Part shown: one piece after another, positions 1 to 64,000 of the stretch
Position numbering within the stretch: the stretch's first letter is position 1
How the letters are laid out: the number at the start of each line of letters is the position of its first letter
Assembly: GCF_003350405.1 (NCBI RefSeq)
Contig: NZ_QQAW01000001.1
Location: forward strand, 248,001 to 312,000
DNA: 64,000 nt
Reading direction: 5' to 3'
Source: Gluconacetobacter liquefaciens
GTDB lineage: Bacteria > Pseudomonadota > Alphaproteobacteria > Acetobacterales > Acetobacteraceae
Notes under the pieces: generated by a model
The model's database searches: none
Seen by the model: the letters and a program-made list of their open reading frames with translations, nothing else
Told to the model about the DNA's origin: nothing
Translations under genes and position numbers: made by a program

Positions 1-311
1 ACGGCGGCGCGGGCCGCGGCGATCATGGCGCTGCCGCCCTGGGCGTGGATCGTCAGCATCGCCGGGCGCGTGTCGGCCAGGCTGCCGATGGCCGAACCGA
101 CGGTATTGGGGATGTCGTGCAGTTTCAGGTCCAGAAACAGGCTATGCCCCTTCGCGACCCGGCGCACCGCGTCCAGCCCCTGCGCATAGGTGAATTCCAG
201 CCCCAGCTTGATGGCGTCGGCACTGGCGGCCGTCTGGTCGCGCCAGCGCGCGGCCTGGGCCTCATCCTTGGTATCCAGCGCCACGATCAGGCGTGTCCGG
301 CGGGTCGTCAT
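1..311 (-). CDS. pyrF: Orotidine 5'-phosphate decarboxylase, partial (3' end outside window)
   Basis: Catalyses the last step of UMP synthesis, decarboxylation of OMP, in the cytoplasm. About 103 N-terminal residues are visible. The start reads MTTRRTRLIVALDTKD, and further on the DLKLHDIPNTV stretch carries the Asp/Lys catalytic motif of the family barrel. The gene runs off the left edge, so its stop is not seen. Its ATG overlaps the stop of the upstream LapA-like gene in an ATGA junction, so the two are translationally coupled in one operon. The identification is firm because the motif and barrel start are diagnostic. Confidence 0.93.
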   Translation of the reverse strand, partial: MTTRRTRLIVALDTKDEAQAARWRDQTAASADAIKLGLEFTYAQGLDAVRRVAKGHSLFLDLKLHDIPNTVGSAIGSLADTRPAMLTIHAQGGSAMIAAARAA

Positions 312-655
312 GGCAGCGGCGCCTCATGGGATGCCGGCAGCGCGGTGGATACCGGCACGGCTGTGGGGGGCGGGTTGTAGGTTTCGGCCTGCTGGCGGCG
401 GAGTTCGGCCACCTGTTCCTCCAGCGTGCGGACCTGCTGTTCCGCCCGGCGGGCGCGTCCGCGCTGGCGCAGTTCGGCGAACCAGACCGTGACCGCGCCG
501 AGAAGGAAGAACGCGGCGGCGGCGACCAGCGTCAGCACGCCGACCGAGGATTTCCATCCCCAGTCGAGGAACCACATCTGGATCGGGTCCTGATTGCAGG
601 CGCTGAAGACGATCAGCCCCAGCAGGAAAGGCAAAGTGACGAGTAGACGCAGCAT
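308..655 (-). CDS. LapA-like (DUF1049) small inner-membrane protein
   Basis: 115 residues. Two hydrophobic segments (about residues 3-20 and 35-60) are followed by a charged helical region rich in Arg, Glu and Gln (about 65-90) that looks like a short coiled coil, then a Pro/Ala tail. This is the layout of LapA-domain proteins, which in E. coli assist lipopolysaccharide assembly. The ATG at 655 is chosen because a GGAGG sequence lies just upstream; an in-frame upstream start at 808 lacks this and would add a non-membrane leader. The gene is coupled to pyrF by an ATGA overlap, an order common in alphaproteobacteria. Exact function here is inferred from the fold only. Confidence 0.75.
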   Translation of the reverse strand: MLRLLVTLPFLLGLIVFSACNQDPIQMWFLDWGWKSSVGVLTLVAAAAFFLLGAVTVWFAELRQRGRARRAEQQVRTLEEQVAELRRQQAETYNPPPTAVPVSTALPASHEAPLP

Positions 656-794
656 GGGCAGCCTCCTACCGTTTCGCGCGATGTCCGGCAAGGAAAGCCG
701 GACATGGCCGTGCGGCGAGCCGACGCCCGCAGATCGGCCTTGATTTCCACCACGCCGGCATGGTGTCGTTGCCGGATCGGGGCGGAGCAGGCTC

Positions 795-1085
795 TTGAGC
801 GAAATCATCGCGTTTCAGCGCACCGGACGCAAGGACGACATGGTGTGGGCCGTTGTGGCGACCGTCGGCCGGGCCCTGCGCATAGCGGAGATCTATCCCG
901 GCCGCCCGGCGGCGATGGCCGACCGCGACTGGCGGGAGCAGCAGGTCCGGGCCTATGCCGCCTTCCTGCGCCAGAGCCGCCAGCCCGTTCCCCGTTACAG
1001 CGTGCAGCCCATCCGCCGTGCCGATCTGCCGCGTGCCTGGCGCCCCCTGCCCGCTCTGGGCTTTCTGCGCGGGCAATTCATCTGA
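795..1085 (+). CDS. Hypothetical protein, 96 aa
   Basis: Not recognised. TTG start preceded by a GGAG-containing sequence (784-787). The 96-residue product is basic, with no signal peptide or membrane segment. Codon third positions are strongly GC-biased as in neighbouring genes, which supports coding. It is transcribed divergently from the lapA-like/pyrF operon and precedes secB. An overlapping reading frame on the other strand exists but has less convincing composition. It may be a lineage-specific small protein. Confidence 0.5.
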   Translation: MSEIIAFQRTGRKDDMVWAVVATVGRALRIAEIYPGRPAAMADRDWREQQVRAYAAFLRQSRQPVPRYSVQPIRRADLPRAWRPLPALGFLRGQFI

Positions 1086-1171
1086 AGCGATAAAATCCAC
1101 GCTGGGTAAACGCCCCGTTCACCTTGCCTGGAGCACAATCGTGGCTTCACGATCCGGAGTACGTGGGCACG

Positions 1172-1663
1172 ATGCATGATGGAGACGCGACCGCCACGGT
1201 TGCCGGCGCGGCGGATGGCATGGCTGTGCCGCGCGGCGAGATTGTCAGCCAGTATGTGAAGTCGGTGCGGCTGGACGTGCCCGGTGCGCCGGCGGTGCAT
1301 GTCGCGCCGAAAGGGTTGCCGCGCCTGCATCTGGATCTGGACGTCGATGCACGGCAGGTCGCCGATGGCGCGCCGTTGTTCGAGGTCGCGCTGGTGCTGC
1401 GTTGCCAGGGGCGGGGGCCGGACGAGCAGGTGCTGTTCGAGGCCGAACTGGCCTATGCCGGGCTGGTGAGCCTGCGCGCCGCCGGCGGTGTTGCCGCGCC
1501 GGAAATGCTGGAGCCGCTGCTGCTGGTCGAGATTCCGGCCCTGCTGTTTCCCGGGGCGCGCAACCTGCTGGCCGATCTGACGCGGGATGCGGGATTTCCG
1601 CCGGTGCTGATGCAAGGGGTTGATTTTGCGGCGTTGCAGCGTGGGCGCCGGGCGGTGGTTTGA
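1172..1663 (+). CDS. secB: Protein-export chaperone SecB
   Basis: Cytoplasmic tetrameric chaperone that holds secretory precursors unfolded and delivers them to SecA. The 163-residue product has the family's acidic N-terminus, the VSQYVKSVRLDVPGAP segment, and the C-terminal half ending in LLFPGARNLLADLTRDAGFPPVLM, the conserved region near the SecA contact. The ATG at 1172 gives a product of normal length (about 150-165 residues) and has a GGAG about 12 bases upstream; a TTG at 1124 would add 16 residues. It stands alone between two unrelated genes. Confidence 0.9.
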   Translation: MHDGDATATVAGAADGMAVPRGEIVSQYVKSVRLDVPGAPAVHVAPKGLPRLHLDLDVDARQVADGAPLFEVALVLRCQGRGPDEQVLFEAELAYAGLVSLRAAGGVAAPEMLEPLLLVEIPALLFPGARNLLADLTRDAGFPPVLMQGVDFAALQRGRRAVV

Positions 1664-1805
1664 TGTCGCTTCGGCCGGGAGCCGTGTGCCGGTGGACACG
1701 CGATGCTCCTGAACGATCAAGGCCACGCATTGCATTTCCCGCGTCCTGTTCGCACATTCCCGACTGATTCGCGGCGCGTGCCGCATTCCGGATCGAGGAT
1801 GGACG

Positions 1806-3233
1806 ATGATGACGAACGGACGTGAGCTGGCGCCGGTGCTGGAGAGGGTGGACCGCACGCTGGAGGCGAGCCTGGAGCGGCTGTTCGACTTCCTGCGCAT
1901 TCCCAGCATTTCCGCCCAGCCGGCCCATGCCGGGGATTGCCGCCGTGCGGCCGAGTGGCTGCGTGACGAACTGACGGCGATCGGGCTGGAGGCCTCGGTG
2001 CGCGAGACGCAGGGCCACCCGATGGTGGTGGCGCATGACCGGTCGGCCGATGCCTCGGCCCGGCGGCTGCCGCATGTGCTGTTCTATGGCCATTACGACG
2101 TGCAGCCGGTCGATCCGCTGGAATTGTGGGAGACGTCGCCCTTCGACCCGCGCATCGTGCGTGACGAGGCGGGGGCGCGGATCGTTGCGCGCGGTGCATC
2201 GGACGACAAGGGCCAGGTGATGACCTTTATCGAGGCCCTGCGTGCGCTGAAGGCCGAACATGGTACGCTGCCGCTGCGTGTGTCGCTGGTGATCGAGGGC
2301 GAGGAGGAAAGCGGCGGGGCGAACCTGCTGCCGTTCCTGCAGGCCAATCGTGAGGAACTGCGCGCCGATGTCGCGCTGATCTGCGATACTGGGATGCTGG
2401 ATGGCGGCGTGCCGGCCATCACCACCGCACTGCGCGGCATGGTTGGCGAGGAAATCACGATCCATTGCGCCAATCGCGACCTGCATTCCGGCATTTATGG
2501 CAATGCTGCCCGTAACCCGCTGGAATTGCTGAGCTGGATTCTGGCCTCGGTGCGTGACCATGAGAGCGGGCGGGTGACGTTGCCCGGTTTTTATGACGGC
2601 GTGCAGGACCCGCCGGCCGAAGTGCGTGACCAGTGGCGCGCCATTGCGCCGTCCGATGCCGAGTTCCTGGGGCCGGTCGGGCTGTCGGTGACGGCGGGCG
2701 AGCGCGGCTATACCGCCGTGGAGCAGACCTGGTGCCGGCCGACTTTCGAGATCAATGGCATCAGCGGCGGTTATGCCGGTGACGGGTTCAAGACCGTGCT
2801 GCCGGCGCAGGCTTCGGCCAAGGTGTCGTTCCGGCTGGTGTCGGGGCAGGACCCGGCGCGTATCCGCGACGCATTCCATGCCCATGTGAGGGCCATGCTG
2901 CCGGCGGACTGCTCGGTGACGTTCGCAGGACATGGCGGGTCGCGGGCGAGCGTCGTGCCGGCGGACGGGCCGGGATTGGGGGCCACGCTGGCGGCTCTGG
3001 GCGAGGAATGGGGCCGGCCGGCGGTGACGATCGGCAGCGGCGGGTCGATCCCGGTGGTGTCGGAAGTGCGGCAGGCGCTGGACATGGACTCGCTGCTGGT
3101 CGGGTTTGCGCGCGATGACGACCGTATTCATTCGCCCAACGAGAAATATGACCTGATCTCGTTCCACAAGGGCATTCGCTCCTGGGTTCGGGTGCTGGAG
3201 GCTCTGGCGCACGACAGCCGGTTCGGCGGCTGA
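1806..3233 (+). CDS. M20-family dipeptidase (ArgE/DapE/carboxypeptidase G2 superfamily)
   Basis: 475 residues, predicted cytoplasmic zinc metallopeptidase. Metal-binding motifs are visible: GHYDVQPV (His and Asp), SDDKGQ (bridging Asp), EGEEESGG (catalytic Glu and metal Glu), CDTG, and a C-terminal HSPNEKY histidine. A dimerisation domain separates the two halves, as usual for dipeptidases of this family. The start at 1806 has GAGGA six bases upstream. It lies one base before pdxA on the same strand, so they are probably cotranscribed. Substrate specificity (a dipeptide is likely) cannot be read from sequence. Confidence 0.85.
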
Positions 3234-3234
3234 C

Positions 3235-4221
3235 ATGGAGGCCGGCGTGCCGCAGGTGCTGGCCCTGACCATGGGCGACCCGGCCGGGATCGGGCCGGAA
3301 CTGACGGTCGCCGCCTGGCGCGCCCTGCGTGTGGGCGGGCCGGGCTTTATGGTGTTGGGCGATCCGGCGCTTTATCCTGGCGTGCCGGTGCGTGTGGTGG
3401 CGGATGCGGCGCAGGCGGCTGCGGTTTTTGGCGAGGCGCTGCCGGTGCTGCCGGTCGGGCTGGCCTGTGCCGCGCGGCCGGGGGCGCCGGATGTGGCCAA
3501 TGCGCCGGCGGTGATCGGCAGTATTGCCCGTGCCGTCGAACTGGCGCTGGCCGGGCAGGTCGGCGCCGTGGTGACCAACCCGATCAGCAAGCTGGTGCTG
3601 AAGCAGGCGGGCTTTGCCCACCCCGGCCATACCGAATATCTGGCGGAACTCTGCGGCGTGCCGGGGCAGGAAGTGATGATGCTGGCCTGCCCGGAACTGC
3701 GTGTGGTGCCGGTGACGATCCATGTGTCGCTGCGTGGAGCGCTGGAGCGTTTGACGGCGGACGAGATCGTGCGGTGCGGGCGTACGACTGCCGCGGCCCT
3801 GCGGCGCGATTTCGGGATTGCCGCCCCCCGACTGGCCGTTGCCGGCCTGAACCCGCATGCGGGTGAAGGTGGGGTGATGGGGGGGGAAGAGGGAGAGATC
3901 ATCGCCCCTGCCATCGCGGTGCTGCGGGGTGAGGGGATGGACGTGACGGGGCCCTGGCCCCCCGATACGATGTTTACGCCGCCGGCCCGTGCCCGTTATG
4001 ACGCGGCGCTGTGCATGTATCATGACCAGGCGCTGATTCCCCTGAAGACCATCGACATGGCGGGTGGCGTGAATGTGACGCTGGGGCTGCCGATCGTGCG
4101 GACCTCGCCGGACCATGGCACCGCCTTCGATATCGCCGGGCAGGGCGTGGCCGACCCGTCCAGCCTGATCGCCGCCCTGAAACTGGGCCGCGACATGGCC
4201 CGCAACCGGAGTGCAGCATGA
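3235..4221 (+). CDS. pdxA: 4-hydroxythreonine-4-phosphate dehydrogenase
   Basis: NAD-dependent enzyme of the DXP-dependent pyridoxal phosphate pathway. It forms 3-amino-2-oxopropyl phosphate, the co-substrate of PdxJ. The 328 residues carry [13 protein letters not shown] at the N-terminus, [10 protein letters not shown] with the metal histidine, [19 protein letters not shown] with the second metal site, and the [12 protein letters not shown] signature near the end. A G8 run in the [10 protein letters not shown] region is in frame. The stop overlaps the pdxJ start (ATGA), matching their consecutive roles in the pathway. Confidence 0.95.
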
Positions 4222-4964
4222 TCCTTTCCGTTCCGCCCGCGCGGGCCCTGCGCCTTGGGGTGAATATCGACCATGTGGCGACCGTGCGGAATGCGCGCGG
4301 CGGCAGCTACCCCGACCCGGTGGCGGCCGCCATGCTTGCCGTGGCGGCCGGAGCGGACGGCATTACCGCCCACATGCGCGAGGACCGGCGGCATATCCGT
4401 GATGCCGACCTGGTGCGGCTGCGGGCCGAGCTTGCGGCGCCGCTGAATATGGAAATGGCTGCGACGGACGAAATGGTGGCCATTGCGCTGGACCTGCGCC
4501 CGCATGCGTGCTGCATCGTGCCCGAGCGGCGGGCCGAGGTGACGACCGAGGGCGGGCTGGATGTGGCGGGCCAGGCGGTGGCGCTGGCGCCGCAGGTGCG
4601 CGCCCTGCGCGAGGCCGGAATCCGGGTTTCGCTGTTCGTCGACCCGGAGCCGGCGCAGATCGCGGCGTCGGCCGCCATCGGCGCGGCGGTGGTGGAACTG
4701 CATACCGGCGCCTATGCCGAAGGCCGGGCGGGTGAATATGAGCGCCTGCGCCGGGCGGCGGCGCAGGCCGATGAGGCGGGGCTGGAGGTGCATGCCGGCC
4801 ATGGCCTGACATACGACAATGTGGGGCCGATTGCCGCCCTGCCGCAGGTGGTGGAACTGAATATCGGACATTTCCTGATCGGGCAGGCAATTTTCGACGG
4901 GCTGGCCGCGACCATCGCACGGATGCGCCAGTGCATGGACGCGGCCAGGACCGGTATCGACTGA
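4218..4964 (+). CDS. pdxJ: Pyridoxine 5'-phosphate synthase
   Basis: Condenses the PdxA product with 1-deoxyxylulose 5-phosphate to make pyridoxine 5'-phosphate. 248 residues, the usual family length. The TIM barrel opens with [17 protein letters not shown], followed by [50 protein letters not shown] and the final [12 protein letters not shown] phosphate-binding segment. It is the last gene of the M20-pdxA-pdxJ run. Its stop is only 7 bases from the stop of the convergent porin gene, leaving no room for a separate terminator. Confidence 0.96.
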
Positions 4965-4971
4965 CGGGCTT

Positions 4972-6558
4972 TCAGAACGAGACGCCGGTTTCGAAATCGA
5001 GGATGACCGGGTTCTTGTAACGGTTGGTGCCGCCGGTGCTCCAGATATACTGGACGCCGGGGCGGATCAGCAGCCAGGGCGTGGGGTGCCAGCCGTAATT
5101 GACCTCGATCGCATGTTCCTGCGTGGGTTTGTAGATGCCGGTGACGCCCTCTTTCTGAAGCTGTGCCACGTAGTTTGTCAGTTTGGCGTTGACCCATAGA
5201 TATTTCATGCCGACGCTGACGGTATCGTCCGGCCGGCTGGCGAAGGTGCCTTTGCGCGTGAGGCCCCAATCGACGAAATAGGGGAAGATCGCGGTGCGGG
5301 GGTCGCCCCAGGTGAAGGAGGCGAAAAAGGATGTGCCGCGATGCGGCGCGTATCTGTCGCGCTCCAGCAGGCGGTCGAACTGGAACCAGCCGCCGAAGCG
5401 GCCCCGGACGTTCGCGCTGGGGGCGTTTGCGATATATTCCGCTGGAATCTGGAACATGCCGAGTTTGGAATAGACGTCCCTGACCTGCGACGTATCCCAG
5501 TAGCCGCCGACCTTGACGTTGGTCTGCAATGGGCCGCTGTAATCGTCCTTGCCGCCCTGGTGCCAGACGAGCTGGAAGGGCAGGAACGAGCCGGTGGCGC
5601 CGTGCAGGTTCAGCTTCCAGCCGTTATGCGTGTTCGCGATGGTCGGATCGACGGAGTAGATGCCGAACTGAACGGAATAATGGTTGTTGCCGGCGGGATA
5701 GAATTTGACCCAGGCGCCCGGATGCGCCGTGGGGTAGTAGCCGTAGCCCGAATTGTAGGCGATGGATTGCGGCATGCCGCAGATCGCGTTGCTCTGGAAC
5801 TGGCAGTAATTGTTCATGCCCCAGTAATAGGACCAGGTTTCGAAATCGGTTTCGGAATTGATCTCGCCGACCGTGGTGGCCACGTACTTGTTCCACGGCA
5901 TTTCCCATGACAGCAGCGACAGACGCACCGTGGGGGAGCCGTAGATTTCCATCGGGCTGTTCAGGGCCGGCAGTTTGGCCCCCAGACCCTGGCCGGCGCG
6001 CGACGTGACGATGAAATGGAACAGGCCGATATCCCAGCTTGTGAGTTTCTTGAGGTCGAAATCGACATTGATGCCGAGTTCGTGGGCGTAGCGGACGTTC
6101 TGGGACTGGCCGCCCGTCGGGTTGCCGGCACTGTCCTGGAAATAATGGCCGGTGATGGTGACGCCGTGATCGATCAGCCATGTTCGCCTGCCGGCCCAGT
6201 TGCCGGTCAGCGTGCTTTGCCTGAGCCAGTCGTCGAAACTGGCGGGAAAGAAAGCATGTTCCGTCGTATCTGAAATGTCCTCGCGCTTCGTGTTTCCCAG
6301 ATCTTCGGCCTGGGGCGGCAGGATGACGGGTTGCGGCTGGACCGACACGATGGGCCTGTGAATGCTTGGTGTGGTGAGCTGCTGTGTCGCCGGTTGTGTG
6401 GGGGCCGCGTGTGACGCGCTTGGCGCCGCATGATGGGGTTTGCGCGTGATGCGCGATACGGACTGGGCGTGGCCGACCGACAGCCCGCCGGGCAGGCAGG
6501 ATATCAGGGTGCAGCCGAAGGCGAGAGACTGGGTCCACTTTGTTGCATGGATCTTCAT
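4972..6558 (-). CDS. Carbohydrate-selective porin, OprB family
   Basis: 528-residue outer-membrane channel. It has a signal peptide (MKIHATKWTQSLAFG, with cleavage probably after VGHAQS), a Ser/Ala/Pro-rich linker to about residue 75, then the porin domain beginning near LTGNWAGRRTWLIDHGVTI, a hallmark of OprB barrels. The last residue is Phe, as expected for BAM-dependent insertion. The start has GGGAG upstream. Acetic acid bacteria use such porins for sugar and polyol uptake before periplasmic oxidation. It is transcribed toward pdxJ and lies just downstream, same strand, of the GMC/ALDH operon, with a 298-base AT-rich gap suggesting its own promoter. Confidence 0.9.
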   Translation of the reverse strand: MKIHATKWTQSLAFGCTLISCLPGGLSVGHAQSVSRITRKPHHAAPSASHAAPTQPATQQLTTPSIHRPIVSVQPQPVILPPQAEDLGNTKREDISDTTEHAFFPASFDDWLRQSTLTGNWAGRRTWLIDHGVTITGHYFQDSAGNPTGGQSQNVRYAHELGINVDFDLKKLTSWDIGLFHFIVTSRAGQGLGAKLPALNSPMEIYGSPTVRLSLLSWEMPWNKYVATTVGEINSETDFETWSYYWGMNNYCQFQSNAICGMPQSIAYNSGYGYYPTAHPGAWVKFYPAGNNHYSVQFGIYSVDPTIANTHNGWKLNLHGATGSFLPFQLVWHQGGKDDYSGPLQTNVKVGGYWDTSQVRDVYSKLGMFQIPAEYIANAPSANVRGRFGGWFQFDRLLERDRYAPHRGTSFFASFTWGDPRTAIFPYFVDWGLTRKGTFASRPDDTVSVGMKYLWVNAKLTNYVAQLQKEGVTGIYKPTQEHAIEVNYGWHPTPWLLIRPGVQYIWSTGGTNRYKNPVILDFETGVSF

Positions 6559-6856
6559 TTTTATGATCTCCCTGCGCGCGTGCCGGCCTTGTCCCTGTTC
6601 CGAAGAGGGGATGACGGTGGTGACACGGCGGCATCGGTTTGTTTGTTACACGTTCACATTCGGTTTCGCTTTAGTTGTGGCATATTGATTTCTGATGGAA
6701 TCTGGATGTTGAATGATCTGTACAGGTCGAGCCGTCTTCAGATTTTATCTGATTTTCCGGATCGGTTGTTTTTGTCAAAAAACGGCGCGAATATTGTTTT
6801 TTTACTGGATAATTTTGTCCGGGTTGCGCCGTAACGGGCCGCGCCGAGCCCGTCTG
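6559..6856. other. AT-rich intergenic region upstream of porin
   Basis: 298 bases between the GMC dehydrogenase stop and the porin start. It is much richer in A/T than its surroundings, especially 6650-6830, with runs of T at 6769-6775 and 6796-6803. It probably holds the porin promoter. I could not identify a clear -35/-10 pair or a strong terminator hairpin for the upstream operon. Confidence 0.5.
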
Positions 6857-8455
6857 TCAGGTGTTTCCCCGGATCAGATCGGCCGCGCGCTCGGCGATCA
6901 TGATGGTTGGGGCGTTGGTGTTGGAGCCGATGATGGACGGCATGACCGAACTGTCGCAGATCCGGATGCCTTCCAGCCCATGGACGCGCAGTTGCGGATC
7001 GACGACCGACATTGCGTCGCGGCCCATCTTGCAGGTGCAGGTGGGATGGTACGATGTGCGGCCATATTCGCGGGCATAGGCCTCGAACCCCGAGCGGGTG
7101 GTGATGGAGCGGTCGAAGCCTGCGACCTTGCGGACATATTTGCTCAGCGACGGGCGTGAGAAGATATCGACGCTGAGCCTGACGCCTTCGGCGGAAATGC
7201 GCAGATCGTCTGGATCGGCAAGGAAGTTCGGGTCGACCAGAGGTGCCTCGCGCGGGTCGGACGAGCGCAGGGTGACCGATCCGCGCGATCTGGGACGCAG
7301 TGTGTAGCTGTTGAGCGTGACGCCCGATACGCCCTTCGGCACCGAGGCGACGCCGGCTTCCGCCCCCGCGCCGGCGAGGAAATGGAATTGCAGGTCGGGG
7401 CACGGGGCCTGCCGGTCGGCGTACCAGAAGGCCCCGGCTTCGACCACGTTGGAGGTGACCGGGCCGGATTTGAACAGGGCGTATTCCAGGCCCGCATAGA
7501 GCATCCAGTGCGGTTTCTTGTATTTGTCCAGACTGTCATGCGTTTTCAGTTCGGCCACGACATCGACGCCGTAATGGTCCTGCAGGTTCTGGCCTACGCC
7601 CGGCAGGTCCTGGACCACGGAGATGTCGTGCTGGCGCAGATGCGCGGCGGGGCCTACGCCCGAAAGCATCATCAGCTTGGGGGTGCCGATGGCCCCGGAG
7701 GTGACGATGACTTCGCGGTCGGCGCGGGCGATCTTTTTCGTGCCGTTGCGGCTGAGATATTCCACCCCGATGGCGCGGCGGCCCTCGAAGACGACGCGCT
7801 GCACCGCGATGCCGGTGATGACGTGCAGGTTCGGCCGCCCCAGCGCGGGGCGCAGATAGCCGACGGCGGCCGAGCGGCGGCGGTTGTTGCGGATGGTCAT
7901 CTGGTAGATGCCCGCGCCTTCCTGCGTGGGGCCGTTGAAATCGGGATTGTAGGGCATCCCGAGTTCCTGGCAGCTTTGCACGAAGGCGCGGCTGACCGGG
8001 TTGGGGGTGGACAGGTTGGACACGCCCAGCGGGCCGTCCGTGCCGTGCCAGGGGCCGGAGAGCATCGTATTGCCCTCGGAGCGGAGCATGTATTTCTGGA
8101 TATCGCGAAAACCCCAGCCCTCGGCTCCCTCTTCCACCCAGCGGTCGTAATCCGACGGGTGGCCGCGCGTGAAGACTTCGGCGTTGATCGACGAGCCGCC
8201 GCCCAGAACCCTGGCCTGCACATAGGGGATCTGCCGGTTGTTGGCGTGTTTCTGTGGTGTGGTCAGCAGATTCCAGGTCATGGGTCCGGTCGTCATCTTG
8301 GCGAAGCCGATCGGCATGTGGATCAGCGGATGGGTGTCGCGCTTGCCGGCTTCCAGAAGACAGACGTGGGAAGAAGGATTTTCGGAAAGCAGCGCCGCCA
8401 GGACGCAGCCGGCCGACCCGCCGCCCACGATGATATAGTCGAATCCATGCGTCAT
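6857..8455 (-). CDS. GMC-family FAD alcohol dehydrogenase (choline dehydrogenase-like)
   Basis: 532 residues. The N-terminal FAD-binding fold (GGGSAGCVLA, then LLEAGKRD) is followed by the GMC signature VLGGGSSINAEVFTRG and the second signature around SGAIGTPKLMMLSGVG. The catalytic His lies in SYHPTCTCKMG, and the C-terminal NTNAPTIMIAERAADLI closes the FAD site. It oxidises a primary alcohol to an aldehyde with an unknown acceptor. The start at 8455 overlaps the ALDH stop by ATGA, so alcohol and aldehyde oxidation are coupled, as in betBA-type pairs. There is no betI, and the real substrate is unknown. The longer same-strand open frame up to 9070 is an overlap inside the ALDH gene and was not used. 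Confidence 0.9.
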   Translation of the reverse strand: MTHGFDYIIVGGGSAGCVLAALLSENPSSHVCLLEAGKRDTHPLIHMPIGFAKMTTGPMTWNLLTTPQKHANNRQIPYVQARVLGGGSSINAEVFTRGHPSDYDRWVEEGAEGWGFRDIQKYMLRSEGNTMLSGPWHGTDGPLGVSNLSTPNPVSRAFVQSCQELGMPYNPDFNGPTQEGAGIYQMTIRNNRRRSAAVGYLRPALGRPNLHVITGIAVQRVVFEGRRAIGVEYLSRNGTKKIARADREVIVTSGAIGTPKLMMLSGVGPAAHLRQHDISVVQDLPGVGQNLQDHYGVDVVAELKTHDSLDKYKKPHWMLYAGLEYALFKSGPVTSNVVEAGAFWYADRQAPCPDLQFHFLAGAGAEAGVASVPKGVSGVTLNSYTLRPRSRGSVTLRSSDPREAPLVDPNFLADPDDLRISAEGVRLSVDIFSRPSLSKYVRKVAGFDRSITTRSGFEAYAREYGRTSYHPTCTCKMGRDAMSVVDPQLRVHGLEGIRICDSSVMPSIIGSNTNAPTIMIAERAADLIRGNT

Positions 8456-9951
8456 GATGCGATCCAGTGCGTGCGGCCGCCGGTTTCGATATGGACTGAT
8501 TTGACCTGGGTATATTCCTCGACGCCCAGCATGCCGGATTCGCGGCCCCAACCCGACTGCTTGAAGCCGCCGATGGGGGTTTCCGGGCCGCCGGCCATGA
8601 TGGTGTTGACCCAGAAGCGCCCGGCGCGCACGCGGCGGGTGACGGTCAGTGCCTTGTCGATATCGCGGGTCCAGAGCGAGGCTGCGAGGCCGTAGACGGT
8701 GTCGTTGGCGATCGCGATGGCTTCTTCCGGCGTGTCGAAATGGAAGGAGGACAGGACCGGGCCGAAGATTTCCTCGCGCGCGATGGCCATTGACGGAGTG
8801 ACGTCGGAAAAGAGCGTCGGCTGGATGAACTGGCCGTGCCCGAGATCCAGCGCCGCGCCGCCGCACAGCAGCTTCGCCCCCTCTGCCTTGCCCTGGGCGA
8901 TATAGTTCAGGATCGTGGTGTTCTGGGACTCGGTGGTGATGGCGCCGATCTGTGTTTCGGGATCGAACGGGTCTCCGACACGGATTTTCTTCATCTTGTC
9001 GACGAGGATGGATTCGAATTCGCGCGCGACCGAACGCTCCACGATCAGGCGGCTGGAGGAGACGCAGCACTGCCCGGTGTTGAAGCTGATGCCGAAGGCC
9101 ACGGCGTCGGCGGCATCGTGCAGGTTGGCGTCGGCGAAGACGATGATCGGGTTCTTGCCGCCGAGTTCGAGCCCCAGTTTCTTGAGGTTGCTGTCGGCCG
9201 AGGCGTGGACGCAGGACCGGCCGACCCCGGTGGAGCCGGTGAAGGACAGCATGTCCACGTCGGGATGTTCGGCCAGGGCCTGGCCGATGGTGCGGCCCGC
9301 GCCGGTGACCACGTTATAGACGCCGCGCGGCAGGCCGGCCTCGGCAAGGATGTCGGCCAGGATCAGGGTGGTGGCGCTCGTGACCTCGGCGGGCTTGACG
9401 ACCAGCGTGCAGCCCGAGGCGAGAATGAACGGTACACGCTCGCACAGGATCAGGAACGGGAAATTCCATGGCGTGATCAGGCCGACGACGCCGATGGGCT
9501 CGCGCAGCAGCATGCCCAGCAGGCTGTCGCCCAGATTGTTGAAGCTGTCGCCGCGCACCAGGCGCGCGGCGCCGGCCGCGACCTCGAAACAGGCGATGCA
9601 ATGGTCGATCTCGCCACGGGCCTGGGTGAGGGGCTTGCCGTTTTCCAGCACTTCCCACCGGGCGATTTCGTCACGACGGCGGCGCAGGCCCTCGGCGGTG
9701 CGCAGCAGGATGCCCGCGCGCCCGGCACCCGGCAGGCCGGCCCAGCTACCATCTTCGAACGCGCGGCGCGCGGCGGCGACGGCGGTGTCGAGATCGTCCC
9801 GGGTGCAGCGGGGAATGCGTGTGACGGGCACATCGTGGCTGGGGGAGTTACGCTCGAACCAGTCATGGCCGGCGTGCCAGGCGCCATCGATAAAAAAGTC
9901 GAATTCACGGGGATTTTCAGGCAAGAACGCCCCTTTTGTCACGTCGTTCAT
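8452..9951 (-). CDS. NAD(P)-dependent aldehyde dehydrogenase
   Basis: 499 residues, the normal length of class ALDH enzymes. ITPWNFPFLILCERV (cofactor-binding Asn), VVKPAEVTSATTL, LSFTGSTGVGR, the general-base Glu in LGLELGGKNP, and the nucleophilic Cys in NTGQCCVSSSR are all present. The start at 9951 has GGGGAGG upstream. It is the first gene of a two-gene operon with the GMC dehydrogenase and probably oxidises the aldehyde that enzyme makes. It is divergent from the acyl-CoA dehydrogenase operon across a 603-base region. Closest in appearance to betaine or aromatic aldehyde dehydrogenases, but specificity cannot be assigned. Confidence 0.9.
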   Translation of the reverse strand: MNDVTKGAFLPENPREFDFFIDGAWHAGHDWFERNSPSHDVPVTRIPRCTRDDLDTAVAAARRAFEDGSWAGLPGAGRAGILLRTAEGLRRRRDEIARWEVLENGKPLTQARGEIDHCIACFEVAAGAARLVRGDSFNNLGDSLLGMLLREPIGVVGLITPWNFPFLILCERVPFILASGCTLVVKPAEVTSATTLILADILAEAGLPRGVYNVVTGAGRTIGQALAEHPDVDMLSFTGSTGVGRSCVHASADSNLKKLGLELGGKNPIIVFADANLHDAADAVAFGISFNTGQCCVSSSRLIVERSVAREFESILVDKMKKIRVGDPFDPETQIGAITTESQNTTILNYIAQGKAEGAKLLCGGAALDLGHGQFIQPTLFSDVTPSMAIAREEIFGPVLSSFHFDTPEEAIAIANDTVYGLAASLWTRDIDKALTVTRRVRAGRFWVNTIMAGGPETPIGGFKQSGWGRESGMLGVEEYTQVKSVHIETGGRTHWIAS

Positions 9952-10244
9952 TGATGAGCTTTCCTCCCCGGGTTGGGTGGTCGGGCGTATGTCGCAGGGA
10001 TGCGATCGGATGCGTGAGGCGGTTGGACACACCATGGACGCGGGCGCGCCCGTGGAGTGGTCAACTGCTGACCGGGCGGTGGGTTTTCTTGCGCGGATGA
10101 AACAGTATGGGGCCGGCGCACGGGGCGCCTGCTTTTACTGTTGGTCGCGTCATCTCCAGAGCCAGCATCTTATCGACGTCCTGTTTTTATCGTGCCTGAT
10201 ATCGTCTTTTACGACGGCACCTGTTTTTTCTAGAACGACTTCGC

Positions 10245-10261
10245 CCAAACGCACCGTTTGG
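10245..10261. promoter_or_regulatory. Perfect 7-3-7 palindrome, candidate operator
   Basis: CCAAACG, spacer CAC, CGTTTGG. The arms are perfectly complementary. It lies about 300 bases upstream of both the ALDH and the acyl-CoA dehydrogenase starts. The form suits a dimeric repressor. It differs from the TAACCA-type sites, so a different regulator is possible. Confidence 0.4.
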
Positions 10262-10519
10262 TTACCTTGTGATAGACCGGCGGATCGGGCGGTGTAACTC
10301 AATTTGCCGTGATGGGCGGTATGGGTGCGCTGGAACGGTTTTGAGGGAAAAAAAGAAAAATCCTGTAAGAGACAATAAGGATGAAAAAGCATCGTGATGC
10401 GTCCTACGGCGGGCCGTGCCCCGGGAGTGCCTGTGTTTGCAGGTGTTTCCCCGGAATCGCGCCGGGTGATCCGGGCTGCGCGCGCTTTGTCCTTGATCGG
10501 GCCTGATGTCGGATGTATG

Positions 10520-10533
10520 TAACCAGTTAGTTC
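10520..10533 (+). promoter_or_regulatory. Operator copy A, TAACCA-GT-TAGTTC
   Basis: Imperfect 6-2-6 palindrome ending 21 bases before the acyl-CoA dehydrogenase start codon. It matches 12 of 14 bases of copy C read in the direction of transcription (28037-28050). Its position over the probable promoter or 5' leader fits repression by the TetR protein encoded at 28364. Confidence 0.6.
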
Positions 10534-10554
10534 ATATGGAACGGGAATGCCGGA

Positions 10555-11697
10555 ATGTATCTGAACGAGACACAGGAACAGGTGCGCGAGACCGTTCAGG
10601 CTTTCGCCGACGACGTCATCCGCCCCGCCGCCGAGGCGCTGGACCGCGAGGAGCGGTTTCCTTCCGAAATCTACGACGAAATGGCCAAGCTGGGGCTGTT
10701 CGGCATCGGTGTTCCCGAAGCCTTGGGTGGCCCCGGTTTCGATACGCTGACCTATGCGGTGGTGATGGAGGAACTGTCGCGCGGCTATGCCAGCGTGGCC
10801 GACCAGTGCGGGCTGGTGGAGCTGATTTCCACCCTGCTGGTGCGCCATGGCACGGAACGGCAGCAGGCGATGCTGCCCGATATCCTGGGCATGCGGCGCA
10901 AGGTGGCATACTGCATCACCGAGCCCGAGGCCGGCACCGATGTGTCGGGCATCCGCACCACCGCCGAGAAGGATGGCGAGGGCTGGGTGCTGAATGGCGG
11001 CAAGATCTGGATCCATAACGCGCCCGTGGCCGATACCGGCTTCGTGCTGGCCCGCACCGACCGGGACGCGGGCACGCGGGGCATGTCGATCTTTATCGTC
11101 GACCTGCACGCGCGGGGGGTCGAGCGTGGCCCCAAGGAACACAAGATGGGGCAGCGGGCCAGCCAGGTGGGCGGGCTGAATTTCTCCGACGTGCGGCTGG
11201 GGCGCGATGCGCTGCTGGGCGAGGCCGGGCGCGGGTTCCACATGATGATGAGCGTGCTGGACAAGGGGCGCGTGGGCATTGCCGCCCTGGCCGTGGGCAT
11301 TGCCCAGGCGGGGCTGGAAGCGGCCGTGGATTATGCCGGCACCCGCAAGCAGTTCGGCAAGCAGATCTCGGACTTTCAGGGTGTGCAGTGGCTGCTGGCC
11401 GACATGGCGAAGGATATCGAGGCGGCGCGGCTGCTGGTGCATTCCGCCGCCGTGAAGATCGATCGCGGGCTGGATGCCACGCGCTCGTGCTCCATGGCCA
11501 AATGCTTTGCCGGCGATACCGCCGTGGCGCGCACGGCGGATGCGGTGCAGGTGTTCGGCGGCTCGGGCTATATCCGGGGGTTCGAGGTCGAGCGGCTGTA
11601 TCGCGATGCCAAGATCACGCAGATCTATGAAGGTACCAACCAGATCCAGCGCATGATCATCGCCCGCGAGCTGATGAAGAAGGGCGCGCGGTCATGA
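10555..11697 (+). CDS. Acyl-CoA dehydrogenase
   Basis: FAD enzyme that introduces an alpha-beta double bond into an acyl-CoA and passes electrons to ETF. 380 residues, the usual size for short/branched-chain members. CITEPEAGTDVSG is the first family signature. The second, around FGGSGYIRGFEVERLYRDAK, leads into IYEGTNQIQRM, whose Glu is at the catalytic-base position of short-chain enzymes. The gene opens an operon that continues through SDR, DUF993, TIM-barrel and etfBA, so its electron acceptor is encoded with it. Operator copy A lies 21 bases upstream. Its acyl-CoA substrate is unknown. Confidence 0.92.
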   Translation: MYLNETQEQVRETVQAFADDVIRPAAEALDREERFPSEIYDEMAKLGLFGIGVPEALGGPGFDTLTYAVVMEELSRGYASVADQCGLVELISTLLVRHGTERQQAMLPDILGMRRKVAYCITEPEAGTDVSGIRTTAEKDGEGWVLNGGKIWIHNAPVADTGFVLARTDRDAGTRGMSIFIVDLHARGVERGPKEHKMGQRASQVGGLNFSDVRLGRDALLGEAGRGFHMMMSVLDKGRVGIAALAVGIAQAGLEAAVDYAGTRKQFGKQISDFQGVQWLLADMAKDIEAARLLVHSAAVKIDRGLDATRSCSMAKCFAGDTAVARTADAVQVFGGSGYIRGFEVERLYRDAKITQIYEGTNQIQRMIIARELMKKGARS

Positions 11698-12461
11698 GAC
11701 AGGTCGCGCTCGTAACCGGCTCTTCGCGCGGGATCGGGCTGGCGGCGGCCGAGGCGCTGGCGCGGGCCGGGTTTGCCGTGGCGATCAACGGGCCGGTCGC
11801 CGATGCCGAACTGCATGCGGCGGTGGCGCGGATCGAGGCGCTGGGCGTGCCGGTGATGGCCGCGCCCTTCGATGTGGGCGACACCGCCGCGCATGCGCCC
11901 TGGCTGGCACGGATCGAGGACACGCTGGGGCCGCTGACGACGCTGGTGAACAATGCGGGCGTCGGCGTGCTGCATCGGGGCGATCTGCTGGAGGTGGGGG
12001 AGGAAAGCTGGGACCGCTGCCTGACGATCAATGCGCGGGCGGTGTTCTTTCTGTCGCAGGCGTTCGCGCGGCGGTTACTGGCGCGGGCGCGGCCGGAGGG
12101 GCTGTTTCATGCCGTGGTGAACGTCACCTCGTCCAACGCCTCGGCCGTTGCCGTGCAGCGGGCGGAATATTGCGTGTCGAAAGCCGCCGCCGCGATGGTG
12201 TCGAAGGCGCTGGCGGTGCGGCTGGGGCCGGAGAATATCGCCGTCTATGACGTGCAGCCCGGCCTGATCGCCACCGACATGACGGCGCCGGTGATCGAAG
12301 CCTATCGCAGGCGCGCGGCCGAGGGCCTGACGCTGATGCCGCGCGTGGGGGAAGCCCACGAGATGGGAACCATCATCGCGACCCTCGCCGCCGGAAAACT
12401 TCCTTACACCACCGGGCAGGTGATTTCGGCTGATGCCGGAATGCTCGTCCCCCGTTTTTGA
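11694..12461 (+). CDS. Short-chain dehydrogenase/reductase (3-oxoacyl-ACP reductase-like)
   Basis: 255 residues, classical SDR. TGSSRGIG is the cofactor-binding glycine motif, NNAG follows near residue 84, the catalytic Ser is in VTSSNAS and the Tyr/Lys pair in YCVSKAAA. The start overlaps the upstream acyl-CoA dehydrogenase stop (ATGA). FabG-like enzymes annotated with a trailing number usually act on sugars, hydroxy acids or hydroxyacyl-CoAs. Given the operon, a hydroxyacyl-CoA or a sugar-derived hydroxyl is plausible, but this is inference. Confidence 0.87.
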   Translation: MRQVALVTGSSRGIGLAAAEALARAGFAVAINGPVADAELHAAVARIEALGVPVMAAPFDVGDTAAHAPWLARIEDTLGPLTTLVNNAGVGVLHRGDLLEVGEESWDRCLTINARAVFFLSQAFARRLLARARPEGLFHAVVNVTSSNASAVAVQRAEYCVSKAAAAMVSKALAVRLGPENIAVYDVQPGLIATDMTAPVIEAYRRRAAEGLTLMPRVGEAHEMGTIIATLAAGKLPYTTGQVISADAGMLVPRF

Positions 12462-12463
12462 GA

Positions 12464-13618
12464 ATGGCCATGAAAATCGCACTTCCTGACGAAACGGGCC
12501 GGATGACGGATTACGTCCTGACCGGAACGCCCCTGCCGCATACGGTGCTGCCGCGCGACCCCGCGCGGATCGTCTATTCGGCGGCCCATGTGGTGGCCGA
12601 TCCGTTCAGTGCCGCCGATCCGTCCGGACAGGCCGCCGTGGATTGGGAGAAGACCTTGGAATTCCGCCGCTATCTGGCCGGGCTGGGGCTGGGCATCGCC
12701 GAGGCCATGGATACCGCGCAGCGCGGCATGGGGATGGACTGGCCGCGCTCGCTGGAACTGATCCGGCGGACGCGGGCGGAACTGCCGGATGCGCTGATCG
12801 GCAATGGCTGCGGGACGGATCATCTGGACCCGGCGCATGTCACGTCGGTCGATCAGGTGATCGGCGCCTATATGGAGCAGGTCGAGGCCATCCAGGCCGT
12901 CGGTGGGCGGCTGATCCTGATGGCCAGCCGGGCGCTGGTGCAGGTGGCGAAGAGCGGCAGGGATTACGAGCGCGTCTATCGCACGGTGCTGGCCGGCTGC
13001 GAGCAGAAGGTGATCCTGCACTGGCTGGGCGAGATGTTCGACCCGGCGTTGGACGGGTATTGGGGCAGCCGGGACTTCGATGTGGCGCTGGAGACGGTGC
13101 TGGCGATCATCGAGGAAAACCGGGCGCGCATCGACGGGATCAAGATCTCGCTGCTGGACAAGGAGAAGGAGATCATCCTGCGTCGCCGCCTGCCGGAAGG
13201 CGTGCGGATGTATACCGGTGACGACTTCAATTATCCCGAACTGATCGCGGGGGACGGGCAGGGGTTCAGCCATGCCCTGCTGGGGATTTTCGACCCGCTG
13301 GCGGCGGCGGCCTCCTACGCCGTGGCGAAGCTGGGCGAGGGCGACGTGGCGGCGTTCCATGCGGCGCTGGACCCGACCGTGCCGCTGGCGCGGCTGATCT
13401 TTCGGGCGCCGACACGGTTTTACAAGACCGGCGTGGTGTTCCTGGCGTGGCTGAACGGGTTTCAGGACCATTTCATCATGGTGAACGGGGCGCAGGCCAT
13501 GCGGCCGTTGCCGTATTTCACCGGCATTTTCCGCCTGGCCGATGGGTGCGGGCTGCTGCGCGACCCGGAGCGCGCCGCCAGCCGCATGAAGTCGCTGCTT
13601 GCGCTCTATGGGGCATGA
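12464..13618 (+). CDS. DUF993 protein, dihydrodipicolinate synthase-like aldolase fold
   Basis: 384 residues. I recognise it as a DUF993/DHDPS-like protein of unknown reaction. The segment IDGIKISLLDKEKE places a Lys where DHDPS-family class I aldolases form the Schiff base, and MYTGDDFNYPELIAGDGQGFSH resembles the late barrel strands. ATG at 12464 or 12470 are both possible starts, and ribosome-binding signals are weak; the upstream SDR stop is at 12461. It is followed directly by a TIM-barrel isomerase, a pairing I recall from other sugar-catabolic clusters. A retro-aldol or lyase step on a keto-sugar or keto-acid is inferred. Confidence 0.8.
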   Translation: MAMKIALPDETGRMTDYVLTGTPLPHTVLPRDPARIVYSAAHVVADPFSAADPSGQAAVDWEKTLEFRRYLAGLGLGIAEAMDTAQRGMGMDWPRSLELIRRTRAELPDALIGNGCGTDHLDPAHVTSVDQVIGAYMEQVEAIQAVGGRLILMASRALVQVAKSGRDYERVYRTVLAGCEQKVILHWLGEMFDPALDGYWGSRDFDVALETVLAIIEENRARIDGIKISLLDKEKEIILRRRLPEGVRMYTGDDFNYPELIAGDGQGFSHALLGIFDPLAAAASYAVAKLGEGDVAAFHAALDPTVPLARLIFRAPTRFYKTGVVFLAWLNGFQDHFIMVNGAQAMRPLPYFTGIFRLADGCGLLRDPERAASRMKSLLALYGA

Positions 13619-13619
13619 G

Positions 13620-14477
13620 ATGCGCGATTTCCGTCACGACCATTCGGCGCTGGCCCTGAATACCGCGACGCTCGGCCATAATATCGCGGGCGCCGGGGCG
13701 GGATGGTCGCCCGAGCGGACCATCGATGCCTGTGCCGGGCGGGGGATCGGCGGCATCGTGTTCTGGCGGCGGGAGATCGCGGGGCGGGCGGCGGCCATCG
13801 GGGCGCGGGCCAGGGCGGCCGGGGTGACGGTCGTGGGGCTGTGCCGTGCGCCTTTTCTGGTCGGGCCGCTGGCGCCGGCCGGGGTGGCGGAGATTTGCGA
13901 TGATTTCCGGCTGGCGATCGACCAGGCCGCCGAACTGGGGGCGCCGGTGCTGACGATCGTGACCGGTGGGATCGCGGTCGGGACCAAGGGGGTGCGCGAC
14001 AGCCTGAACATCGTGGCCGACCGGGTGGCGGAGGTTCTGCCCCATGCCGCCGCCTGCGGCGTGAGGCTGGCGCTGGAGCCGCTGCACCCGGTCTATGGCG
14101 GTGATCGGTCGTGCCTGATGACGGTGCGGGATGCGCTGGATCTCTGCGACCGGATCGGCGACGCGCATCTCGGCGTGGCGGTCGATGTCTATCATGTGTG
14201 GTGGGATACCGACCTGCCGGCGCAACTGGCGCGGGCCGGGCGCCGGATCTTCGGCTTTCATCTGTGCGACTGGCTGGCGCGGACGACGGATGTGCTGCTG
14301 GACCGGGGGATGATGGGCGATGGCGTGGCCGACCTGCGCGGCCTGCGCGCGTCGGTCGAGGAAGCCGGATATGGGGGCTTCTGCGAGGTAGAAATCTTCT
14401 CCGCGAACAATTGGTGGAAGCGTGACCCTGCGGAGGTCCTGGACGTGATGGTCGAACGCTTCCGGTCCGTTTGTTGA
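13620..14477 (+). CDS. Sugar phosphate isomerase/epimerase-like TIM-barrel protein
   Basis: 285 residues of the xylose isomerase-like/AP endonuclease 2 superfamily. The expected metal ligands are visible in order: Glu in LALEPLHP, Asp and His in [10 protein letters not shown], His in FGFHLCDW and Glu in CEVEIFS. A divalent metal and a keto-aldose isomerisation, epimerisation or related lyase step are likely. The ATG at 13620 is one base after the DUF993 stop; an in-frame ATG at 13608 would overlap it. Tight coupling to DUF993 suggests the two act on successive intermediates. Confidence 0.82.
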
Positions 14478-14493
14478 ACATGTCGAGGAAATC

Positions 14494-15255
14494 ATGAAGA
14501 TTCTTGTCCCTGTCAAACGGGTGATCGACTACAACGTGAAGGTGCGGGTGCGGACCGATGGCTCGGGCGTCGAACTGGCGAACGTGAAGATGTCGATGAA
14601 TCCGTTCGACGAGATTGCGGTGGAGGAAGCCGTGCGCCTGAAGGAGAAGGGCGTGGCGTCCGAGATCGTCGTCGTGTCGATCGGTGTGCAGCAGGCGAAG
14701 GATACGCTGCGCACGGCGCTGGCCATGGGGGCCGACCGGGCGATCCTGGTCGATGCCACGGCGGACGTGAACCAGGATATCGAACCGCTGGCCGTGGCGC
14801 GGCTGCTGTCGCGGATCGTGGAGGCGGAGCGGCCCGACCTGGTGCTTGCCGGCAAGCAGGCCATTGATAACGACATGAACGCCACCGGGCAGATGCTGGC
14901 GGGGCTGCTGGGCTGGGGGCAGGCGACCTTTGCCTCGAAGATCGAGATTGCCGACGGCCGGGCCGTGGTGACGCGCGAGGTCGATGGCGGGTTGCAGACC
15001 ATCGGCGTGACGCTGCCGGCGGTCGTGACCGTCGATCTGCGCCTGAACGAGCCGCGCTATGTGGCGCTGCCCAGCATCATGAAAGCCAAGAAGAAGCCGC
15101 TGGAAGAACGCACGGCGGCGGAGCTGGATGTGGATGTGACCCCACGGCTGAAGATTACGCGTACGGTCGAGCCGACGCAGCGTGTGGCAGGCGTACGCGT
15201 GGCGTCGGTCGATGAACTGATTGCGAAACTGAAGAGCGAGGCGGGAGTACTCTGA
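14494..15255 (+). CDS. etfB: Electron transfer flavoprotein beta subunit
   Basis: 253 residues, typical length. It starts [19 protein letters not shown], continues with [17 protein letters not shown], and carries the AMP-binding signature region around [22 protein letters not shown], including the recognition loop. With EtfA it forms the soluble carrier that takes electrons from acyl-CoA dehydrogenases to ETF-quinone oxidoreductase in the membrane. Its stop overlaps the etfA start by a base. Its place behind an acyl-CoA dehydrogenase in the same operon suggests it may be dedicated to this pathway, but it could also be the cell's only ETF. Confidence 0.94.
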
Positions 15256-16184
15256 TGACTGTTCTGCTGCTGGCCGAAACCAACCAGGGCCGTCTGGCCA
15301 CCGATGCGGTCGCGCGGACGCTGTCGGCTGTCGCACCCCTGGGGGATGTGCATGTGCTGATCGCCGCCGGCGAAGGGGCGGAAGAGGCGGCGAAGGAGGC
15401 TGCCGCACTCAAGGGTGTTTCGAAAGTGCTGCTGGCCGAGAGCGAGAGCCTGCGCCATGGGCTGGCGGAGCCGGCGGCGGCGCTAGTGGTGTCGCTGGCC
15501 GCGGGTTATCGCCATATCGCGGCCCCTGCGACGGCCTTTGCGCGGAACATCCTGCCGCGTGTGGCCGCCCTGCTGAATGTCATGGTGCTGTCGGACGTGA
15601 TCGCCGTGCATGGCGAGGATTCGTTCGATCGCCCCGTCTATGCGGGCAATGCGGTGCAGACGGTGCAATCGACCGATCCTGTCGCGGTCTTTACCGTGCG
15701 CACCTCGGCGTTCGGCGCGGTGGGGGCGCAGGAGCCGGCGCCGGTTGAGAACGTGGCGGCGGTGGCCGATCCGGGGCTTTCGTCCTGGATCGAGGATGCG
15801 GCCGTGGTCTCGGAACGGCCGGAACTGGCGTCGGCGCGTGTCGTCGTGTCCGGCGGGCGGGGTGTGGGGTCGAAAGAGAATTTCGAGACGATCATTCAAC
15901 TGGCCGACAGGCTGGGAGCGGCCGTGGGGGCCAGCCGTGCGGCGGTCGATCTGGGATATGCGCCCAATGACTGGCAGGTGGGGCAGACCGGCAAGGTGGT
16001 GGCGCCCGACCTGTATATCGCGGTGGGTATCTCGGGCGCGATCCAGCATCTGGCGGGAATGAAGGATTCGAAAGTGATCGTCGCCATCAACAAGGATGAG
16101 GATGCGCCGATCTTCAGGGTGGCGGATTATGCCCTGGTGGGGGACCTGTTCTCGATCGTGCCCGAACTGGCGGGGAAACTTTAG
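15255..16184 (+). CDS. etfA: Electron transfer flavoprotein alpha subunit
   Basis: 309 residues. The C-terminal FAD domain is complete: [66 protein letters not shown] and [18 protein letters not shown]. The N-terminal half forms domain I with EtfB. It is the last gene of the acyl-CoA dehydrogenase operon and is followed at once by a hairpin (16183-16222) whose left arm overlaps the stop codon. Confidence 0.95.
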
Positions 16185-16222
16185 AGCATTTCCACTGAAA
16201 ACCGCTTCGACGGAAATGCTCT
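16183..16222 (+). terminator. Hairpin at the end of the acyl-CoA dehydrogenase/etf operon
   Basis: Perfect 11-base inverted repeat, AGAGCATTTCC and GGAAATGCTCT, separated by 18 bases. It begins within the etfA stop codon. There is no T-tract, so it may be a factor-dependent terminator, an mRNA 3'-end stabiliser or a dispersed palindrome. I saw no second exact copy in this window. Confidence 0.5.
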
Positions 16223-16316
16223 GGCCGGGATCTGTGACCGGTCATGATTGCGCCGCGCAGCGGGGCGGTCATGCCCGGACCATGCGGACTGCACGATGTG
16301 CCGGTTGGTATTCGGG

Positions 16317-17801
16317 ATGAAGAACGGTATGGCGCGGTGGGTGGTGTATTCTCTGCTGGCCATGTTCGGGCTGGCGGTGTCGAGTGCCGGAGGACGAGCG
16401 GAATCCGCGCTGGAAAAACCTGCTGGAAGGACAAGCCGGGTAGCGCTTCTGACGGGGAGAGGCGCCGGGCAGGACAGGGTTGCGGCGCCTGTGCGGGAGC
16501 GCGAGCGTACGGGGATGGCGGCGAGCGCGCTGGGATCGACCTGGCCGGAAGTACGGGTGGTGCCGGAGGATGACCGGATTCTCGGCGCCATCGGCGGGCT
16601 TCGCACCCGGCTGGAGCAGCATGGCTTTACCTTTACCCTGACCTACCTGACCGAAAGCCTTGGCGTGGTGGCCGGCGGACGGCGGCGGGGGTTCGATTAC
16701 ACGCATCAGATCGTGATGGGGGGCGATCTGGATTTTGAAAAGATGGCGCGCATCAGGGGGCTGTCTTTTCATATGCTGGGGATTCAGCGGGCCGGTCGCA
16801 ATGTGGCGACGGATTACATGGGGGTGACGCCCCTGATCCAGCCGCAGGAAGATTATGGCGTGGGCGGCGGTGTGCTTTACAAGCTGGTCTATATGTATGC
16901 CGAACAGACCTTCCTGAACAGGACAGTGACGGTGGATTTCGGCCGCATGCCGGCCAACATGAAATTCGGCACGTCCTATCTGGGCTGTTACGCACTGAAC
17001 ATGATTACCTGCGCCCATCCGTCCGGGCTTTCGAATGCCACCAAATGGCGGTCGTGGCCGTTTTCGCAATGGGGGATGCTGGCGCGGGTCAAGCCGGGGC
17101 ACAGGCTTTATGCGCAGGCGGGACTGTTCGAGTCCTCGCCGACCGAAGGTGGGCGGGCGGGGTTCGATTTCTCTTTTGCACAGAACGGGTTTGTCGTTCC
17201 CATGGAGGTCGGGTGGGAGCCTGTGCTGGGGGCGGGAAAGATGCCGGGGCATTACAAGCTGGGAGGCTATGTCGACAGTTCGGACCATCCCGACCCGTTC
17301 ATTTCGACCGATGGCCGGCCGAAGCTGGTTTCCGGTCTGCCGGGGCGGGTCGAGCGCCAGCGCGGGGCCTGGTATGTCGGGGGCGACCAGATGGTCTACC
17401 GGTACGGACGCGCCGCCAACCAGGGCATTATCCTGTACGGGATCGCCGGGTGGAATGTGGGGGCGTCGCTGCCCAACCGGAGCCAGTATACGCTCGGGAT
17501 CATTTCGCAGGGGATGATTCCAGGCCGGATCACGGATGCTGTTTCGTTTTTCTGGACGCGGCAGAGGGTGAATCCCGCGATAACATCGCAGCAGACGATG
17601 CAGATGGAAGAGGGGCTGCCGCTGCTCAACGGTGTGCGGTCGCCGCAAACATCGTTTCATGTTCTGGAACTGACCTACACGGCCTTCGTCAGTCGCGGGA
17701 TCAAGCTGCTGCCCGATATGCAATATATCATTCGCCCGGATGCGAATCACGTTTATCCGAATGCCCTGCTGATGGGCTTCAGGCTTCTTGCCCAATTGTG
17801 A
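16317..17801 (+). CDS. Carbohydrate porin, OprB-like (second copy)
   Basis: 494 residues from the ATG at 16317. A signal peptide (ARWVVYSLLAMFGLAVS, cleavage near GGRAES) is followed by a low-complexity linker and a porin domain with DYTHQIVMGGDLDFEK, VDFGRMPANMKFG and QSQYTLG-type strands, as in OprB barrels. It ends in Leu rather than Phe. ATGs at 16296 and 16329 are alternative starts. It sits between the etf operon and an MFS transporter plus aldo-keto reductase on the same strand, suggesting the outer-membrane entry step for the island's substrate. Resemblance to the porin at 4972 is in type, not close identity. Confidence 0.83.
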   Translation: MKNGMARWVVYSLLAMFGLAVSSAGGRAESALEKPAGRTSRVALLTGRGAGQDRVAAPVRERERTGMAASALGSTWPEVRVVPEDDRILGAIGGLRTRLEQHGFTFTLTYLTESLGVVAGGRRRGFDYTHQIVMGGDLDFEKMARIRGLSFHMLGIQRAGRNVATDYMGVTPLIQPQEDYGVGGGVLYKLVYMYAEQTFLNRTVTVDFGRMPANMKFGTSYLGCYALNMITCAHPSGLSNATKWRSWPFSQWGMLARVKPGHRLYAQAGLFESSPTEGGRAGFDFSFAQNGFVVPMEVGWEPVLGAGKMPGHYKLGGYVDSSDHPDPFISTDGRPKLVSGLPGRVERQRGAWYVGGDQMVYRYGRAANQGIILYGIAGWNVGASLPNRSQYTLGIISQGMIPGRITDAVSFFWTRQRVNPAITSQQTMQMEEGLPLLNGVRSPQTSFHVLELTYTAFVSRGIKLLPDMQYIIRPDANHVYPNALLMGFRLLAQL

Positions 17802-18025
17802 AGAATGTGCCCCCATAAAGGGAAGATGGACGAAGACGGGATTTTCGTTCTGGCCCGACAACCGTGCGACGGGCCATGTCGTTATCCCTTGCACCATGTT
17901 GTATCGGGGTGCTGCGCGTGGCGTGGCGGGCCGGCACGATCGGGGGCAGGAGCGGACATCGGGGTGTATGCCCGCCGGCTTCGAGAGTCTCCTTCGCGAC
18001 AAGAAAAACAAGAACGGAGGGCGTT

Positions 18026-19354
18026 GTGATCGGAAAATATCGCTGGCTCATCTGCGGCCTGCTGTTTGCCGCGACGACCATCAATTATGTCGACCGGCAG
18101 GTGCTGAGCCTGCTGAAGCCCCTGCTTGAACACCGGTTCGGCTGGTCGGAAAAGGACTACAGTTATCTCGTGATCGTTTTCCAGGCCTGCTATGCCCTGG
18201 GATTCGTCTCGTTCGGCAAGCTGATCGACCGGCTGGGTACGCGGCTGGGCTATGCGCTGTGCATGGCGGTGTGGAGCCTGGCCTCCATCGGGCATGCGCT
18301 GGTCGGGGGGATGGCGAGCTTCGCTGTGGTGCGCGGGATGCTGGGATTTGGCGAGGCCGGAAATTTTCCCTCGGCGCTCAAATCCGTCTCGGAATGGTTT
18401 CCGGCGCGCGAGCGTTCGCTGGCGGTGGGGATCGTGACCGCCGGCACCAGCATCGGCGCGATCATGGCGCCTGCGACCGTGCCGTGGCTGGCGGCGACGT
18501 ATGGCTGGCAGGCGGCCTTTATCGTCACCGGCCTTTCCGGCTTCGGCTGGCTGGGTCTGTGGTTCTACCTGTATCGCCTGCCCGAGGAGACGCGCGCGCT
18601 GTCGCCGGACGAACTGCGCTATATCCGCCAGGACAGGCGGGACAGCGACGGGCCGGAATTCAGGGGGCGCTGGATCGACCTGCTGAAGGTGCGGGCGACC
18701 TGGGCGTTTGCCGTGGGCAAGTTCATGACCGACCCGATCTGGTTCTTTATCCTGTTCTGGCTGCCCTCCTATTTTTCGGACCGGTATCACCTCAACCTGA
18801 AACATCTGGGCCTGCCGCTGATGGCGGTCTATTGCGCGACCTCGGTGGGCAGCGTGGGTGGCGGCTGGCTGTCGTCCTTTCTGATCGGTCGCGGGTGGAG
18901 CGTGATGGCGGCCCGCCGCATCACCATGCTGATCATGGCCGTGATGGTCGTGCCCCTGGCGTTTTCGGCGCAGATCCATGGAATGTGGATGATGGTGGGG
19001 CTGCTCAGCCTGGCTGCCGCCGCCCATCAGGGCTGGTCGGCGAATATCTATTCGATTCCGGCGGATCATTTTCCCAAGGAGATGATTGCCTCGGTGCAGG
19101 GGATCGGCGGGCTGGCAGGGTCGATCGGCGGCATGATCTTTCCGCTTGGCGTCGGGGTGCTGCTGGATCACTACCGCCAGGCGGGCCATATCGACATGGG
19201 GTACGCCATTCTGTTCGCGGTGTGCGGGAGTGCGTACATTCTCGCGTGGATCGTCATCCAGATCCTGAACGGGCAGGGGCTGTTTCCCCGGAACTGCCTT
19301 GCCGGATGGCGGAGAAGAATGCCGCGACGGCGCCATGCCGTCTCCGGCGCGTAG
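18026..19354 (+). CDS. MFS transporter, anion:cation symporter type (hexuronate/glucarate-like)
   Basis: 442 residues, 12 predicted membrane helices. The start has NYVDRQVLSLLKPLLE after the first helix, a motif of ExuT/GudP-type sugar-acid symporters. Also seen are FGKLIDRLGTRLGY (the MFS loop 2-3 motif) and RGMLGFGEAGNFPSALKSV in helix 4. The GTG at 18026 is chosen because GGAGG ends 5 bases before it; an upstream in-frame ATG would add an unrelated 54-residue leader. A uronate, aldonate or other organic acid is the likely cargo, which gives the island two importers with the ABC system. Confidence 0.87.
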   Translation: MIGKYRWLICGLLFAATTINYVDRQVLSLLKPLLEHRFGWSEKDYSYLVIVFQACYALGFVSFGKLIDRLGTRLGYALCMAVWSLASIGHALVGGMASFAVVRGMLGFGEAGNFPSALKSVSEWFPARERSLAVGIVTAGTSIGAIMAPATVPWLAATYGWQAAFIVTGLSGFGWLGLWFYLYRLPEETRALSPDELRYIRQDRRDSDGPEFRGRWIDLLKVRATWAFAVGKFMTDPIWFFILFWLPSYFSDRYHLNLKHLGLPLMAVYCATSVGSVGGGWLSSFLIGRGWSVMAARRITMLIMAVMVVPLAFSAQIHGMWMMVGLLSLAAAAHQGWSANIYSIPADHFPKEMIASVQGIGGLAGSIGGMIFPLGVGVLLDHYRQAGHIDMGYAILFAVCGSAYILAWIVIQILNGQGLFPRNCLAGWRRRMPRRRHAVSGA

Positions 19355-19420
19355 GCGGGCCTTCGGCCAACAGAACCGAGCACAAGAAGAATATCGGAAA
19401 GAAGAAAAGGATCAGTGGGC

Positions 19421-20434
19421 ATGGAACCTTCGGAGAAGCGCCAATTCGGCCGGACCGGCCTGGACGTGACCGCCTTTGCCTTCGGCACCGCGCCGATCGG
19501 CAATTTTCTGCGTGAGATGGAGGAGGACGTGGCGGAGGGCATGATCCGCCATGCGTGGGATGCCGGCGTGCGCTTTTATGATACCGCGCCGATGTATGGG
19601 CATGGGCTGGCCGAGTTGCGGCTGGGCCATGCGCTGCGCTGGAAGGCGCGCGATGAATTCGTGCTGGCGTCGAAGGTCGGGCGGGTGCTGCATGCCGCGC
19701 GGCGGTCGGAGATCGACTTCGCGCCGTGGAGCAATGCCGCGCCCAACCGGATGGCCTTCGACTACAGCTATGACGGCACCATGCGGTCGTTCGAGGATTC
19801 GCTTCAGCGGCTGGGGCTGGAACGGATCGACATGATGTTCATCCATGACGTGGACCGCTTTACGCAGGGGGATGCGCAGCCCGAACTGTTCGCGCAGGCG
19901 ATGGACGGGTGCTGGCGGGCGCTGGAACGGTTGCGTGCCGAGGGCGTGGTGAAGGCCATCGGCGTGGGGGTGAATGAGTGGGAGGTCTGTCATCAGGCGC
20001 TGACGATGCGGGATTTCGACTGTTTCCTGCTGGCGGGGCGCTACACGCTGCTGGAGCAGGATGCGCTGGACGCGTTCCTGCCGCTGTGCGAGGCGCGGGG
20101 GGCGGCGGTGCTGGTCGGCGGGGGGTTCAATTCCGGCATTCTGGCGACCGGCGCGGTACCGGGGGCGAAATATAATTATGCGCCGGCCTCGCCCGCCATC
20201 ATGGAGCGGGTGGCACGGATCGAGGGCGTGTGCCGGGAGCATGACGTGCCGTTGCCGGCGGCGGCGCTCCAGTTCGTCGTGGCGCATCCGGCCATTCCGT
20301 CCTTCTGTGCCGGGACGCGGACCGTCGAGCAGCTTGAGCAGAACCTGCAATGGTTCAGCTATCCGATTCCGGCGGAATTCTGGGCCGACCTGAAGCGGCA
20401 TGGGCTGCTGCGGGAGAACGCGCCGACGCCGTGA
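19421..20434 (+). CDS. Aldo/keto reductase (L-fucose/pyridoxal dehydrogenase-like)
   Basis: 337 residues. The AKR tetrad is recognisable: Asp and Tyr in FYDTAPMYGHG, Lys in VLASKVGR and His in MMFIHDVD. The overall sequence resembles D-threo-aldose 1-dehydrogenase/L-fucose dehydrogenase and pyridoxal 4-dehydrogenase, which oxidise a hemiacetal to a lactone with NAD(P). The ATG at 19421 has AAGGA 9-10 bases upstream; a GTG at 19415 is the alternative. It lies between the MFS transporter and the ABC operon, consistent with oxidation of the imported sugar at C1 as an early step (inference). Confidence 0.85.
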   Translation: MEPSEKRQFGRTGLDVTAFAFGTAPIGNFLREMEEDVAEGMIRHAWDAGVRFYDTAPMYGHGLAELRLGHALRWKARDEFVLASKVGRVLHAARRSEIDFAPWSNAAPNRMAFDYSYDGTMRSFEDSLQRLGLERIDMMFIHDVDRFTQGDAQPELFAQAMDGCWRALERLRAEGVVKAIGVGVNEWEVCHQALTMRDFDCFLLAGRYTLLEQDALDAFLPLCEARGAAVLVGGGFNSGILATGAVPGAKYNYAPASPAIMERVARIEGVCREHDVPLPAAALQFVVAHPAIPSFCAGTRTVEQLEQNLQWFSYPIPAEFWADLKRHGLLRENAPTP

Positions 20435-20498
20435 CGGGCGGGGCCGGGACTTCACGCGGCTGTGCGATCGGGTGCGTTGATTTACGGCCGCATTTAGG

Positions 20499-20512
20499 TA
20501 ACTATCTAGTTC
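20499..20512 (+). promoter_or_regulatory. Operator copy B, TAACTA-TC-TAGTTC
   Basis: Imperfect 6-2-6 palindrome 82 bases upstream of the ABC substrate-binding protein start. Read on the opposite strand it matches copy C at 12 of 14 positions. The region around it is AT-rich, as expected for a promoter. Confidence 0.6.
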
Positions 20513-20594
20513 GATAATAAGAGCGCCGCATCGTCGTGAAAACCGGCCCCGAAGCCGACGACATGCAGAAGATGCAGGTGCCCCGGAGACAGAT

Positions 20595-21707
20595 ATGTCC
20601 TTCATCAAGCAATATATCGAGCAGCAGACGATCAATCGCCGCAACCTGCTTCTGCTCTCGGCCTACGGGTTGGGCGGCATGGCGGCGGCGGCCTCCTTCC
20701 GGCCCGGTTTCGCCCGCGCGGCGGGGCAGGACCCCAAGATCGCGTGGAGCTATCGCGACCGGACCAATCCGTACTGGAATTCGATCGTCTCGGGTGGCGA
20801 AGGCTTCGTGGAAAGCCTCGGCCTGCCCAAGAGCGCGCTGCTGAACCTGATCAATGGCGGGTCGAGCGAGAAATCCCTTTCCGATATCAAGGCGCTGCTC
20901 TCGCGCTATGGCAGTGGGGTGGCGCTGGCCGCCGACCCCAACGACATGCCCAACTGCCGGCCGGTGGTGGAGGCGGTGGTCGGTGCGGGGGCGTATGTCT
21001 CGACGATCTGGAACAAGACCGACGACCTGCATCCGTGGGATTTCGGCGACCATTATGTTTCGCACATGACATGGTCGGATGTCGGGCCCTCGGAACAGAC
21101 GGCGCGGATTCTGTTCGATGCCATGGGCGGCAAGGGCGGGGTGGTGCATCTGGGTGGCATCGCGTCGAACAATCCGGCGATCGAACGGCTGGCCGGGTTG
21201 AAGAATGCGCTGAAGAGTTACCCGAATGTCGAATTGCTGGCCGTGCAGGCCGCGGACTGGGATACCCAGAAGGCCAACCAGGTGATGTCCGGTTTTCTGA
21301 CCCGCTATGGCGACGCGATCAAGGGCGTGCATTGCGCCAGCGATACCATGGCCTATGGCGTGATCGAGGCGCTGCGGGCCGAAGGCATCGAGAACATGCC
21401 GGTGGTGTCGTATGACGGCAACCCGCAAGCGGTGGACCTGGTGGCGCAGGGCAAGATTCTGGCGACCGTGTTCACGAACCCTTACTGGGGCGGGGGCATT
21501 ACGGCGGCGCTGGCCTATTACGCGGCGACCGGTTTTTTCAAACCCTCTGCCGAACCCAAGGAACATCGGGAATTCTATGGGCCGACCGTGCTGATTACCA
21601 CCAAGGATGCCCGGGATTTCAAGGCGAAATACATCGACAGCAACCCGAAATATGACTGGAAGGATTTCTGGGGGCTGAGCAAGGGCCAGATCCAGTACCG
21701 GTCATAA
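20595..21707 (+). CDS. Sugar ABC transporter substrate-binding protein
   Basis: 370 residues, periplasmic binding protein of the ribose/xylose type (Peripla_BP_4 fold). The N-terminus has an Arg-Arg pair in TINRRNLLLLSAYGLGG followed by a hydrophobic stretch and an Ala-X-Ala-like site, suggesting export by Tat, or Sec with a twin-Arg-like leader. The mature part begins near QDPKIAWSYRDRTNPYWNS. PVVSYDGNPQAVDLVAQGKI is the usual last-lobe segment. It is the first gene of a complete importer operon under operator copy B. The ligand is unknown; sugars or polyols are typical for the family. Confidence 0.9.
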   Translation: MSFIKQYIEQQTINRRNLLLLSAYGLGGMAAAASFRPGFARAAGQDPKIAWSYRDRTNPYWNSIVSGGEGFVESLGLPKSALLNLINGGSSEKSLSDIKALLSRYGSGVALAADPNDMPNCRPVVEAVVGAGAYVSTIWNKTDDLHPWDFGDHYVSHMTWSDVGPSEQTARILFDAMGGKGGVVHLGGIASNNPAIERLAGLKNALKSYPNVELLAVQAADWDTQKANQVMSGFLTRYGDAIKGVHCASDTMAYGVIEALRAEGIENMPVVSYDGNPQAVDLVAQGKILATVFTNPYWGGGITAALAYYAATGFFKPSAEPKEHREFYGPTVLITTKDARDFKAKYIDSNPKYDWKDFWGLSKGQIQYRS

Positions 21708-21766
21708 GAGTCCCGGATTTTTCCCGGTTGTCCTGATGCGTCGTTTCCTGAAAACGAGATGCAACC

Positions 21767-22732
21767 ATGAAACATGGTCTTGTGATGGACAATATCAGAA
21801 AATGGGTGCCGTTTCTGGTGTTGCTGGTGCTTGTATTGTTCTTTGCGGCAGTGAATCCCCATTTCCTGTCGCTGCGGAATTTTGCCCGGATCGCCGTGTC
21901 GTCCTCGCCGGCGCTGATGGTGGCGGTGGGGGCGACCTTCGTCATCCTGATGGGCTCGATCGACCTGTCGATGGAAGGCACCGTGGCGGTGTGCGCGGTG
22001 GTCTTCGCCATGCTGCTGAACCGGCTGGGCGGGTCGCTGGCCCATATGGGGTGGTTGGCCATTCCGGGCGCGATGATTGCGGGGGGCGTGCTGGGGGCCG
22101 TCAATGGCCTGATCCATGTGCGGCTGCGGATTCCCTCGTTCATGGCCAGCCTGTCCATGGGGTTTGTCGGTGTCGGCCTGTCGCTGCTGATGACGGGGGG
22201 CAATCGTATCCTGATCGGCGACCCACTGTTCCGCTCGCTGCTGACCGTGCGGATCATGAGTTTTCCGCTGATGGCGTATGCGGCGCTGGGCGGGTTGCTG
22301 GTGGCCTGGTTCATTCAGGGCCGGACGACCATCGGCCGGAATTTCTATGCCATCGGCGGCGGGGAGGATCTGGCACGGGCATCGGGGCTGAATGTCGGCC
22401 GGGTGCGGGTGATCGGCTTTGTCCTCGCGGGTGTCTTCTTCGCGCTGGGGGCGGTCCTGGCGGTGGCGCGGCTGGGGATTGCGGAAACCGAGACCGGGAC
22501 CGGGTTCATGTTCCTCTCCATTACCTCGGTGGTGGTGGGGGGCACGGCGCTGGCCGGGGGATCGGGCGGTGTGTGGAACACGCTGGTCGGTGTGCTGATC
22601 GTGAATGTCATCGGCAACGGCATGGTGGTGGTGGGACTGCCTGACTACCTCCAGGACGGCGTGCTCGGGCTGCTCGTGATCACGGCGGTGTATCTGTCCA
22701 TGGATCGCCGCGGGCTCTCCTTCGCAAGGTAA
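21767..22732 (+). CDS. Sugar ABC transporter permease (RbsC-like)
   Basis: 321 residues with about 8-10 hydrophobic segments, in the BPD_transp_2 family. GATFVILMGSIDLSMEGTVAV near residue 55 and the EAA-type segment ARASGLNVGRVRVIGFVLAG near residue 205 are characteristic. An ATG at 21779 is an alternative start. Two permeases flank the ATPase gene, so the membrane part of this importer is probably a heterodimer. Confidence 0.9.
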   Translation: MKHGLVMDNIRKWVPFLVLLVLVLFFAAVNPHFLSLRNFARIAVSSSPALMVAVGATFVILMGSIDLSMEGTVAVCAVVFAMLLNRLGGSLAHMGWLAIPGAMIAGGVLGAVNGLIHVRLRIPSFMASLSMGFVGVGLSLLMTGGNRILIGDPLFRSLLTVRIMSFPLMAYAALGGLLVAWFIQGRTTIGRNFYAIGGGEDLARASGLNVGRVRVIGFVLAGVFFALGAVLAVARLGIAETETGTGFMFLSITSVVVGGTALAGGSGGVWNTLVGVLIVNVIGNGMVVVGLPDYLQDGVLGLLVITAVYLSMDRRGLSFAR

Positions 22733-22738
22733 TGTGCC

Positions 22739-24244
22739 ATGTTCGAATTGCGGAACGTCGAAAAGCGTTATCCGGGCGTCCATGTTCTCAAGGGGGTCGA
22801 TCTGGCGATCGCGCCCGGCGAGATCATCGGGCTGGTCGGCGAGAACGGGGCGGGGAAATCCACCCTGATGAAGATCATCTACGGCGCCGTGCAGCCGGAT
22901 GCCGGCAGCGTCCTGATCGACGGGGCGCCCGTCCATTTCCGCAGTCCGCGCGACGCGATGAAGATGGGCATCGGCATGGTGTACCAGGAGCAGTCGCTGA
23001 TTCCGAACCTGAGTGTGATGGAAAACATCTTTCTGGGGTTCGAGCAGCAGTTCGTGCATCTGGGCGTGATCCAGTGGCGCAGGATGGCGCAGGCGGCGCG
23101 GGTGCAGTTGCGCAAGGTGAAGCTGGATATCGACCCCGGCATGATCACCTCGCGCCTGACCTTCGCCCAGCGCCAGCTTGTGGAACTGGCGAAGGTGCTG
23201 GCGCTGGAGGAGCGCGTCGAGGGGCATCTGGTGATCCTGCTTGACGAGCCGACATCGGTGCTGTCGAAGGATGAAATCGACCTGCTGTTCGGCCTGGTGC
23301 GGGAATTGCGGCGGCGGGCCTCGTTCATCTTCGTGTCGCATCGGCTGGACGAGATCATCGCGCTGTCGGACCGCATCTATGTGCTGAAGGACGGCATCGT
23401 GGTCGATGTGCTCGCGGCGAAGGACGCGCGGGTGGAGACCATCCAGAAGAAGATGGTCGGGCGGGATATCGCGCTGGAATATTATCGCGAGAACCGGCAG
23501 GTGCCCTTCGATGCGGGCAGGGTGCTGCTGGAACTGGACCATGTCGTGCTGCCGGGCCGGCGCCATGAGGTTTCGCTGACGCTGCATGCGGGCGAGGTGC
23601 TGGCGCTGGTGGGTGTGGAAGGCGCCGGGCGCGAGGGAATCCTGCGCGCGATCTTCGGGTTGAAGGCGCCGGAAAGAGGCACGATCCGCATCCGGGGCGA
23701 GGCCATGCGGACCTTCAGCGCCTCGAACAGTGTCGCGCATGGTGTCGGGTATATTCCGCGCGAGCGGAAGATCGAAGGCATCGCCAGCGGCATGAATGTC
23801 TACGAGAACATGACGCTGTCGCAGATGGGGCGGTATTCCCGTGGCGGGGTGCTGGATATTCCCGCCGAGCGGGCGCTGGCGCGGGACTGGATCAAGCGGC
23901 TGTCGATCAAGGTGCCGTCGGAAGAATCCGACTGCGGAAACCTCTCGGGTGGCAACCAGCAGAAAGTGGTTCTGGCCAAGTGGCGCAGCGGTGGGTCGGA
24001 CATCATCCTGCTCGATCATCCGACGCGGGGCCTCGATATCGGCGCGAAGGAAGATGTCTACGACATGGTGCGGGACATGTCGGCCGACGGGGTCGGGGTC
24101 ATTCTGGTCGCGGATACATTGGAGGAGGCCATCGGCCTCAGTCACACCATTGCTGTCATCAAGGATGGAGAGATCAGGACATGGTTCAATTGTCAGCCGG
24201 GCGCAAAGCCTTCTCTCTACGACCTGATCCATCACATGGTATGA
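22739..24244 (+). CDS. Sugar ABC transporter ATPase, two nucleotide-binding domains (RbsA-like)
   Basis: 501 residues, two fused NBDs. NBD1 has a full Walker A (GENGAGKST, residues 34-42) and Walker B (VILLDEPTS, about 164-172), but its signature region is degenerate (LTFAQRQLVELAK). NBD2 has a degenerate Walker A (GVEGAGREG), a good signature (LSGGNQQKVVLAKW) and a Walker B with His in place of the catalytic Glu (ILLDHPTRGLDIG). One composite site should therefore be active and the other inactive. A degenerate second Walker A is normal in RbsA-type proteins; the His is not. It starts 6 bases after the first permease and overlaps the second by ATGA. Confidence 0.92.
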   Translation: MFELRNVEKRYPGVHVLKGVDLAIAPGEIIGLVGENGAGKSTLMKIIYGAVQPDAGSVLIDGAPVHFRSPRDAMKMGIGMVYQEQSLIPNLSVMENIFLGFEQQFVHLGVIQWRRMAQAARVQLRKVKLDIDPGMITSRLTFAQRQLVELAKVLALEERVEGHLVILLDEPTSVLSKDEIDLLFGLVRELRRRASFIFVSHRLDEIIALSDRIYVLKDGIVVDVLAAKDARVETIQKKMVGRDIALEYYRENRQVPFDAGRVLLELDHVVLPGRRHEVSLTLHAGEVLALVGVEGAGREGILRAIFGLKAPERGTIRIRGEAMRTFSASNSVAHGVGYIPRERKIEGIASGMNVYENMTLSQMGRYSRGGVLDIPAERALARDWIKRLSIKVPSEESDCGNLSGGNQQKVVLAKWRSGGSDIILLDHPTRGLDIGAKEDVYDMVRDMSADGVGVILVADTLEEAIGLSHTIAVIKDGEIRTWFNCQPGAKPSLYDLIHHMV

Positions 24245-25197
24245 CCGACCGGGTGGCGCTGGCCGAGCGGCTGCGGCGGCATTTTCCGTGGATCACGCTG
24301 ACCACCCTGACCATTCTGGTCGGCTTCACGGATGTGAATTTCCTGCGGCCGGACAATCTGCTGAACCTGGCGGCGGATATCGTGCCGCTGCTGATCATGG
24401 CCATCGGCATGACGCTGGTGATCTATATCGGCAGCATCGACCTGTCGTCGCAGTCGATCGCCAACATGGCGACGGTGCTGGCGACGATCGCGCTGCCTTC
24501 GGCGGGTGTCGGGGCCGGGGTGCTGGTGCTGGCCGTCGGGCTGGCGTTCGGTGCGGTGTCGGGGGTGGTGACCACGCGGCTGAAGGTGCCGTCCTTCATT
24601 TCCACGCTGGCCGTGGGAGGCATTGCGCTGTCGGTGGGGCAGTTTGCCTCCGGCCAGCAGGCGCTGCACATGGACGCCGGGCAGCGGCTTCATGCCTTCG
24701 GCTGGATGGTGGGGCGCACCGCCGGCATTCCGCATGAACTGGTCGTGGCGCTGCTGCTGGTGGTGGTGGCGTGGTTCATCCAGGGGCGGATGACGGCCGG
24801 GCGGACCTTCAAGGCGATCGGGGCCGGCGAGCCGGTGGCCGTGTCCTCGGGCATCCGGGTGGAACGCTACAAGATCCTGGCCTTTGCGCTGTCCGGCATG
24901 TTCGCGGCTGCTGCGGGGCTGGTCTTCTCGGTCAAGCTGTCGGGCGGGTCGCCTACGCTGGCGGAAGGGTTCCTGCTGCCGGCCATCGTCGCGGTGCTGG
25001 TGGGGGGCACGCCGCTGACCGGGGGCGTGGGCGGTGTGATCAATACCGTGATCGGCACCATGATCGTGGCGGTGATCCGGGCCAGCATGCTCTATCTGAA
25101 CATTCCCGCCATGGGGCAGCAGATTTTCTTCGGCCTCGTGCTGATCGTGGCGATCGCCACGACCATCGACCGCTCGAAAATGCGGATCGTCAAATAA
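24241..25197 (+). CDS. Sugar ABC transporter permease, second subunit
   Basis: 318 residues, RbsC-like. IAIGMTLVIYIGSIDLSSQS is the family's early helix motif, with AVSSGIRVERYKILAFALSG as the cytoplasmic coupling segment. The ATG at 24241 overlaps the ATPase stop; longer upstream frames lie inside the ATPase gene and are not real. It is clearly divergent in sequence from the first permease, supporting a heterodimeric channel. Confidence 0.9.
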   Translation: MTDRVALAERLRRHFPWITLTTLTILVGFTDVNFLRPDNLLNLAADIVPLLIMAIGMTLVIYIGSIDLSSQSIANMATVLATIALPSAGVGAGVLVLAVGLAFGAVSGVVTTRLKVPSFISTLAVGGIALSVGQFASGQQALHMDAGQRLHAFGWMVGRTAGIPHELVVALLLVVVAWFIQGRMTAGRTFKAIGAGEPVAVSSGIRVERYKILAFALSGMFAAAAGLVFSVKLSGGSPTLAEGFLLPAIVAVLVGGTPLTGGVGGVINTVIGTMIVAVIRASMLYLNIPAMGQQIFFGLVLIVAIATTIDRSKMRIVK

Positions 25198-25232
25198 TCG
25201 GATCGCCCTGGAAGCGATCCGGGAGAACGGAC

Positions 25233-26267
25233 ATGGACACTATGGAAGCGGCGGTGCTGATGGCACCGGGGCAGTTCGAAGTAACGCGCGTGCCGGTGCC
25301 TGCCGTCGGGCCGGACGATGTGCTGGTGCGGGTGGATCGCTGCGGCATCTGCGGGACGGATGTGCATATCTTCCAGGGCCATTATGCGGCGGACCGGCTG
25401 CCCTTTATTCCGGGGCATGAATTCACCGGCACGCTCGCGCGGCTCGGCGAGCGGGTCAGCGGGCTGGCGGTGGGCCAGCGGGTGGTGGCCGATATCAATA
25501 TCGGCTGCGGGCACTGCTATTTCTGCCGCCGGAACGAGATTCTGAACTGCGCGGAGATGCGACAGGTCGGCATTCATCGCGATGGCGCGTTTGCCGAATA
25601 TGTCGCGGTGCCGGCGCGACAGATCATTGTGGCGCCCGAGGACGTGGCGCCGGAGGTGCTGGCGCTGACCGAGCCGGTGGCCTGTGTCGTGCGGGCGGCG
25701 CGCAAGGCGGGGGCAGGGTTCGCGCAGTCGGTGGTGGTGCTGGGGGCCGGGCCGATCGGCAACCTGCATATCCAGATGATGCGCCTGGTCGGGGCGGCGC
25801 CGATCATTGCCGTCGAACTGTCGCCCGAGCGGGCGGAACTGGCGGCGCGTGGGGGGGCGGATGCGGTGGTGACCCAGCCTGAGCGGGCGCTGGAGGTGGT
25901 GCGCTCCATGACCGGGGGGCGCGGGGCGGATATCGTGATCGAGAGCATCGGCCTGCCCGCGCTCTATGCGCAGGCGTTCGAGATGATCCGGCCGGGGGGG
26001 CATGTGGCGGCGTTCGGCATTACCGGGCCGGACGATACGATCCCGCTGCGGCTGCTGGACGTGGTGCTGAAGGAAAACGCGATCAAGGGATCGGTGGCCG
26101 GCATGGGCGAGGACATGCACGATGCGCTGGCCCTGCTGACGCACGGGCGGTTTCAGGTGGAGCCCTTTACCGGCAGCGTCGTGCCGCTGCGTGCGATCCA
26201 GTCGGCGTTCGATACGTTGCGGGATCGGCCGGGGGTGTTGAAGGTGCAGATCAGTCCGGGGGGATAG
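25233..26267 (+). CDS. Zinc-dependent alcohol/polyol dehydrogenase (MDR family)
   Basis: 344 residues. Catalytic zinc ligands are Cys in DRCGICGTDVH, His-Glu in GHEFTG and Glu in LTEPVACV. The structural zinc cysteines lie in NIGCGHCYFCRRNEILNC. The NAD fold has VVLGAGPIGNLH. This is the sorbitol/threonine dehydrogenase branch. It follows the second permease by 35 bases and should be cotranscribed with the importer, so it probably oxidises a hydroxyl on the imported compound. The start at 25233 is followed by a second ATG at 25242. A run of hairpins follows the gene. Confidence 0.9.
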   Translation: MDTMEAAVLMAPGQFEVTRVPVPAVGPDDVLVRVDRCGICGTDVHIFQGHYAADRLPFIPGHEFTGTLARLGERVSGLAVGQRVVADINIGCGHCYFCRRNEILNCAEMRQVGIHRDGAFAEYVAVPARQIIVAPEDVAPEVLALTEPVACVVRAARKAGAGFAQSVVVLGAGPIGNLHIQMMRLVGAAPIIAVELSPERAELAARGGADAVVTQPERALEVVRSMTGGRGADIVIESIGLPALYAQAFEMIRPGGHVAAFGITGPDDTIPLRLLDVVLKENAIKGSVAGMGEDMHDALALLTHGRFQVEPFTGSVVPLRAIQSAFDTLRDRPGVLKVQISPGG

Positions 26268-26272
26268 TCTTC

Positions 26273-26294
26273 GTTCTTTTTTGAAAAAAAGAAC
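26273..26294 (+). terminator. GTTCTTTT..AAAAGAAC hairpin after the ABC/ADH operon
   Basis: Near-perfect inverted repeat made of GTTCTTTTTT and AAAAAAAGAAC, starting 5 bases after the dehydrogenase stop and followed by more A/T-rich sequence. A shorter relative with the same arms occurs at 36387-36404. It probably acts as a terminator or dispersed palindrome. Confidence 0.55.
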
Positions 26295-26392
26295 CAAAAA
26301 AATTTGATTCTTTCGGGAGTTTTTTGCTGGGGCGCGCGATGGCCCTGAGCGGATCGAAAGTTTTTTCTTCTTTTCGGGAGACAAAAGAAGAG

Positions 26393-26426
26393 AAGGGGGA
26401 GCGGATTAAGCACCGCTCCCCCTTTT
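26393..26426. terminator. Bidirectional terminator between ADH and CoA-transferase
   Basis: AAGGGGGAGCGG, an 8-base loop, then CCGCTCCCCCTT followed by TT. The arms are fully complementary and U-rich sequence follows on either strand, so it can end transcripts of both converging genes. A further TCTTCTTTT/AAAAGAAGA hairpin lies just before it (26366-26391). Confidence 0.75.
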
Positions 26427-26431
26427 GGTGT

Positions 26432-28012
26432 TCAGGCCGCCGCCCGACGGGGTGGGGTGACGTGGGGGTGGAACAGGCCGGCGTCCATGAGGCGCAGGGT
26501 GGGCGAGATCAGGAGCGGGGCCCGGGCCTGGTCGAGGATCTGGGTCTGGAGGTCGATGCCCGGTGCGATTTCGGTGACCATCAGGCCGTCGGGGGTGAGT
26601 TGCATGACGCAGCGTTCGGTAACGTAGAGGATTTCCTGTCCCTGGGCGATGGCGCGGGGGCCGGAGAAGGAGATCTGCTCTAGCTCATCGACGATTTTCG
26701 CGATCTTGCCTTCGCGCTCGATGATCAGGCGGCCATCGGCGATGGAGAATTTGGCGCCGGCGTTGAAATAGCCCGAGAAAATGATGCGCCGGGCGCGGGA
26801 CGTGATGTCCACGAAGCCGCCCGAGCCGGCGGTGACGTGGGGCTGGGCCGAGAGCTTGGAGACGTTGACCGAGCCGTTGGGGTGGATCTGGAGGAAGGAG
26901 AGCAGGGAGACGTCGAAGCCGCCGGCCTGGAAATAGGTGAACTGGTGCGGCGAGGCGACGAAGGCCTCGGCGTTGGCGGCGCAGCCGAACTTGAAGTCGA
27001 GCAGCGGGATGCCGCCGACGGCGCCCTGTTCGATCACCCAGGTGACGTCGCCGTGGCGGCCTTCCTCCAGCAGGATGCGCGGCACGTTGGCCGAGATGCC
27101 GAAGCCGATATTGACCGCCCAGCCGGGCCGCAATTCCCGCGCGACGCGCCGGGCCATGACCTTGGCGACGTTGAATTCGGGCAGGGCGAAGCTGTCGAGG
27201 GGCTTGAAGACCTCGCCCGAGATCGCCGGGTCGTATTGGGTGGCGGTGGTCTGGAGCTGGTCGGGTGTTTCGACGACGTAATCGACCAGGATGCCGGGTA
27301 CGCGCACGTCGTGGGGGCGCAGGGTGCCGGACTGGGCGACGCGGCGGACCTGGGCGATGACGATGCCGCCGTTATTATGGGCGGCGAGGGCGAGTTCCAT
27401 CGCGCCCAGATAGGCGCCTTCGTCCTCGAAGGTGAGGTTGCCGCGTTCGTCGCCGGTGGTGGCGCGGATGATGGCCACGGTGGGGCGGATGGCGGGGAAA
27501 TAGAGCCATTCCTCGCCCATGAAGTCGATCCTGCTGACGACGGGCTCGGCCTGGGCGGCCTCGTTCATCGCGCAGCCTTCCTGCGTGGGGTCGACGAAGG
27601 TGTCGAGGCCCACTTTCGTCATTACGCCCGGTCGTTTGGCGGCGCCTTCGCGCAGCATGTCGAAGATGATGCCGCTGGGCACGTTGTAGGCCGCGACCTC
27701 GTTGCGCCTGACCATCTGCCGGATGAGCGGCGGTTCGGCCGAGGAAGGGCCGGAGGGGTAGGAGCCGCCGATGATCCGGCTGATCATGCCCGGCTGGGCC
27801 AGGTGGTCCACGCCCCTGGTGCCGAACATGTCGCCGGCGGCGATGGGATGGATGGTCGTGAGGTTGCGCGGGGCGCCTTCGGTGCGGAAACGCGCGCCCA
27901 GGGCTGCGAGGATGGCGTCGGGGCAGCACAGGCCGCTCGATGAATTCACGGCGACGATGGCGCCATCTTCAACCAGCGATGCGACGTTCGTGGCCGTTCT
28001 GATTTTCGACAT
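26432..28012 (-). CDS. CoA-transferase, acetate/propionate CoA-transferase (YdiF) type
   Basis: 526 residues, family I CoA-transferase with both halves in one chain. The second half has TWVIEQGAVGGIP, where Glu 328 is the likely residue that carries the CoA ester. NIGFGISANVPRIL precedes it, and PHVTAGSGGFVDIT follows. Such enzymes activate an organic acid by swapping CoA from acetyl-CoA or another thioester. Operator copy C lies 25 bases upstream of its start. It converges on the ABC/ADH operon and is divergent from tetR. In the pathway it would supply the acyl-CoA for the dehydrogenase at 10555 (inference). Confidence 0.88.
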   Translation of the reverse strand: MSKIRTATNVASLVEDGAIVAVNSSSGLCCPDAILAALGARFRTEGAPRNLTTIHPIAAGDMFGTRGVDHLAQPGMISRIIGGSYPSGPSSAEPPLIRQMVRRNEVAAYNVPSGIIFDMLREGAAKRPGVMTKVGLDTFVDPTQEGCAMNEAAQAEPVVSRIDFMGEEWLYFPAIRPTVAIIRATTGDERGNLTFEDEGAYLGAMELALAAHNNGGIVIAQVRRVAQSGTLRPHDVRVPGILVDYVVETPDQLQTTATQYDPAISGEVFKPLDSFALPEFNVAKVMARRVARELRPGWAVNIGFGISANVPRILLEEGRHGDVTWVIEQGAVGGIPLLDFKFGCAANAEAFVASPHQFTYFQAGGFDVSLLSFLQIHPNGSVNVSKLSAQPHVTAGSGGFVDITSRARRIIFSGYFNAGAKFSIADGRLIIEREGKIAKIVDELEQISFSGPRAIAQGQEILYVTERCVMQLTPDGLMVTEIAPGIDLQTQILDQARAPLLISPTLRLMDAGLFHPHVTPPRRAAA

Positions 28013-28363
28013 GCCGGATTCTCTTCTGGCTAAATGTAACTATCTGGTTAGATATATGATCGGGCGTGGCGGCCGCAAGGGAAGAAGGCGGGGTGCGCCA
28101 TCACACTGGCGTTTGCCGGGTGGCATTTGCCGGCGGCCTGTGATCCGAATGAGGGTATGGACCGGGAGGGTGGCCGTGGAACCTGTTGTGCGTGCGCTCT
28201 TTTTCGCGCGGGTGGCCGGGATGGCGGTGGTTTGCCGCCGCCGGCTGGTGAGGGTGGCAAAAGCCTTGTGAGCGCTTCTGCCTGGGGCTAAATTTGCGGC
28301 CATATCTGGTCGCGTCCATTCGACGGCCGCACTGCTGGTCGCCGCCGCGACAAGGATATCCGT
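28013..28363. other. Divergent region between CoA-transferase and tetR
   Basis: 351 bases without a convincing gene. It holds operator copy C at the CoA-transferase end and GC-rich sequence elsewhere. I saw no second operator near the tetR start, so autoregulation, if it occurs, would act from 314 bases away or through a site I did not recognise. Confidence 0.5.
28037..28050 (-). promoter_or_regulatory. Operator copy C, TAACCA-GA-TAGTTA (minus strand)
   Basis: The most symmetrical of the three copies: reading the minus strand, TAACCA and TAGTTA form a 6-2-6 palindrome with one mismatch. Its centre is about 31 bases before the CoA-transferase start codon, inside an AT-rich patch. It lies beside the tetR gene. 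Confidence 0.62.
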
Positions 28364-29068
28364 ATGTCAAGAACACCGAATGCCATCAAACGGGGCGAAC
28401 CGCGCAGGAAAGGGGCGGAGCCGGAAGCGGCCGTGCCGAACCCCTCGCCGGCGCGCACCCGCGATGCCGAGGCGACGCAGAAGCGCATTCTGGCGGCGGC
28501 CAAGCGGGAGTTCGCCATGAGCGGGCTGGCCGGGGCGCGCGTCGATGTGATCGCCGAGAAGGCCGAGGCCAACAAGCGCATGATCTACCACTATTTCGGT
28601 GGCAAGGAGGCGCTGTTTACCCGCGTTCTGGAAGATGCCTACACGGACCTCTATCAGGCGGAGCAGTCGCTGAAGCTGGATCATCTGGAGCCGGTGCAGG
28701 CGCTGGAAAGCCTGGTGCGGTTTACGTGGAATTATTATCTGGATAACCCGGAATTCCTGACGCTGGTCAACAGTGCGAACCTTTACAAGGCCATGCATCT
28801 GCGGGATTCCCGGATTATTCCCGTCATCAGCCAGAGCCGGCTGAAACGGCTGCAATCGCTGCTGGATCGGGGGGAGAAGGCCGGGGTGTTCCGGGGGGGC
28901 GTCGATGCGATGCAACTGAACATCACGATCGCGGCCATCGGGTATTATTACCTGACCAACCGGTTTACGGGTTCCATCATCTTCAACTGCGATTTCATGG
29001 CGCCGCAATCGCTGAAGAAGCGGATCGAGTTCAATATCGAGACGATCCATAACATGGTGTGCAGGTAA
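28364..29068 (+). CDS. TetR/AcrR-family transcriptional regulator (likely island regulator)
   Basis: 234 residues. A charged 30-residue leader precedes the helix-turn-helix domain (about 38-85: ATQKRILAAAKREFAMSG, then VIAEKAEANKRMIYHYFGGK). The C-terminal ligand domain has NYYLDNPEFLTLVNSANLYK, resembling RutR/NicS-like regulators. Known RutR operators are 6-2-6 palindromes (TTGACCAnnTGGTCAA), the same layout as the three TAACCA-type sites in this window. I infer it represses the CoA-transferase, acyl-CoA dehydrogenase and ABC operons, with a pathway metabolite or CoA ester as inducer. The start could be a later in-frame codon. Confidence 0.85.
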   Translation: MSRTPNAIKRGEPRRKGAEPEAAVPNPSPARTRDAEATQKRILAAAKREFAMSGLAGARVDVIAEKAEANKRMIYHYFGGKEALFTRVLEDAYTDLYQAEQSLKLDHLEPVQALESLVRFTWNYYLDNPEFLTLVNSANLYKAMHLRDSRIIPVISQSRLKRLQSLLDRGEKAGVFRGGVDAMQLNITIAAIGYYYLTNRFTGSIIFNCDFMAPQSLKKRIEFNIETIHNMVCR

Positions 29069-29095
29069 GCGCTTTCCCCCGCGCCGTACGCCCCC

Positions 29096-30604
29096 TTATT
29101 CCATGGCCGGGAGGGTTGTGCCTTCGTCGGTCCGGGCGTCGCGCTTCCTGCGTGGGAGGAAGAAAGCGGGGCAGATGGCGAGGAGAATAAGCCCGAACGA
29201 CCACAGGAATGTGTGGCTGAATGCCGTGTCGAGCGCGGATGTCAGCCGGGCCTGCGCGGCCGGAGGGAGGGTGCGCAGGGCCCCCAGGCCGCTCTGGGCG
29301 GCGGGGGTGATGCCGGAAAGCTGGTGACTCAGCACCACAGCGAGCAGTGCCGTGCCCATCGAGCCGCCGACGCGCTGCACCACGTTCAGCCCGCTGGTGG
29401 TGCGGGCGACCTGATGGCGCTGCACGGTGCTCATCGCCGCACTCATCGAAGGCATCATGGTGGCGCCCATGCCCAGGCCGAGCAGGAACAGCATCGGTTC
29501 GATGGTCCAGAAGGGTGTGGTGCTTTCGATCCGGCTCAGGGCCAGCATGCCGGCTGCCACGCATGTCAGGCCCGCCAGGACGACCTTGCCGGCGCCGATC
29601 CGGTCGGTCATGCGGGCGGCGAGTGGCATGGAGAGCATCGCGCCGATGCCCTGGGCGGCGAGGAGCAGGCCGGCGTCGAAGGCGGGCTCTCCCCTGACGA
29701 TCTGGAAATAGAGTGGCAGGATCAGGGACATGCCGAAGAAGGCGGTGCCGAACAGGAAGGTGGTCAGCGCGGAGGCGCCGACCGTGCGGCGGGTGAACAT
29801 CCGCACGTCGATCAACGGGTCCTGATGGCGCAGGGCATGCACGATGAAGGCGGAGATGAGCGCCAGGCCGGCGATGGCCGCGATGTCTCCGGTGGAGGCG
29901 CTGAAATCGCCGGCCGCCGCGATCCGGGCGAGGCCGAAGACGAAGAGCGCCAGCCCCGGCGAGAGCAGGAGCAGGCCCAGCCAGTCCAGCGCATGGTGGG
30001 GCTTGGGGGCGTCGGGCGCCAGAACGCGCTGGGCGGCGTAGAGCGCGATGGCGCCGACGGGCAGGTTGACGAAGAAGATCCAGCGCCATGACACGTCGTC
30101 GACCAGCCAGCCGCCGAGGATCGGGCCGCAGATCGGCCCCAGCAGCATCGGCACGCCGATGATGCCCATCAGCCGGCCGATGCGTCTGGGCCCGGCGGCG
30201 TGGCTGAGGATCGTCATGCCGGCGGGCATGATCATGCCGCCGCCCAGCCCCTGGAGCACGCGGAACAGGATCAGCTTCGGCATGGACCATGCCGCGCCCG
30301 ACAGGGCGGAACCGCCCAGGAACAGGAGGATCGACGCCATGTACAGCCGCTTGGTGCCGAAGCGGTCGGCCGCCCAGCCGGTCAGGGGGATGACGGTGGC
30401 CAGGGCCAGCATGTAGCCGGTCGAGATCCATTGGGTCGTGGCCAGTGATGCCCCGAAATCGCGTGACAGGTCGCGGACCGCCACATTGATGATCGTGGTG
30501 TCGAGGATCGACATGAAGGTGCCCAGGACCACCACCGCCGCGATCCGCAGCAGGTGCGGGTCCAGCCTGTCGTCATCCGGGCGGGGTGTGGGGGCGGCAT
30601 TCAT
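29096..30604 (-). CDS. DHA2-family multidrug efflux MFS transporter (EmrB-like)
   Basis: 502 residues, about 14 membrane helices. FMSILDTTIINVAVRDL in helix 1, GWAADRFGTKRLY in loop 2-3, and LFRVLQGLGGGMIMPAGMTI with GPICGPILGGWLVDDVSWRWIF (the antiporter motif in helix 5 and after) define drug:H+ antiporters of the EmrB/QacA type. It lies downstream of the MarR gene on the same strand with a 115-base gap, so it is probably in the MarR regulon. There is no EmrA-type adaptor next to it. Confidence 0.88.
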   Translation of the reverse strand: MNAAPTPRPDDDRLDPHLLRIAAVVVLGTFMSILDTTIINVAVRDLSRDFGASLATTQWISTGYMLALATVIPLTGWAADRFGTKRLYMASILLFLGGSALSGAAWSMPKLILFRVLQGLGGGMIMPAGMTILSHAAGPRRIGRLMGIIGVPMLLGPICGPILGGWLVDDVSWRWIFFVNLPVGAIALYAAQRVLAPDAPKPHHALDWLGLLLLSPGLALFVFGLARIAAAGDFSASTGDIAAIAGLALISAFIVHALRHQDPLIDVRMFTRRTVGASALTTFLFGTAFFGMSLILPLYFQIVRGEPAFDAGLLLAAQGIGAMLSMPLAARMTDRIGAGKVVLAGLTCVAAGMLALSRIESTTPFWTIEPMLFLLGLGMGATMMPSMSAAMSTVQRHQVARTTSGLNVVQRVGGSMGTALLAVVLSHQLSGITPAAQSGLGALRTLPPAAQARLTSALDTAFSHTFLWSFGLILLAICPAFFLPRRKRDARTDEGTTLPAME

Positions 30605-30719
30605 TGTGCGGCTTTCGGTCGGGCTGTCGGATGGGGGCTGTCGGAATATTTCTGCGGCTTTTCTTCGGGAAAGGAAACGGTTCTGCCGCGATGTGCGGGC
30701 GTTGTGGAGACGTTGCCGT

Positions 30720-31166
30720 TCAGGCCGGATCGTCGGGTTCGTACCAGGCGAGTTTCGCGAAAATGTCCTCGCAGGCCAGTAATCTGGCGCGTTCCTCCGC
30801 CGTCAGGGCGTGGGCCATGGCGCGGGCTAGCCATTCCCGCCGCCTTTCCATGTCGGCAGAGAGGGCGCGCAAACCGTCCTGTGTGAGTGAAAGGATGATT
30901 TCGCGCCGGTCGGCCGGGTTGGGCTGGCGCGCGATATGGCCGTGCTGTTGCAGCGTGGCGATGATGCGCGTCAGGGACTGGGGTTGCAGGAGTTCGTGCG
31001 CCGCCAGTTTTGCCGCCGGCATCGGGCCGAGCCGGTAGAGCGTGCCCATGATGCCGATCATCGCGAGTGGCAGGGAGTCCTCGGGACGCTCGCGGCGCAG
31101 GCGGCGGCCCAGCCAGAGGATGCCGCTCATCAGCCGGGCGATATCGCGGGTGCGTATGTCTGTCAT
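30720..31166 (-). CDS. MarR-family transcriptional regulator
   Basis: 148 residues with a winged helix-turn-helix: AAKLAAHELLQPQSLTRIIATLQQ is the recognition region and NPADRREIILSLTQDG the wing with the conserved Asp-Arg. It likely represses itself, the DHA2 pump downstream and the divergent ArAE-type gene. Its ATG has no visible Shine-Dalgarno sequence and stands just 4 bases from an operator-like palindrome (31170-31184), so the transcript may be leaderless or nearly so. Confidence 0.85.
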   Translation of the reverse strand: MTDIRTRDIARLMSGILWLGRRLRRERPEDSLPLAMIGIMGTLYRLGPMPAAKLAAHELLQPQSLTRIIATLQQHGHIARQPNPADRREIILSLTQDGLRALSADMERRREWLARAMAHALTAEERARLLACEDIFAKLAWYEPDDPA

Positions 31167-31169
31167 TTA

Positions 31170-31184
31170 GTACGTACTGCGTAT
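31170..31184. promoter_or_regulatory. Putative MarR operator 1
   Basis: GTACGTACTGCGTAT. It matches operator 2 at 11 of 15 positions and lies 4 bases before the marR start codon. Confidence 0.5.
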
Positions 31185-31202
31185 CTTTTGAATGGTCATA
31201 TG

Positions 31203-31217
31203 ATACGCATAGCGTAT
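31203..31217. promoter_or_regulatory. Putative MarR operator 2
   Basis: ATACGC-ATA-GCGTAT, a perfect 6-3-6 palindrome in the divergent marR/ArAE-type promoter region, a classic place and size for a MarR dimer site. Confidence 0.6.
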
Positions 31218-31256
31218 GAGTTCCTGTGTGCCTATGATTGAAGAAGGGTCGATCCC

Positions 31257-32292
31257 GTGGGTTTGAAGAGCCACATGGCGGACGTGCTGCGCCTGGAGCG
31301 GCAGATGGAACTGCGGTGGCTGGACATTGTCCTGTCCAGTGGGTTGATCGTGCTGCCGATCGCGCTCGGCCTTCTGGCGGGGCGGCTGGGGATGGGACTG
31401 GCGGTTGCGACGGGGGCGCTGCTGGCCAGCAATGTGACGCTCCATGGCTCGGCGCGGGCGCGGATGGAAGAGATCGGGCTGATTACGCTCTCGCTTTTGC
31501 TGGCGTGTCTTGTCGGCGGGTGCCTCGCCGGTGGCGGGGGCTGGGCGGATATGGGGTTGTGGGGGGCGACGACGCTGGCGGCCCTGATCGGGAATTTCGA
31601 CCGGATCGCGGCGATCGTCACGGGGCGGTTCATTGTCTTCGTCGTGATCCTGACCGAGATGGCACGGCAGGCGCATCATCCGCATGCGCTGGTGGTGCCG
31701 GTGATGACGGGGGGGGGTTGTGGCCGCGTGCCTGATTTCTCTTTGGGCGAAGGGGTCGCCTGCTGCGCCGTTGCCGCCGCCGTCCGGTATCGGGCTGAAG
31801 GCGAAGGTGCGACGGTGGGGGCGGTCGTGCCGCAGCCTGTCGGCCTGCCAGTTTCCGCTCAGGCTCTCCGTCCTGATGGCGCTGACCCTGGCGATGGATG
31901 GATTCTGGCCGGAGCGGCATGCCCTCTGGGCGGCGCTGACCGTGGCGCTGCTGTGCCGGCGGCAGTTGGAGCCTGTGCCGATCCGTGCCTCGCAGCGGGC
32001 GCTTGGGGCTGCGCTTGGCGTGCTGCTGTCGTGCCTGTTTCTGTTTCACACGCCTTCGCGTGGCGCGTTCATCCTGTTTCTGGCGGGGCTTGGCATTGCG
32101 AGCATGGTGGCGCGCAGGCACAATTACATGCTCTACAGCATGGTTGCGACGCCGCTGATCATGGTGCTGGTCGGCGGGGGGAGGCCCATTGGCGAAGCGA
32201 TTCTGGTCGATCGGCTGGTCTCGACAGTCGCGGGGGCGGTTCTGCTTGTGGCGGTGAATGTCGTCGTCGCGAAAATGATTAAGATATTATGA
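31257..32292 (+). pseudogene. ArAE/FUSC-like membrane exporter, frameshifted at a G9 tract
   Basis: Two open frames join into one membrane protein of about 345 residues. The first (31257 to about 31717) has four or five hydrophobic segments, including LDIVLSSGLIVLPIALGLLA and RFIVFVVILTEM. The second (from about 31712 to 32292) continues as VVAACLISLWAKG and has VLMALTLAMDGFWPERHALW and further helices. The frames meet at nine consecutive G (31709-31717); eight G would restore a single frame. The product resembles FUSC/aromatic acid exporter proteins. It may be phase-variable, decayed, or a sequencing error. It is divergent from marR, so probably a MarR target. Confidence 0.75.
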
Positions 32293-32423
32293 AAAAATAG
32301 ACGATCCGGCTCCTGCGTGGCTGAAGGACAGATTGTCGCCACAAAGCGCAACCACGCTTCGGGGTTGAACAAGGCACATGCGGCCTGGGGTCGTTTTTCT
32401 GCTTTCTGCATCTGGAGCGGACC

Positions 32424-33731
32424 ATGCAGCTTTCCAGTGTCGTTAACCGGTTCGGTTGGGGGGAGCGCGGCGGGGAACTGCCACGGGAGGCCTCGCGCGA
32501 CTGGCTGGCCGGGCAGTTGCAGGGGCCGGATGCCGCACGCTTCACCGGCGTGGGCGACACCGCCGACGGGTTGATCGCCCTGCGGACGCAGCGACAGGAG
32601 AAGATGCAGGGTGACCCGTTGGTCAAGCCGATCTTCCTGGCAGAGGTCGCGACCCAGTTGGACACGCTGCTGCTGACGGAACAGCCGTTTCGCGAGCGGC
32701 TGGCGTGGTTCTGGTTCAATCATTTCACCGTCAGCCTGCGTCAGGGGGGCACGCGCGGCGTGGTGGGGGCCTATATGCGCGAGGCGATCCGTCCGCATGT
32801 GACGGGGCGTTTCGTCGATATGCTGCTGGCCGTCATGCGCCATCCGGCCATGCTGATGTATCTGGACAACGCGTCCTCCATCGGGCCGGACAGCCCCGTT
32901 GGGCGGAAAAGCCACAAGGGCCTGAACGAGAACCTGGCGCGCGAATGCCTGGAACTGCATACGGTTTCGCCCGCCGCCGGTTACAGCCAGGCCGACGTGA
33001 CGGCGTTTGCTGCCGTCCTGACCGGCTGGGGGATCGACATGCGCGCCGACCGGCCGGGTTTCGCCTTTCGGGACAAGGCGCATGAGCCCGGAGCGAAGAC
33101 CGTGATGGGGCAGGTGTTTCCCGAAGGCGAGGAGGGGGGTGTGCAGGCGCTGCATTTCCTGGGCACGCATCCGGCGACCTATCGCCACATCGCCACGCAA
33201 CTGGTCGGTCATTTTATCTCCGACACGCCGGCGCCGCGCGATGTCGCCCGGATCGTCGCTGTTCTTCAGGCCAGCGGAGGGGATCTAGGGGCTGCCGCGC
33301 TGGCGCTGGCCGATCTGCCCGATGCGGCGCGGCCCGGTGGCAAGTTCCGTTCGCCGATGGATTATGCCACCGCCGTCATGCGGGCGCTGTCGCTCGGCGG
33401 GGCGCCGAGCCGTCCGGATGACCCGCATGCCCCGGCGCATATCCTGTTCGCGGCTTTCGCCGGGCTGGGCCAGCCGCTGTGGACGGCGCCGCTGCCCAAC
33501 GGGTGGAGCGACCGCGCGGCGGACTGGTCGGCGCCGGCCGACCTGCTGGCGCGCACCGACTGGGCCTGGCGGATGGCCGCGCATGTGCGTGCGGGCGACC
33601 CGCTGGAGATCGCCCATGCGGCGCTCGGCCCGGCCCTGCGGCAGCCGACCGTGCTGGCGATGCGCCAGGCGGGATCTCGCCAGGATGCGCTGGCTCTGCT
33701 GTTTTCCTCCCCTGAATTCCAGAGGCGCTGA
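32424..33731 (+). CDS. DUF1800 family protein
   Basis: 435 residues. The DUF1800 hallmarks are RLAWFWFNHFTVS, HPAMLMYLDN, NENLARECLELHT, FAAVLTGWGID and KFRSPMDYATAV. No reaction is established. A GGAG precedes the ATG. It is paired, 3 bases apart, with a DUF1501 gene; this pair co-occurs widely in bacteria and the proteins probably act together outside the cytoplasm. No clear signal peptide is visible on this member. Confidence 0.85.
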   Translation: MQLSSVVNRFGWGERGGELPREASRDWLAGQLQGPDAARFTGVGDTADGLIALRTQRQEKMQGDPLVKPIFLAEVATQLDTLLLTEQPFRERLAWFWFNHFTVSLRQGGTRGVVGAYMREAIRPHVTGRFVDMLLAVMRHPAMLMYLDNASSIGPDSPVGRKSHKGLNENLARECLELHTVSPAAGYSQADVTAFAAVLTGWGIDMRADRPGFAFRDKAHEPGAKTVMGQVFPEGEEGGVQALHFLGTHPATYRHIATQLVGHFISDTPAPRDVARIVAVLQASGGDLGAAALALADLPDAARPGGKFRSPMDYATAVMRALSLGGAPSRPDDPHAPAHILFAAFAGLGQPLWTAPLPNGWSDRAADWSAPADLLARTDWAWRMAAHVRAGDPLEIAHAALGPALRQPTVLAMRQAGSRQDALALLFSSPEFQRR

Positions 33732-33734
33732 CCC

Positions 33735-34943
33735 ATGATGATCCGTCGTCGTTCCGCCCTGCTGGGGCTTGCCGCAAGCTGGACATGCGGGCGGTCGTCC
33801 CTGGCGCTCGCCGGCTCGGGGGGCGGCCCGGACGATCCGCGCTTCGTCGTGATCATCCTGCGCGGTGCGCTCGACGGGCTGGCGGCCGTGACGCCCTATG
33901 GCGACCCCGACATCGTGGCGCATCGGCAGGGTTTGCTGCTGCCGCAGCCGGGGCAGGAGGGGGGATTGCTGGATCTGGGCGGCTTCTATGGCCTGCATCC
34001 GGCACTGGCGGGGATGCACGAGCTGTATGGCGCGGGGCAGATGCTGCCGATCCATGCGGTGGCCGGGCATTATCGCAGCCGGTCGCATTTCGAGGCGCAG
34101 GATTATCTGGAAAGCGGTGCGGACCAGCGGCTGGACAATGGTTGGCTGAACCGCGCCGTGGCCGCGCTGCCGGGGCAAGGTCGTCGCCCGGACGGGTATG
34201 GGCTTGCCATGGGCCTGTCCGTGCCGCTGCTGCTGCGGGGTTCGGCGCATATCGGCACTTATGCGCCGGCTGCCAGCCAGCATCCGGACCCGGCGCTGTA
34301 CCAGCAGATCGCGTCGCTCAATGCGGCTGACCCCCTGACGGGGCCGGCTTTTCGTGATGGATTGAAGGCGCGCGGCTTCTCCGATTCCCTCATGGAAGGG
34401 GCACCGGCTGCGTCGCGTCCGGCGGATGGACACAAGCCGGACCCATTCTCCGTTCTCTCGACGGCGGCCGGGCAGATGCTGGCCGCGCCGCAGGGGCCGC
34501 GTGTCGCGGCGCTGGAGATCGGCGGGTGGGATACCCATGCCGGACAGGTCGGGCGCCTGAAGGGGCCTCTGGGCCAGCTTGATCGCGGTGTGCAGGCGTT
34601 GCGCGAGGCGCTGGGGGCGGAATGGCGCCGGACGATCGTGCTGGCCATGACCGAATTTGGTCGGACCGTACGCATGAACGGTACCGGCGGCACCGACCAT
34701 GGCACGGCGACGGTCGCCTTTCTGCTGGGCGGTGCCGTGGCCGGGGGGCGGGTAGGGGGAACATGGCCCGGCCTGCGGTCCGACCAGCTTTTCGAAAACC
34801 GCGACCTGGCGCCGACGACCGACCTGCGCGCCGTCGCGGCCGGTGTGCTGCGCGACCATCTGGGCGTGCCCCATGGCGCGCTGGCGCGGGTCTTTCCTGG
34901 GACGACGGGCGAGACCGTGCGGGGGCTGGTGCGGGTGGCCTGA
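33735..34943 (+). CDS. DUF1501 family exported protein
   Basis: 402 residues, alkaline phosphatase/sulfatase-like fold. The N-terminus MMIRRRSALLGLAASWTCG is a twin-arginine-like signal. FVVIILRGALDGLAAVTPYGD, HYRSRSHFEAQDYLESG, ALEIGGWDTHAGQ, LAMTEFGRTVRMNGTGGTDH are the conserved segments, with Asp/His residues placed as in the metal-binding superfamily. Function is unknown; it is probably periplasmic and partner of the DUF1800 protein. A start three bases later (33738) is equally possible. Confidence 0.85.
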   Translation: MMIRRRSALLGLAASWTCGRSSLALAGSGGGPDDPRFVVIILRGALDGLAAVTPYGDPDIVAHRQGLLLPQPGQEGGLLDLGGFYGLHPALAGMHELYGAGQMLPIHAVAGHYRSRSHFEAQDYLESGADQRLDNGWLNRAVAALPGQGRRPDGYGLAMGLSVPLLLRGSAHIGTYAPAASQHPDPALYQQIASLNAADPLTGPAFRDGLKARGFSDSLMEGAPAASRPADGHKPDPFSVLSTAAGQMLAAPQGPRVAALEIGGWDTHAGQVGRLKGPLGQLDRGVQALREALGAEWRRTIVLAMTEFGRTVRMNGTGGTDHGTATVAFLLGGAVAGGRVGGTWPGLRSDQLFENRDLAPTTDLRAVAAGVLRDHLGVPHGALARVFPGTTGETVRGLVRVA

Positions 34944-35239
34944 GCGCCCGTTTGGACGTTACGCAGGCGGCGATCACCAGCGCGCGTTTCCGAACAGGCT
35001 CTGAAGGCTGTCGGGCGGTTTTTCCGGCGTCATCCGGTCTGTGGCGGTTGATGTCGACGCCTGGGGGCGGAAATAGTGCGTCCTGACGAAAATTATTTTT
35101 CGTTCCCCTTGTTTTAACCAGATATTCAGAATTGTTTTTTTCGCGTGACGACGGAATATGGGATTGTCGTTGCGATCATGGGCCATGTCGTCCCTGGTCG
35201 GTTTCCTTGCATCCTATTTTGCCGCACGGGTTCTTCTTC
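34944..35239. other. Intergenic region with one repeat arm, AT-rich end
   Basis: 296 bases between the DUF1501 stop and the acyltransferase start. It contains a repeat arm at 34976-35008 and becomes AT-rich at 35088-35145, with T runs, probably the acyltransferase promoter. No convincing gene is present. Confidence 0.45.
34976..35008 (+). repeat. Dispersed repeat arm, copy 1
   Basis: CACCAGCGCGC followed by TTTCCGAACAGGCTCTGAAGG-like sequence. It resembles the right arms at 41205-41234 and 54072-54101 (shared pattern CCAGnGCGCnTnTTCGGTCAGGnTCTGA). The complementary left arm is not evident here. Confidence 0.5.
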
Positions 35240-36231
35240 ATGTCCGTACTGACGCCGCCTCCGCCGCCGGGCAAACGCAAGGCATGGACGTATCGGCCGG
35301 TCGCGGCGCCCCCTCTGGCGGATTTTCTGGCCGGAGGGGAGGCGCGCCAGCGCTTCCTGCGCTATTGGGTGCGGGATAATCGTGGAAATCTCTTTGACCT
35401 GGCGTTCTTTTTTACGTTCAGGATGGTTCCTGCCGTCCGGTGTTCGCATTTTGGCCGGTGGTTGGGGCGTGTGCTTGTGCCGCGTGCCTATGTCGGCCCC
35501 ATGCAGCGCGCCCGCGCCAATTTTACAGCGCTTTTTCCCGATCGGCAGCCGGACGCGATCGCGGGGATGGTCGATGCCTATGTGGAATCGCAGGGGCGGC
35601 AGATGGTCGAGTATTCGGCTGTTACGCGACTGGCGCGCCGGCCGGGCGGCGTGTGCCATGTCGGGGTGGAGCATCTGAAGGAATGCCGCGATGGCCCGGT
35701 CATCTTCATGGGGCTGCATCTCAGCAACTGGGAAATCCTGATGCAGTGCCTGAGCGATCTGGGGCTGACTCTCTCGCTGAATTATGATCCGCCCCGGCGC
35801 CGGGGCCGTCACTGGATCGTGCGGTATGTGCGCACGCGGGCGGGTATCGCGCTGCTGCCGCCGGGACGCCAGGCGGTGCGGCCGGCCCTGCGCGTGCTGG
35901 AGGCGGGGGGGGGGGGCAGCTTCTTGTCTTCTGTGATGAGGGGTTCAATGGCCAGATCCGCGCACCCTTTCTGGGCCGTCCGGCCAATCTGGAAACCAAT
36001 TATGCCCTCGTGGCGCGTCTGGCCCGCCGGACGGGCGCGCGGATTTGCCCGGTCTATCTGACCAGGGAGGAGGGCGTACGGTTCACGCTGACGATTCTGG
36101 AATCGTTCGACCTGACTTGTGCGTCTGCGTCGCTGCTGGATGATGTCGAGCGCCTGAATGCGATCGTGGAGCCGCTTGTGCGCAGTCATGCGCCGCAATG
36201 GTATTTCATCGATAATCGCATGGTATCGTAG
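35240..36231 (+). pseudogene. Lipid A acyltransferase-like (LpxL/HtrB family), frameshifted at a G12 tract
   Basis: The family uses acyl-ACP to add secondary acyl chains to lipid A at the inner membrane. The 5' frame (from the ATG at 35240) has LFDLAFFFTFRMVP, MQRARANFTALFPDR and the catalytic HX4E motif in MGLHLSNWEILMQ. It loses the frame at twelve consecutive G (35905-35916). Sequence after the tract, read one frame over, continues as QLLVFCDEGFNGQIRAPFLG and then LARRTGARICPVYLTREEGV to a stop at 36231. Ten or thirteen G would give one continuous protein of about 330 residues. Start is uncertain because the ribosome-binding site is weak. Confidence 0.78.
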
Positions 36232-36564
36232 CGCCTGCCGGTGAATGCGCGCGGGCGTCGATCCGGCGTGTGCTTTCTGCGTGCGGCATGTCCTGGAACG
36301 GCACGCGGTTGATGCAATGGTCAGGCCCCGGTGATCTGCATGGATGATTTCTGGCATTTGCAAGAAGGCGGATAATTTTTTCCGGTGTTCTTTTTGAAAA
36401 GAACGAGGAGAAGAGAGCTTTCTACTGGGGGATTTATTAAATGCTCTATCCATTTCCGATTCAGAATGTGATGGTGTCCGGGAATTTTGTTTATTTTCTT
36501 GACGAATTTTTTTTGTCATGGCTTGATGGTTGGTCTGCGTTAGAGGTATCGGGGACTTTTTTTA
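36232..36564. other. AT-rich intergenic region upstream of P450
   Basis: 333 bases, conspicuously AT-rich from 36370. It holds a GTTCTTTT-TG-AAAAGAAC perfect hairpin (36387-36404) related to the one at 26273-26294, which may terminate the acyltransferase transcript. A TTGACG at about 36498 is a candidate -35 box for the P450, but I see no good -10. No convincing gene. Confidence 0.5.
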
Positions 36565-38058
36565 ATGCACGCACGGTTCCGGCAACCGGTCGAGATTGTG
36601 GAACATGTTTCCGACACCGCCCTGGAACCGGTTCGCGCGGCATATTATTCCGGGCCGCCAGGGAAATATCTGCATCTGCTCCTGCAGGCCCGGCGGGATT
36701 TTCTCTCGATCTGGCGCGTGGGCGATTATCGGGAAAAAGTGTCGCAGATCCGTATTCTCGGGCGCCAGATCGTGCTGGTGAATTCGCCCGAAATGATCCG
36801 TGACATCCTGGTGAAGCGGCGCGACAATTACGAGCGCAAGAGCCCGCAGATGCGCCGTGCGCTGGAATATCTGCTGGGCGACGGGCTGTTTATTTCCGAC
36901 GGGCCGACCTGGCGGCAGCGCCGTGCCCTCGTCTCGGACATCGTGCACAAGGACCGTGTGCCCGCTTTCAGCCCGATCATCGAGCGGACCGCCCTGGACA
37001 TGGTGCGGCGATGGCAGCAGATTCCCGACCGTACCACCATCGACATCCTGCCCGAAATGGCGGCGCTGACGGCGGAAATCATCTCGCGCAGCGTGTTCGG
37101 CCAGGAACTGGGCAATGCTGACACGGCTGAAGTGTCGGAGAGTTTTACGCAATATCAGGCGCTGGTGGACTCGACCAATCCCGGATATTTCCTGGGGCTG
37201 GACGAAGGGCTGCCGATGGTGCGCACGCCGGCCCTGCGGCGGGCGGTGCGGCGCCTGCACAACGTGATCGACCGGATCGTCGAGGATCATCTGGCTGGCC
37301 GGGGCAGCCATAACTCGATGATGGAACTGCTGATCCGGCGGCAGAAACGCAACCCCGAACTGGGGCTGAACGCGGTGGCCCTGCGCAACGAAGCCGCCAC
37401 CATCTTCATGGCGGGGCACGAGACTACGGCGGCGACGCTGACCTGGGTATGGTATCTGCTGGCCCGTGCGCCCTGGGTGGAGCGCGCGGTCCATGAGGAA
37501 ATCGCCGCCGTGTGCGGTGACCGTGCCCCGACCGTGGACGATCTGCCGCAATTGCGCTGGTGCCAGGCGGTGATCGAGGAAACATTGCGGCTGTACCCTC
37601 CGGTGCCGATCCTGGCCCGCCAGAGCCGCGATGCGGACCAGATCGGGGATATTGCCGTCCGGCCGGGCTCGCTGATCCTGATCGTGCCGTGGCTTCTGCA
37701 TCGCACCGAAAGCCTGTTCGAGGCGCCGCATGAATTCCGGCCCGAACGCTTCATGGATGGGCACCGGCCCGAACCCTACAGTTACATCCCCTTCGCCAGC
37801 GGGCCGCGTGTCTGTCCGGGCCAGCATTTCGGCATGACCGAGGCCATTCTCTGCCTGGCCATTCTGGCGCAACGCTTCCGGGTCGTTCTGTCGCCGGACC
37901 AGAAAGTCGTGCCGCAATGTCGCCTGACGCTGCGGCCGCGCGATGGCCTGCCGGCCATGCTCGTCCACCGGCAGCCCGGCCCCGTCGGAGAGGCCGTGGC
38001 GTCGGTGCCGGTTCGGAGCGCGGACAGTCCGGCGGTCGGCTGCCCTTACTCGGCCTGA
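36565..38058 (+). CDS. Cytochrome P450
   Basis: 497 residues, soluble bacterial P450. The I-helix motif is AGHETTAATLTW, the K-helix ExxR is EETLRLYPPVP, the PERF-like segment is FRPERFMDG, and the heme-binding loop FASGPRVCPGQHF holds the axial Cys (residue 417). No N-terminal anchor. The tail ends in CPYSA after an unconserved Pro/Val-rich stretch. No ferredoxin or reductase gene is adjacent, so electrons must come from elsewhere. It resembles the fatty-acid/terpenoid hydroxylase-type branch, but the substrate is not inferable. It is a lone gene after an AT-rich gap. Confidence 0.92.
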   Translation: MHARFRQPVEIVEHVSDTALEPVRAAYYSGPPGKYLHLLLQARRDFLSIWRVGDYREKVSQIRILGRQIVLVNSPEMIRDILVKRRDNYERKSPQMRRALEYLLGDGLFISDGPTWRQRRALVSDIVHKDRVPAFSPIIERTALDMVRRWQQIPDRTTIDILPEMAALTAEIISRSVFGQELGNADTAEVSESFTQYQALVDSTNPGYFLGLDEGLPMVRTPALRRAVRRLHNVIDRIVEDHLAGRGSHNSMMELLIRRQKRNPELGLNAVALRNEAATIFMAGHETTAATLTWVWYLLARAPWVERAVHEEIAAVCGDRAPTVDDLPQLRWCQAVIEETLRLYPPVPILARQSRDADQIGDIAVRPGSLILIVPWLLHRTESLFEAPHEFRPERFMDGHRPEPYSYIPFASGPRVCPGQHFGMTEAILCLAILAQRFRVVLSPDQKVVPQCRLTLRPRDGLPAMLVHRQPGPVGEAVASVPVRSADSPAVGCPYSA

Positions 38059-38537
38059 TCCCCACGGGCGGGGGCGTTTGGAGGCTGTTTCAAAGCCCTG
38101 CTGATGGCGGCCCGATGGCGGTTTAGCGCCAGACGGGCGGCTTGTGCTGCGCGTCCGTGCGTTATCGGAGCTTTGGGAGTCGGCTCTCGTCAGTCTTGTT
38201 TCTGTTCGATTTCTGAATGGAACGTTTCAGGCTGCCTGCCGGGGAAAAACGGGACTTTTCATGATTGCACCGGGGTGGTTGTGCCTCCGGCAACGTGCCC
38301 TTACGTCGGCGGCTGTGGGTGCGGTATTGGCGCTCGCGCCCCCTTAACCTCGGGTTATGGCAGGAAGATTTTTTAGATCGTTGACGGTCAATATTATTTT
38401 ACCGTAACGTTATGTTTGCGGATCATTTCAGTTCAAAACAGATAGTTAGCACGGAAAGAAGCCTCTGATGCCAGACCTGTGGGCCGGGTCGGAGGCGTGC
38501 CGTGCCGGTATGTATCGCATCTGGCGGGAGAGAGAAA
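38059..38537. other. Intergenic region upstream of TonB receptor
   Basis: 479 bases without a convincing gene; short open frames here look non-coding. From 38360 it is AT-rich, with a TTGAC-G-GTCAA palindrome at 38381-38391 followed by a T-rich stretch and TAACGTTA at 38405-38412. This could be an operator overlapping the receptor's -35 region. A ribosome-binding site GGGAGAG precedes the ATG at 38538. Confidence 0.45.
38381..38391. promoter_or_regulatory. TTGAC-G-GTCAA palindrome, candidate -35/operator
   Basis: Perfect 5-1-5 palindrome whose left half reads as a -35 hexamer (TTGACG). It lies 147 bases before the TonB receptor start in an AT-rich zone. The matching -10 is weak, so assignment is tentative. 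Confidence 0.3.
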
Positions 38538-41069
38538 ATGAAAGCTCGGCGGTGGTCGACGCAGGGTCCTCGTGTCAGGGCCGGGTTGCTTCGCACGACG
38601 GCGATTGCCGGCCTTGCAGTGGTTTCGGCCGTCTCTTCGGCAGGCGCCGCCGAGAAAACGGTATCTGCCCACAAGCAGCATGGGAAGAAGGCCCATCAGG
38701 GCGTGGCGGCCCCGGTTGCCGCCGCCAGTGCCGCGCGGCCTTCTGCCGCGGCGCACCCCCGCCGTGCGGCGCCGGCCCGCCATGATGATCCGGAATCGAT
38801 CCAGGTCCAGGCGTCGCGCGTCCGCAGTCATGGGGCCGAGGTGGCTGTTACCCGTGCGGTGATGGACCGTTTCGTTTCTGGTACGAATCCGATGCAGATT
38901 CTGTCCATGACCACGCCGGGGGCCAATTTTACCTCGACCGATGCGTTCGGCCTGGATACTTACGGCAATACGTTCTACGTGCGCGGTTTCACCCAGATGC
39001 AGATCGGTGCGACGCTGGACGGCATTCCGTTGGGCACACAAGGGTTTGCCAACTATAACGGCGTTTCGATCACCCAGGCGATGATTCAGGATGATCTGGG
39101 TGGCATGACGATGTCGCAGGGGGCCGGGGCGCTGGATTCGTTCTCGGCGCAGAATCTCGGTGGGGCGATGACCTATACGACCTCCGACCCCAAGGACAAG
39201 GCAGGAGGCAAGATCAGCCAGACATTCGGCAGCTACAATGCCTATCGCACCTATGGGCGCGTGGACAGCGGCATCCTGAACCCGACCGGCACCAAATTCT
39301 ACGCGTCCTTCGCCCGAACCAATACGAATATGTGGAAAGGGCAGGGCTATCAAAGCGAATTGCAGGCCGACGCCAAGGTCGTGCAGCCGGTCGGCGACCG
39401 GGGCCGGATAACCGCCTTCTTCGGGTATGGTAATTTCACGCAGGGCAATTACCTGACCATGACGAAGAACATGTGGCAGAAGATGGGCCGCTATTCGACC
39501 TATCTGAAGCCGGATTACGAAAAGGCCAAGCTCTGGGCCTATTATGCGCAATATACCAGTGACGTGCCGCCGGGCTACGAGGGCGTTCTGTCGAATGACG
39601 AGATCGGCGATTATGCCTGGGATGCCTCTCAGGTGCAGCGCACCTACCTTTCGGCGGTCACGGGGCATTTCGATCTGTTCAGGAATGTTTCTTCGGATAC
39701 CGTGGCTTATGGCAATGTCAGCAGCGCCATCCATGGCGGCACCAATAACTTCGTGACCTCGCCCAGCTATGGCGTGCCGACCCTGCTGGCCGACGGTACG
39801 GTCTCGGGGGTGCCGATGGCGTTGGGGATGGCCCATGCCGCCATGCGCAGGCTGGGCTTCACGCAGAAATTCTCGATCGAGGCGCCGCACAACAACCATA
39901 TCGAGACCGGCCTGTGGTATGAAAACAACCAGTGGATCTATAATTCGCGCCTGTATGAAGATTACCTGAACGACGCGCATAACTGGAACTCGGACTTCAA
40001 GCCCAGCCAGGCCCACACATGGTTTGAAGACACGTACAACACCAATACGTTCCAGTTCTTTTTGCAGGATCGCTGGACGATCATCCCCGGCATGACCCTG
40101 CTGGCCGGGTTCAAGTCGCTGACCCAGACGACGCATGGCGGAACGAAGAAGGATTTCACCGACCAACTCGATGCCGAAGGCTGGAACACCTATTATCGGC
40201 ATGCCGCGAGCGGTACGCTGACCGCTTCGGCGGCCTTTCTGCCGCATTTCAACTTCGATTATCATTTTCTCGATCATCACGAATTCTACTGGGATATTGC
40301 CGAGAACATGCGCGCCTACGACTACTACTCGCAGACGTCGAGCAGTACGGCGTGGGGTGGCCTGGGCAATTCCAAGCAGAGTGCGCAGCAGGTTTTCGAT
40401 GCGAACAAGAACGTGCTGCGGCCGGAGCGGACCTGGAACTACATTGTCGGCTATCGGTATGATTCGCGCTTCTTCTCGGGCAGCGTCGATTTCTATCATA
40501 CCGACTATTACAACCGCCTGGCCTCCATTACCGAAGGCAGTTCGGCGACGGCGCATAGCGCCTATCTGAATGTCGGGCGGGAGACCATGAACGGCGCGGA
40601 CGTGATGGCGACGATTCGTCCCTTGCGGGGACTGGAGATTACCAACAGCTTTAGCTGGAACGATGCGGAATATCAGAGCCGCTCGATCAATTACAGCGGT
40701 GCCACATACAGCCTGAAAGGCAAGCGGCAGGTCTATTATCCGAAGTTCATGTACAAGGCGAACCTGAACTATACCTGGCGTGAAGTGATGTTCAATTTCA
40801 ACGCGAACTACATCAGCTCGCGGCCCATGACCTATCTCAACGACGAGTCCATCCCGGCCTACTGGGTGACGAACCTGAACCTGGCCTATAATTTCGGCAA
40901 GATCGGCTTTACGCAGAATCTCAAGGCCACGCTGGGGGTGACCAACCTGTTCAACAAGAACTATATCGGCGGTGTCTATGGCGCGGCGTCGGTTTCGGGT
41001 GATGACAATGCCAACCTGTTCGTCGCGGCGCCGCGGGAATATTATGGTACGATCTCGGCCGAATTCTGA
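38538..41069 (+). CDS. TonB-dependent outer-membrane receptor
   Basis: 843 residues. Signal peptide (RTTAIAGLAVVSAVSSAGAA), a His/Ala-rich linker to about residue 90, then a plug domain (VTRAVMDRFVSGTNPMQILS, TYGNTFYVRGFTQMQIGATLDGIPLG) and a 22-strand barrel ending in the expected C-terminal Phe (GTISAEF). The plug resembles receptors for siderophores or organic substrates. The ATG at 38538 follows GGGAGAG and gives the signal peptide; an upstream start at 38502 is less likely. It is followed by a large hairpin and then a secreted hydrolase, which may process the ligand. Confidence 0.92.
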   Translation: MKARRWSTQGPRVRAGLLRTTAIAGLAVVSAVSSAGAAEKTVSAHKQHGKKAHQGVAAPVAAASAARPSAAAHPRRAAPARHDDPESIQVQASRVRSHGAEVAVTRAVMDRFVSGTNPMQILSMTTPGANFTSTDAFGLDTYGNTFYVRGFTQMQIGATLDGIPLGTQGFANYNGVSITQAMIQDDLGGMTMSQGAGALDSFSAQNLGGAMTYTTSDPKDKAGGKISQTFGSYNAYRTYGRVDSGILNPTGTKFYASFARTNTNMWKGQGYQSELQADAKVVQPVGDRGRITAFFGYGNFTQGNYLTMTKNMWQKMGRYSTYLKPDYEKAKLWAYYAQYTSDVPPGYEGVLSNDEIGDYAWDASQVQRTYLSAVTGHFDLFRNVSSDTVAYGNVSSAIHGGTNNFVTSPSYGVPTLLADGTVSGVPMALGMAHAAMRRLGFTQKFSIEAPHNNHIETGLWYENNQWIYNSRLYEDYLNDAHNWNSDFKPSQAHTWFEDTYNTNTFQFFLQDRWTIIPGMTLLAGFKSLTQTTHGGTKKDFTDQLDAEGWNTYYRHAASGTLTASAAFLPHFNFDYHFLDHHEFYWDIAENMRAYDYYSQTSSSTAWGGLGNSKQSAQQVFDANKNVLRPERTWNYIVGYRYDSRFFSGSVDFYHTDYYNRLASITEGSSATAHSAYLNVGRETMNGADVMATIRPLRGLEITNSFSWNDAEYQSRSINYSGATYSLKGKRQVYYPKFMYKANLNYTWREVMFNFNANYISSRPMTYLNDESIPAYWVTNLNLAYNFGKIGFTQNLKATLGVTNLFNKNYIGGVYGAASVSGDDNANLFVAAPREYYGTISAEF

Positions 41070-41070
41070 G

Positions 41071-41228
41071 AGCCTGACGAAAATGCGCCCTGGTGGCGAT
41101 CCGGCGAGTGTTTCCTGTGCTTCGGTGCTTACGGCCATCAAGGCCGCTCCGCTCCGATGCTCGGAAACACACGCCGGACGCGGCCCTGACGGGCCGCTCT
41201 CGCTCACCAGAGCGCATTTTCGGTCAGG
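41071..41228. repeat. Long nested inverted repeat between TonB receptor and hydrolase
   Basis: Outer arms at 41071-41095 and 41205-41228 are nearly complementary (CCTGACGAAAATGCGC against GCGCATTTTCGGTCAGG). Inside, CCGGCGAGTGTTTCC (about 41101-41115) and GGAAACACACGCCGG (about 41163-41177) form a second stem with one mismatch, and CGGCCCTGACGGGCCG near 41181 a third. The outer right arm belongs to the same repeat family as 34976 and 54076. The whole could fold into a branched RNA or cruciform and may separate receptor and hydrolase expression. Confidence 0.65.
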
Positions 41229-41299
41229 ATCTGACATCGACCTCGCCGGGCCGGTGTGGCCCGGCGTCCTGCTTCCGCCTGCCTGAGGATGATGGGTTC

Positions 41300-43225
41300 G
41301 TGAGAAAGATCCTGTTGCTGTCTGCCTGTCTTGTCGCCCTGCCGTGGATGGCGATGGCGGGGGAACCCACCACGCCCGACGGGGGCATTGCCGCCGACAT
41401 GCCGGAGCATTTCCAGGCGCAGGATTCCAGCTTCGGCTACGTGCGCCGGGATGTGATGATTCCCATGCGCGATGGCGCGAAGCTGCATACGGTCATCATT
41501 ATTCCCAAAGGCGCCCATGGTGCGCCGATTCTGCTGACGCGGACCCCCTATAGTGCCGACCACATGGTCTCCTTCGGGTCCAGCGGCAATATGGGGCCGA
41601 TCCTGCAGGGGTATGACAACATGCCCGACGTGATCGCGGATGGCGGGTATATCCGCGTCATTCAGGATGTGCGGGGCAAATACGGATCGGAAGGGCGGTA
41701 TGTGATGAACCGCCCGATGCGTGGCCCGCTGAACGCGACCGCGGTCGATCACAGCACCGACACCTGGGATACGATCGAATGGCTGGTGCACAACCTGCCG
41801 GAAAGCAACGGCAAGGTCGGCATCCTCGGCGTGTCGTATGACGGCTATACCGCGATCACCGCGCTGTTCCATCCGCACCCGGCGCTGAAGGTCTCGGTGC
41901 CGATGAACCCGATGGTCGATGGCTGGATGGGTGACGACTGGTTCCATAACGGGGCGTTCCGCGAGGAAATGCTGCCGTATATCTACGAGCAGGACGGTAC
42001 GCCGAAGAATACGGCCACCTGGTGGGCCAGCCAGTACGATTCCTATGACGTGTTCCTGCGGGCCGGGTCCGCCGGGGCAGCCGGGCGCATGCGGGGCATG
42101 GACCAGATCGGCTTCTTCCGCCAGATTCTGGCCCATCCGGCCTATGACCAATGGTGGCAGCTTCAGGCGATGGATCGGCTGCTGCCGCGCGAAGGGCTGA
42201 CGGTGCCGACGATGCTGGTCCATAGCCTGTGGGACCAGGAGGACAATTACGGTGCCATCGCCCTGTATTATGCGCTGGAGAAAGATCCGGCGGCGGCGTC
42301 GCATCTCTGGCTGGCCGTCGGACCTTGGAACCATGGCGGCGAGATCCATGAGGCCAGTACGATGGGGCCGGTCAGGCTGCGCTCCGACACCGGACTGTAT
42401 TTCCGCCAGAACATTCTGGAACCGTTCCTGGCGCATTACCTCAAGGACAGCAGCATTCCGCTGCCCGCGCGCGTCACGGCGTTCCGCAGTGGCGAGAACA
42501 GGTGGGAGAGTGAAAGCGCGCTGCCGCCGCGTGATTGCGCTTCGGGCTGCACGACGCTGCATCTGCAACCGGGCCAGGGGCTTGGCGAGCAGGCGCCGGG
42601 TGCCGATGCGGGGGTGGCGCGCTATGTGTCCGACCCCGAGCATCCGGTGCCTTATGTGGCGCGGCCCGTCGTCTCGAAAGGACGGCCGGATTCGAACTGG
42701 CGGAACTGGCTGGCGACCGACCAGCGCAACATGGCGGCCCGCCCCGATGTGCTGAGTTTCACCTCGCCGGTGCTGACGGCACCGTTCGTCGTCCGTGGCC
42801 AGCCGCATATGCATCTGACCGCCGCCACCACGGGCACCGATGGCGATTTCGTCGTGAAGCTGATCGACGTCTATCCCGACGAGGTGGCCGACCAGCCGGA
42901 GATGGGCGGGTATCAGCTCATGATCAGCGCCGACATCCTGCGCGGGCGCTATCGTGAAAGCTTCGCGCAGCCGCACCCCATTCCGGCCAATGTGCAGCAG
43001 GCCTATGACATGGCGCTGCCGCTGGCGAACCATACGTTCCTGCCGGGGCATCGGATCATGATCCAGATCCAGTCAAGCTGGTTCCCGCTCTATGACCGCA
43101 ATCCGCAGACTTATGTGGAGAATATCTTCCTCGCCCCGAAGGACGCCTATCGTCCGGCCACGGTCAGCGTGGATATCGCCCGGAGCTGGCTGGAGGTTCA
43201 TGGCGGCGCATCAGCGGGCCATTGA
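41300..43225 (+). CDS. Secreted CocE/NonD-family serine hydrolase (peptidase S15 fold)
   Basis: 641 residues. A signal peptide (RKILLLSACLVALPWMAMAG) directs it to the periplasm. The alpha/beta hydrolase part has DVMIPMRDGAKLHT, TRTPYSADHM, VIQDVRGKYGSEGRY and the nucleophile elbow GVSYDGYTA. The Asp is in HSLWDQEDN and the His in GPWNHGG. The C-terminal jelly-roll is DUF-type with ALPPRDC and later PHMHLTA. Relatives hydrolyse alpha-amino acid esters, cocaine or glutaryl-cephalosporins. The GTG at 41300 is chosen for the signal peptide and GAGGA upstream. Its pairing with the TonB receptor suggests periplasmic processing of an imported ester or amide (inference). Confidence 0.9.
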   Translation: MRKILLLSACLVALPWMAMAGEPTTPDGGIAADMPEHFQAQDSSFGYVRRDVMIPMRDGAKLHTVIIIPKGAHGAPILLTRTPYSADHMVSFGSSGNMGPILQGYDNMPDVIADGGYIRVIQDVRGKYGSEGRYVMNRPMRGPLNATAVDHSTDTWDTIEWLVHNLPESNGKVGILGVSYDGYTAITALFHPHPALKVSVPMNPMVDGWMGDDWFHNGAFREEMLPYIYEQDGTPKNTATWWASQYDSYDVFLRAGSAGAAGRMRGMDQIGFFRQILAHPAYDQWWQLQAMDRLLPREGLTVPTMLVHSLWDQEDNYGAIALYYALEKDPAAASHLWLAVGPWNHGGEIHEASTMGPVRLRSDTGLYFRQNILEPFLAHYLKDSSIPLPARVTAFRSGENRWESESALPPRDCASGCTTLHLQPGQGLGEQAPGADAGVARYVSDPEHPVPYVARPVVSKGRPDSNWRNWLATDQRNMAARPDVLSFTSPVLTAPFVVRGQPHMHLTAATTGTDGDFVVKLIDVYPDEVADQPEMGGYQLMISADILRGRYRESFAQPHPIPANVQQAYDMALPLANHTFLPGHRIMIQIQSSWFPLYDRNPQTYVENIFLAPKDAYRPATVSVDIARSWLEVHGGASAGH

Positions 43226-43840
43226 GGCGCCGCGACCGCAGGATGCGGGGGTCGTCTGATCGTCGGGCCGGCGGTCGTGCCAGGACAGGACGACCACCGG
43301 GGCCATGAAGGCCATATATTCGATGAAGAACAGGCCTATCAGGATCCGCCGGGCGAGGTCTGGCCCGGCGAGGGGGGCCGTCGCGACGTGGAGCGCGGTC
43401 AGGATCAGGCCGGTGTAGGACAGCGCGGCGATGGTGATGGCCGCGGCCAGCCAGCATTGTCCGACGATACGGCGTTCCGCCTCGGTGCGCTCGTCCGCCG
43501 GTTTGCTCACGATCGGGTGGCGCGACCGAAAACTGGTGAGTGCGGAAAGCGAGATGAGGATGGGCGTCCAGACAAAGATCGTTGTCCATCCGCTGGAGCT
43601 CAGTATCTGCCATGCGGCTATGCCCGTCGCGACCGCGCAGGCCGTCAGCACGATCCACAGTTTTGGTGCCAGACGTGGCGTCTGGGAATCCGGGTCGGCG
43701 GGGGTGAAATTCAGCCCCATCCGGCGGATCGGCGCGGTCAGGATCAGGGCGCCGCGATCGAGTGCGGCGCCCAGCCGAGCGTTGGTGCGGGCGAAGGACG
43801 AGGGATAGGGCAATGTTTCATCCTGCTCGTCCCGCGCCAT
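43211..43840 (-). CDS. Hypothetical membrane protein, 209 aa
   Basis: Not recognised. Four likely membrane segments: WIVLTACAVATGIAAWQIL, TTIFVWTPILISLSAL, WLAAAITIAALSYTGLILTA and ILIGLFFIEYMAFMAPVVVL. The N-terminal 55 residues are hydrophilic. It lies 12 bases downstream of tldD on the same strand, so it is probably cotranscribed. Its last 15 bases overlap the convergent hydrolase end. Confidence 0.65.
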   Translation of the reverse strand: MARDEQDETLPYPSSFARTNARLGAALDRGALILTAPIRRMGLNFTPADPDSQTPRLAPKLWIVLTACAVATGIAAWQILSSSGWTTIFVWTPILISLSALTSFRSRHPIVSKPADERTEAERRIVGQCWLAAAITIAALSYTGLILTALHVATAPLAGPDLARRILIGLFFIEYMAFMAPVVVLSWHDRRPDDQTTPASCGRGASMAR

Positions 43841-43852
43841 GACGCTTTTCCC

Positions 43853-45313
<1,461 letters not shown>

Positions 45314-45545
45314 CGGGGATGGGCTCCGGACGGTGCGCGGGAACGGGAGGGCAGGATGCGTGATGCGCTTTCGGGATTCATAATCGTATTCCGATGTGGG
45401 GCGAAAGCGCCGGCTTGACCAGTGCCGCTTGATGCTGGCCGCCGGATGAACTTCGCGCCATCCGGGTCGTTTTTCTTATGCGCCTTCGGTGCCACAGGGC
45501 ATGCTGTCTGTCCAACACCCTGACCGAGCAAGGATTTCCTGCCTG

Positions 45546-47627
45546 GTGACGTTCTCTATCCCGGTGCGACGCCCCATGGGGCACGGTCGCGATTCCGCCA
45601 CGTCCCCGTCTTTCCGCCGCACGCGGCCGCGTGCGGTGGCGTTGCTGGCCGCCGGGCTGGCATGGCCTCTCGTGCCGTCGGCGATGGCCGCACCCGAGGC
45701 TGCGCCCGCCCAGGCCTCGGCGCCTGTTGTCGCGACCGGTTCCGCGCCGGAACCCGCGCAGGTCTCGGCTCCGGCTGTGGCGTCCGGGCCGGCCCTGGAG
45801 CCTGCGCAGGCGTCGGTTGCGGCTGCCGCGCCGGGTTCCGCTCCGGCGTCCGCCGCCGATCTTCTGTCGCCGCCTTCGGTTGCGTTGGATGGGCTGTTCG
45901 CCGCCATTTCCGCAGCCCGGATCTTTGCCGATGCCAAGACGGCGGCCGATGCCGTGCCCGACCGCGCGCCCGCCGACCTGCTGGCGGAATACAGGCGGGC
46001 GAAAGGGGAGGCTGGGTTCGACCTGACCAGTTTCGTGGCCCAGCATTTCTCGGTGCCGCAACAACGCCTCGTCTCCTATCGTCGGCATCAGGACGAGAGC
46101 GTGCGCGAATATATCGACGGCATGTGGGACGTGCTGAGCCGGCCGCCGGATCGGCCGCCGCCGTTCTCGTCGCTGCTGCCGTTGCCCGAGCCCTATGTGG
46201 TGCCCGGTGGGCGGTTCCGCGAACTCTATTACTGGGATTCCTATTTCACGCTGATCGGGCTGTCGGAAAGCGGGCGCTTCGACCTGCTGCGCAGTACGGT
46301 GCGCGATATCGCCTCGCTGATCGACGGCTACGGGCATATGCCCAATGGCAGCCGCACCTATTATCTCAGCCGGTCGGAGCCGCCCTTTTTCGCGTTGATG
46401 GTCGATCTGCTGGCGCGGCATGACGGGCCGCAGACCTACGTGGCCTTCCTGCCGGAATTGCAGCGCGAATATGACTACTGGATGGAGGGGGCCGAGGGGC
46501 TGGCGCCCGGCGCGGCTCACCGCCGCGTGGTGCGCCTGGCCGACGGAACGGTGATGAACCGGTACTGGGACGACAGGGACACGCCGCGCGACGAGAGCTA
46601 TCCGCAGGACATCGCCACGGCGGCCGCATCGGATCGCCCGGCCGCCGAGATCTATCGCAATCTGCGCGCCGGGGCGGAAAGCGGGTGGGATTATTCCTCG
46701 CGCTGGCTGGCCGACGGCCACACGCTGACCACGATCCATACCACCGACCTGCTGCCGGTGGACCTGAACAGCCTGATCGCGCATCTGCAACAGACGCTGG
46801 CCCATGCCTACGGGGTGCGGGGCGACCAGGCCCAGGCGCAGCATTATGCGCAACTGGCGACCGGGCGGATCGCCGCCATCCGGCGGGTGATGTGGGACCC
46901 GGCCCAAGGGGCGTTCTTCGATTACGACTGGACGAAGCAGGCGCTGACGCCGGTTCTTTCGACGGCGACGCTGGTGCCGCTGTTCCTGGAAGTTGCGACG
47001 CCCGAGCAGGCGCGCGCGGTGGCGGTGACGGCTCGGGCCCGGCTGTTGAAGGCCGGCGGGCTGGTGACGACCGAGACGGCGACCGGCCAGCAATGGGATG
47101 CGCCGAACGGCTGGGCCCCGGAGGAATGGATGGCCATCATGGGGCTGGCCCGCTACGGCGAGGACGATCTGGCGCGCGAGGTCGCTACGCGGTGGATGGC
47201 GCGGGTGGTGACGACCTATCAGGCATCGGGCGTGCTGCTGGAAAAATACGACGTGGTGAGCCCGTCGATCAGCCCCATGGGCGGGGCCGGGGGCGGCGAA
47301 TACCCGATGCAGATCGGCTTCGGCTGGACCAACGGCACCCTGCTGGGCCTGATGAAACGCTATCCGTCGGCCACGCCGCCTTCGGTGGCGCCGTCGGCCG
47401 CTGCTGGTCCGTCCGCTGCCGCGCAGCCTGTTGCTCCGGCCTCTGATACGGCTGGAGCGGCGCCGTTACACGCGGCCGACGCCGCGCAGCCGGTGCAGCG
47501 CCACGATGGCGACGGTCAGCAGGACGGCGCCCCAGGTCTGGTGCACGGTGCCGGCCCAGGCGGGCACGACCAGCAGCAGGGTGGTGACACCCAGGGCGTA
47601 CTGGATCAGCACCGCCCAGCCCAGTAG
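45546..47627 (+). CDS. treA: Periplasmic alpha,alpha-trehalase
   Basis: Family GH37 inverting trehalase that splits trehalose to two glucoses. The family signature [15 protein letters not shown] and the later [14 protein letters not shown] are clear. The N-terminus has a signal-peptide-like stretch ([21 protein letters not shown]) followed by a 60-residue Ala/Pro repeat-rich linker. The catalytic domain spans about residues 170-600. The C-terminal 100 residues are low complexity, and the last 54 codons overlap ctaA on the other strand, so the true end may be a decayed stop. The start is uncertain (GTG 45546 with AAGGA upstream; ATG 45576 possible). Confidence 0.88.
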
Positions 47628-48566
47628 CATCAGGATGTCCTGCGCCGGCTTGCCCAGTTGCGGCGTGCGCAGGCCGCTGAAGACGGTGGCGCCGATGACC
47701 AGCGCGGTGACGGTGGCCAGCAGCCGGTGGTCGAACTGGACGGCGGGGATGTTGGCGAACCAGTTGAGCCAGAATGGCGACAGCTTGGCGTAGCCCTGCG
47801 GGATCAGGCGGCCTTCCATCAGTGGGAAGGTGTTGTAGGCGAAGCCCGCATGGGTGCCGGCGGTGAAACCGCCGGCGATGATGGTGATGCCGATCAGGAT
47901 CGTGGCGCACCAGACCAACCGCCTGGTCCGCACCACCGCGACCGTGGCGGGAATGAAGGCGGGGGCCGGGGTGCGGATCGACAGGGCCGTCCATAGGATG
48001 GCGATATAGAGCGCGAAGGCGCAGCACAGATGCAGGACCAGACGCACCGGTTCGACCGCCGTGCTGTTGGCGTCGAAGCCCGAGGCGACCATGAACCAGC
48101 CCACGGCGCCTTGCAGGCCGCCCAGCACGAAGAACAGCAGGAGCCGCGCGATCAGCCCGCGGGTGAGTGCGCCCGTGACCGCAAACCAGATTAGCGGCAC
48201 CAGCAGCACCAGCCCGATCAGCCGGCCCCAGAAGCGATGGGTCCATTCTGCCCAGAAGATCTTCTGGAAGCCGGCCAGCCCGAACCCGTCATGCAGGATC
48301 TTGTATTGCGGGATGGTCTGATACAGCGCGAACTGGCGCTCCCATTCCGCATGGGACAGGGGCGGGATCATGCCCGTGACCGGGCGCCAGTCCATGATCG
48401 ACAGGCCCGAGCCGGTCAGGCGCGTATAGCCGCCCAGTGCGATCATGCCGAGCAGCATGAAGCAGATGACGAACAGCCACATGGAAATGCGCTGCCGGTT
48501 GCGGGGCGAGATGGACGCGGCAGCGTCGCGGGCGGCGGCGGTCTGCGGGATGGTATGTACGGACAT
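47466..48566 (-). CDS. ctaA: Heme A synthase
   Basis: 366 residues, eight membrane helices. It oxidises the methyl group of heme O to a formyl for aa3-type oxidases. The histidine ligands of the two heme sites are recognisable: [24 protein letters not shown] and [28 protein letters not shown] is the conserved first loop. Acetic acid bacteria vary in whether they use heme A oxidases, so its presence is informative. The 3' 162 bases overlap the reading frame of treA, convergently. Confidence 0.94.
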
Positions 48567-48730
48567 GAAGGGGATTTAGACCTGCCTTGCTGCCGGTCGC
48601 AAGCCGATGCTAGTGCATGGCCCGCACCCCGGATGCCGGGATGTGCCTCTTGCCGCCATGCCCTGAATGATTCCAGCAGCGGACCTGACGCCATGGCCTC
48701 TTTTTTTCCTCGTCCCGACCCGTGCGCGGC

Positions 48731-49468
48731 ATGACGGAGCGCGCTGTTATTGACCCCCCGCGTGGCGGCGGCCTGGCCGTGCTGGCGCGGCCGGCGCTGA
48801 TGGTGGCGGCCTGCATCGCGGTGGGGCTGGCGCTACGCTATGCGCCGGGTCTGCGGGGGATGCTGGGCGATACCGCGCTGCTGCGGGACGGCATGGCGGG
48901 ACGGCTGGTCTTTCTGTTGGTGGGGTCGGCGATCTGTGCCGTGGGGCTGCCGCGGCAGCTTGTCTGTTTTGCCGCCGGGGTAGCGTACGGTGCGCCCGAG
49001 GGCATCGTACTGGCCAGCCTGGCGACGCTGGCGGGGGCGGCCGGCGGATTCGGCTGGGCGCGCGGGGTGGGGCGGGCGAGCGTGCGGCGGCGGCTGGCCG
49101 GGCGGCTGGCCCGGCTGGACGGGTTCGTGACCGCCCATCCCTTCACTGCCATCCTGACTATTCGCCTGCTGCCCGTGGGCTCGGCGCTGATGCTGAATCT
49201 GCTGGCCGGGGTTTCGGGGGCGGGGTTCGTGCCGTTCATGCTGGCGACGTTGCTGGGGAGCCTGCCGCAGACGGTGGTGTTCGTACTGCTGGGGGGCGGG
49301 GCACGGATAGGACATGGCTGGCAGGTGGGGCTGGCGGCGGTGCTGTTCGCCGGGTCCGGGGCGCTGGGCCTGTGGCTGGCGCGGCGCATGGCGTCGCGGG
49401 ACGCGGGCCCCGAGGAGCGTGCCCCAGAGGAGCGTGCCCTGGAGGAACGTGCCCCCAGGGTGCCGTGA
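48731..49468 (+). CDS. TVP38/TMEM64 (SNARE-associated/VTT) family membrane protein
   Basis: 245 residues, about six hydrophobic segments. SAICAVGLPRQLVCFAAGVAYG and LTIRLLPVGSALMLNLLAGV are the conserved VTT-domain parts. Such proteins are thought to move or scramble lipids; the bacterial function is little known. The C-terminal tail is made of a 15-base tandem repeat (three units) giving repeated GluGluArgAlaPro. ATG at 48731 or GTG at 48722 can start it. Confidence 0.78.
   Translation: MTERAVIDPPRGGGLAVLARPALMVAACIAVGLALRYAPGLRGMLGDTALLRDGMAGRLVFLLVGSAICAVGLPRQLVCFAAGVAYGAPEGIVLASLATLAGAAGGFGWARGVGRASVRRRLAGRLARLDGFVTAHPFTAILTIRLLPVGSALMLNLLAGVSGAGFVPFMLATLLGSLPQTVVFVLLGGGARIGHGWQVGLAAVLFAGSGALGLWLARRMASRDAGPEERAPEERALEERAPRVP
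49412..49456 (+). repeat. 15-bp tandem repeat, three units
   Basis: GAGGAGCGTGCCCCA, GAGGAGCGTGCCCTG and GAGGAACGTGCCCCC, in frame at the 3' end of the TVP38 gene. A changed unit count would lengthen or shorten the charged tail without a frameshift. Confidence 0.85.
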
Positions 49469-49643
49469 ACGTGCCATCTTGTGGCCCCGTTCCCCCCGTC
49501 TGATCCGGGGGTGGGCGGCGTCGCCGGGGCTGTTGCGTGTATGCACCGCGTCGGGCGAAATGCAGCCTTACAGTATTTATATGATGAAATCCGGTGACAC
49601 GCTGAGATAGTAGGTCCCGACGATCTCTAATGGAGTGCCGCCG

Positions 49644-50975
49644 ATGGCGCCACCTGCGATAGCCGCGAGATCCGACGATGCCCCTGCCACCGCTTCCGTT
49701 GCCCGGCCCATGAACTGGATTGCCATCCTGCTTGGGTTCCTGACGGCTGTGGGTCCGGTATCGACGGATATCTACCTTCCCGCCTTCCCGGCGCTGGAAG
49801 CGTCGCTGCACGCCCAGGCGGGCTCGGCTGAAATGACCCTGGCCATCTGGTTCGTCGGCCTCGCCATCGGGCAGATCACCATGGGACCGCTCTCCGACCG
49901 GTTCGGGCGGCGCATGCCCATGCTGGTCGGTACGCTGATCTATACGCTGGCCTCGGTCGGCTGCGCCCTGGCGGGGGATATCTGGACCTTTTCCAGCTTT
50001 CGCCTGCTGGCATCGCTGGGGGCGTCGGCCAGTCTGGTGATTCCCAGTGCCTGCGTGCGCGATATCTCGTACGGCAACGAGGCCGCGCGCCTGATGTCGC
50101 GGCTGGTGCTGGTGATGGGCGTGGTGCCGGTGCTGGCGCCGACGATCGGCGGTTTCGTGCTGTCCTTCACCACCTGGCGGTCGATCTTCTGGGCCTCGGC
50201 GGCCTATGGGCTGATCTGTACCGTGCTGGTGGCGCGGGTATTGCCGGAAACCCTGCCGGAACGCGAGCGCAGCATCCTGTCCCCCGTCGCGCTGGCCACG
50301 CGCTATGTGATGCTGGCGCGCGACCGGGGGTTCATCACCAACGCCATGATCGCCGGTTTCGGCTGTTTCATGTCGTTTACCTATCTGTCGGCGGCGCCTT
50401 CGGTCTTCATTCATCTGTTCGGCTTCACGCCGGCCGGGTTCGGCATGCTGTTCGGCGTCTTCGCCGTCTGCATGATCGGGGCTTCGCAGATCAACGGCAT
50501 GCTGGTGGGGCGGATCGATGCCGGGCGCATTCTCGGCATGTCGGTGGGCACCGCCGTGCTGGGCACGGTGGGGATGCTGGTGGTGTCGGTCGTCATGGCC
50601 TTTGCGATCCATGGCGGAGCGACGCCGCATGGGCTGGCGCTGGTGCCGCTGATCCTGACGATGATGGTCGCGCTGGGCACGACCGGCATCATCGGGCCGA
50701 ATGCCGCCGTGGGGGCGATGGCCGACCATCCGCGCCTGGCCGGCAGTGCCGCCGCCTTCATCGGCACGCTGCAATATGTGCTGGGCGCGATCGCCGGCGC
50801 CTTCGTCGGCATGCTGCCGCGCACCACACCGGTGCCGATGGCCGGCGTGATGCTGCTGGGGGCCATCATCATGCTGATGATGGTGCTGCTGCGGCCCCGG
50901 CGCCGTGCGGGCGAGGCGGAGGCCGAGGCCCATATGGACGGAGAGGCACCGGGCGCGCCGCCCATGGTTCATTGA
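49644..50975 (+). CDS. Bcr/CflA-type MFS drug exporter
   Basis: 443 residues, 12 helices. [14 protein letters not shown] in helix 1, [14 protein letters not shown] in loop 2-3, and [26 protein letters not shown] in helix 4 with [22 protein letters not shown] in helix 5 are typical of Bcr-type bicyclomycin/sulfonamide and dipeptide exporters. The last 30 residues are acidic and hydrophilic. The start at 49644 has a GGAG about 8 bases upstream. It is followed by apt. Confidence 0.88.
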
Positions 50976-51120
50976 CGGCCCCGGCCGCCCTCATCGGGCT
51001 TGCGGGCGGTGGCGGGAGCGGGGTAGCTACGGCACGGCGATTTTTTCCGACCCGGACGACAGGTCCGGGCCGGTTTTCGCCGTGGAATCGGTTTACGACG
51101 GGATGGATTTGGACACGGAC

Positions 51121-51651
51121 ATGACGACCGCCACGATGGACCTGAAACAGCACATTCGCGGCATTCCGGATTTTCCGAAGCCGGGTATCCTGTTCTACGA
51201 TATCTCCACCCTGATGCGGAACGCGGATGCGTGGCAGGTGGCGATGGGGCGGGTGACGCACGAGGTCGCCCCCTGGGCGCCGGACATGCTGGCCGCGATC
51301 GAGTCGCGCGGCTTCCTGACCGCGGCGCCGCTGGCGAGCCGGCTGGGCTGCGGGCTGGTGATGCTGCGCAAGCCGGGCAAGCTGCCGGGCGAAACGGTCT
51401 CGCATTCCTACGAGCTGGAATATGGCAGCGACACGCTGCAGATCCAGGCCGATGCCATCGTGCCCGGTCAGCGCGTGGTGGTGATGGACGACCTGCTGGC
51501 GACGGGCGGCACGCTGGCGGCCTCGATCGCGCTGCTGCGCAAGGTCGGCGCGGAGGTCGTCGGCGCTTCGGTACTGGTGGAACTGCGTGCGCTGGGTGGA
51601 CGCGCGCGGCTGGACGTGCCGGTCAAGGCCCTGGTCACCTACGACGACTGA
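51121..51651 (+). CDS. apt: Adenine phosphoribosyltransferase
   Basis: Salvages adenine to AMP with PRPP. 176 residues, normal length. [57 protein letters not shown] and the PRPP-binding [13 protein letters not shown] are the full family pattern. Start choice: ATG at 51121; ATG at 51103 and 51136 are alternatives with similar weak ribosome-binding signals. It is a lone gene between an MFS exporter and the FUSC protein. Confidence 0.94.
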
Positions 51652-51808
51652 TGATGGCCCGGTCGCTTCGGCGGCCGGGAAATGCGGTTTCATGACCTCT
51701 GTTATTCGGTTCACCGTACTGTCGGTGGATGGCGCGGTGTTCTAATGATGGTCTCGTCACAGAGGCCACCGTCCGGCGGCGGGTGAGGCGCAGGAGTATG
51801 ATGCCGGG

Positions 51809-54037
51809 ATGAAGAGCCGTGAGCCGTCGCTGACCTTTGACCTGGCCCGGCTGCACGATCTGTGGTCCCAGATCTGGTCGGGCGTTCCCCGCCGGCAGGA
51901 CCGCCTGCGCTGGCTTTATGCCCCCGACCTGCTGACCTTCGGCTATGCGCTGCGCACCACGATCACCTCGCTGATCGCGCTGGGCATCGCGCTGTGGTGG
52001 GAACTGGGCAGTCCGCAATGGGCGGCGCTGACCGTGTGGATGGTGGCGCAGGGCTCGCGCGGCAAGAGCGTGGCCAAGGCGCGCTGGCATCTGTTCGGCA
52101 TGGTCGTCGGCACCATCTTCGCCGTGGCGCTGGTGGCGGCCTGTCCCCAGCAGCCCCTGCTGTTCATCCTGCTACTGGCGGTGGGGATCGGGCTGTTCTG
52201 CTTTGTGGGCACGCTGCTGCCCGGCCCCGCCACCATGACCAATTACCGTATCCACGGGATGCGGGCGAGCGGCTTTACCTACGCCATCATCGCGCTGGAC
52301 GGCATTGCCGATCCGCAGCATATCTTTGCCATCGCCATGGCGCGCGCGACCTACATCGTGCTGGGCATCGTGCTGGAAAGCACGGTGTCTTCGCTGTTTC
52401 AGTTCCGGCTGGGGGAGCGGGCGCGCGACCGGTTGGCCCATAATTTCCTCACCGCGATCGACGGAGCCGCGCATGCGCTGGCCGATCTGCTGGGCGGAGA
52501 CCAGCAGGCCCTGACGCGGGTGCGGGGCGTGTTTTCGACCATTACCGCGCTGAGCGACCAGATCGAGTTCGCCGAGGTGGAACTGGGCCGCCATCATGGC
52601 CATGAAGGCGACCATGCCCGTGCCGCGCTGGCGCGCGTGGCGGTGCTGCTGTCACGCGGGCTGGACCTGTCGGCGCTGCTGCACACGCCCGGCCGTGTGG
52701 AGGGCGATACGTTCAGCACCACGGCGGCGTCGGTGCGGACGTTCCTGTTGGCCCTGCCCGAGCGGTTGCAGGCTGGGGATACCCAGCCCACCCTGCTGCA
52801 ACTGGCGGGGCTGCGCGCCACCTGTCGCCAGGTGATCGCGGATTCGCTGGGGGCCGAGATGGGCAGCGATACCCGGCCGCCGGCAGGCGTGGACGAGGCG
52901 CGGAGCCTGCAATGGCAGCGCATGCTGCATCATGCGCTCGATGGCATGCTGGAGGATCTGGAAGGGGCGATTACCCAGTTCGAAGCCAGCATGCACCCCT
53001 TGCCGCACGACCATTTCCATTATCGGATCAAGACGTTCCGTGACTGGCGGCTGGCGGGTGCCAACAGCCTGCGTGCCTCGATCACCATCTTCGGTGCCGG
53101 GGTGATCTGGATTACCACCGGCTGGTCGGTCGGGCTGCTGTTCCTGATGTTCGTCTCGATCGTGTGCAGCCTGTTCTCGACGCTGGAGAAGCCGGCCCTG
53201 GCGACGCAGGCCTTTCTGACCGGGGCGTTGTGGGCGGTGGGCGTGTCGGGGGTGCTGGTGCTGTGGGCGCTGGCGACGCCCTCGACCTTCGAAGTGCTGG
53301 CCCTGTGCCTCAGCCTGCCGATGCTGGCGGGCGGGCTGGCCTTTGCCTATCCCACCATCGTCCTCGCCGCCGTGTCGTACAACCTGTTCCTGCCCATTCT
53401 CGTGGGCCCCGACAATCAGGGGCGGCTGGACGAAATCACGTTCTTCAATACCGCCATGCCGCTGATCCTGGCGCTGTGGTATGCGATGTGGTCGTTTCGT
53501 CTGGTGCTGCCCAACGATATCAATGCCATGCGCTGGCAGATGCGGACCGAAATCCTGAAGGGGCTGCGGCAGGTGGCGCGGTCGGCGAACCTGCCGACCA
53601 CCGTTTTCGTGGTCGAACGGAACGTGGACCGGTTCGTGCGCCTGCTGACCAATGCCGGCGAGACGCCGGAGCCGGTGATCGATGCCTATCTGCAAGGCAC
53701 GCTCTCGGCGATGACGATCGGCCTGAATGTCATCCGTCTGCGCCGGATCCTGGCACGCAATCTCCTGCCGGCTGCCGCCACCCAGGTGATCGAGGCTATG
53801 ATGGGCCGGATGGAGCAGTTCAGCGGTCGTTATGGCGGCCATTACGGCCGGACCGCCCGCGCGGCCAGACTGGCCAGCCAGCGGATCGCGGCCGAGGCCG
53901 GGCAGGAGCCCAATCTGGGCGTGCGGATGGAAATGGACCGCGCCCTGGCCAGCCTGGATGTGATTTCCTACGAACTCGACGCCAACCGGCTGTTTTTCGA
54001 TGCGTCGAGCCCGTACATGGATACCGCTTTCGGGTGA
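51809..54037 (+). CDS. FUSC/aromatic acid exporter-family inner-membrane protein (AaeB/YccS-like)
   Basis: 742 residues. Two blocks of membrane helices: LRTTITSLIALGIALWW to VLGIVLESTVS (about 50-200), and SLRASITIFGAGVIWITTGW to LILALWYAMWSF (about 420-570), each followed by a cytoplasmic helical region. This is the duplicated arrangement of FUSC proteins. No membrane-fusion partner is next to it. Probably exports aromatic acids or another amphipathic acid, as AaeB does, by inference. Together with the broken gene at 31257 the window has two members of the superfamily. Confidence 0.83.
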   Translation: MKSREPSLTFDLARLHDLWSQIWSGVPRRQDRLRWLYAPDLLTFGYALRTTITSLIALGIALWWELGSPQWAALTVWMVAQGSRGKSVAKARWHLFGMVVGTIFAVALVAACPQQPLLFILLLAVGIGLFCFVGTLLPGPATMTNYRIHGMRASGFTYAIIALDGIADPQHIFAIAMARATYIVLGIVLESTVSSLFQFRLGERARDRLAHNFLTAIDGAAHALADLLGGDQQALTRVRGVFSTITALSDQIEFAEVELGRHHGHEGDHARAALARVAVLLSRGLDLSALLHTPGRVEGDTFSTTAASVRTFLLALPERLQAGDTQPTLLQLAGLRATCRQVIADSLGAEMGSDTRPPAGVDEARSLQWQRMLHHALDGMLEDLEGAITQFEASMHPLPHDHFHYRIKTFRDWRLAGANSLRASITIFGAGVIWITTGWSVGLLFLMFVSIVCSLFSTLEKPALATQAFLTGALWAVGVSGVLVLWALATPSTFEVLALCLSLPMLAGGLAFAYPTIVLAAVSYNLFLPILVGPDNQGRLDEITFFNTAMPLILALWYAMWSFRLVLPNDINAMRWQMRTEILKGLRQVARSANLPTTVFVVERNVDRFVRLLTNAGETPEPVIDAYLQGTLSAMTIGLNVIRLRRILARNLLPAAATQVIEAMMGRMEQFSGRYGGHYGRTARAARLASQRIAAEAGQEPNLGVRMEMDRALASLDVISYELDANRLFFDASSPYMDTAFG

Positions 54038-54043
54038 GCGCCT

Positions 54044-54092
54044 CTGACCGAACATGCGCGTTGGATCGCCGCCAGCGCGCATGTTCGGTCAG
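54044..54092. terminator. Strong hairpin downstream of FUSC gene; dispersed repeat copy
   Basis: A perfect 17-base inverted repeat, CTGACCGAACATGCGCG and its complement, with a 15-base loop, 6 bases after the FUSC stop. It belongs to the same family as the outer arms at 41071-41228 and the single arm at 34976. Confidence 0.7.
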
Positions 54093-54108
54093 GCTCTGAG
54101 GCGAAAGG

Positions 54109-54151
54109 CAAGGGCGTTGCCCTTGACCCACCAAAGGGCATCGCCCTTTGG
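54109..54151. repeat. Paired intergenic palindromes (CAAGGGC and CCAAAGGGC hairpins)
   Basis: CAAGGGC-GTT-GCCCTTG (54109-54125) then CCAAAGGGC-ATC-GCCCTTTGG (54131-54151), both perfect. I recall this two-hairpin block as a common intergenic repeat in acetic acid bacterial genomes (general knowledge, not checked). A related copy is at 60391-60435. It sits between the convergent FUSC and accC genes and can serve as a bidirectional terminator. Confidence 0.75.
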
Positions 54152-54191
54152 AAACCCGGTCGTTGTTACATGACGGGGAGTGGGTTGGTCT

Positions 54192-55535
54192 TTAGCCGTG
54201 CCTGGCGACGAAGCGTTCCAGCCAGTGGATGGTGTAGTCGCCCTTCTGGAACTCGGGATCGTCCAGGATCTTGCAATGCAGCGGGATCACCGTCTTGACG
54301 CCGTCGATCACGAACTCGTCGAGCGCGCGGCGCATCCGGGCGATGGCCTCGGGCCGGGTGGGGGCGTGGACGATCAGCTTGCCGATCATGCTGTCGTAAT
54401 AGGGCGGCACGCGATAGCCCGCATACAGCGCGCTGTCGATGCGTACGCCCAGGCCGCCGGGGGGGTGATAGACCGTGACCGTGCCCGGCGTGGGCATGAA
54501 GGTCGCCGGGTCCTCGGCATTGATGCGGCATTCGATGGCATGGCCGCTGAAGGTGATGTCCGACTGATCGTAGCCCAGCGGTTCGCCGGCGGCGATGCGG
54601 ATCTGTTCGCGCACCAGATCGACGTCGCAGAGCATTTCCGTCACCGGATGTTCCACCTGCAGGCGGGTGTTCATCTCGATGAAGCAGAACTGGCCGTCCT
54701 GGTAGAGGAATTCCAGCGTGCCGGCGTTGCGGTAGCCCAGCTTGCGCAGCGCCGCCGTGGCGGTGGCGCCGATGGCGTCACGCTGCTCGGCCGTGAGGGC
54801 CGGCGAGCCGGCTTCTTCCAGCAGCTTCTGGTGGCGCCGCTGGAGCGAGCAGTCGCGCTCGCCGAAATGCACGACGTTGCCATGGGTGTCGGCCAGGATC
54901 TGCAGCTCGATGTGCCGGGGCCGGTCCATGTATTTTTCGAGATAGACCTCGTCATTGCCGAAGGCGGCGCGGGCTTCGGTGCGGGCGACGCTCCAGGCTT
55001 CGTCCAGCTCGTCGGCGGTCCGGGCGACCTTCATGCCGCGCCCGCCGCCGCCGGCGGCGGCCTTGATCAGCACCGGGTAGCCGACCTGGGCGGCCACGGT
55101 GCGGGCCTCGTCCAGGCTGGCCAGCGCACCGTCCGAGCCGGGCACCAGGGGCACGCCGAGCGCGCGCATGGTGGTCTTGGCGGTGATCTTGTCGCCCATC
55201 ATCCGGATGTGCTGGCCGGTCGGCCCGATGAAGGCCAGGCCATGGGCCTCGACCGTCTCGGCGAAATCGGCGTTCTCGGACAGGAAGCCGTAGCCCGGAT
55301 GGATCGCGTCGGCACCGGTGATGGTCGCGGCCGACAGGATGGCGGCGACGTTCAGGTACGAGTCACGCGAGGAGGGCGGCCCGATGCATACGGCTTCGTC
55401 GGCCAGGCGCACATGCATGGCATCGGCATCGGCCGTGGAATGGACCGCGACCGTGCGGATGCCCATTTCGCGGCATGCGCGCAGGACCCGCAGGGCGATT
55501 TCGCCACGATTGGCGATGAGGATCTTGGAAAACAT
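54192..55535 (-). CDS. accC: Acetyl-CoA carboxylase, biotin carboxylase subunit
   Basis: 447 residues, ATP-grasp biotin carboxylase that carboxylates biotin on AccB for malonyl-CoA synthesis. [21 protein letters not shown] opens the first domain. The ATP site is the Gly-rich loop [12 protein letters not shown], with [29 protein letters not shown] and [17 protein letters not shown] following. Length and motifs are standard. The start overlaps the accB stop (TAATG), so translation is coupled. Confidence 0.97.
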
Positions 55536-55984
55536 TACTCGATGATGGCCAGGGCTTCGCCGAACTCGACCGGATCGCCGGAGACGACCAGCAGCTTCTT
55601 CAGCGTGCCGGCGCGGGGGGCCTTGATCTGGTTGAAGGTCTTCATCGCCTCGATCAGCATCAGGGTCTGCCCGGCGGTGACGCTCTGCCCTTCGGTGACG
55701 AAGGGGGGCGAACTGGGGTCGGGCGTCAGGTAGGCCACGCCGACCATCGGGCTGGTGACGGCGCCCGGATGCTTGGCCGGGTCGGCCGGCGCGGCGGCCA
55801 CGGGCGCGGCCGCGATCGGGGCGGCGGCCGCGGCGGCCGGCACGGCATGGACCACGCCGGGCGCTGCGCGGGCGACGCGGATGCGGTTGTCCTTCTCCGC
55901 GATCTCGATCTCGGTCAGGCCGGTTTCGGTCAGAATTTCAGCCAATGCCCGAATGGCATCCGCGTCCACGAGCAGTCGGCTCAT
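55535..55984 (-). CDS. accB: Acetyl-CoA carboxylase biotin carboxyl carrier protein
   Basis: 149 residues. An N-terminal helix-rich segment, an Ala/Pro linker (about 43-68), then the biotinyl domain with [14 protein letters not shown]; Lys 115 is the biotinylated residue. [21 protein letters not shown] contains the thumb-like insertion of AccB. It is coupled to aroQ by ATGA and to accC by TAATG. Confidence 0.96.
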
Positions 55985-56439
55985 CTGTCGTTCTCGTCCA
56001 GAATCATGTCTGTCATCGCCTGAAGCGCCAGGGCATAGCCGCGTACTCCCAGGCCGCAGATGACGCCTGCGGCCGCACGGGAGCAGTAGGTGTGATGCCG
56101 GAAATCCTCGCGGCGATGAATGTTGGAGATATGGACCTCGATCACCGGCAGCTCGACGGCCAGCAGCGCGTCGAGCAGGGCGATCGAAGTGTGGCCGTAG
56201 GCGGCCGGGTTGATAACGATCCCCTGCGCGCGGTTGCGGCATTCATGGACCCACGACACCAGTTCGCCCTCGCCGTTGGTCTGGCGAAAGTCGATACCGA
56301 CATCCAGTCGCTCGGCAGCCTGGATGCAGATCTGTTCCACGTCGTCCAGGGTCGCGCGACCATAGACTTCGGGCTGGCGCATTCCGAGCATGTTCAGGTT
56401 GGGCCCGTTCAGGACCACGATCAGGGGGCGCTTTATCAT
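55981..56439 (-). CDS. aroQ: 3-dehydroquinate dehydratase, type II
   Basis: 152 residues. Third step of the shikimate pathway. LNGPNLNMLGMRQPEVYG holds the catalytic Arg and Tyr, NPAAYGHTSIALLDAL the substrate-binding Asn, and EVHISNIHRREDFRHHTY the catalytic His. The ATG at 56439 matches the family N-terminus; open frame extends further upstream without homology. It is first in the aroQ-accB-accC operon, a common alphaproteobacterial order. Confidence 0.95.
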   Translation of the reverse strand: MIKRPLIVVLNGPNLNMLGMRQPEVYGRATLDDVEQICIQAAERLDVGIDFRQTNGEGELVSWVHECRNRAQGIVINPAAYGHTSIALLDALLAVELPVIEVHISNIHRREDFRHHTYCSRAAAGVICGLGVRGYALALQAMTDMILDENDR

Positions 56440-56753
56440 CACAGGCGCCGTAGCACGCTCTTCGACCGGTTCCAAGAGAATGATCGCGCGGGGTTCGGTG
56501 TCCTGCTCGTCGGCCAGTGAAGAGGCGGCAGTAATGAAGGCTGAAAATTGCCATAATTCACCGCGAAAACGTGATCCAGCGCGGGAAAACCGTGGCGGCA
56601 TGAACGCTTTGCGGCCGCCTGCGCCGGTATCGTGGCGGAAAAAACTGGACTCGGTGGTGACAGGACTGCTCTATTGCGGTCCGATACTGGATGACCGATC
56701 CTAAAAGGACTGGAAACGCATTGAAACTGCATCGGACAACGCGAGGAATGCGA
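56440..56753. other. Divergent region between aroQ and rlpA-like gene
   Basis: 314 bases, with no convincing gene. It should hold back-to-back promoters; I could not identify clear -35/-10 pairs. GAGGA at 56743-56747 is the ribosome-binding site of the gene at 56754. Confidence 0.4.
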
Positions 56754-57389
56754 ATGGGTGGGCAGGCGATGCTGTCGCTGCTCTGCCTCGTTTTCTTCAT
56801 GTCCGCCGCCAATGCCCGTGAGGGAACGGCGGATGCGGTGGTGTCTGCCGGGGGTGTTTCCGATGCGCAGGCGGCGGGGGGCGATGGCCGGCCGGTGACG
56901 GCGTGGGCGGCTTCGGTCCGCGCGGCGCTGGCGCGGCGGTCCCATAGCATCGCGGTTGCCGGTCGGTCCGCCCTCTCATGGTCCGAGCAGGGCGTGGCAA
57001 GCTGGTATGGCCATATGCGCCGGCCCCGTCGCCAGGCGGTGAGCCGGACCTCGTCGGGCAGCACGTTCGACCCCAAGGCGCTGACGGCAGCGCATCCGAC
57101 CCTGCCGATGGGAACGAAGTTGCTGGTGCGTTCGCAGGAAACCGGCCGGTCGGTGGTGGTGACGGTGAATGACCGTGGCCCGTTCCATGGCAGCCGGATC
57201 ATCGACCTCTCGCCTGCCGCGGCGGCCCGGCTGGGGATGCTCAGTGCCGGGACCGCCCACGTTGTGATTCAATCGGCTTCGGCCGTCGAGGTCGCGCAGG
57301 CCGAAGCGTCGGACAGCAGCGCCGATGCCATCGCTGCCGCCGGGCCGAGCGCCGAGCGCCGCGCACCGGCCGCCCGCCACCAACGCTGA
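56754..57389 (+). CDS. RlpA-family septal ring lytic transglycosylase-like protein
   Basis: 211 residues. Signal peptide ([16 protein letters not shown]), an Ala/Gly-rich linker, then a double-psi barrel: [29 protein letters not shown], and [29 protein letters not shown], the RlpA core. The final 40 residues are Ala/Ser-rich with no SPOR domain. Relatives cleave naked glycan strands during division. No lipobox Cys is visible after the signal, so it is probably soluble periplasmic. ATG 56754 is favoured by GAGGA 6 bases upstream. Confidence 0.87.
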
Positions 57390-57443
57390 CCGGCGTGCCC
57401 CCGGTCCTCGGGCGCGTCGGCCTTGCCGATGGCATGTGGTGGG

Positions 57444-58445
57444 TTACGGGGCCGGCTTGGGATCTTCGGCGGAGCGGGCCCGCTCCATCTCGGCTTCCAG
57501 CCCCGCGTTCAGTTCCGCCCCCAGCATGATGACGTAGGCGGTCACGAAGAACCACATCATCGTTGCCGCCACCGCGCCCAGCGGGCCGTATGTGGCGTTG
57601 TAGGGGGCGATGGTGCCGATGTAGTACGAGACCCCGAGCGACGTGAGGATCCAGATCAGGGTTGCCGCGCAGGAGCCGGGCAGGATGTGGCGCCATGGGA
57701 CGGCCGGACGGCTTGGCCCGAGCCGGTAGAGCAGGGTGCAGGCCACCAGCACGAATAGCAGCAGCAGGATCGGGCCGCCCATCTGCACCAGCAGTTCGAC
57801 CGACCAGGGTGGCGGCGCCAGGCCGAGGCGCTCGGGGAGGAAATTGATCAGGACTGGCAGCGCCACCATTACCGCCAGCGTGAGCACCGCGCCGCAGATC
57901 GCGCACAGCGTCATGCCCAGCGCCACCATCTGGAAGCGGATGAAGCCCCGCGTCTCGGTAGTGCCGTAGGCGATATTGACGGCGGAGATGATCGAGCGGG
58001 TGGCGGCCGAGGCCGACCAGAGCGCGATGCTGGTCGAGATGATCAGGTTGAGCGTCAGCGACGAATGAGGTTCGGCCGCCAGGGTATGGATGCGTTCGCC
58101 GATCAGGGTGAAGGCGGCGGGCGGCAGCAGGTGCCGGAGCAGGTCGAGCTGCGGCTCCACCGTGTCCGGGTCCAGCACCAGTCCGTAGATAGAGATCAGG
58201 GTGCTGATGGCGGGAAACAGGGAAAGCGTCGCGTAGAACGCGCACCCCGCCGCTGCCAGGGTGATCTGGTCCGATGTCAGGTTGCGCAGGATGCGGCGCA
58301 GGACCGGTCGCCAGAGTTGCCGCGGATCGATGGCCCCAGGGGCGGGATGTCCAGGGGCAAAAGGCTCGGATTTTTCGGGCTGCAGGACGATCAAGCTGAC
58401 TCCGTCGGTCGGGTAGGGGGCGACCTGCGCCCCAGGGTGGGCGGC
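57444..58445 (-). CDS. YihY/BrkB-family inner-membrane protein
   Basis: 333 residues. Hydrophilic N-terminus to about 55, then six helices: LAAAGCAFYATLSLFPAIST (family start motif), LNLIISTSIALWSASAAT, MVALGMTLCAICGAVLTLAV, GGPILLLLFVLVACTLLYRLG, GSCAATLIWILTSLGVSYYI and VAATMMWFFVTAYVIMLGAELNA. This is the virulence-factor-BrkB (formerly ribonuclease BN) family; the function is unresolved. A GTG at 58466 is an alternative start. It lies convergent with the rlpA-like gene, and divergent from the decarboxylase. Confidence 0.85.
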   Translation of the reverse strand, partial: AAHPGAQVAPYPTDGVSLIVLQPEKSEPFAPGHPAPGAIDPRQLWRPVLRRILRNLTSDQITLAAAGCAFYATLSLFPAISTLISIYGLVLDPDTVEPQLDLLRHLLPPAAFTLIGERIHTLAAEPHSSLTLNLIISTSIALWSASAATRSIISAVNIAYGTTETRGFIRFQMVALGMTLCAICGAVLTLAVMVALPVLINFLPERLGLAPPPWSVELLVQMGGPILLLLFVLVACTLLYRLGPSRPAVPWRHILPGSCAATLIWILTSLGVSYYIGTIAPYNATYGPLGAVAATMMWFFVTAYVIMLGAELNAGLEAEMERARSAEDPKPAP

Positions 58446-58609
58446 CATCGCCCGGCGGGTTTGCACTACCTAACGAAAAAACATGCGGAGGGGACGATTT
58501 TTCTGTTGCGCGCCGAATGCTTTGCCCCCATATGCGCTCTCCACGCAACAACGCACGTGCCACTGGCCCTCTGAGGTTACGCAACGACGTCAAGCGTTCT
58601 GGCAATTGG

Positions 58610-58625
58610 GGGTTCTTTGGAACCC
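58610..58625 (+). promoter_or_regulatory. Hairpin in the leader of the ornithine/lysine decarboxylase gene
   Basis: GGGTTC-TTTG-GAACCC, perfect 6-base stem, 88 bases before the start codon. Further short stems (GGTC..GACC, TCCGG..CCGGA) follow. Alphaproteobacterial speF leaders upstream of ornithine decarboxylase are structured, so this may be one, but I could not match a consensus. Confidence 0.3.
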
Positions 58626-58712
58626 GGTTCTGGTCGCTGGTCCGTTAGACCGTTTCGCAACACCTGTCCGGCTTTCGTCCCGGATGGATTTCACAGAAGG
58701 GATTTGGGTGCG

Positions 58713-59843
58713 ATGACTCCCAAAATCGCCCATTTTCTGGCGGAGCATTCGCCCGCCACGCCCTGCCTCGTCGTCGATGTCGATCGCGTTGAGGCGCGCT
58801 ATCACTCGCTGCGGCATGTGCTGCCGCTGGCGCGCATCTATTATGCCGTGAAAGCCAATCCGGCGGAAGCTATTCTGCGCCGGCTGGTGTCGCTGGGCTC
58901 AGCCTTCGATGCCGCGTCGTGGGAAGAGATCTGCATGTGCCTCGAGGCCGGGGCGCAGGCGCAGGACATCTCGTTCGGCAATACCGTCAAGAAGGTGTCG
59001 GCGATCGCCAATGCCCATGCGGCCGGTGTGACGATGTATGCCTTCGATTGCATCGAGGAACTGGAGAAGCTGGCCCGCCATGCTCCGGGGTCGCGCGTCT
59101 ATTGCCGCCTGATCGTCGAGAACGAGGGTGCGGAATGGCCGCTGTCGCGCAAGTTCGGCACCACGCTGGACAGCGCGCGCGACCTGATGCTGCGCGCCCG
59201 GGACCTGGGGCTGGACCCTTATGGCCTGTCGTTCCATGTCGGCAGCCAGCAGACGACGACCGATGCGTATGAAGCCGCGATCGCGCGGGTTGGCATGCTG
59301 TTCACCGACCTGGCCGCGGCGGGGCTGAACCTGCGCATGGTCAATCTGGGCGGCGGCTTCCCGATCCGCTATCGCGAGGACGTGCCGGAGATCGACCGGT
59401 TCGCGTTGGCGATCAGCCATGCGATGACCGAGCATTTCGGCAATGACCTGCCGGAAATGATCGTCGAGCCGGGCCGCTTCATCGTCGGCGATGCCGGGGT
59501 GGTGTCGTCGGAAGTCGTGCTGGTGACCAATCGCGGGCTGAAGGACGATACGCGCTGGGTGTATCTGGATATCGGCCGGTTCGGTGGTCTGGCCGAGACC
59601 GAGGGCGAGTCGATCCGCTATGGTATCCGCACGCCGCATGATGGTGGCGCGACGGGGCGGGTGGCGATTGCCGGCCCGACCTGCGACGGCGCGGACATCA
59701 TGTACGAAAAGGCGCCCTACGCCCTGCCGCTGGATCTGGCGTCGGGCGACCGGATCGAACTGCTGTCGACCGGGGCGTATGTTTCGACCTACTGCTCGAC
59801 CCGGTTCAATGGTTTTGCGCCGCTGACCGAGCATTATATCTGA
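58713..59843 (+). CDS. Ornithine/lysine decarboxylase, fold type III (eukaryotic-like)
   Basis: 376 residues. PLP enzyme making putrescine or cadaverine. ARIYYAVKANP holds the PLP Lys. FHVGSQ and LGGGFPIRY bind the phosphate, and GPTCDGADIMYE carries the conserved active-site Cys-Asp. The length matches bacterial ODC/LDC of this fold. The ATG at 58713 has AGAAGG about 12 bases upstream; an upstream GTG/TTG would add an unrelated 32-residue leader. A strong terminator follows. Confidence 0.9.
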   Translation: MTPKIAHFLAEHSPATPCLVVDVDRVEARYHSLRHVLPLARIYYAVKANPAEAILRRLVSLGSAFDAASWEEICMCLEAGAQAQDISFGNTVKKVSAIANAHAAGVTMYAFDCIEELEKLARHAPGSRVYCRLIVENEGAEWPLSRKFGTTLDSARDLMLRARDLGLDPYGLSFHVGSQQTTTDAYEAAIARVGMLFTDLAAAGLNLRMVNLGGGFPIRYREDVPEIDRFALAISHAMTEHFGNDLPEMIVEPGRFIVGDAGVVSSEVVLVTNRGLKDDTRWVYLDIGRFGGLAETEGESIRYGIRTPHDGGATGRVAIAGPTCDGADIMYEKAPYALPLDLASGDRIELLSTGAYVSTYCSTRFNGFAPLTEHYI

Positions 59844-59895
59844 AGCTGGCGGCTCCCCCCTTTCGTGGGGGCTTCCGGTGGGTAGTACCCTTGCG

Positions 59896-59923
59896 AAACC
59901 CGTCGCCTCTGGCGACGGGTTTT
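59896..59923 (+). terminator. Rho-independent terminator after decarboxylase
   Basis: AAACCCGTCGCC-TCT-GGCGACGGGTTTT: 12-base perfect stem with T-tract. A second, weaker hairpin from GGCGG..CCCCC lies just before (59849-59875). Confidence 0.85.
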
Positions 59924-60045
59924 GTGTTCAGGGGGGGTCGGTAGTCATAATAAAACCATCTTCCTCGGATTTTCTGTGCCGTGGTCGCTGGTTGACCCCA
60001 AGCGTTCCGGTATGCGGAAGCAGGACCGGAGAAGTCCTGTTTTGT

Positions 60046-60369
60046 ATGGGCTATCTCATGACGCTGGCACGGGAACGATCCATTTCCATGGGTCAGCCGG
60101 TTTCTTCCTCAGGTGGATCATCATCAACGGTCGAGGCAGCTATGCTGGAAAGATCGCAGGCGCACGCGCGGGAAAAGGTCAGCGTCCGGACGATGGCGCA
60201 TTCTCTCATCGTCGTGTGTGGCGATGGCGCGCGCGGCATGACGATGCGTCATATCGCCCGCTGCTTGGATCAGGATCTGCCTGACGATGTTCTGTTCTGG
60301 CTGAAGGTCCGTAATCAGATCGACTGGCTGATGCGGACCAGCCGGCGCGAGGGCGACAGCATCCAGTAA
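60046..60369 (+). CDS. Hypothetical protein, 107 aa
   Basis: Not recognised. From the ATG at 60046 a GGAGAAG lies about 11 bases upstream; ATG 60058, 60088 and 60142 are alternatives. The C-terminal 60 residues (VRTMAHSLIVVCGDGARG to WLMRTSRREG) look like a small helical domain and are the most protein-like part. No membrane segment. It follows a terminator, so it has its own promoter, and converges with the membrane acyltransferase gene one base away. Confidence 0.45.
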   Translation: MGYLMTLARERSISMGQPVSSSGGSSSTVEAAMLERSQAHAREKVSVRTMAHSLIVVCGDGARGMTMRHIARCLDQDLPDDVLFWLKVRNQIDWLMRTSRREGDSIQ

Positions 60370-61569
60370 TTACGCATCACGATTGGGTTTCCAAAGGGCG
60401 ATACCCTTTGTCGGGGTTCGGGGCGGTGCCCCGACCTGAAGCCACCTGCGCAGCTGGCGATTGGCGGGTGTCGAGACCAGCCTGTCGGTCGCCCATCCCA
60501 GCAGCCAGGACAGGGCGAAGGCGGGCGGAAACCAGAGCCAGCCTGTGCGCATGTCGCCGCCGCTGAGGTGGAACAGGCCGACGAGCGGGAACACCACGAA
60601 CATGTGGGTCAGGTAGATTTCGTAGCTCATGAAGCCGCAGGAGCGCAGCCATCGTGTGCCGTGCATCAGGCGGTGTTGTCCCCAGCCCCACTGGAAGGCG
60701 ACCAGCAGCAGGGCGCAGCCGAGGGTCAGTACCAGCATCGTCATATTGCCCAGCAGGCTCCAGAGTGCATTTTCCCCAAGGAAAACAGCCAGCAGCGCCA
60801 GGAGGGCGAAACAGCCCGTTGCGTTGACGATGCCCGGACACGGCGCGGGGCGGCCGGCGACCGTCACCGCCGCGCAGACACCGGTGGCGATGGCTGCGAG
60901 GCCGGGCAGGTAAGCTTTTTCCCGCCAGATCTCCGGAGCGTTGGCCAGGGCGTCGAGGGCGAACGGCAGCGACAGGGCGAGGAGCGCGAACAGGCTGGTG
61001 CGCAGGCGAGGGATGCTTGCCAGGCAGAGGCAGAGGGCTGGAAAGCCCAGATAGAAGAGTTCCTCGATCGACAGGGACCACAACACGTCCCAGCTGCCGG
61101 GCAGGTAGCCCGTGTGCCCTTCGTACCAGTTCAGGTGCATGGCCAGGGCGGAGACGATCGCGCGCGGCAGGGTCTGGTCGGTGCGGGTGATGGTGTAGTC
61201 GGGCACGCCGAACAGATCGAGTACGGAGAGGATGGCGACCAGGGCCAGCAGGCAGGGTGCGATGCGGGCCAGCCTGCGGGCATAGAAGGCGCGCGGGTCC
61301 AGCATGGACAGGGAGCCCGAGCGCCGGATCGTGTGGCTGGTGACGAGGAAGCCCGACACGACGAAGAACAGGAACACGGCTTCGTAGCCGAACCAACTGA
61401 AGAGGCGCAGGAGCGGCAGGGGGACGATTCCGGCGAGGCCCGTCTTCGCCAGGGGAATCCGCAGTGCCATGTGGTGCGAGACGACGAGGAGGATCGACGC
61501 GCCGCGCACGAGGTCGATGCCGGGATTGCGGCCGTCGAGCGTGCCGGTTCCGGAGGCGGCGTTGGTCAT
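60370..61569 (-). CDS. Acyltransferase family 3 membrane protein (OafA/NodX-like)
   Basis: 399 residues, about ten helices. [20 protein letters not shown] carries the family's first-helix His, [18 protein letters not shown] follows, and [19 protein letters not shown] is the core signature. Such proteins O-acylate polysaccharide or lipid sugars. The last 17-20 residues ([20 protein letters not shown]) are encoded by an intergenic repeat element (60391-60435), so the C-terminus is likely not ancestral. It lies one base before ccmB on the same strand. Confidence 0.88.
60391..60435. repeat. Intergenic palindromic repeat running into the acyltransferase 3' end
   Basis: CCAAAGGGCGATACCCTTTG (hairpin arms CAAAGGG/CCCTTTG) followed by GTCGGGG..CCCCGAC containing GGGGC-GGT-GCCCC. 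Relative of the block at 54109-54151. Unlike that copy it is inside a coding sequence, giving the acyltransferase its last residues. Confidence 0.72.
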
Positions 61570-62271
61570 CTATTCGACGGCGGCCCGCAGGCCGGCGCCG
61601 GCGGCCAGTGGGCAGAGCGGGAGCGCGCCGGCGAGGAAAGCCCCCAGAAGTTCCAGATCTGGTCGCCAGGAGAGGCCGGTCTGGGCAGCGTCGAGCGCCG
61701 CCGCGCCGAAGATGAGGGCGGGGGTGGCCAGCGGCAGTACCAGCAGCGGCAGCAGCACGCCGCCCCGGCGCGCGCCCAGCACGATGGACGCCGCCATGCC
61801 GCCGATCAGCGACAGGATTGCGGTGCCGAGTGCCAACCCGCCCAGCAGGATCGGCAGGACCGGCAGCGGCAGGCCCAGCATGATGGCCAGCGGGGCGGCG
61901 GCCAAGAGCAGCGGCAGGCCGGTGGTGAGCCAGTGCGCGATCATCTTGGCCAGCGCCACGAGGGCGGGCGGCAGGCCGGACAGCATGAGCTGGTCCAGCG
62001 AGCCATCTTCCAGTTCCGACCCGAACAGGCGGTCCAGCGGCAGCAATGCGGCCAGCAGGGCGCAGACCCAGACGATGCCGGGAGCCATGCGACGCAGCAA
62101 CTCCGGCGACGGGCCGAGGGCGAGCGGAAACAGCGCGCCGGCGAGAATGAAGAACAGCACCGACCCCAGCGTGTCGGCGCCGTGGCGCAGCGCCAGCCGC
62201 AGGTCACGCCCGATGACGGCCGCCAGCAGGGTGGGAATGGATGCGCGCATGGGTCCGGCTTTCATGACCAC
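61570..62271 (-). CDS. ccmB: Heme exporter protein B (cytochrome c maturation)
   Basis: 233 residues, six helices. Membrane subunit of the CcmAB(CD) ABC complex used in type I cytochrome c biogenesis. [46 protein letters not shown] and [21 protein letters not shown] are the conserved early parts. The gene overlaps ccmA by 10 bases. ccmC is not seen downstream; an acyltransferase follows instead, so ccmC is probably elsewhere. Confidence 0.93.
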
Positions 62272-63029
62272 AACCCCATATCCAGCTCTTCCGCGGCATC
62301 CACGGCGATGGCGCCGGGCAATGCCAGGGTGCGCGCGTCGGGCAGGGGCAGGGGGACGTGGGTGGTCGCGATCACGATTCCGCCAGCCTCGCGGTGGGTC
62401 TGAAACAGGGTTTCCAGCAGGCCGATGGAGCGTGTGTCCAGCCCCAGGCTGGGCTCGTCGAGCAGCCAGAGCGGTGCGCGGGCCAGTACCACCCGCGCCA
62501 GGGCGGCGCGGCGCTTCTGCCCGGCCGAGAGCATGCGGGCCGGCAGGTCGGCCAGGGGTAGAAGATCGAGCGATTCCATGGCCTGGTCGGGGTTCGACCC
62601 GGCCGCGCGGGCGGGCAGCGCCAGGTTCTCGCGCAGGGTCAGGCCGGGTTTCAGGGCGTCCTGATGGCCCAGATAGGCTACCCGCTCGGCATGGGCCGTG
62701 CGGTCGGCCAGGGCGTCGATCCCGGACCAGAGGACATGGCCGCCTTCCGGTTTGCGCAATCCTGCGAGAACGCGCAGCAGGGTCGACTTTCCTGCACCGT
62801 TCGGGCCGGTCAGCAGCAGGGCCTCCCCGGCGTCCAGGCGCAGGCCGACCCCGTCGAGAACCAGTCTTTCCCCTCGAAAAACAGAGATATTTTCGACATT
62901 CAGCAGCGGGCTGGCAGGGGGGCGGGAGGCAGGGATGGCGATCGTCCTCGGCTTGTGATCGGCGGCGGTGGCGGGGTGGCGACGGCCGGCTCCCGCGTTC
63001 TTGTTACCGGGGCCAGCTTGTGTCGTCAC
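62262..63029 (-). CDS. ccmA: Heme exporter ATP-binding protein (cytochrome c maturation)
   Basis: 255 residues. Walker [15 protein letters not shown], signature [16 protein letters not shown] and Walker [14 protein letters not shown], as in CcmA. CcmA normally has about 205 residues; the first 40 here (Ala/Pro/His-rich) precede the family start near [14 protein letters not shown], so an internal start could be used. It powers release of holo-CcmE with CcmB. Divergent from acnA. Confidence 0.92.
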
Positions 63030-63157
63030 CGCGTCCGGGTATGTTCTACGACCGTTGGGAGATCAAGCCGGTTGTCCAGAGGGAACACACCGCCTTTGTA
63101 TGCGGACCCGTGCCCCAACTGGATAATCCGTTGCTGACGCCGCGGAGGAAAAAACCA

Positions 63158-64000
<843 letters not shown>

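Follow-up and report, generated by a model that had tools for sequence, protein, structure and literature searches.

The probable regulon and its genes

The locus analysed here combines genes for sugar import, oxidation and CoA-linked breakdown (Table 1), which raises the question of whether its operons are switched together and by which regulator. A first-pass annotation of the window, the whole 64-kb stretch of DNA analysed, had assigned three operons to one TetR protein as a single regulon. Our comparative evidence speaks for that reading: the operon heads of the locus share a single class of operator, and the TetR is very probably a local repressor of one sugar/polyol catabolic locus, acting through four operon-head operators. 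The regulator is of an ordinary kind; the catabolic locus that it accompanies is uncharacterised and widely conserved.

Table 1. Genes, operators and proposed promoters of the locus
Feature	Position	Strand	Remarks
Second porin-like gene, behind GMC	4972-6558	-	relatives in six acetic-acid-bacterial stretches; OprB label by resemblance
GMC oxidoreductase	6857-8455	-	predicted start
Aldehyde dehydrogenase (ALDH)	8452-9951	-	first gene of ALDH-GMC-porin operon; predicted start
Fourth candidate operator, facing ALDH-GMC-porin operon	10251-10264 (core)	-	TAACCAAACGGTGC; 300 bp from ALDH start
Proposed acyl-CoA dehydrogenase promoter	-35 10493-10498; -10 10516-10521	+	TTGATC, TATGTA; spacer 17; operator overlaps -10
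Operator, acyl-CoA dehydrogenase operon	10520-10533	+	TAACCAGTTAGTTC; 21 bases before start 10555 (+)
Acyl-CoA dehydrogenase	10555-11697	+	
SDR, 3-ketoacyl-ACP reductase subfamily PRK12745	11694-12461	+	340 bits, cut-off 250
DUF993	12458-13618	+	conserved Lys229; annotated relatives: dihydrodipicolinate synthase family protein
Xylose-isomerase-like TIM barrel	13599-14477	+	
Electron transfer flavoprotein (ETF)	14494-16184	+	EtfB 14494-15255; EtfA 15255-16184
OprB porin	16248-17801	+	
MFS transporter	17864-19354	+	closest NCBIfam model: D-galactonate transporter (score under its cut-off)
Aldo/keto reductase (AKR)	19415-20434	+	
Proposed ABC importer promoter	-35 20477-20482; -10 20500-20505	+	TTGATT, AACTAT; spacer 17; operator overlaps -10
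Operator, ABC importer operon	20499-20512	+	TAACTATCTAGTTC; 82 bases before start 20595 (+)
CUT2-like sugar ABC importer	20595-24244	+	binding protein 20595-21707, permease 21767-22732, ATPase 22739-24244
Second permease	24241-25197	+	start predicted from conserved reading frame
Zinc alcohol dehydrogenase (ADH)	25233-26267	+	predicted start
CoA-transferase, FadX/YdiF-like	26432-28012	-	
Operator, CoA-transferase gene	28037-28050	-	TAACTATCTGGTTA as written on +; 24 bases from start 28012 (-)
TetR repressor, 234 aa	28364-29068	+	TetR_N + TetR_C_29; recognition helix ANKRMIYHYF

An alternative start of the alcohol dehydrogenase at 24771 looks like a false extension, and 25233 is preferred. Deoxy-sugars, cyclitols and branched sugars were weighed as substrates from the gene content and not adopted.

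Operator sites and motif scans

All three 14-mers claimed in the first-pass annotation are present at their positions. Two of the pairs share 12 of 14 bases as described, and the acyl-CoA dehydrogenase and importer sites share 11 of 14 by eye; the distances to the starts hold at these two operons, and the 25 bases given for the CoA-transferase proved to be 24. The ALDH-GMC operon, said to have no clear copy, does have a candidate operator, found with a 22-mer motif (span 10249-10270, minus strand) as the second-best 22-mer match in the window. Within the divergent region it lies towards ALDH-GMC, and it is kept in six related acetic acid bacteria; canonical -35 spacing was not seen there by eye.

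The motif came from de novo discovery in 67 tetR-ortholog loci, none of them from acetic acid bacteria, and the window sequence was not used. Its 14-mer form placed the three noted sites as the top three in the window (22.5, 12.6 and 10.4 bits), and the next different place, at 5.3 bits, was the fourth site. With the 22-mer, the same four places were the only ones above 4 bits in the window, and a softened 22-mer scored them at 22.6, 18.6, 13.6 and 12.4 compared with a peak of 10.3 in the reversed window. Near matches at 28732, 35115 and 38435 were rejected, only 35115 exceeding 4 bits by the ortholog 14-mer (4.5) and none by the 22-mer. Perfect 6-2-6 palindromes alone failed to reveal the motif in the orthologs because one half-site is mostly TAGTGC outside the acetic acid bacteria; dyad and EM analyses recovered it. 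Four of 80 loci were without a match above 11 bits. The first-pass consensus gave six matches at up to three mismatches, with 0.21 expected and none of 100 shuffles reaching six, an excess that is not independent because that consensus derives from the very same sites.

The search of the whole genome and of relatives that had been proposed as a check was performed, and the sites cluster at the locus with conserved placement. The refined pattern GTAACYRNNYRGTKM has six exact places in the 4.17-Mb genome, four of them the window sites; the backward control pattern has three. Of the two off-locus matches, C6:80066 lies inside a reading frame and C13:47306 between frames of at least 120 codons. 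An off-cluster match at C2:81622, which by eye falls in an AT-rich region and within a reading frame there, is missing from the refined-pattern list and was dropped.

Operator placement and promoter geometry

The exact operator TAACYRNNYRGTKM (14 bp, 6-2-6) was counted up to 200 bp upstream of each gene group in relatives. It precedes the first genes, namely the importer SBP (60/65), ACAD (23/25), CoAT (25/30) and small AKR (11/11) genes, and was found upstream of none of the internal genes, either on the importer side (PERM 0/65, ATP 0/66, PERM2 0/64, ADH 0/62) or on the catabolic side (SDR 0/19, DUF993 0/18, TIM 0/22, EtfB 0/18, EtfA 0/17). Counts for GMC, which departs from this pattern, and for ALDH were 5/77 and 13/58. 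Thirty permuted control patterns averaged at most 0.13 per group, with a largest single value of 3; when one mismatch was allowed, the permuted patterns gave as many as 16 in a single group. Upstream regions of tetR were without an exact site in 27 of 85 cases, and the tetR start in the window is 313 bp from the nearest operator, so autoregulation is not supported in the window; many relatives have a site between tetR and SBP.

A -35-like TTGA/TTGC box precedes the operator at a fixed distance at ACAD promoters (27-29 nt, 18 of 23), CoAT promoters (28-33 nt, 23 of 25) and SBP promoters (23-24 nt, 52 of 60); the small AKR promoters of relatives have no fixed -35 distance. The CoA-transferase operator in the window overlaps the proposed -10 region, as do the two others in Table 1. 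One palindromic operator is thus shared by the promoters of linked operons and, at three types of predicted promoter, sits on the core promoter as in a local TetR repressor regulon, which makes steric block the likely mechanism of repression.

The TetR protein

As had been stated, the window holds a sole TetR-family gene: one of the genome's 22 TetR_N matches falls in it. The protein scored 44.2 bits for TetR_N (cut-off 24) and 119.7 bits for TetR_C_29 (cut-off 26.2), and its AlphaFold model is helical throughout (mean pLDDT 83.2), which gives it the helix-turn-helix and all-helical ligand domain of a TetR. Residues 70-78 of the recognition helix are invariant in 37 chosen orthologs, and the genome has a single match of this subfamily at E <= 1e-10. 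Of 21 more distantly related TetR loci, the nine with DUF993 within 5 kb all have the palindrome beside them, and the other 12 lack it. All nine palindrome-bearing TetRs carry the NKRM helix; the exact palindrome is absent at two distant NKRM loci. Two loci retrieved via DUF993, not via TetR, also have a TetR gene beside the gene set. The computations establish the identity, placement and conservation of the operator and its agreement with the recognition helix.

Alternative readings

In favour of the three sites being chance AT-rich palindromes, the genome has two other exact matches, the backward pattern has three, and across 19 genomes the two strands together give 121 hits, not many more than the 100 of the backward control. 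The placement differs, however, since 76 of 105 distinct exact sites in these genomes lie within 50 kb of tetR. Given also the independent de novo discovery of the motif, the contrast between first and internal genes, and a fourth site kept at the same place in six relatives, the probability of chance is negligible and we take this explanation as refuted.

The sites could also be operators for a different regulator whose gene lies elsewhere in the genome, which has 22 TetR_N matches to choose from; most loci were retrieved through tetR itself, which guarantees that the gene is present in them, and its pairing with the sites is drawn from sequence. Such a regulator is nevertheless improbable: against it stand the invariant recognition helix in the chosen orthologs, the tracking of the palindrome with DUF993 linkage and the NKRM helix in distant loci, the TetR gene at the two loci reached through DUF993, and the single subfamily match in the genome. 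It is unlikely, too, that the TetR is an activator or represses just some operons. LuxR of Vibrio alginolyticus, a TetR-like protein, both represses and activates according to an excerpt of PMC9736018, the fourth site is far from its gene, and the small AKR promoters do not share the -35 spacing; an operator lying over -10 and preceded by a conserved -35-like box, at three promoter types, is on the other hand the geometry of a blocker.

Proposed mechanism

With the TetR preferred as local repressor, we infer its binding, repression and induction at the locus as follows. A TetR dimer would bind the operator, of which every one of the four operon heads has a single copy, and, lying on -10 at the acyl-CoA dehydrogenase, importer and CoA-transferase promoters, would block RNA polymerase. 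An inducer derived from the imported compound, perhaps a small acid or the corresponding CoA thioester, would release TetR, and uptake and oxidation (ADH, ALDH, GMC, AKR) would be opened together with CoA-linked breakdown by CoA-transferase, acyl-CoA dehydrogenase with ETF, SDR and a putative DUF993 lyase. We somewhat favour the broader view that the regulon delimits an undescribed CoA-dependent sugar/polyol pathway across Alphaproteobacteria, in which DUF993 would be a class I lyase cleaving C-C bonds and the TetR_C_29 clade with operator TAACYRNNYRGTTA the dedicated sensor.

Comparison with known systems

The operator had been likened to the RutR type. The RutR operator is palindromic and about 16 bp long in an excerpt of PMC10891134, and the operators of the window are palindromic too. 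RutR, the pyrimidine-use repressor of E. coli, has the TetR fold in common with the window protein (RutR chains at Foldseek ranks 2-7, TM 0.68-0.70 by query length), but the latter scored 46.2 bits against an equivalog cut-off of 368, its C-terminal domain is Pfam TetR_C_29, and no pyrimidine-use gene was found among the locus genes scanned, so RutR is a structural neighbour only. Bacillus FadR and MbdR are CoA-thioester-sensing TetR repressors, likewise of CoA-linked catabolism, and both structures came up in the searches. The window protein falls below the FadR equivalog cut-off (33.2 bits, cut-off 200), and its locus differs from theirs in having a sugar importer. A further comparison is the Pseudomonas aeruginosa protein PA3973, described in an excerpt of PMC9736018 as a TetR-type protein that regulates an acyl-CoA dehydrogenase operon and has binding sites over a predicted -10. 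Its motif is SAAGRNMTGAACG, and its ChIP-seq sites number more than 300; the target operon and -10 overlap are similar in the window, whereas the motif is another and the predicted regulon is confined to one locus.

No paper naming DUF993 was found in the open literature searched, nor a publication on the DUF993 locus as it occurs in Sinorhizobium meliloti (pSymA) and Paracoccus kondratievae (a plasmid), the SMa gene names used for the former being guesses, as the record of S. meliloti 1021 carries no gene annotation; among the matches listed for the operator strings, no title concerned a TetR operator. With the operator as criterion, the genes of a catabolic pathway can be listed objectively, although the enzyme that is probably central to it still carries a DUF label.

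The two plasmid-borne DUF993 loci, on pSymA in S. meliloti and in P. kondratievae, differ from that of the window in an extra enoyl-CoA hydratase and glycerate kinase, and OprB is not listed in those stretches. In the window's genome, relatives of the enoyl-CoA hydratase from S. meliloti do not exceed 37% identity and the glycerate kinase gave no match, a blank that shows little as the search had no positive control; neither step was therefore assigned to a gene. Both plasmid loci have the same core genes, with operators at the corresponding promoters. Since a common operator marks the main locus promoters across the relatives studied, the limits of the pathway, its missing genes and a substrate biosensor become testable in laboratory strains such as S. 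meliloti.

Recovery of the operator from orthologous loci

The three 14-bp palindromes (6-2-6) that the first-pass annotation had placed upstream of the acyl-CoA dehydrogenase (ACAD) operon, the ABC importer operon and the CoA-transferase gene lie where it put them. A consensus built from these sites yielded six window matches at up to three mismatches versus 0.21 expected. This count is circular, as the consensus was made from those same sites, and an independent test was therefore sought. The TetR protein (234 aa, TetR_N and TetR_C_29) was used as the query to collect ortholog loci from named genomes. Of 409 relatives, the 80 best (58-93% identity) were taken: acetic acid bacteria (Gluconacetobacter, Acetobacter, Komagataeibacter and Novacetimonas) contributed 13, and Rhizobiales, Rhodobacterales and other groups the remaining 67. 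An EM search of the tetR upstream regions of those 67 loci, with 40 random seeds, yielded AGTAACTAGTTAGT, with a 22-bp form AagAAGTAACTAGTTAGTGCgT.

When the window was scanned with the 14-mer model from these outside loci, the three best places, 10518 (22.5 bits), 28035 (12.6 bits) and 20497 (10.4 bits), were the same three sites. The 22-mer model added one place, 10249-10270 (-), and put no window place beyond the four sites above 4 bits. A softened model scored the four sites at 22.6, 18.6, 13.6 and 12.4, with a maximum of 10.3 in the reversed window. Across the 80 loci (1.48 Mb), part of which had been in the training set, it gave 133 matches above 11 bits versus 9 in the reversed control; four of the 80 loci had no match above 11 bits.

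Coordinates of operators, proposed promoters and genes in the window
Feature	Position	Strand	Remark
ACAD operator	10520-10533
Importer operator	20499-20512
CoA-transferase operator	28037-28050
Fourth candidate operator core, TAACCAAACGGTGC	10251-10264	-	ALDH/ACAD divergent region
Proposed ACAD promoter	TTGATC 10493-10498, spacer 17 bp, TATGTA 10516-10521	+	-10 runs into operator
Proposed importer promoter	TTGATT 20477-20482, spacer 17 bp, AACTAT 20500-20505	+	-10 inside operator
DUF993	12458-13618	+
OprB porin and MFS	16248-19354
Sugar-binding protein	20595-21707
tetR	28364-29068	+
DHA2-type efflux MFS	29096-30604		convergent to tetR

Position of the operator relative to genes

Placement was counted across the window, the 80 ortholog loci and another 17 stretches, using homologs of at least 50% identity and counting identical upstream regions once; exact TAACYRNNYRGTKM had to lie within 200 bp upstream of the gene. 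Thirty permuted patterns gave means of 0 to 0.13 per group (maximum 3); at one mismatch, permuted means reached 2.2 and one pattern up to 16.

Genes with the exact pattern within 200 bp upstream
Gene	Count
Importer binding protein	60/65
ACAD	23/25
CoA-transferase	25/30
Small aldo/keto reductase (AKR)	11/11
tetR	58/85
Larger AKR	10/22
VOC	9/19
Aldehyde dehydrogenase (ALDH)	13/58
GMC	5/77
Permease; ATPase; second permease; zinc alcohol dehydrogenase (ADH)	0/65; 0/66; 0/64; 0/62
SDR; DUF993; TIM barrel; EtfB; EtfA	0/19; 0/18; 0/22; 0/18; 0/17
Enoyl-CoA hydratase; glycerate kinase	0/10; 0/7

The low ALDH count fits the arrangement in most relatives, where ALDH and GMC lie downstream of ADH within the importer operon. 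Among the stretches where a site precedes GMC, at least two (L220 and L221) contain a second GMC paralog, with an identity of about 50-53%. The DHA2-type MFS gene is also convergent to tetR in genomes G001 and G003, and no operator was found upstream of it (0/3).

Exact GTAACYRNNYRGTKM was then counted in 19 genomes, all picked for holding tetR: the genome of the window, those of two congeners and 16 to which the loci belong. Of its 105 distinct places, 76 had tetR within 50 kb, a rate of 40 per Mb inside that distance versus 0.30 per Mb outside. Because the both-strand total (121) differs little from that of the backward control (100) and the genomes were tetR-selected, the informative feature is position, not number. 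The window's genome has six exact places, four inside the locus; G001 has exactly four, all inside. One exact match of the window's genome outside the locus, between reading frames (C13:47306; position 4306 of stretch L216), may be either a remote fifth site or a chance occurrence.

A fourth site and the ALDH-GMC-porin operon

The first-pass annotation saw no clear copy for the ALDH-GMC operon. Against this stand the fourth site, between the ALDH start at 9951 (-) and the ACAD start at 10555 (+), and paired sites in 7 of 10 acetic-acid-bacterial ACAD starts (window, G001, G003, G147, G085, G009 and G002), the ACAD site at -35 to -37 and the opposite one at -244 to -329. The ALDH gene of G003 is beyond reach of the stretch. 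G008 has neither exact site at its ACAD start, and two Acetobacter loci (L083 and L084) have the ACAD site alone, with no ALDH found nearby. As the paired sites are kept at seven of these ten starts, the ALDH-GMC-porin operon is probably a regulon member; ALDH would be controlled by a candidate site 300 bp away.

Promoter geometry

TTGA or TTGC preceded the operator by 23-24 nt in 52 of 60 binding-protein promoters (any other distance at most 6 times), by 27-29 nt in 18 of 23 ACAD promoters and by 28-33 nt in 23 of 25 CoA-transferase promoters; small AKR promoters had no fixed distance. The window promoter elements in the table were assigned by eye. A repressor bound at these operators would cover the -10 element, and because the operators overlap it, we infer repression by TetR.

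Recognition helix, operator and DUF993

A distant set comprised 21 TetR matches with loci (38-50% identity); 27 mostly weaker matches without a locus, including one at G049 adjoining DUF993, were left out. Exact TAACYRNNYRGTTA lay within 400 bp of tetR in 9 of the 21 loci (100 permuted patterns: mean 0.04, maximum 2), and still in 9 with one mismatch allowed (permuted mean 0.3, maximum 9). DUF993 shared the contig and lay no more than 5 kb away in 9/9 operator-bearing loci versus 0/12 others, among which G040, G104 and G076 carry it on another contig, so that its distance to tetR is not readable, and G037 and G049 carry it farther off. NKRM began the recognition helix in all nine operator-bearing TetRs and, among the 12 others, in L033 and L038; within 4 kb around the L033 gene there was no exact operator, and a single one-mismatch place lay about 2 kb off. 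In an alignment of 37 chosen close orthologs, residues 70-78 (NKRMIYHYF) were invariant. The TetR protein and its operator DNA thus appear to change together.

DUF993 was not found in G004 and G012 at E <= 1e-40, and the tetR kept by G004 (L062) and by G012 has KKRM in place of NKRM; L029 and L030 were grouped with this observation. The permease gene of G004 is truncated and directly adjoins an ALDH gene that is truncated as well; the remaining importer and the ACAD operon were not found within the 40 kb fetched, and TAACCAGATAGTTT is kept at the CoA-transferase promoter. In G012 no locus gene other than tetR was found within 40 kb. The pattern in these two genomes fits relaxed selection after pathway loss.

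The window TetR scored 46 bits against a RutR cut-off of 368 and is not RutR; RutR chains are among its nearest folds. The system is very probably a TetR local regulon, a new member of a kind already known. Among the open-literature titles listed, no publication on this regulon was found.

Pathway genes

The window locus holds an ACAD set (ACAD, SDR, DUF993, TIM barrel, EtfBA, OprB, MFS and AKR), an importer set (sugar ABC importer with two permeases, and zinc ADH), ALDH, GMC and porin, and CoA-transferase. In the window and in G003, EtfA and AKR are separated by the OprB porin and MFS genes, which are missing from this position in G001 (L055). In annotated loci on S. meliloti pSymA, in Paracoccus kondratievae and on a 'Roseateles' XES5 plasmid, the core genes are accompanied by enoyl-CoA hydratase and glycerate kinase. 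Operator matches in these loci fall at the promoters of importer/tetR, CoA-transferase, AKR and ACAD; one further match (12.1 bits), in the Paracoccus stretch, is located among siderophore genes. The record labelled Roseateles sp. XES5 (L187, flagged UNVERIFIED_ORG) has a locus version resembling the Rhizobiales ones, and its label may be wrong. On pAO1 of Paenarthrobacter nicotinovorans (L189), DUF993 occurs with GMC, ALDH, a Gfo/Idh oxidoreductase, a sugar ABC importer and glycerate kinase. No place there scored above 10 bits with the operator model.

At least 36 of 37 sequences retain Lys229 of DUF993 (GIKIS in the window protein), in a motif that we take to resemble the one around the Schiff-base lysine in the dihydrodipicolinate synthase family. 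This conserved lysine suggests that DUF993 is a class I (Schiff-base) lyase; the single solved homolog found, 4dnh, is named uncharacterized. One guess is a retro-aldol cleavage releasing a C3 fragment, compatible with the glycerate kinase of the relatives; no relative of that kinase was detected in the window's genome, in a search run without a positive control. The sugar-binding protein matched structure 2rjo (E 2.2e-82), far above ribose and allose binding proteins, and a ligand in 2rjo, if present, could point to the substrate.
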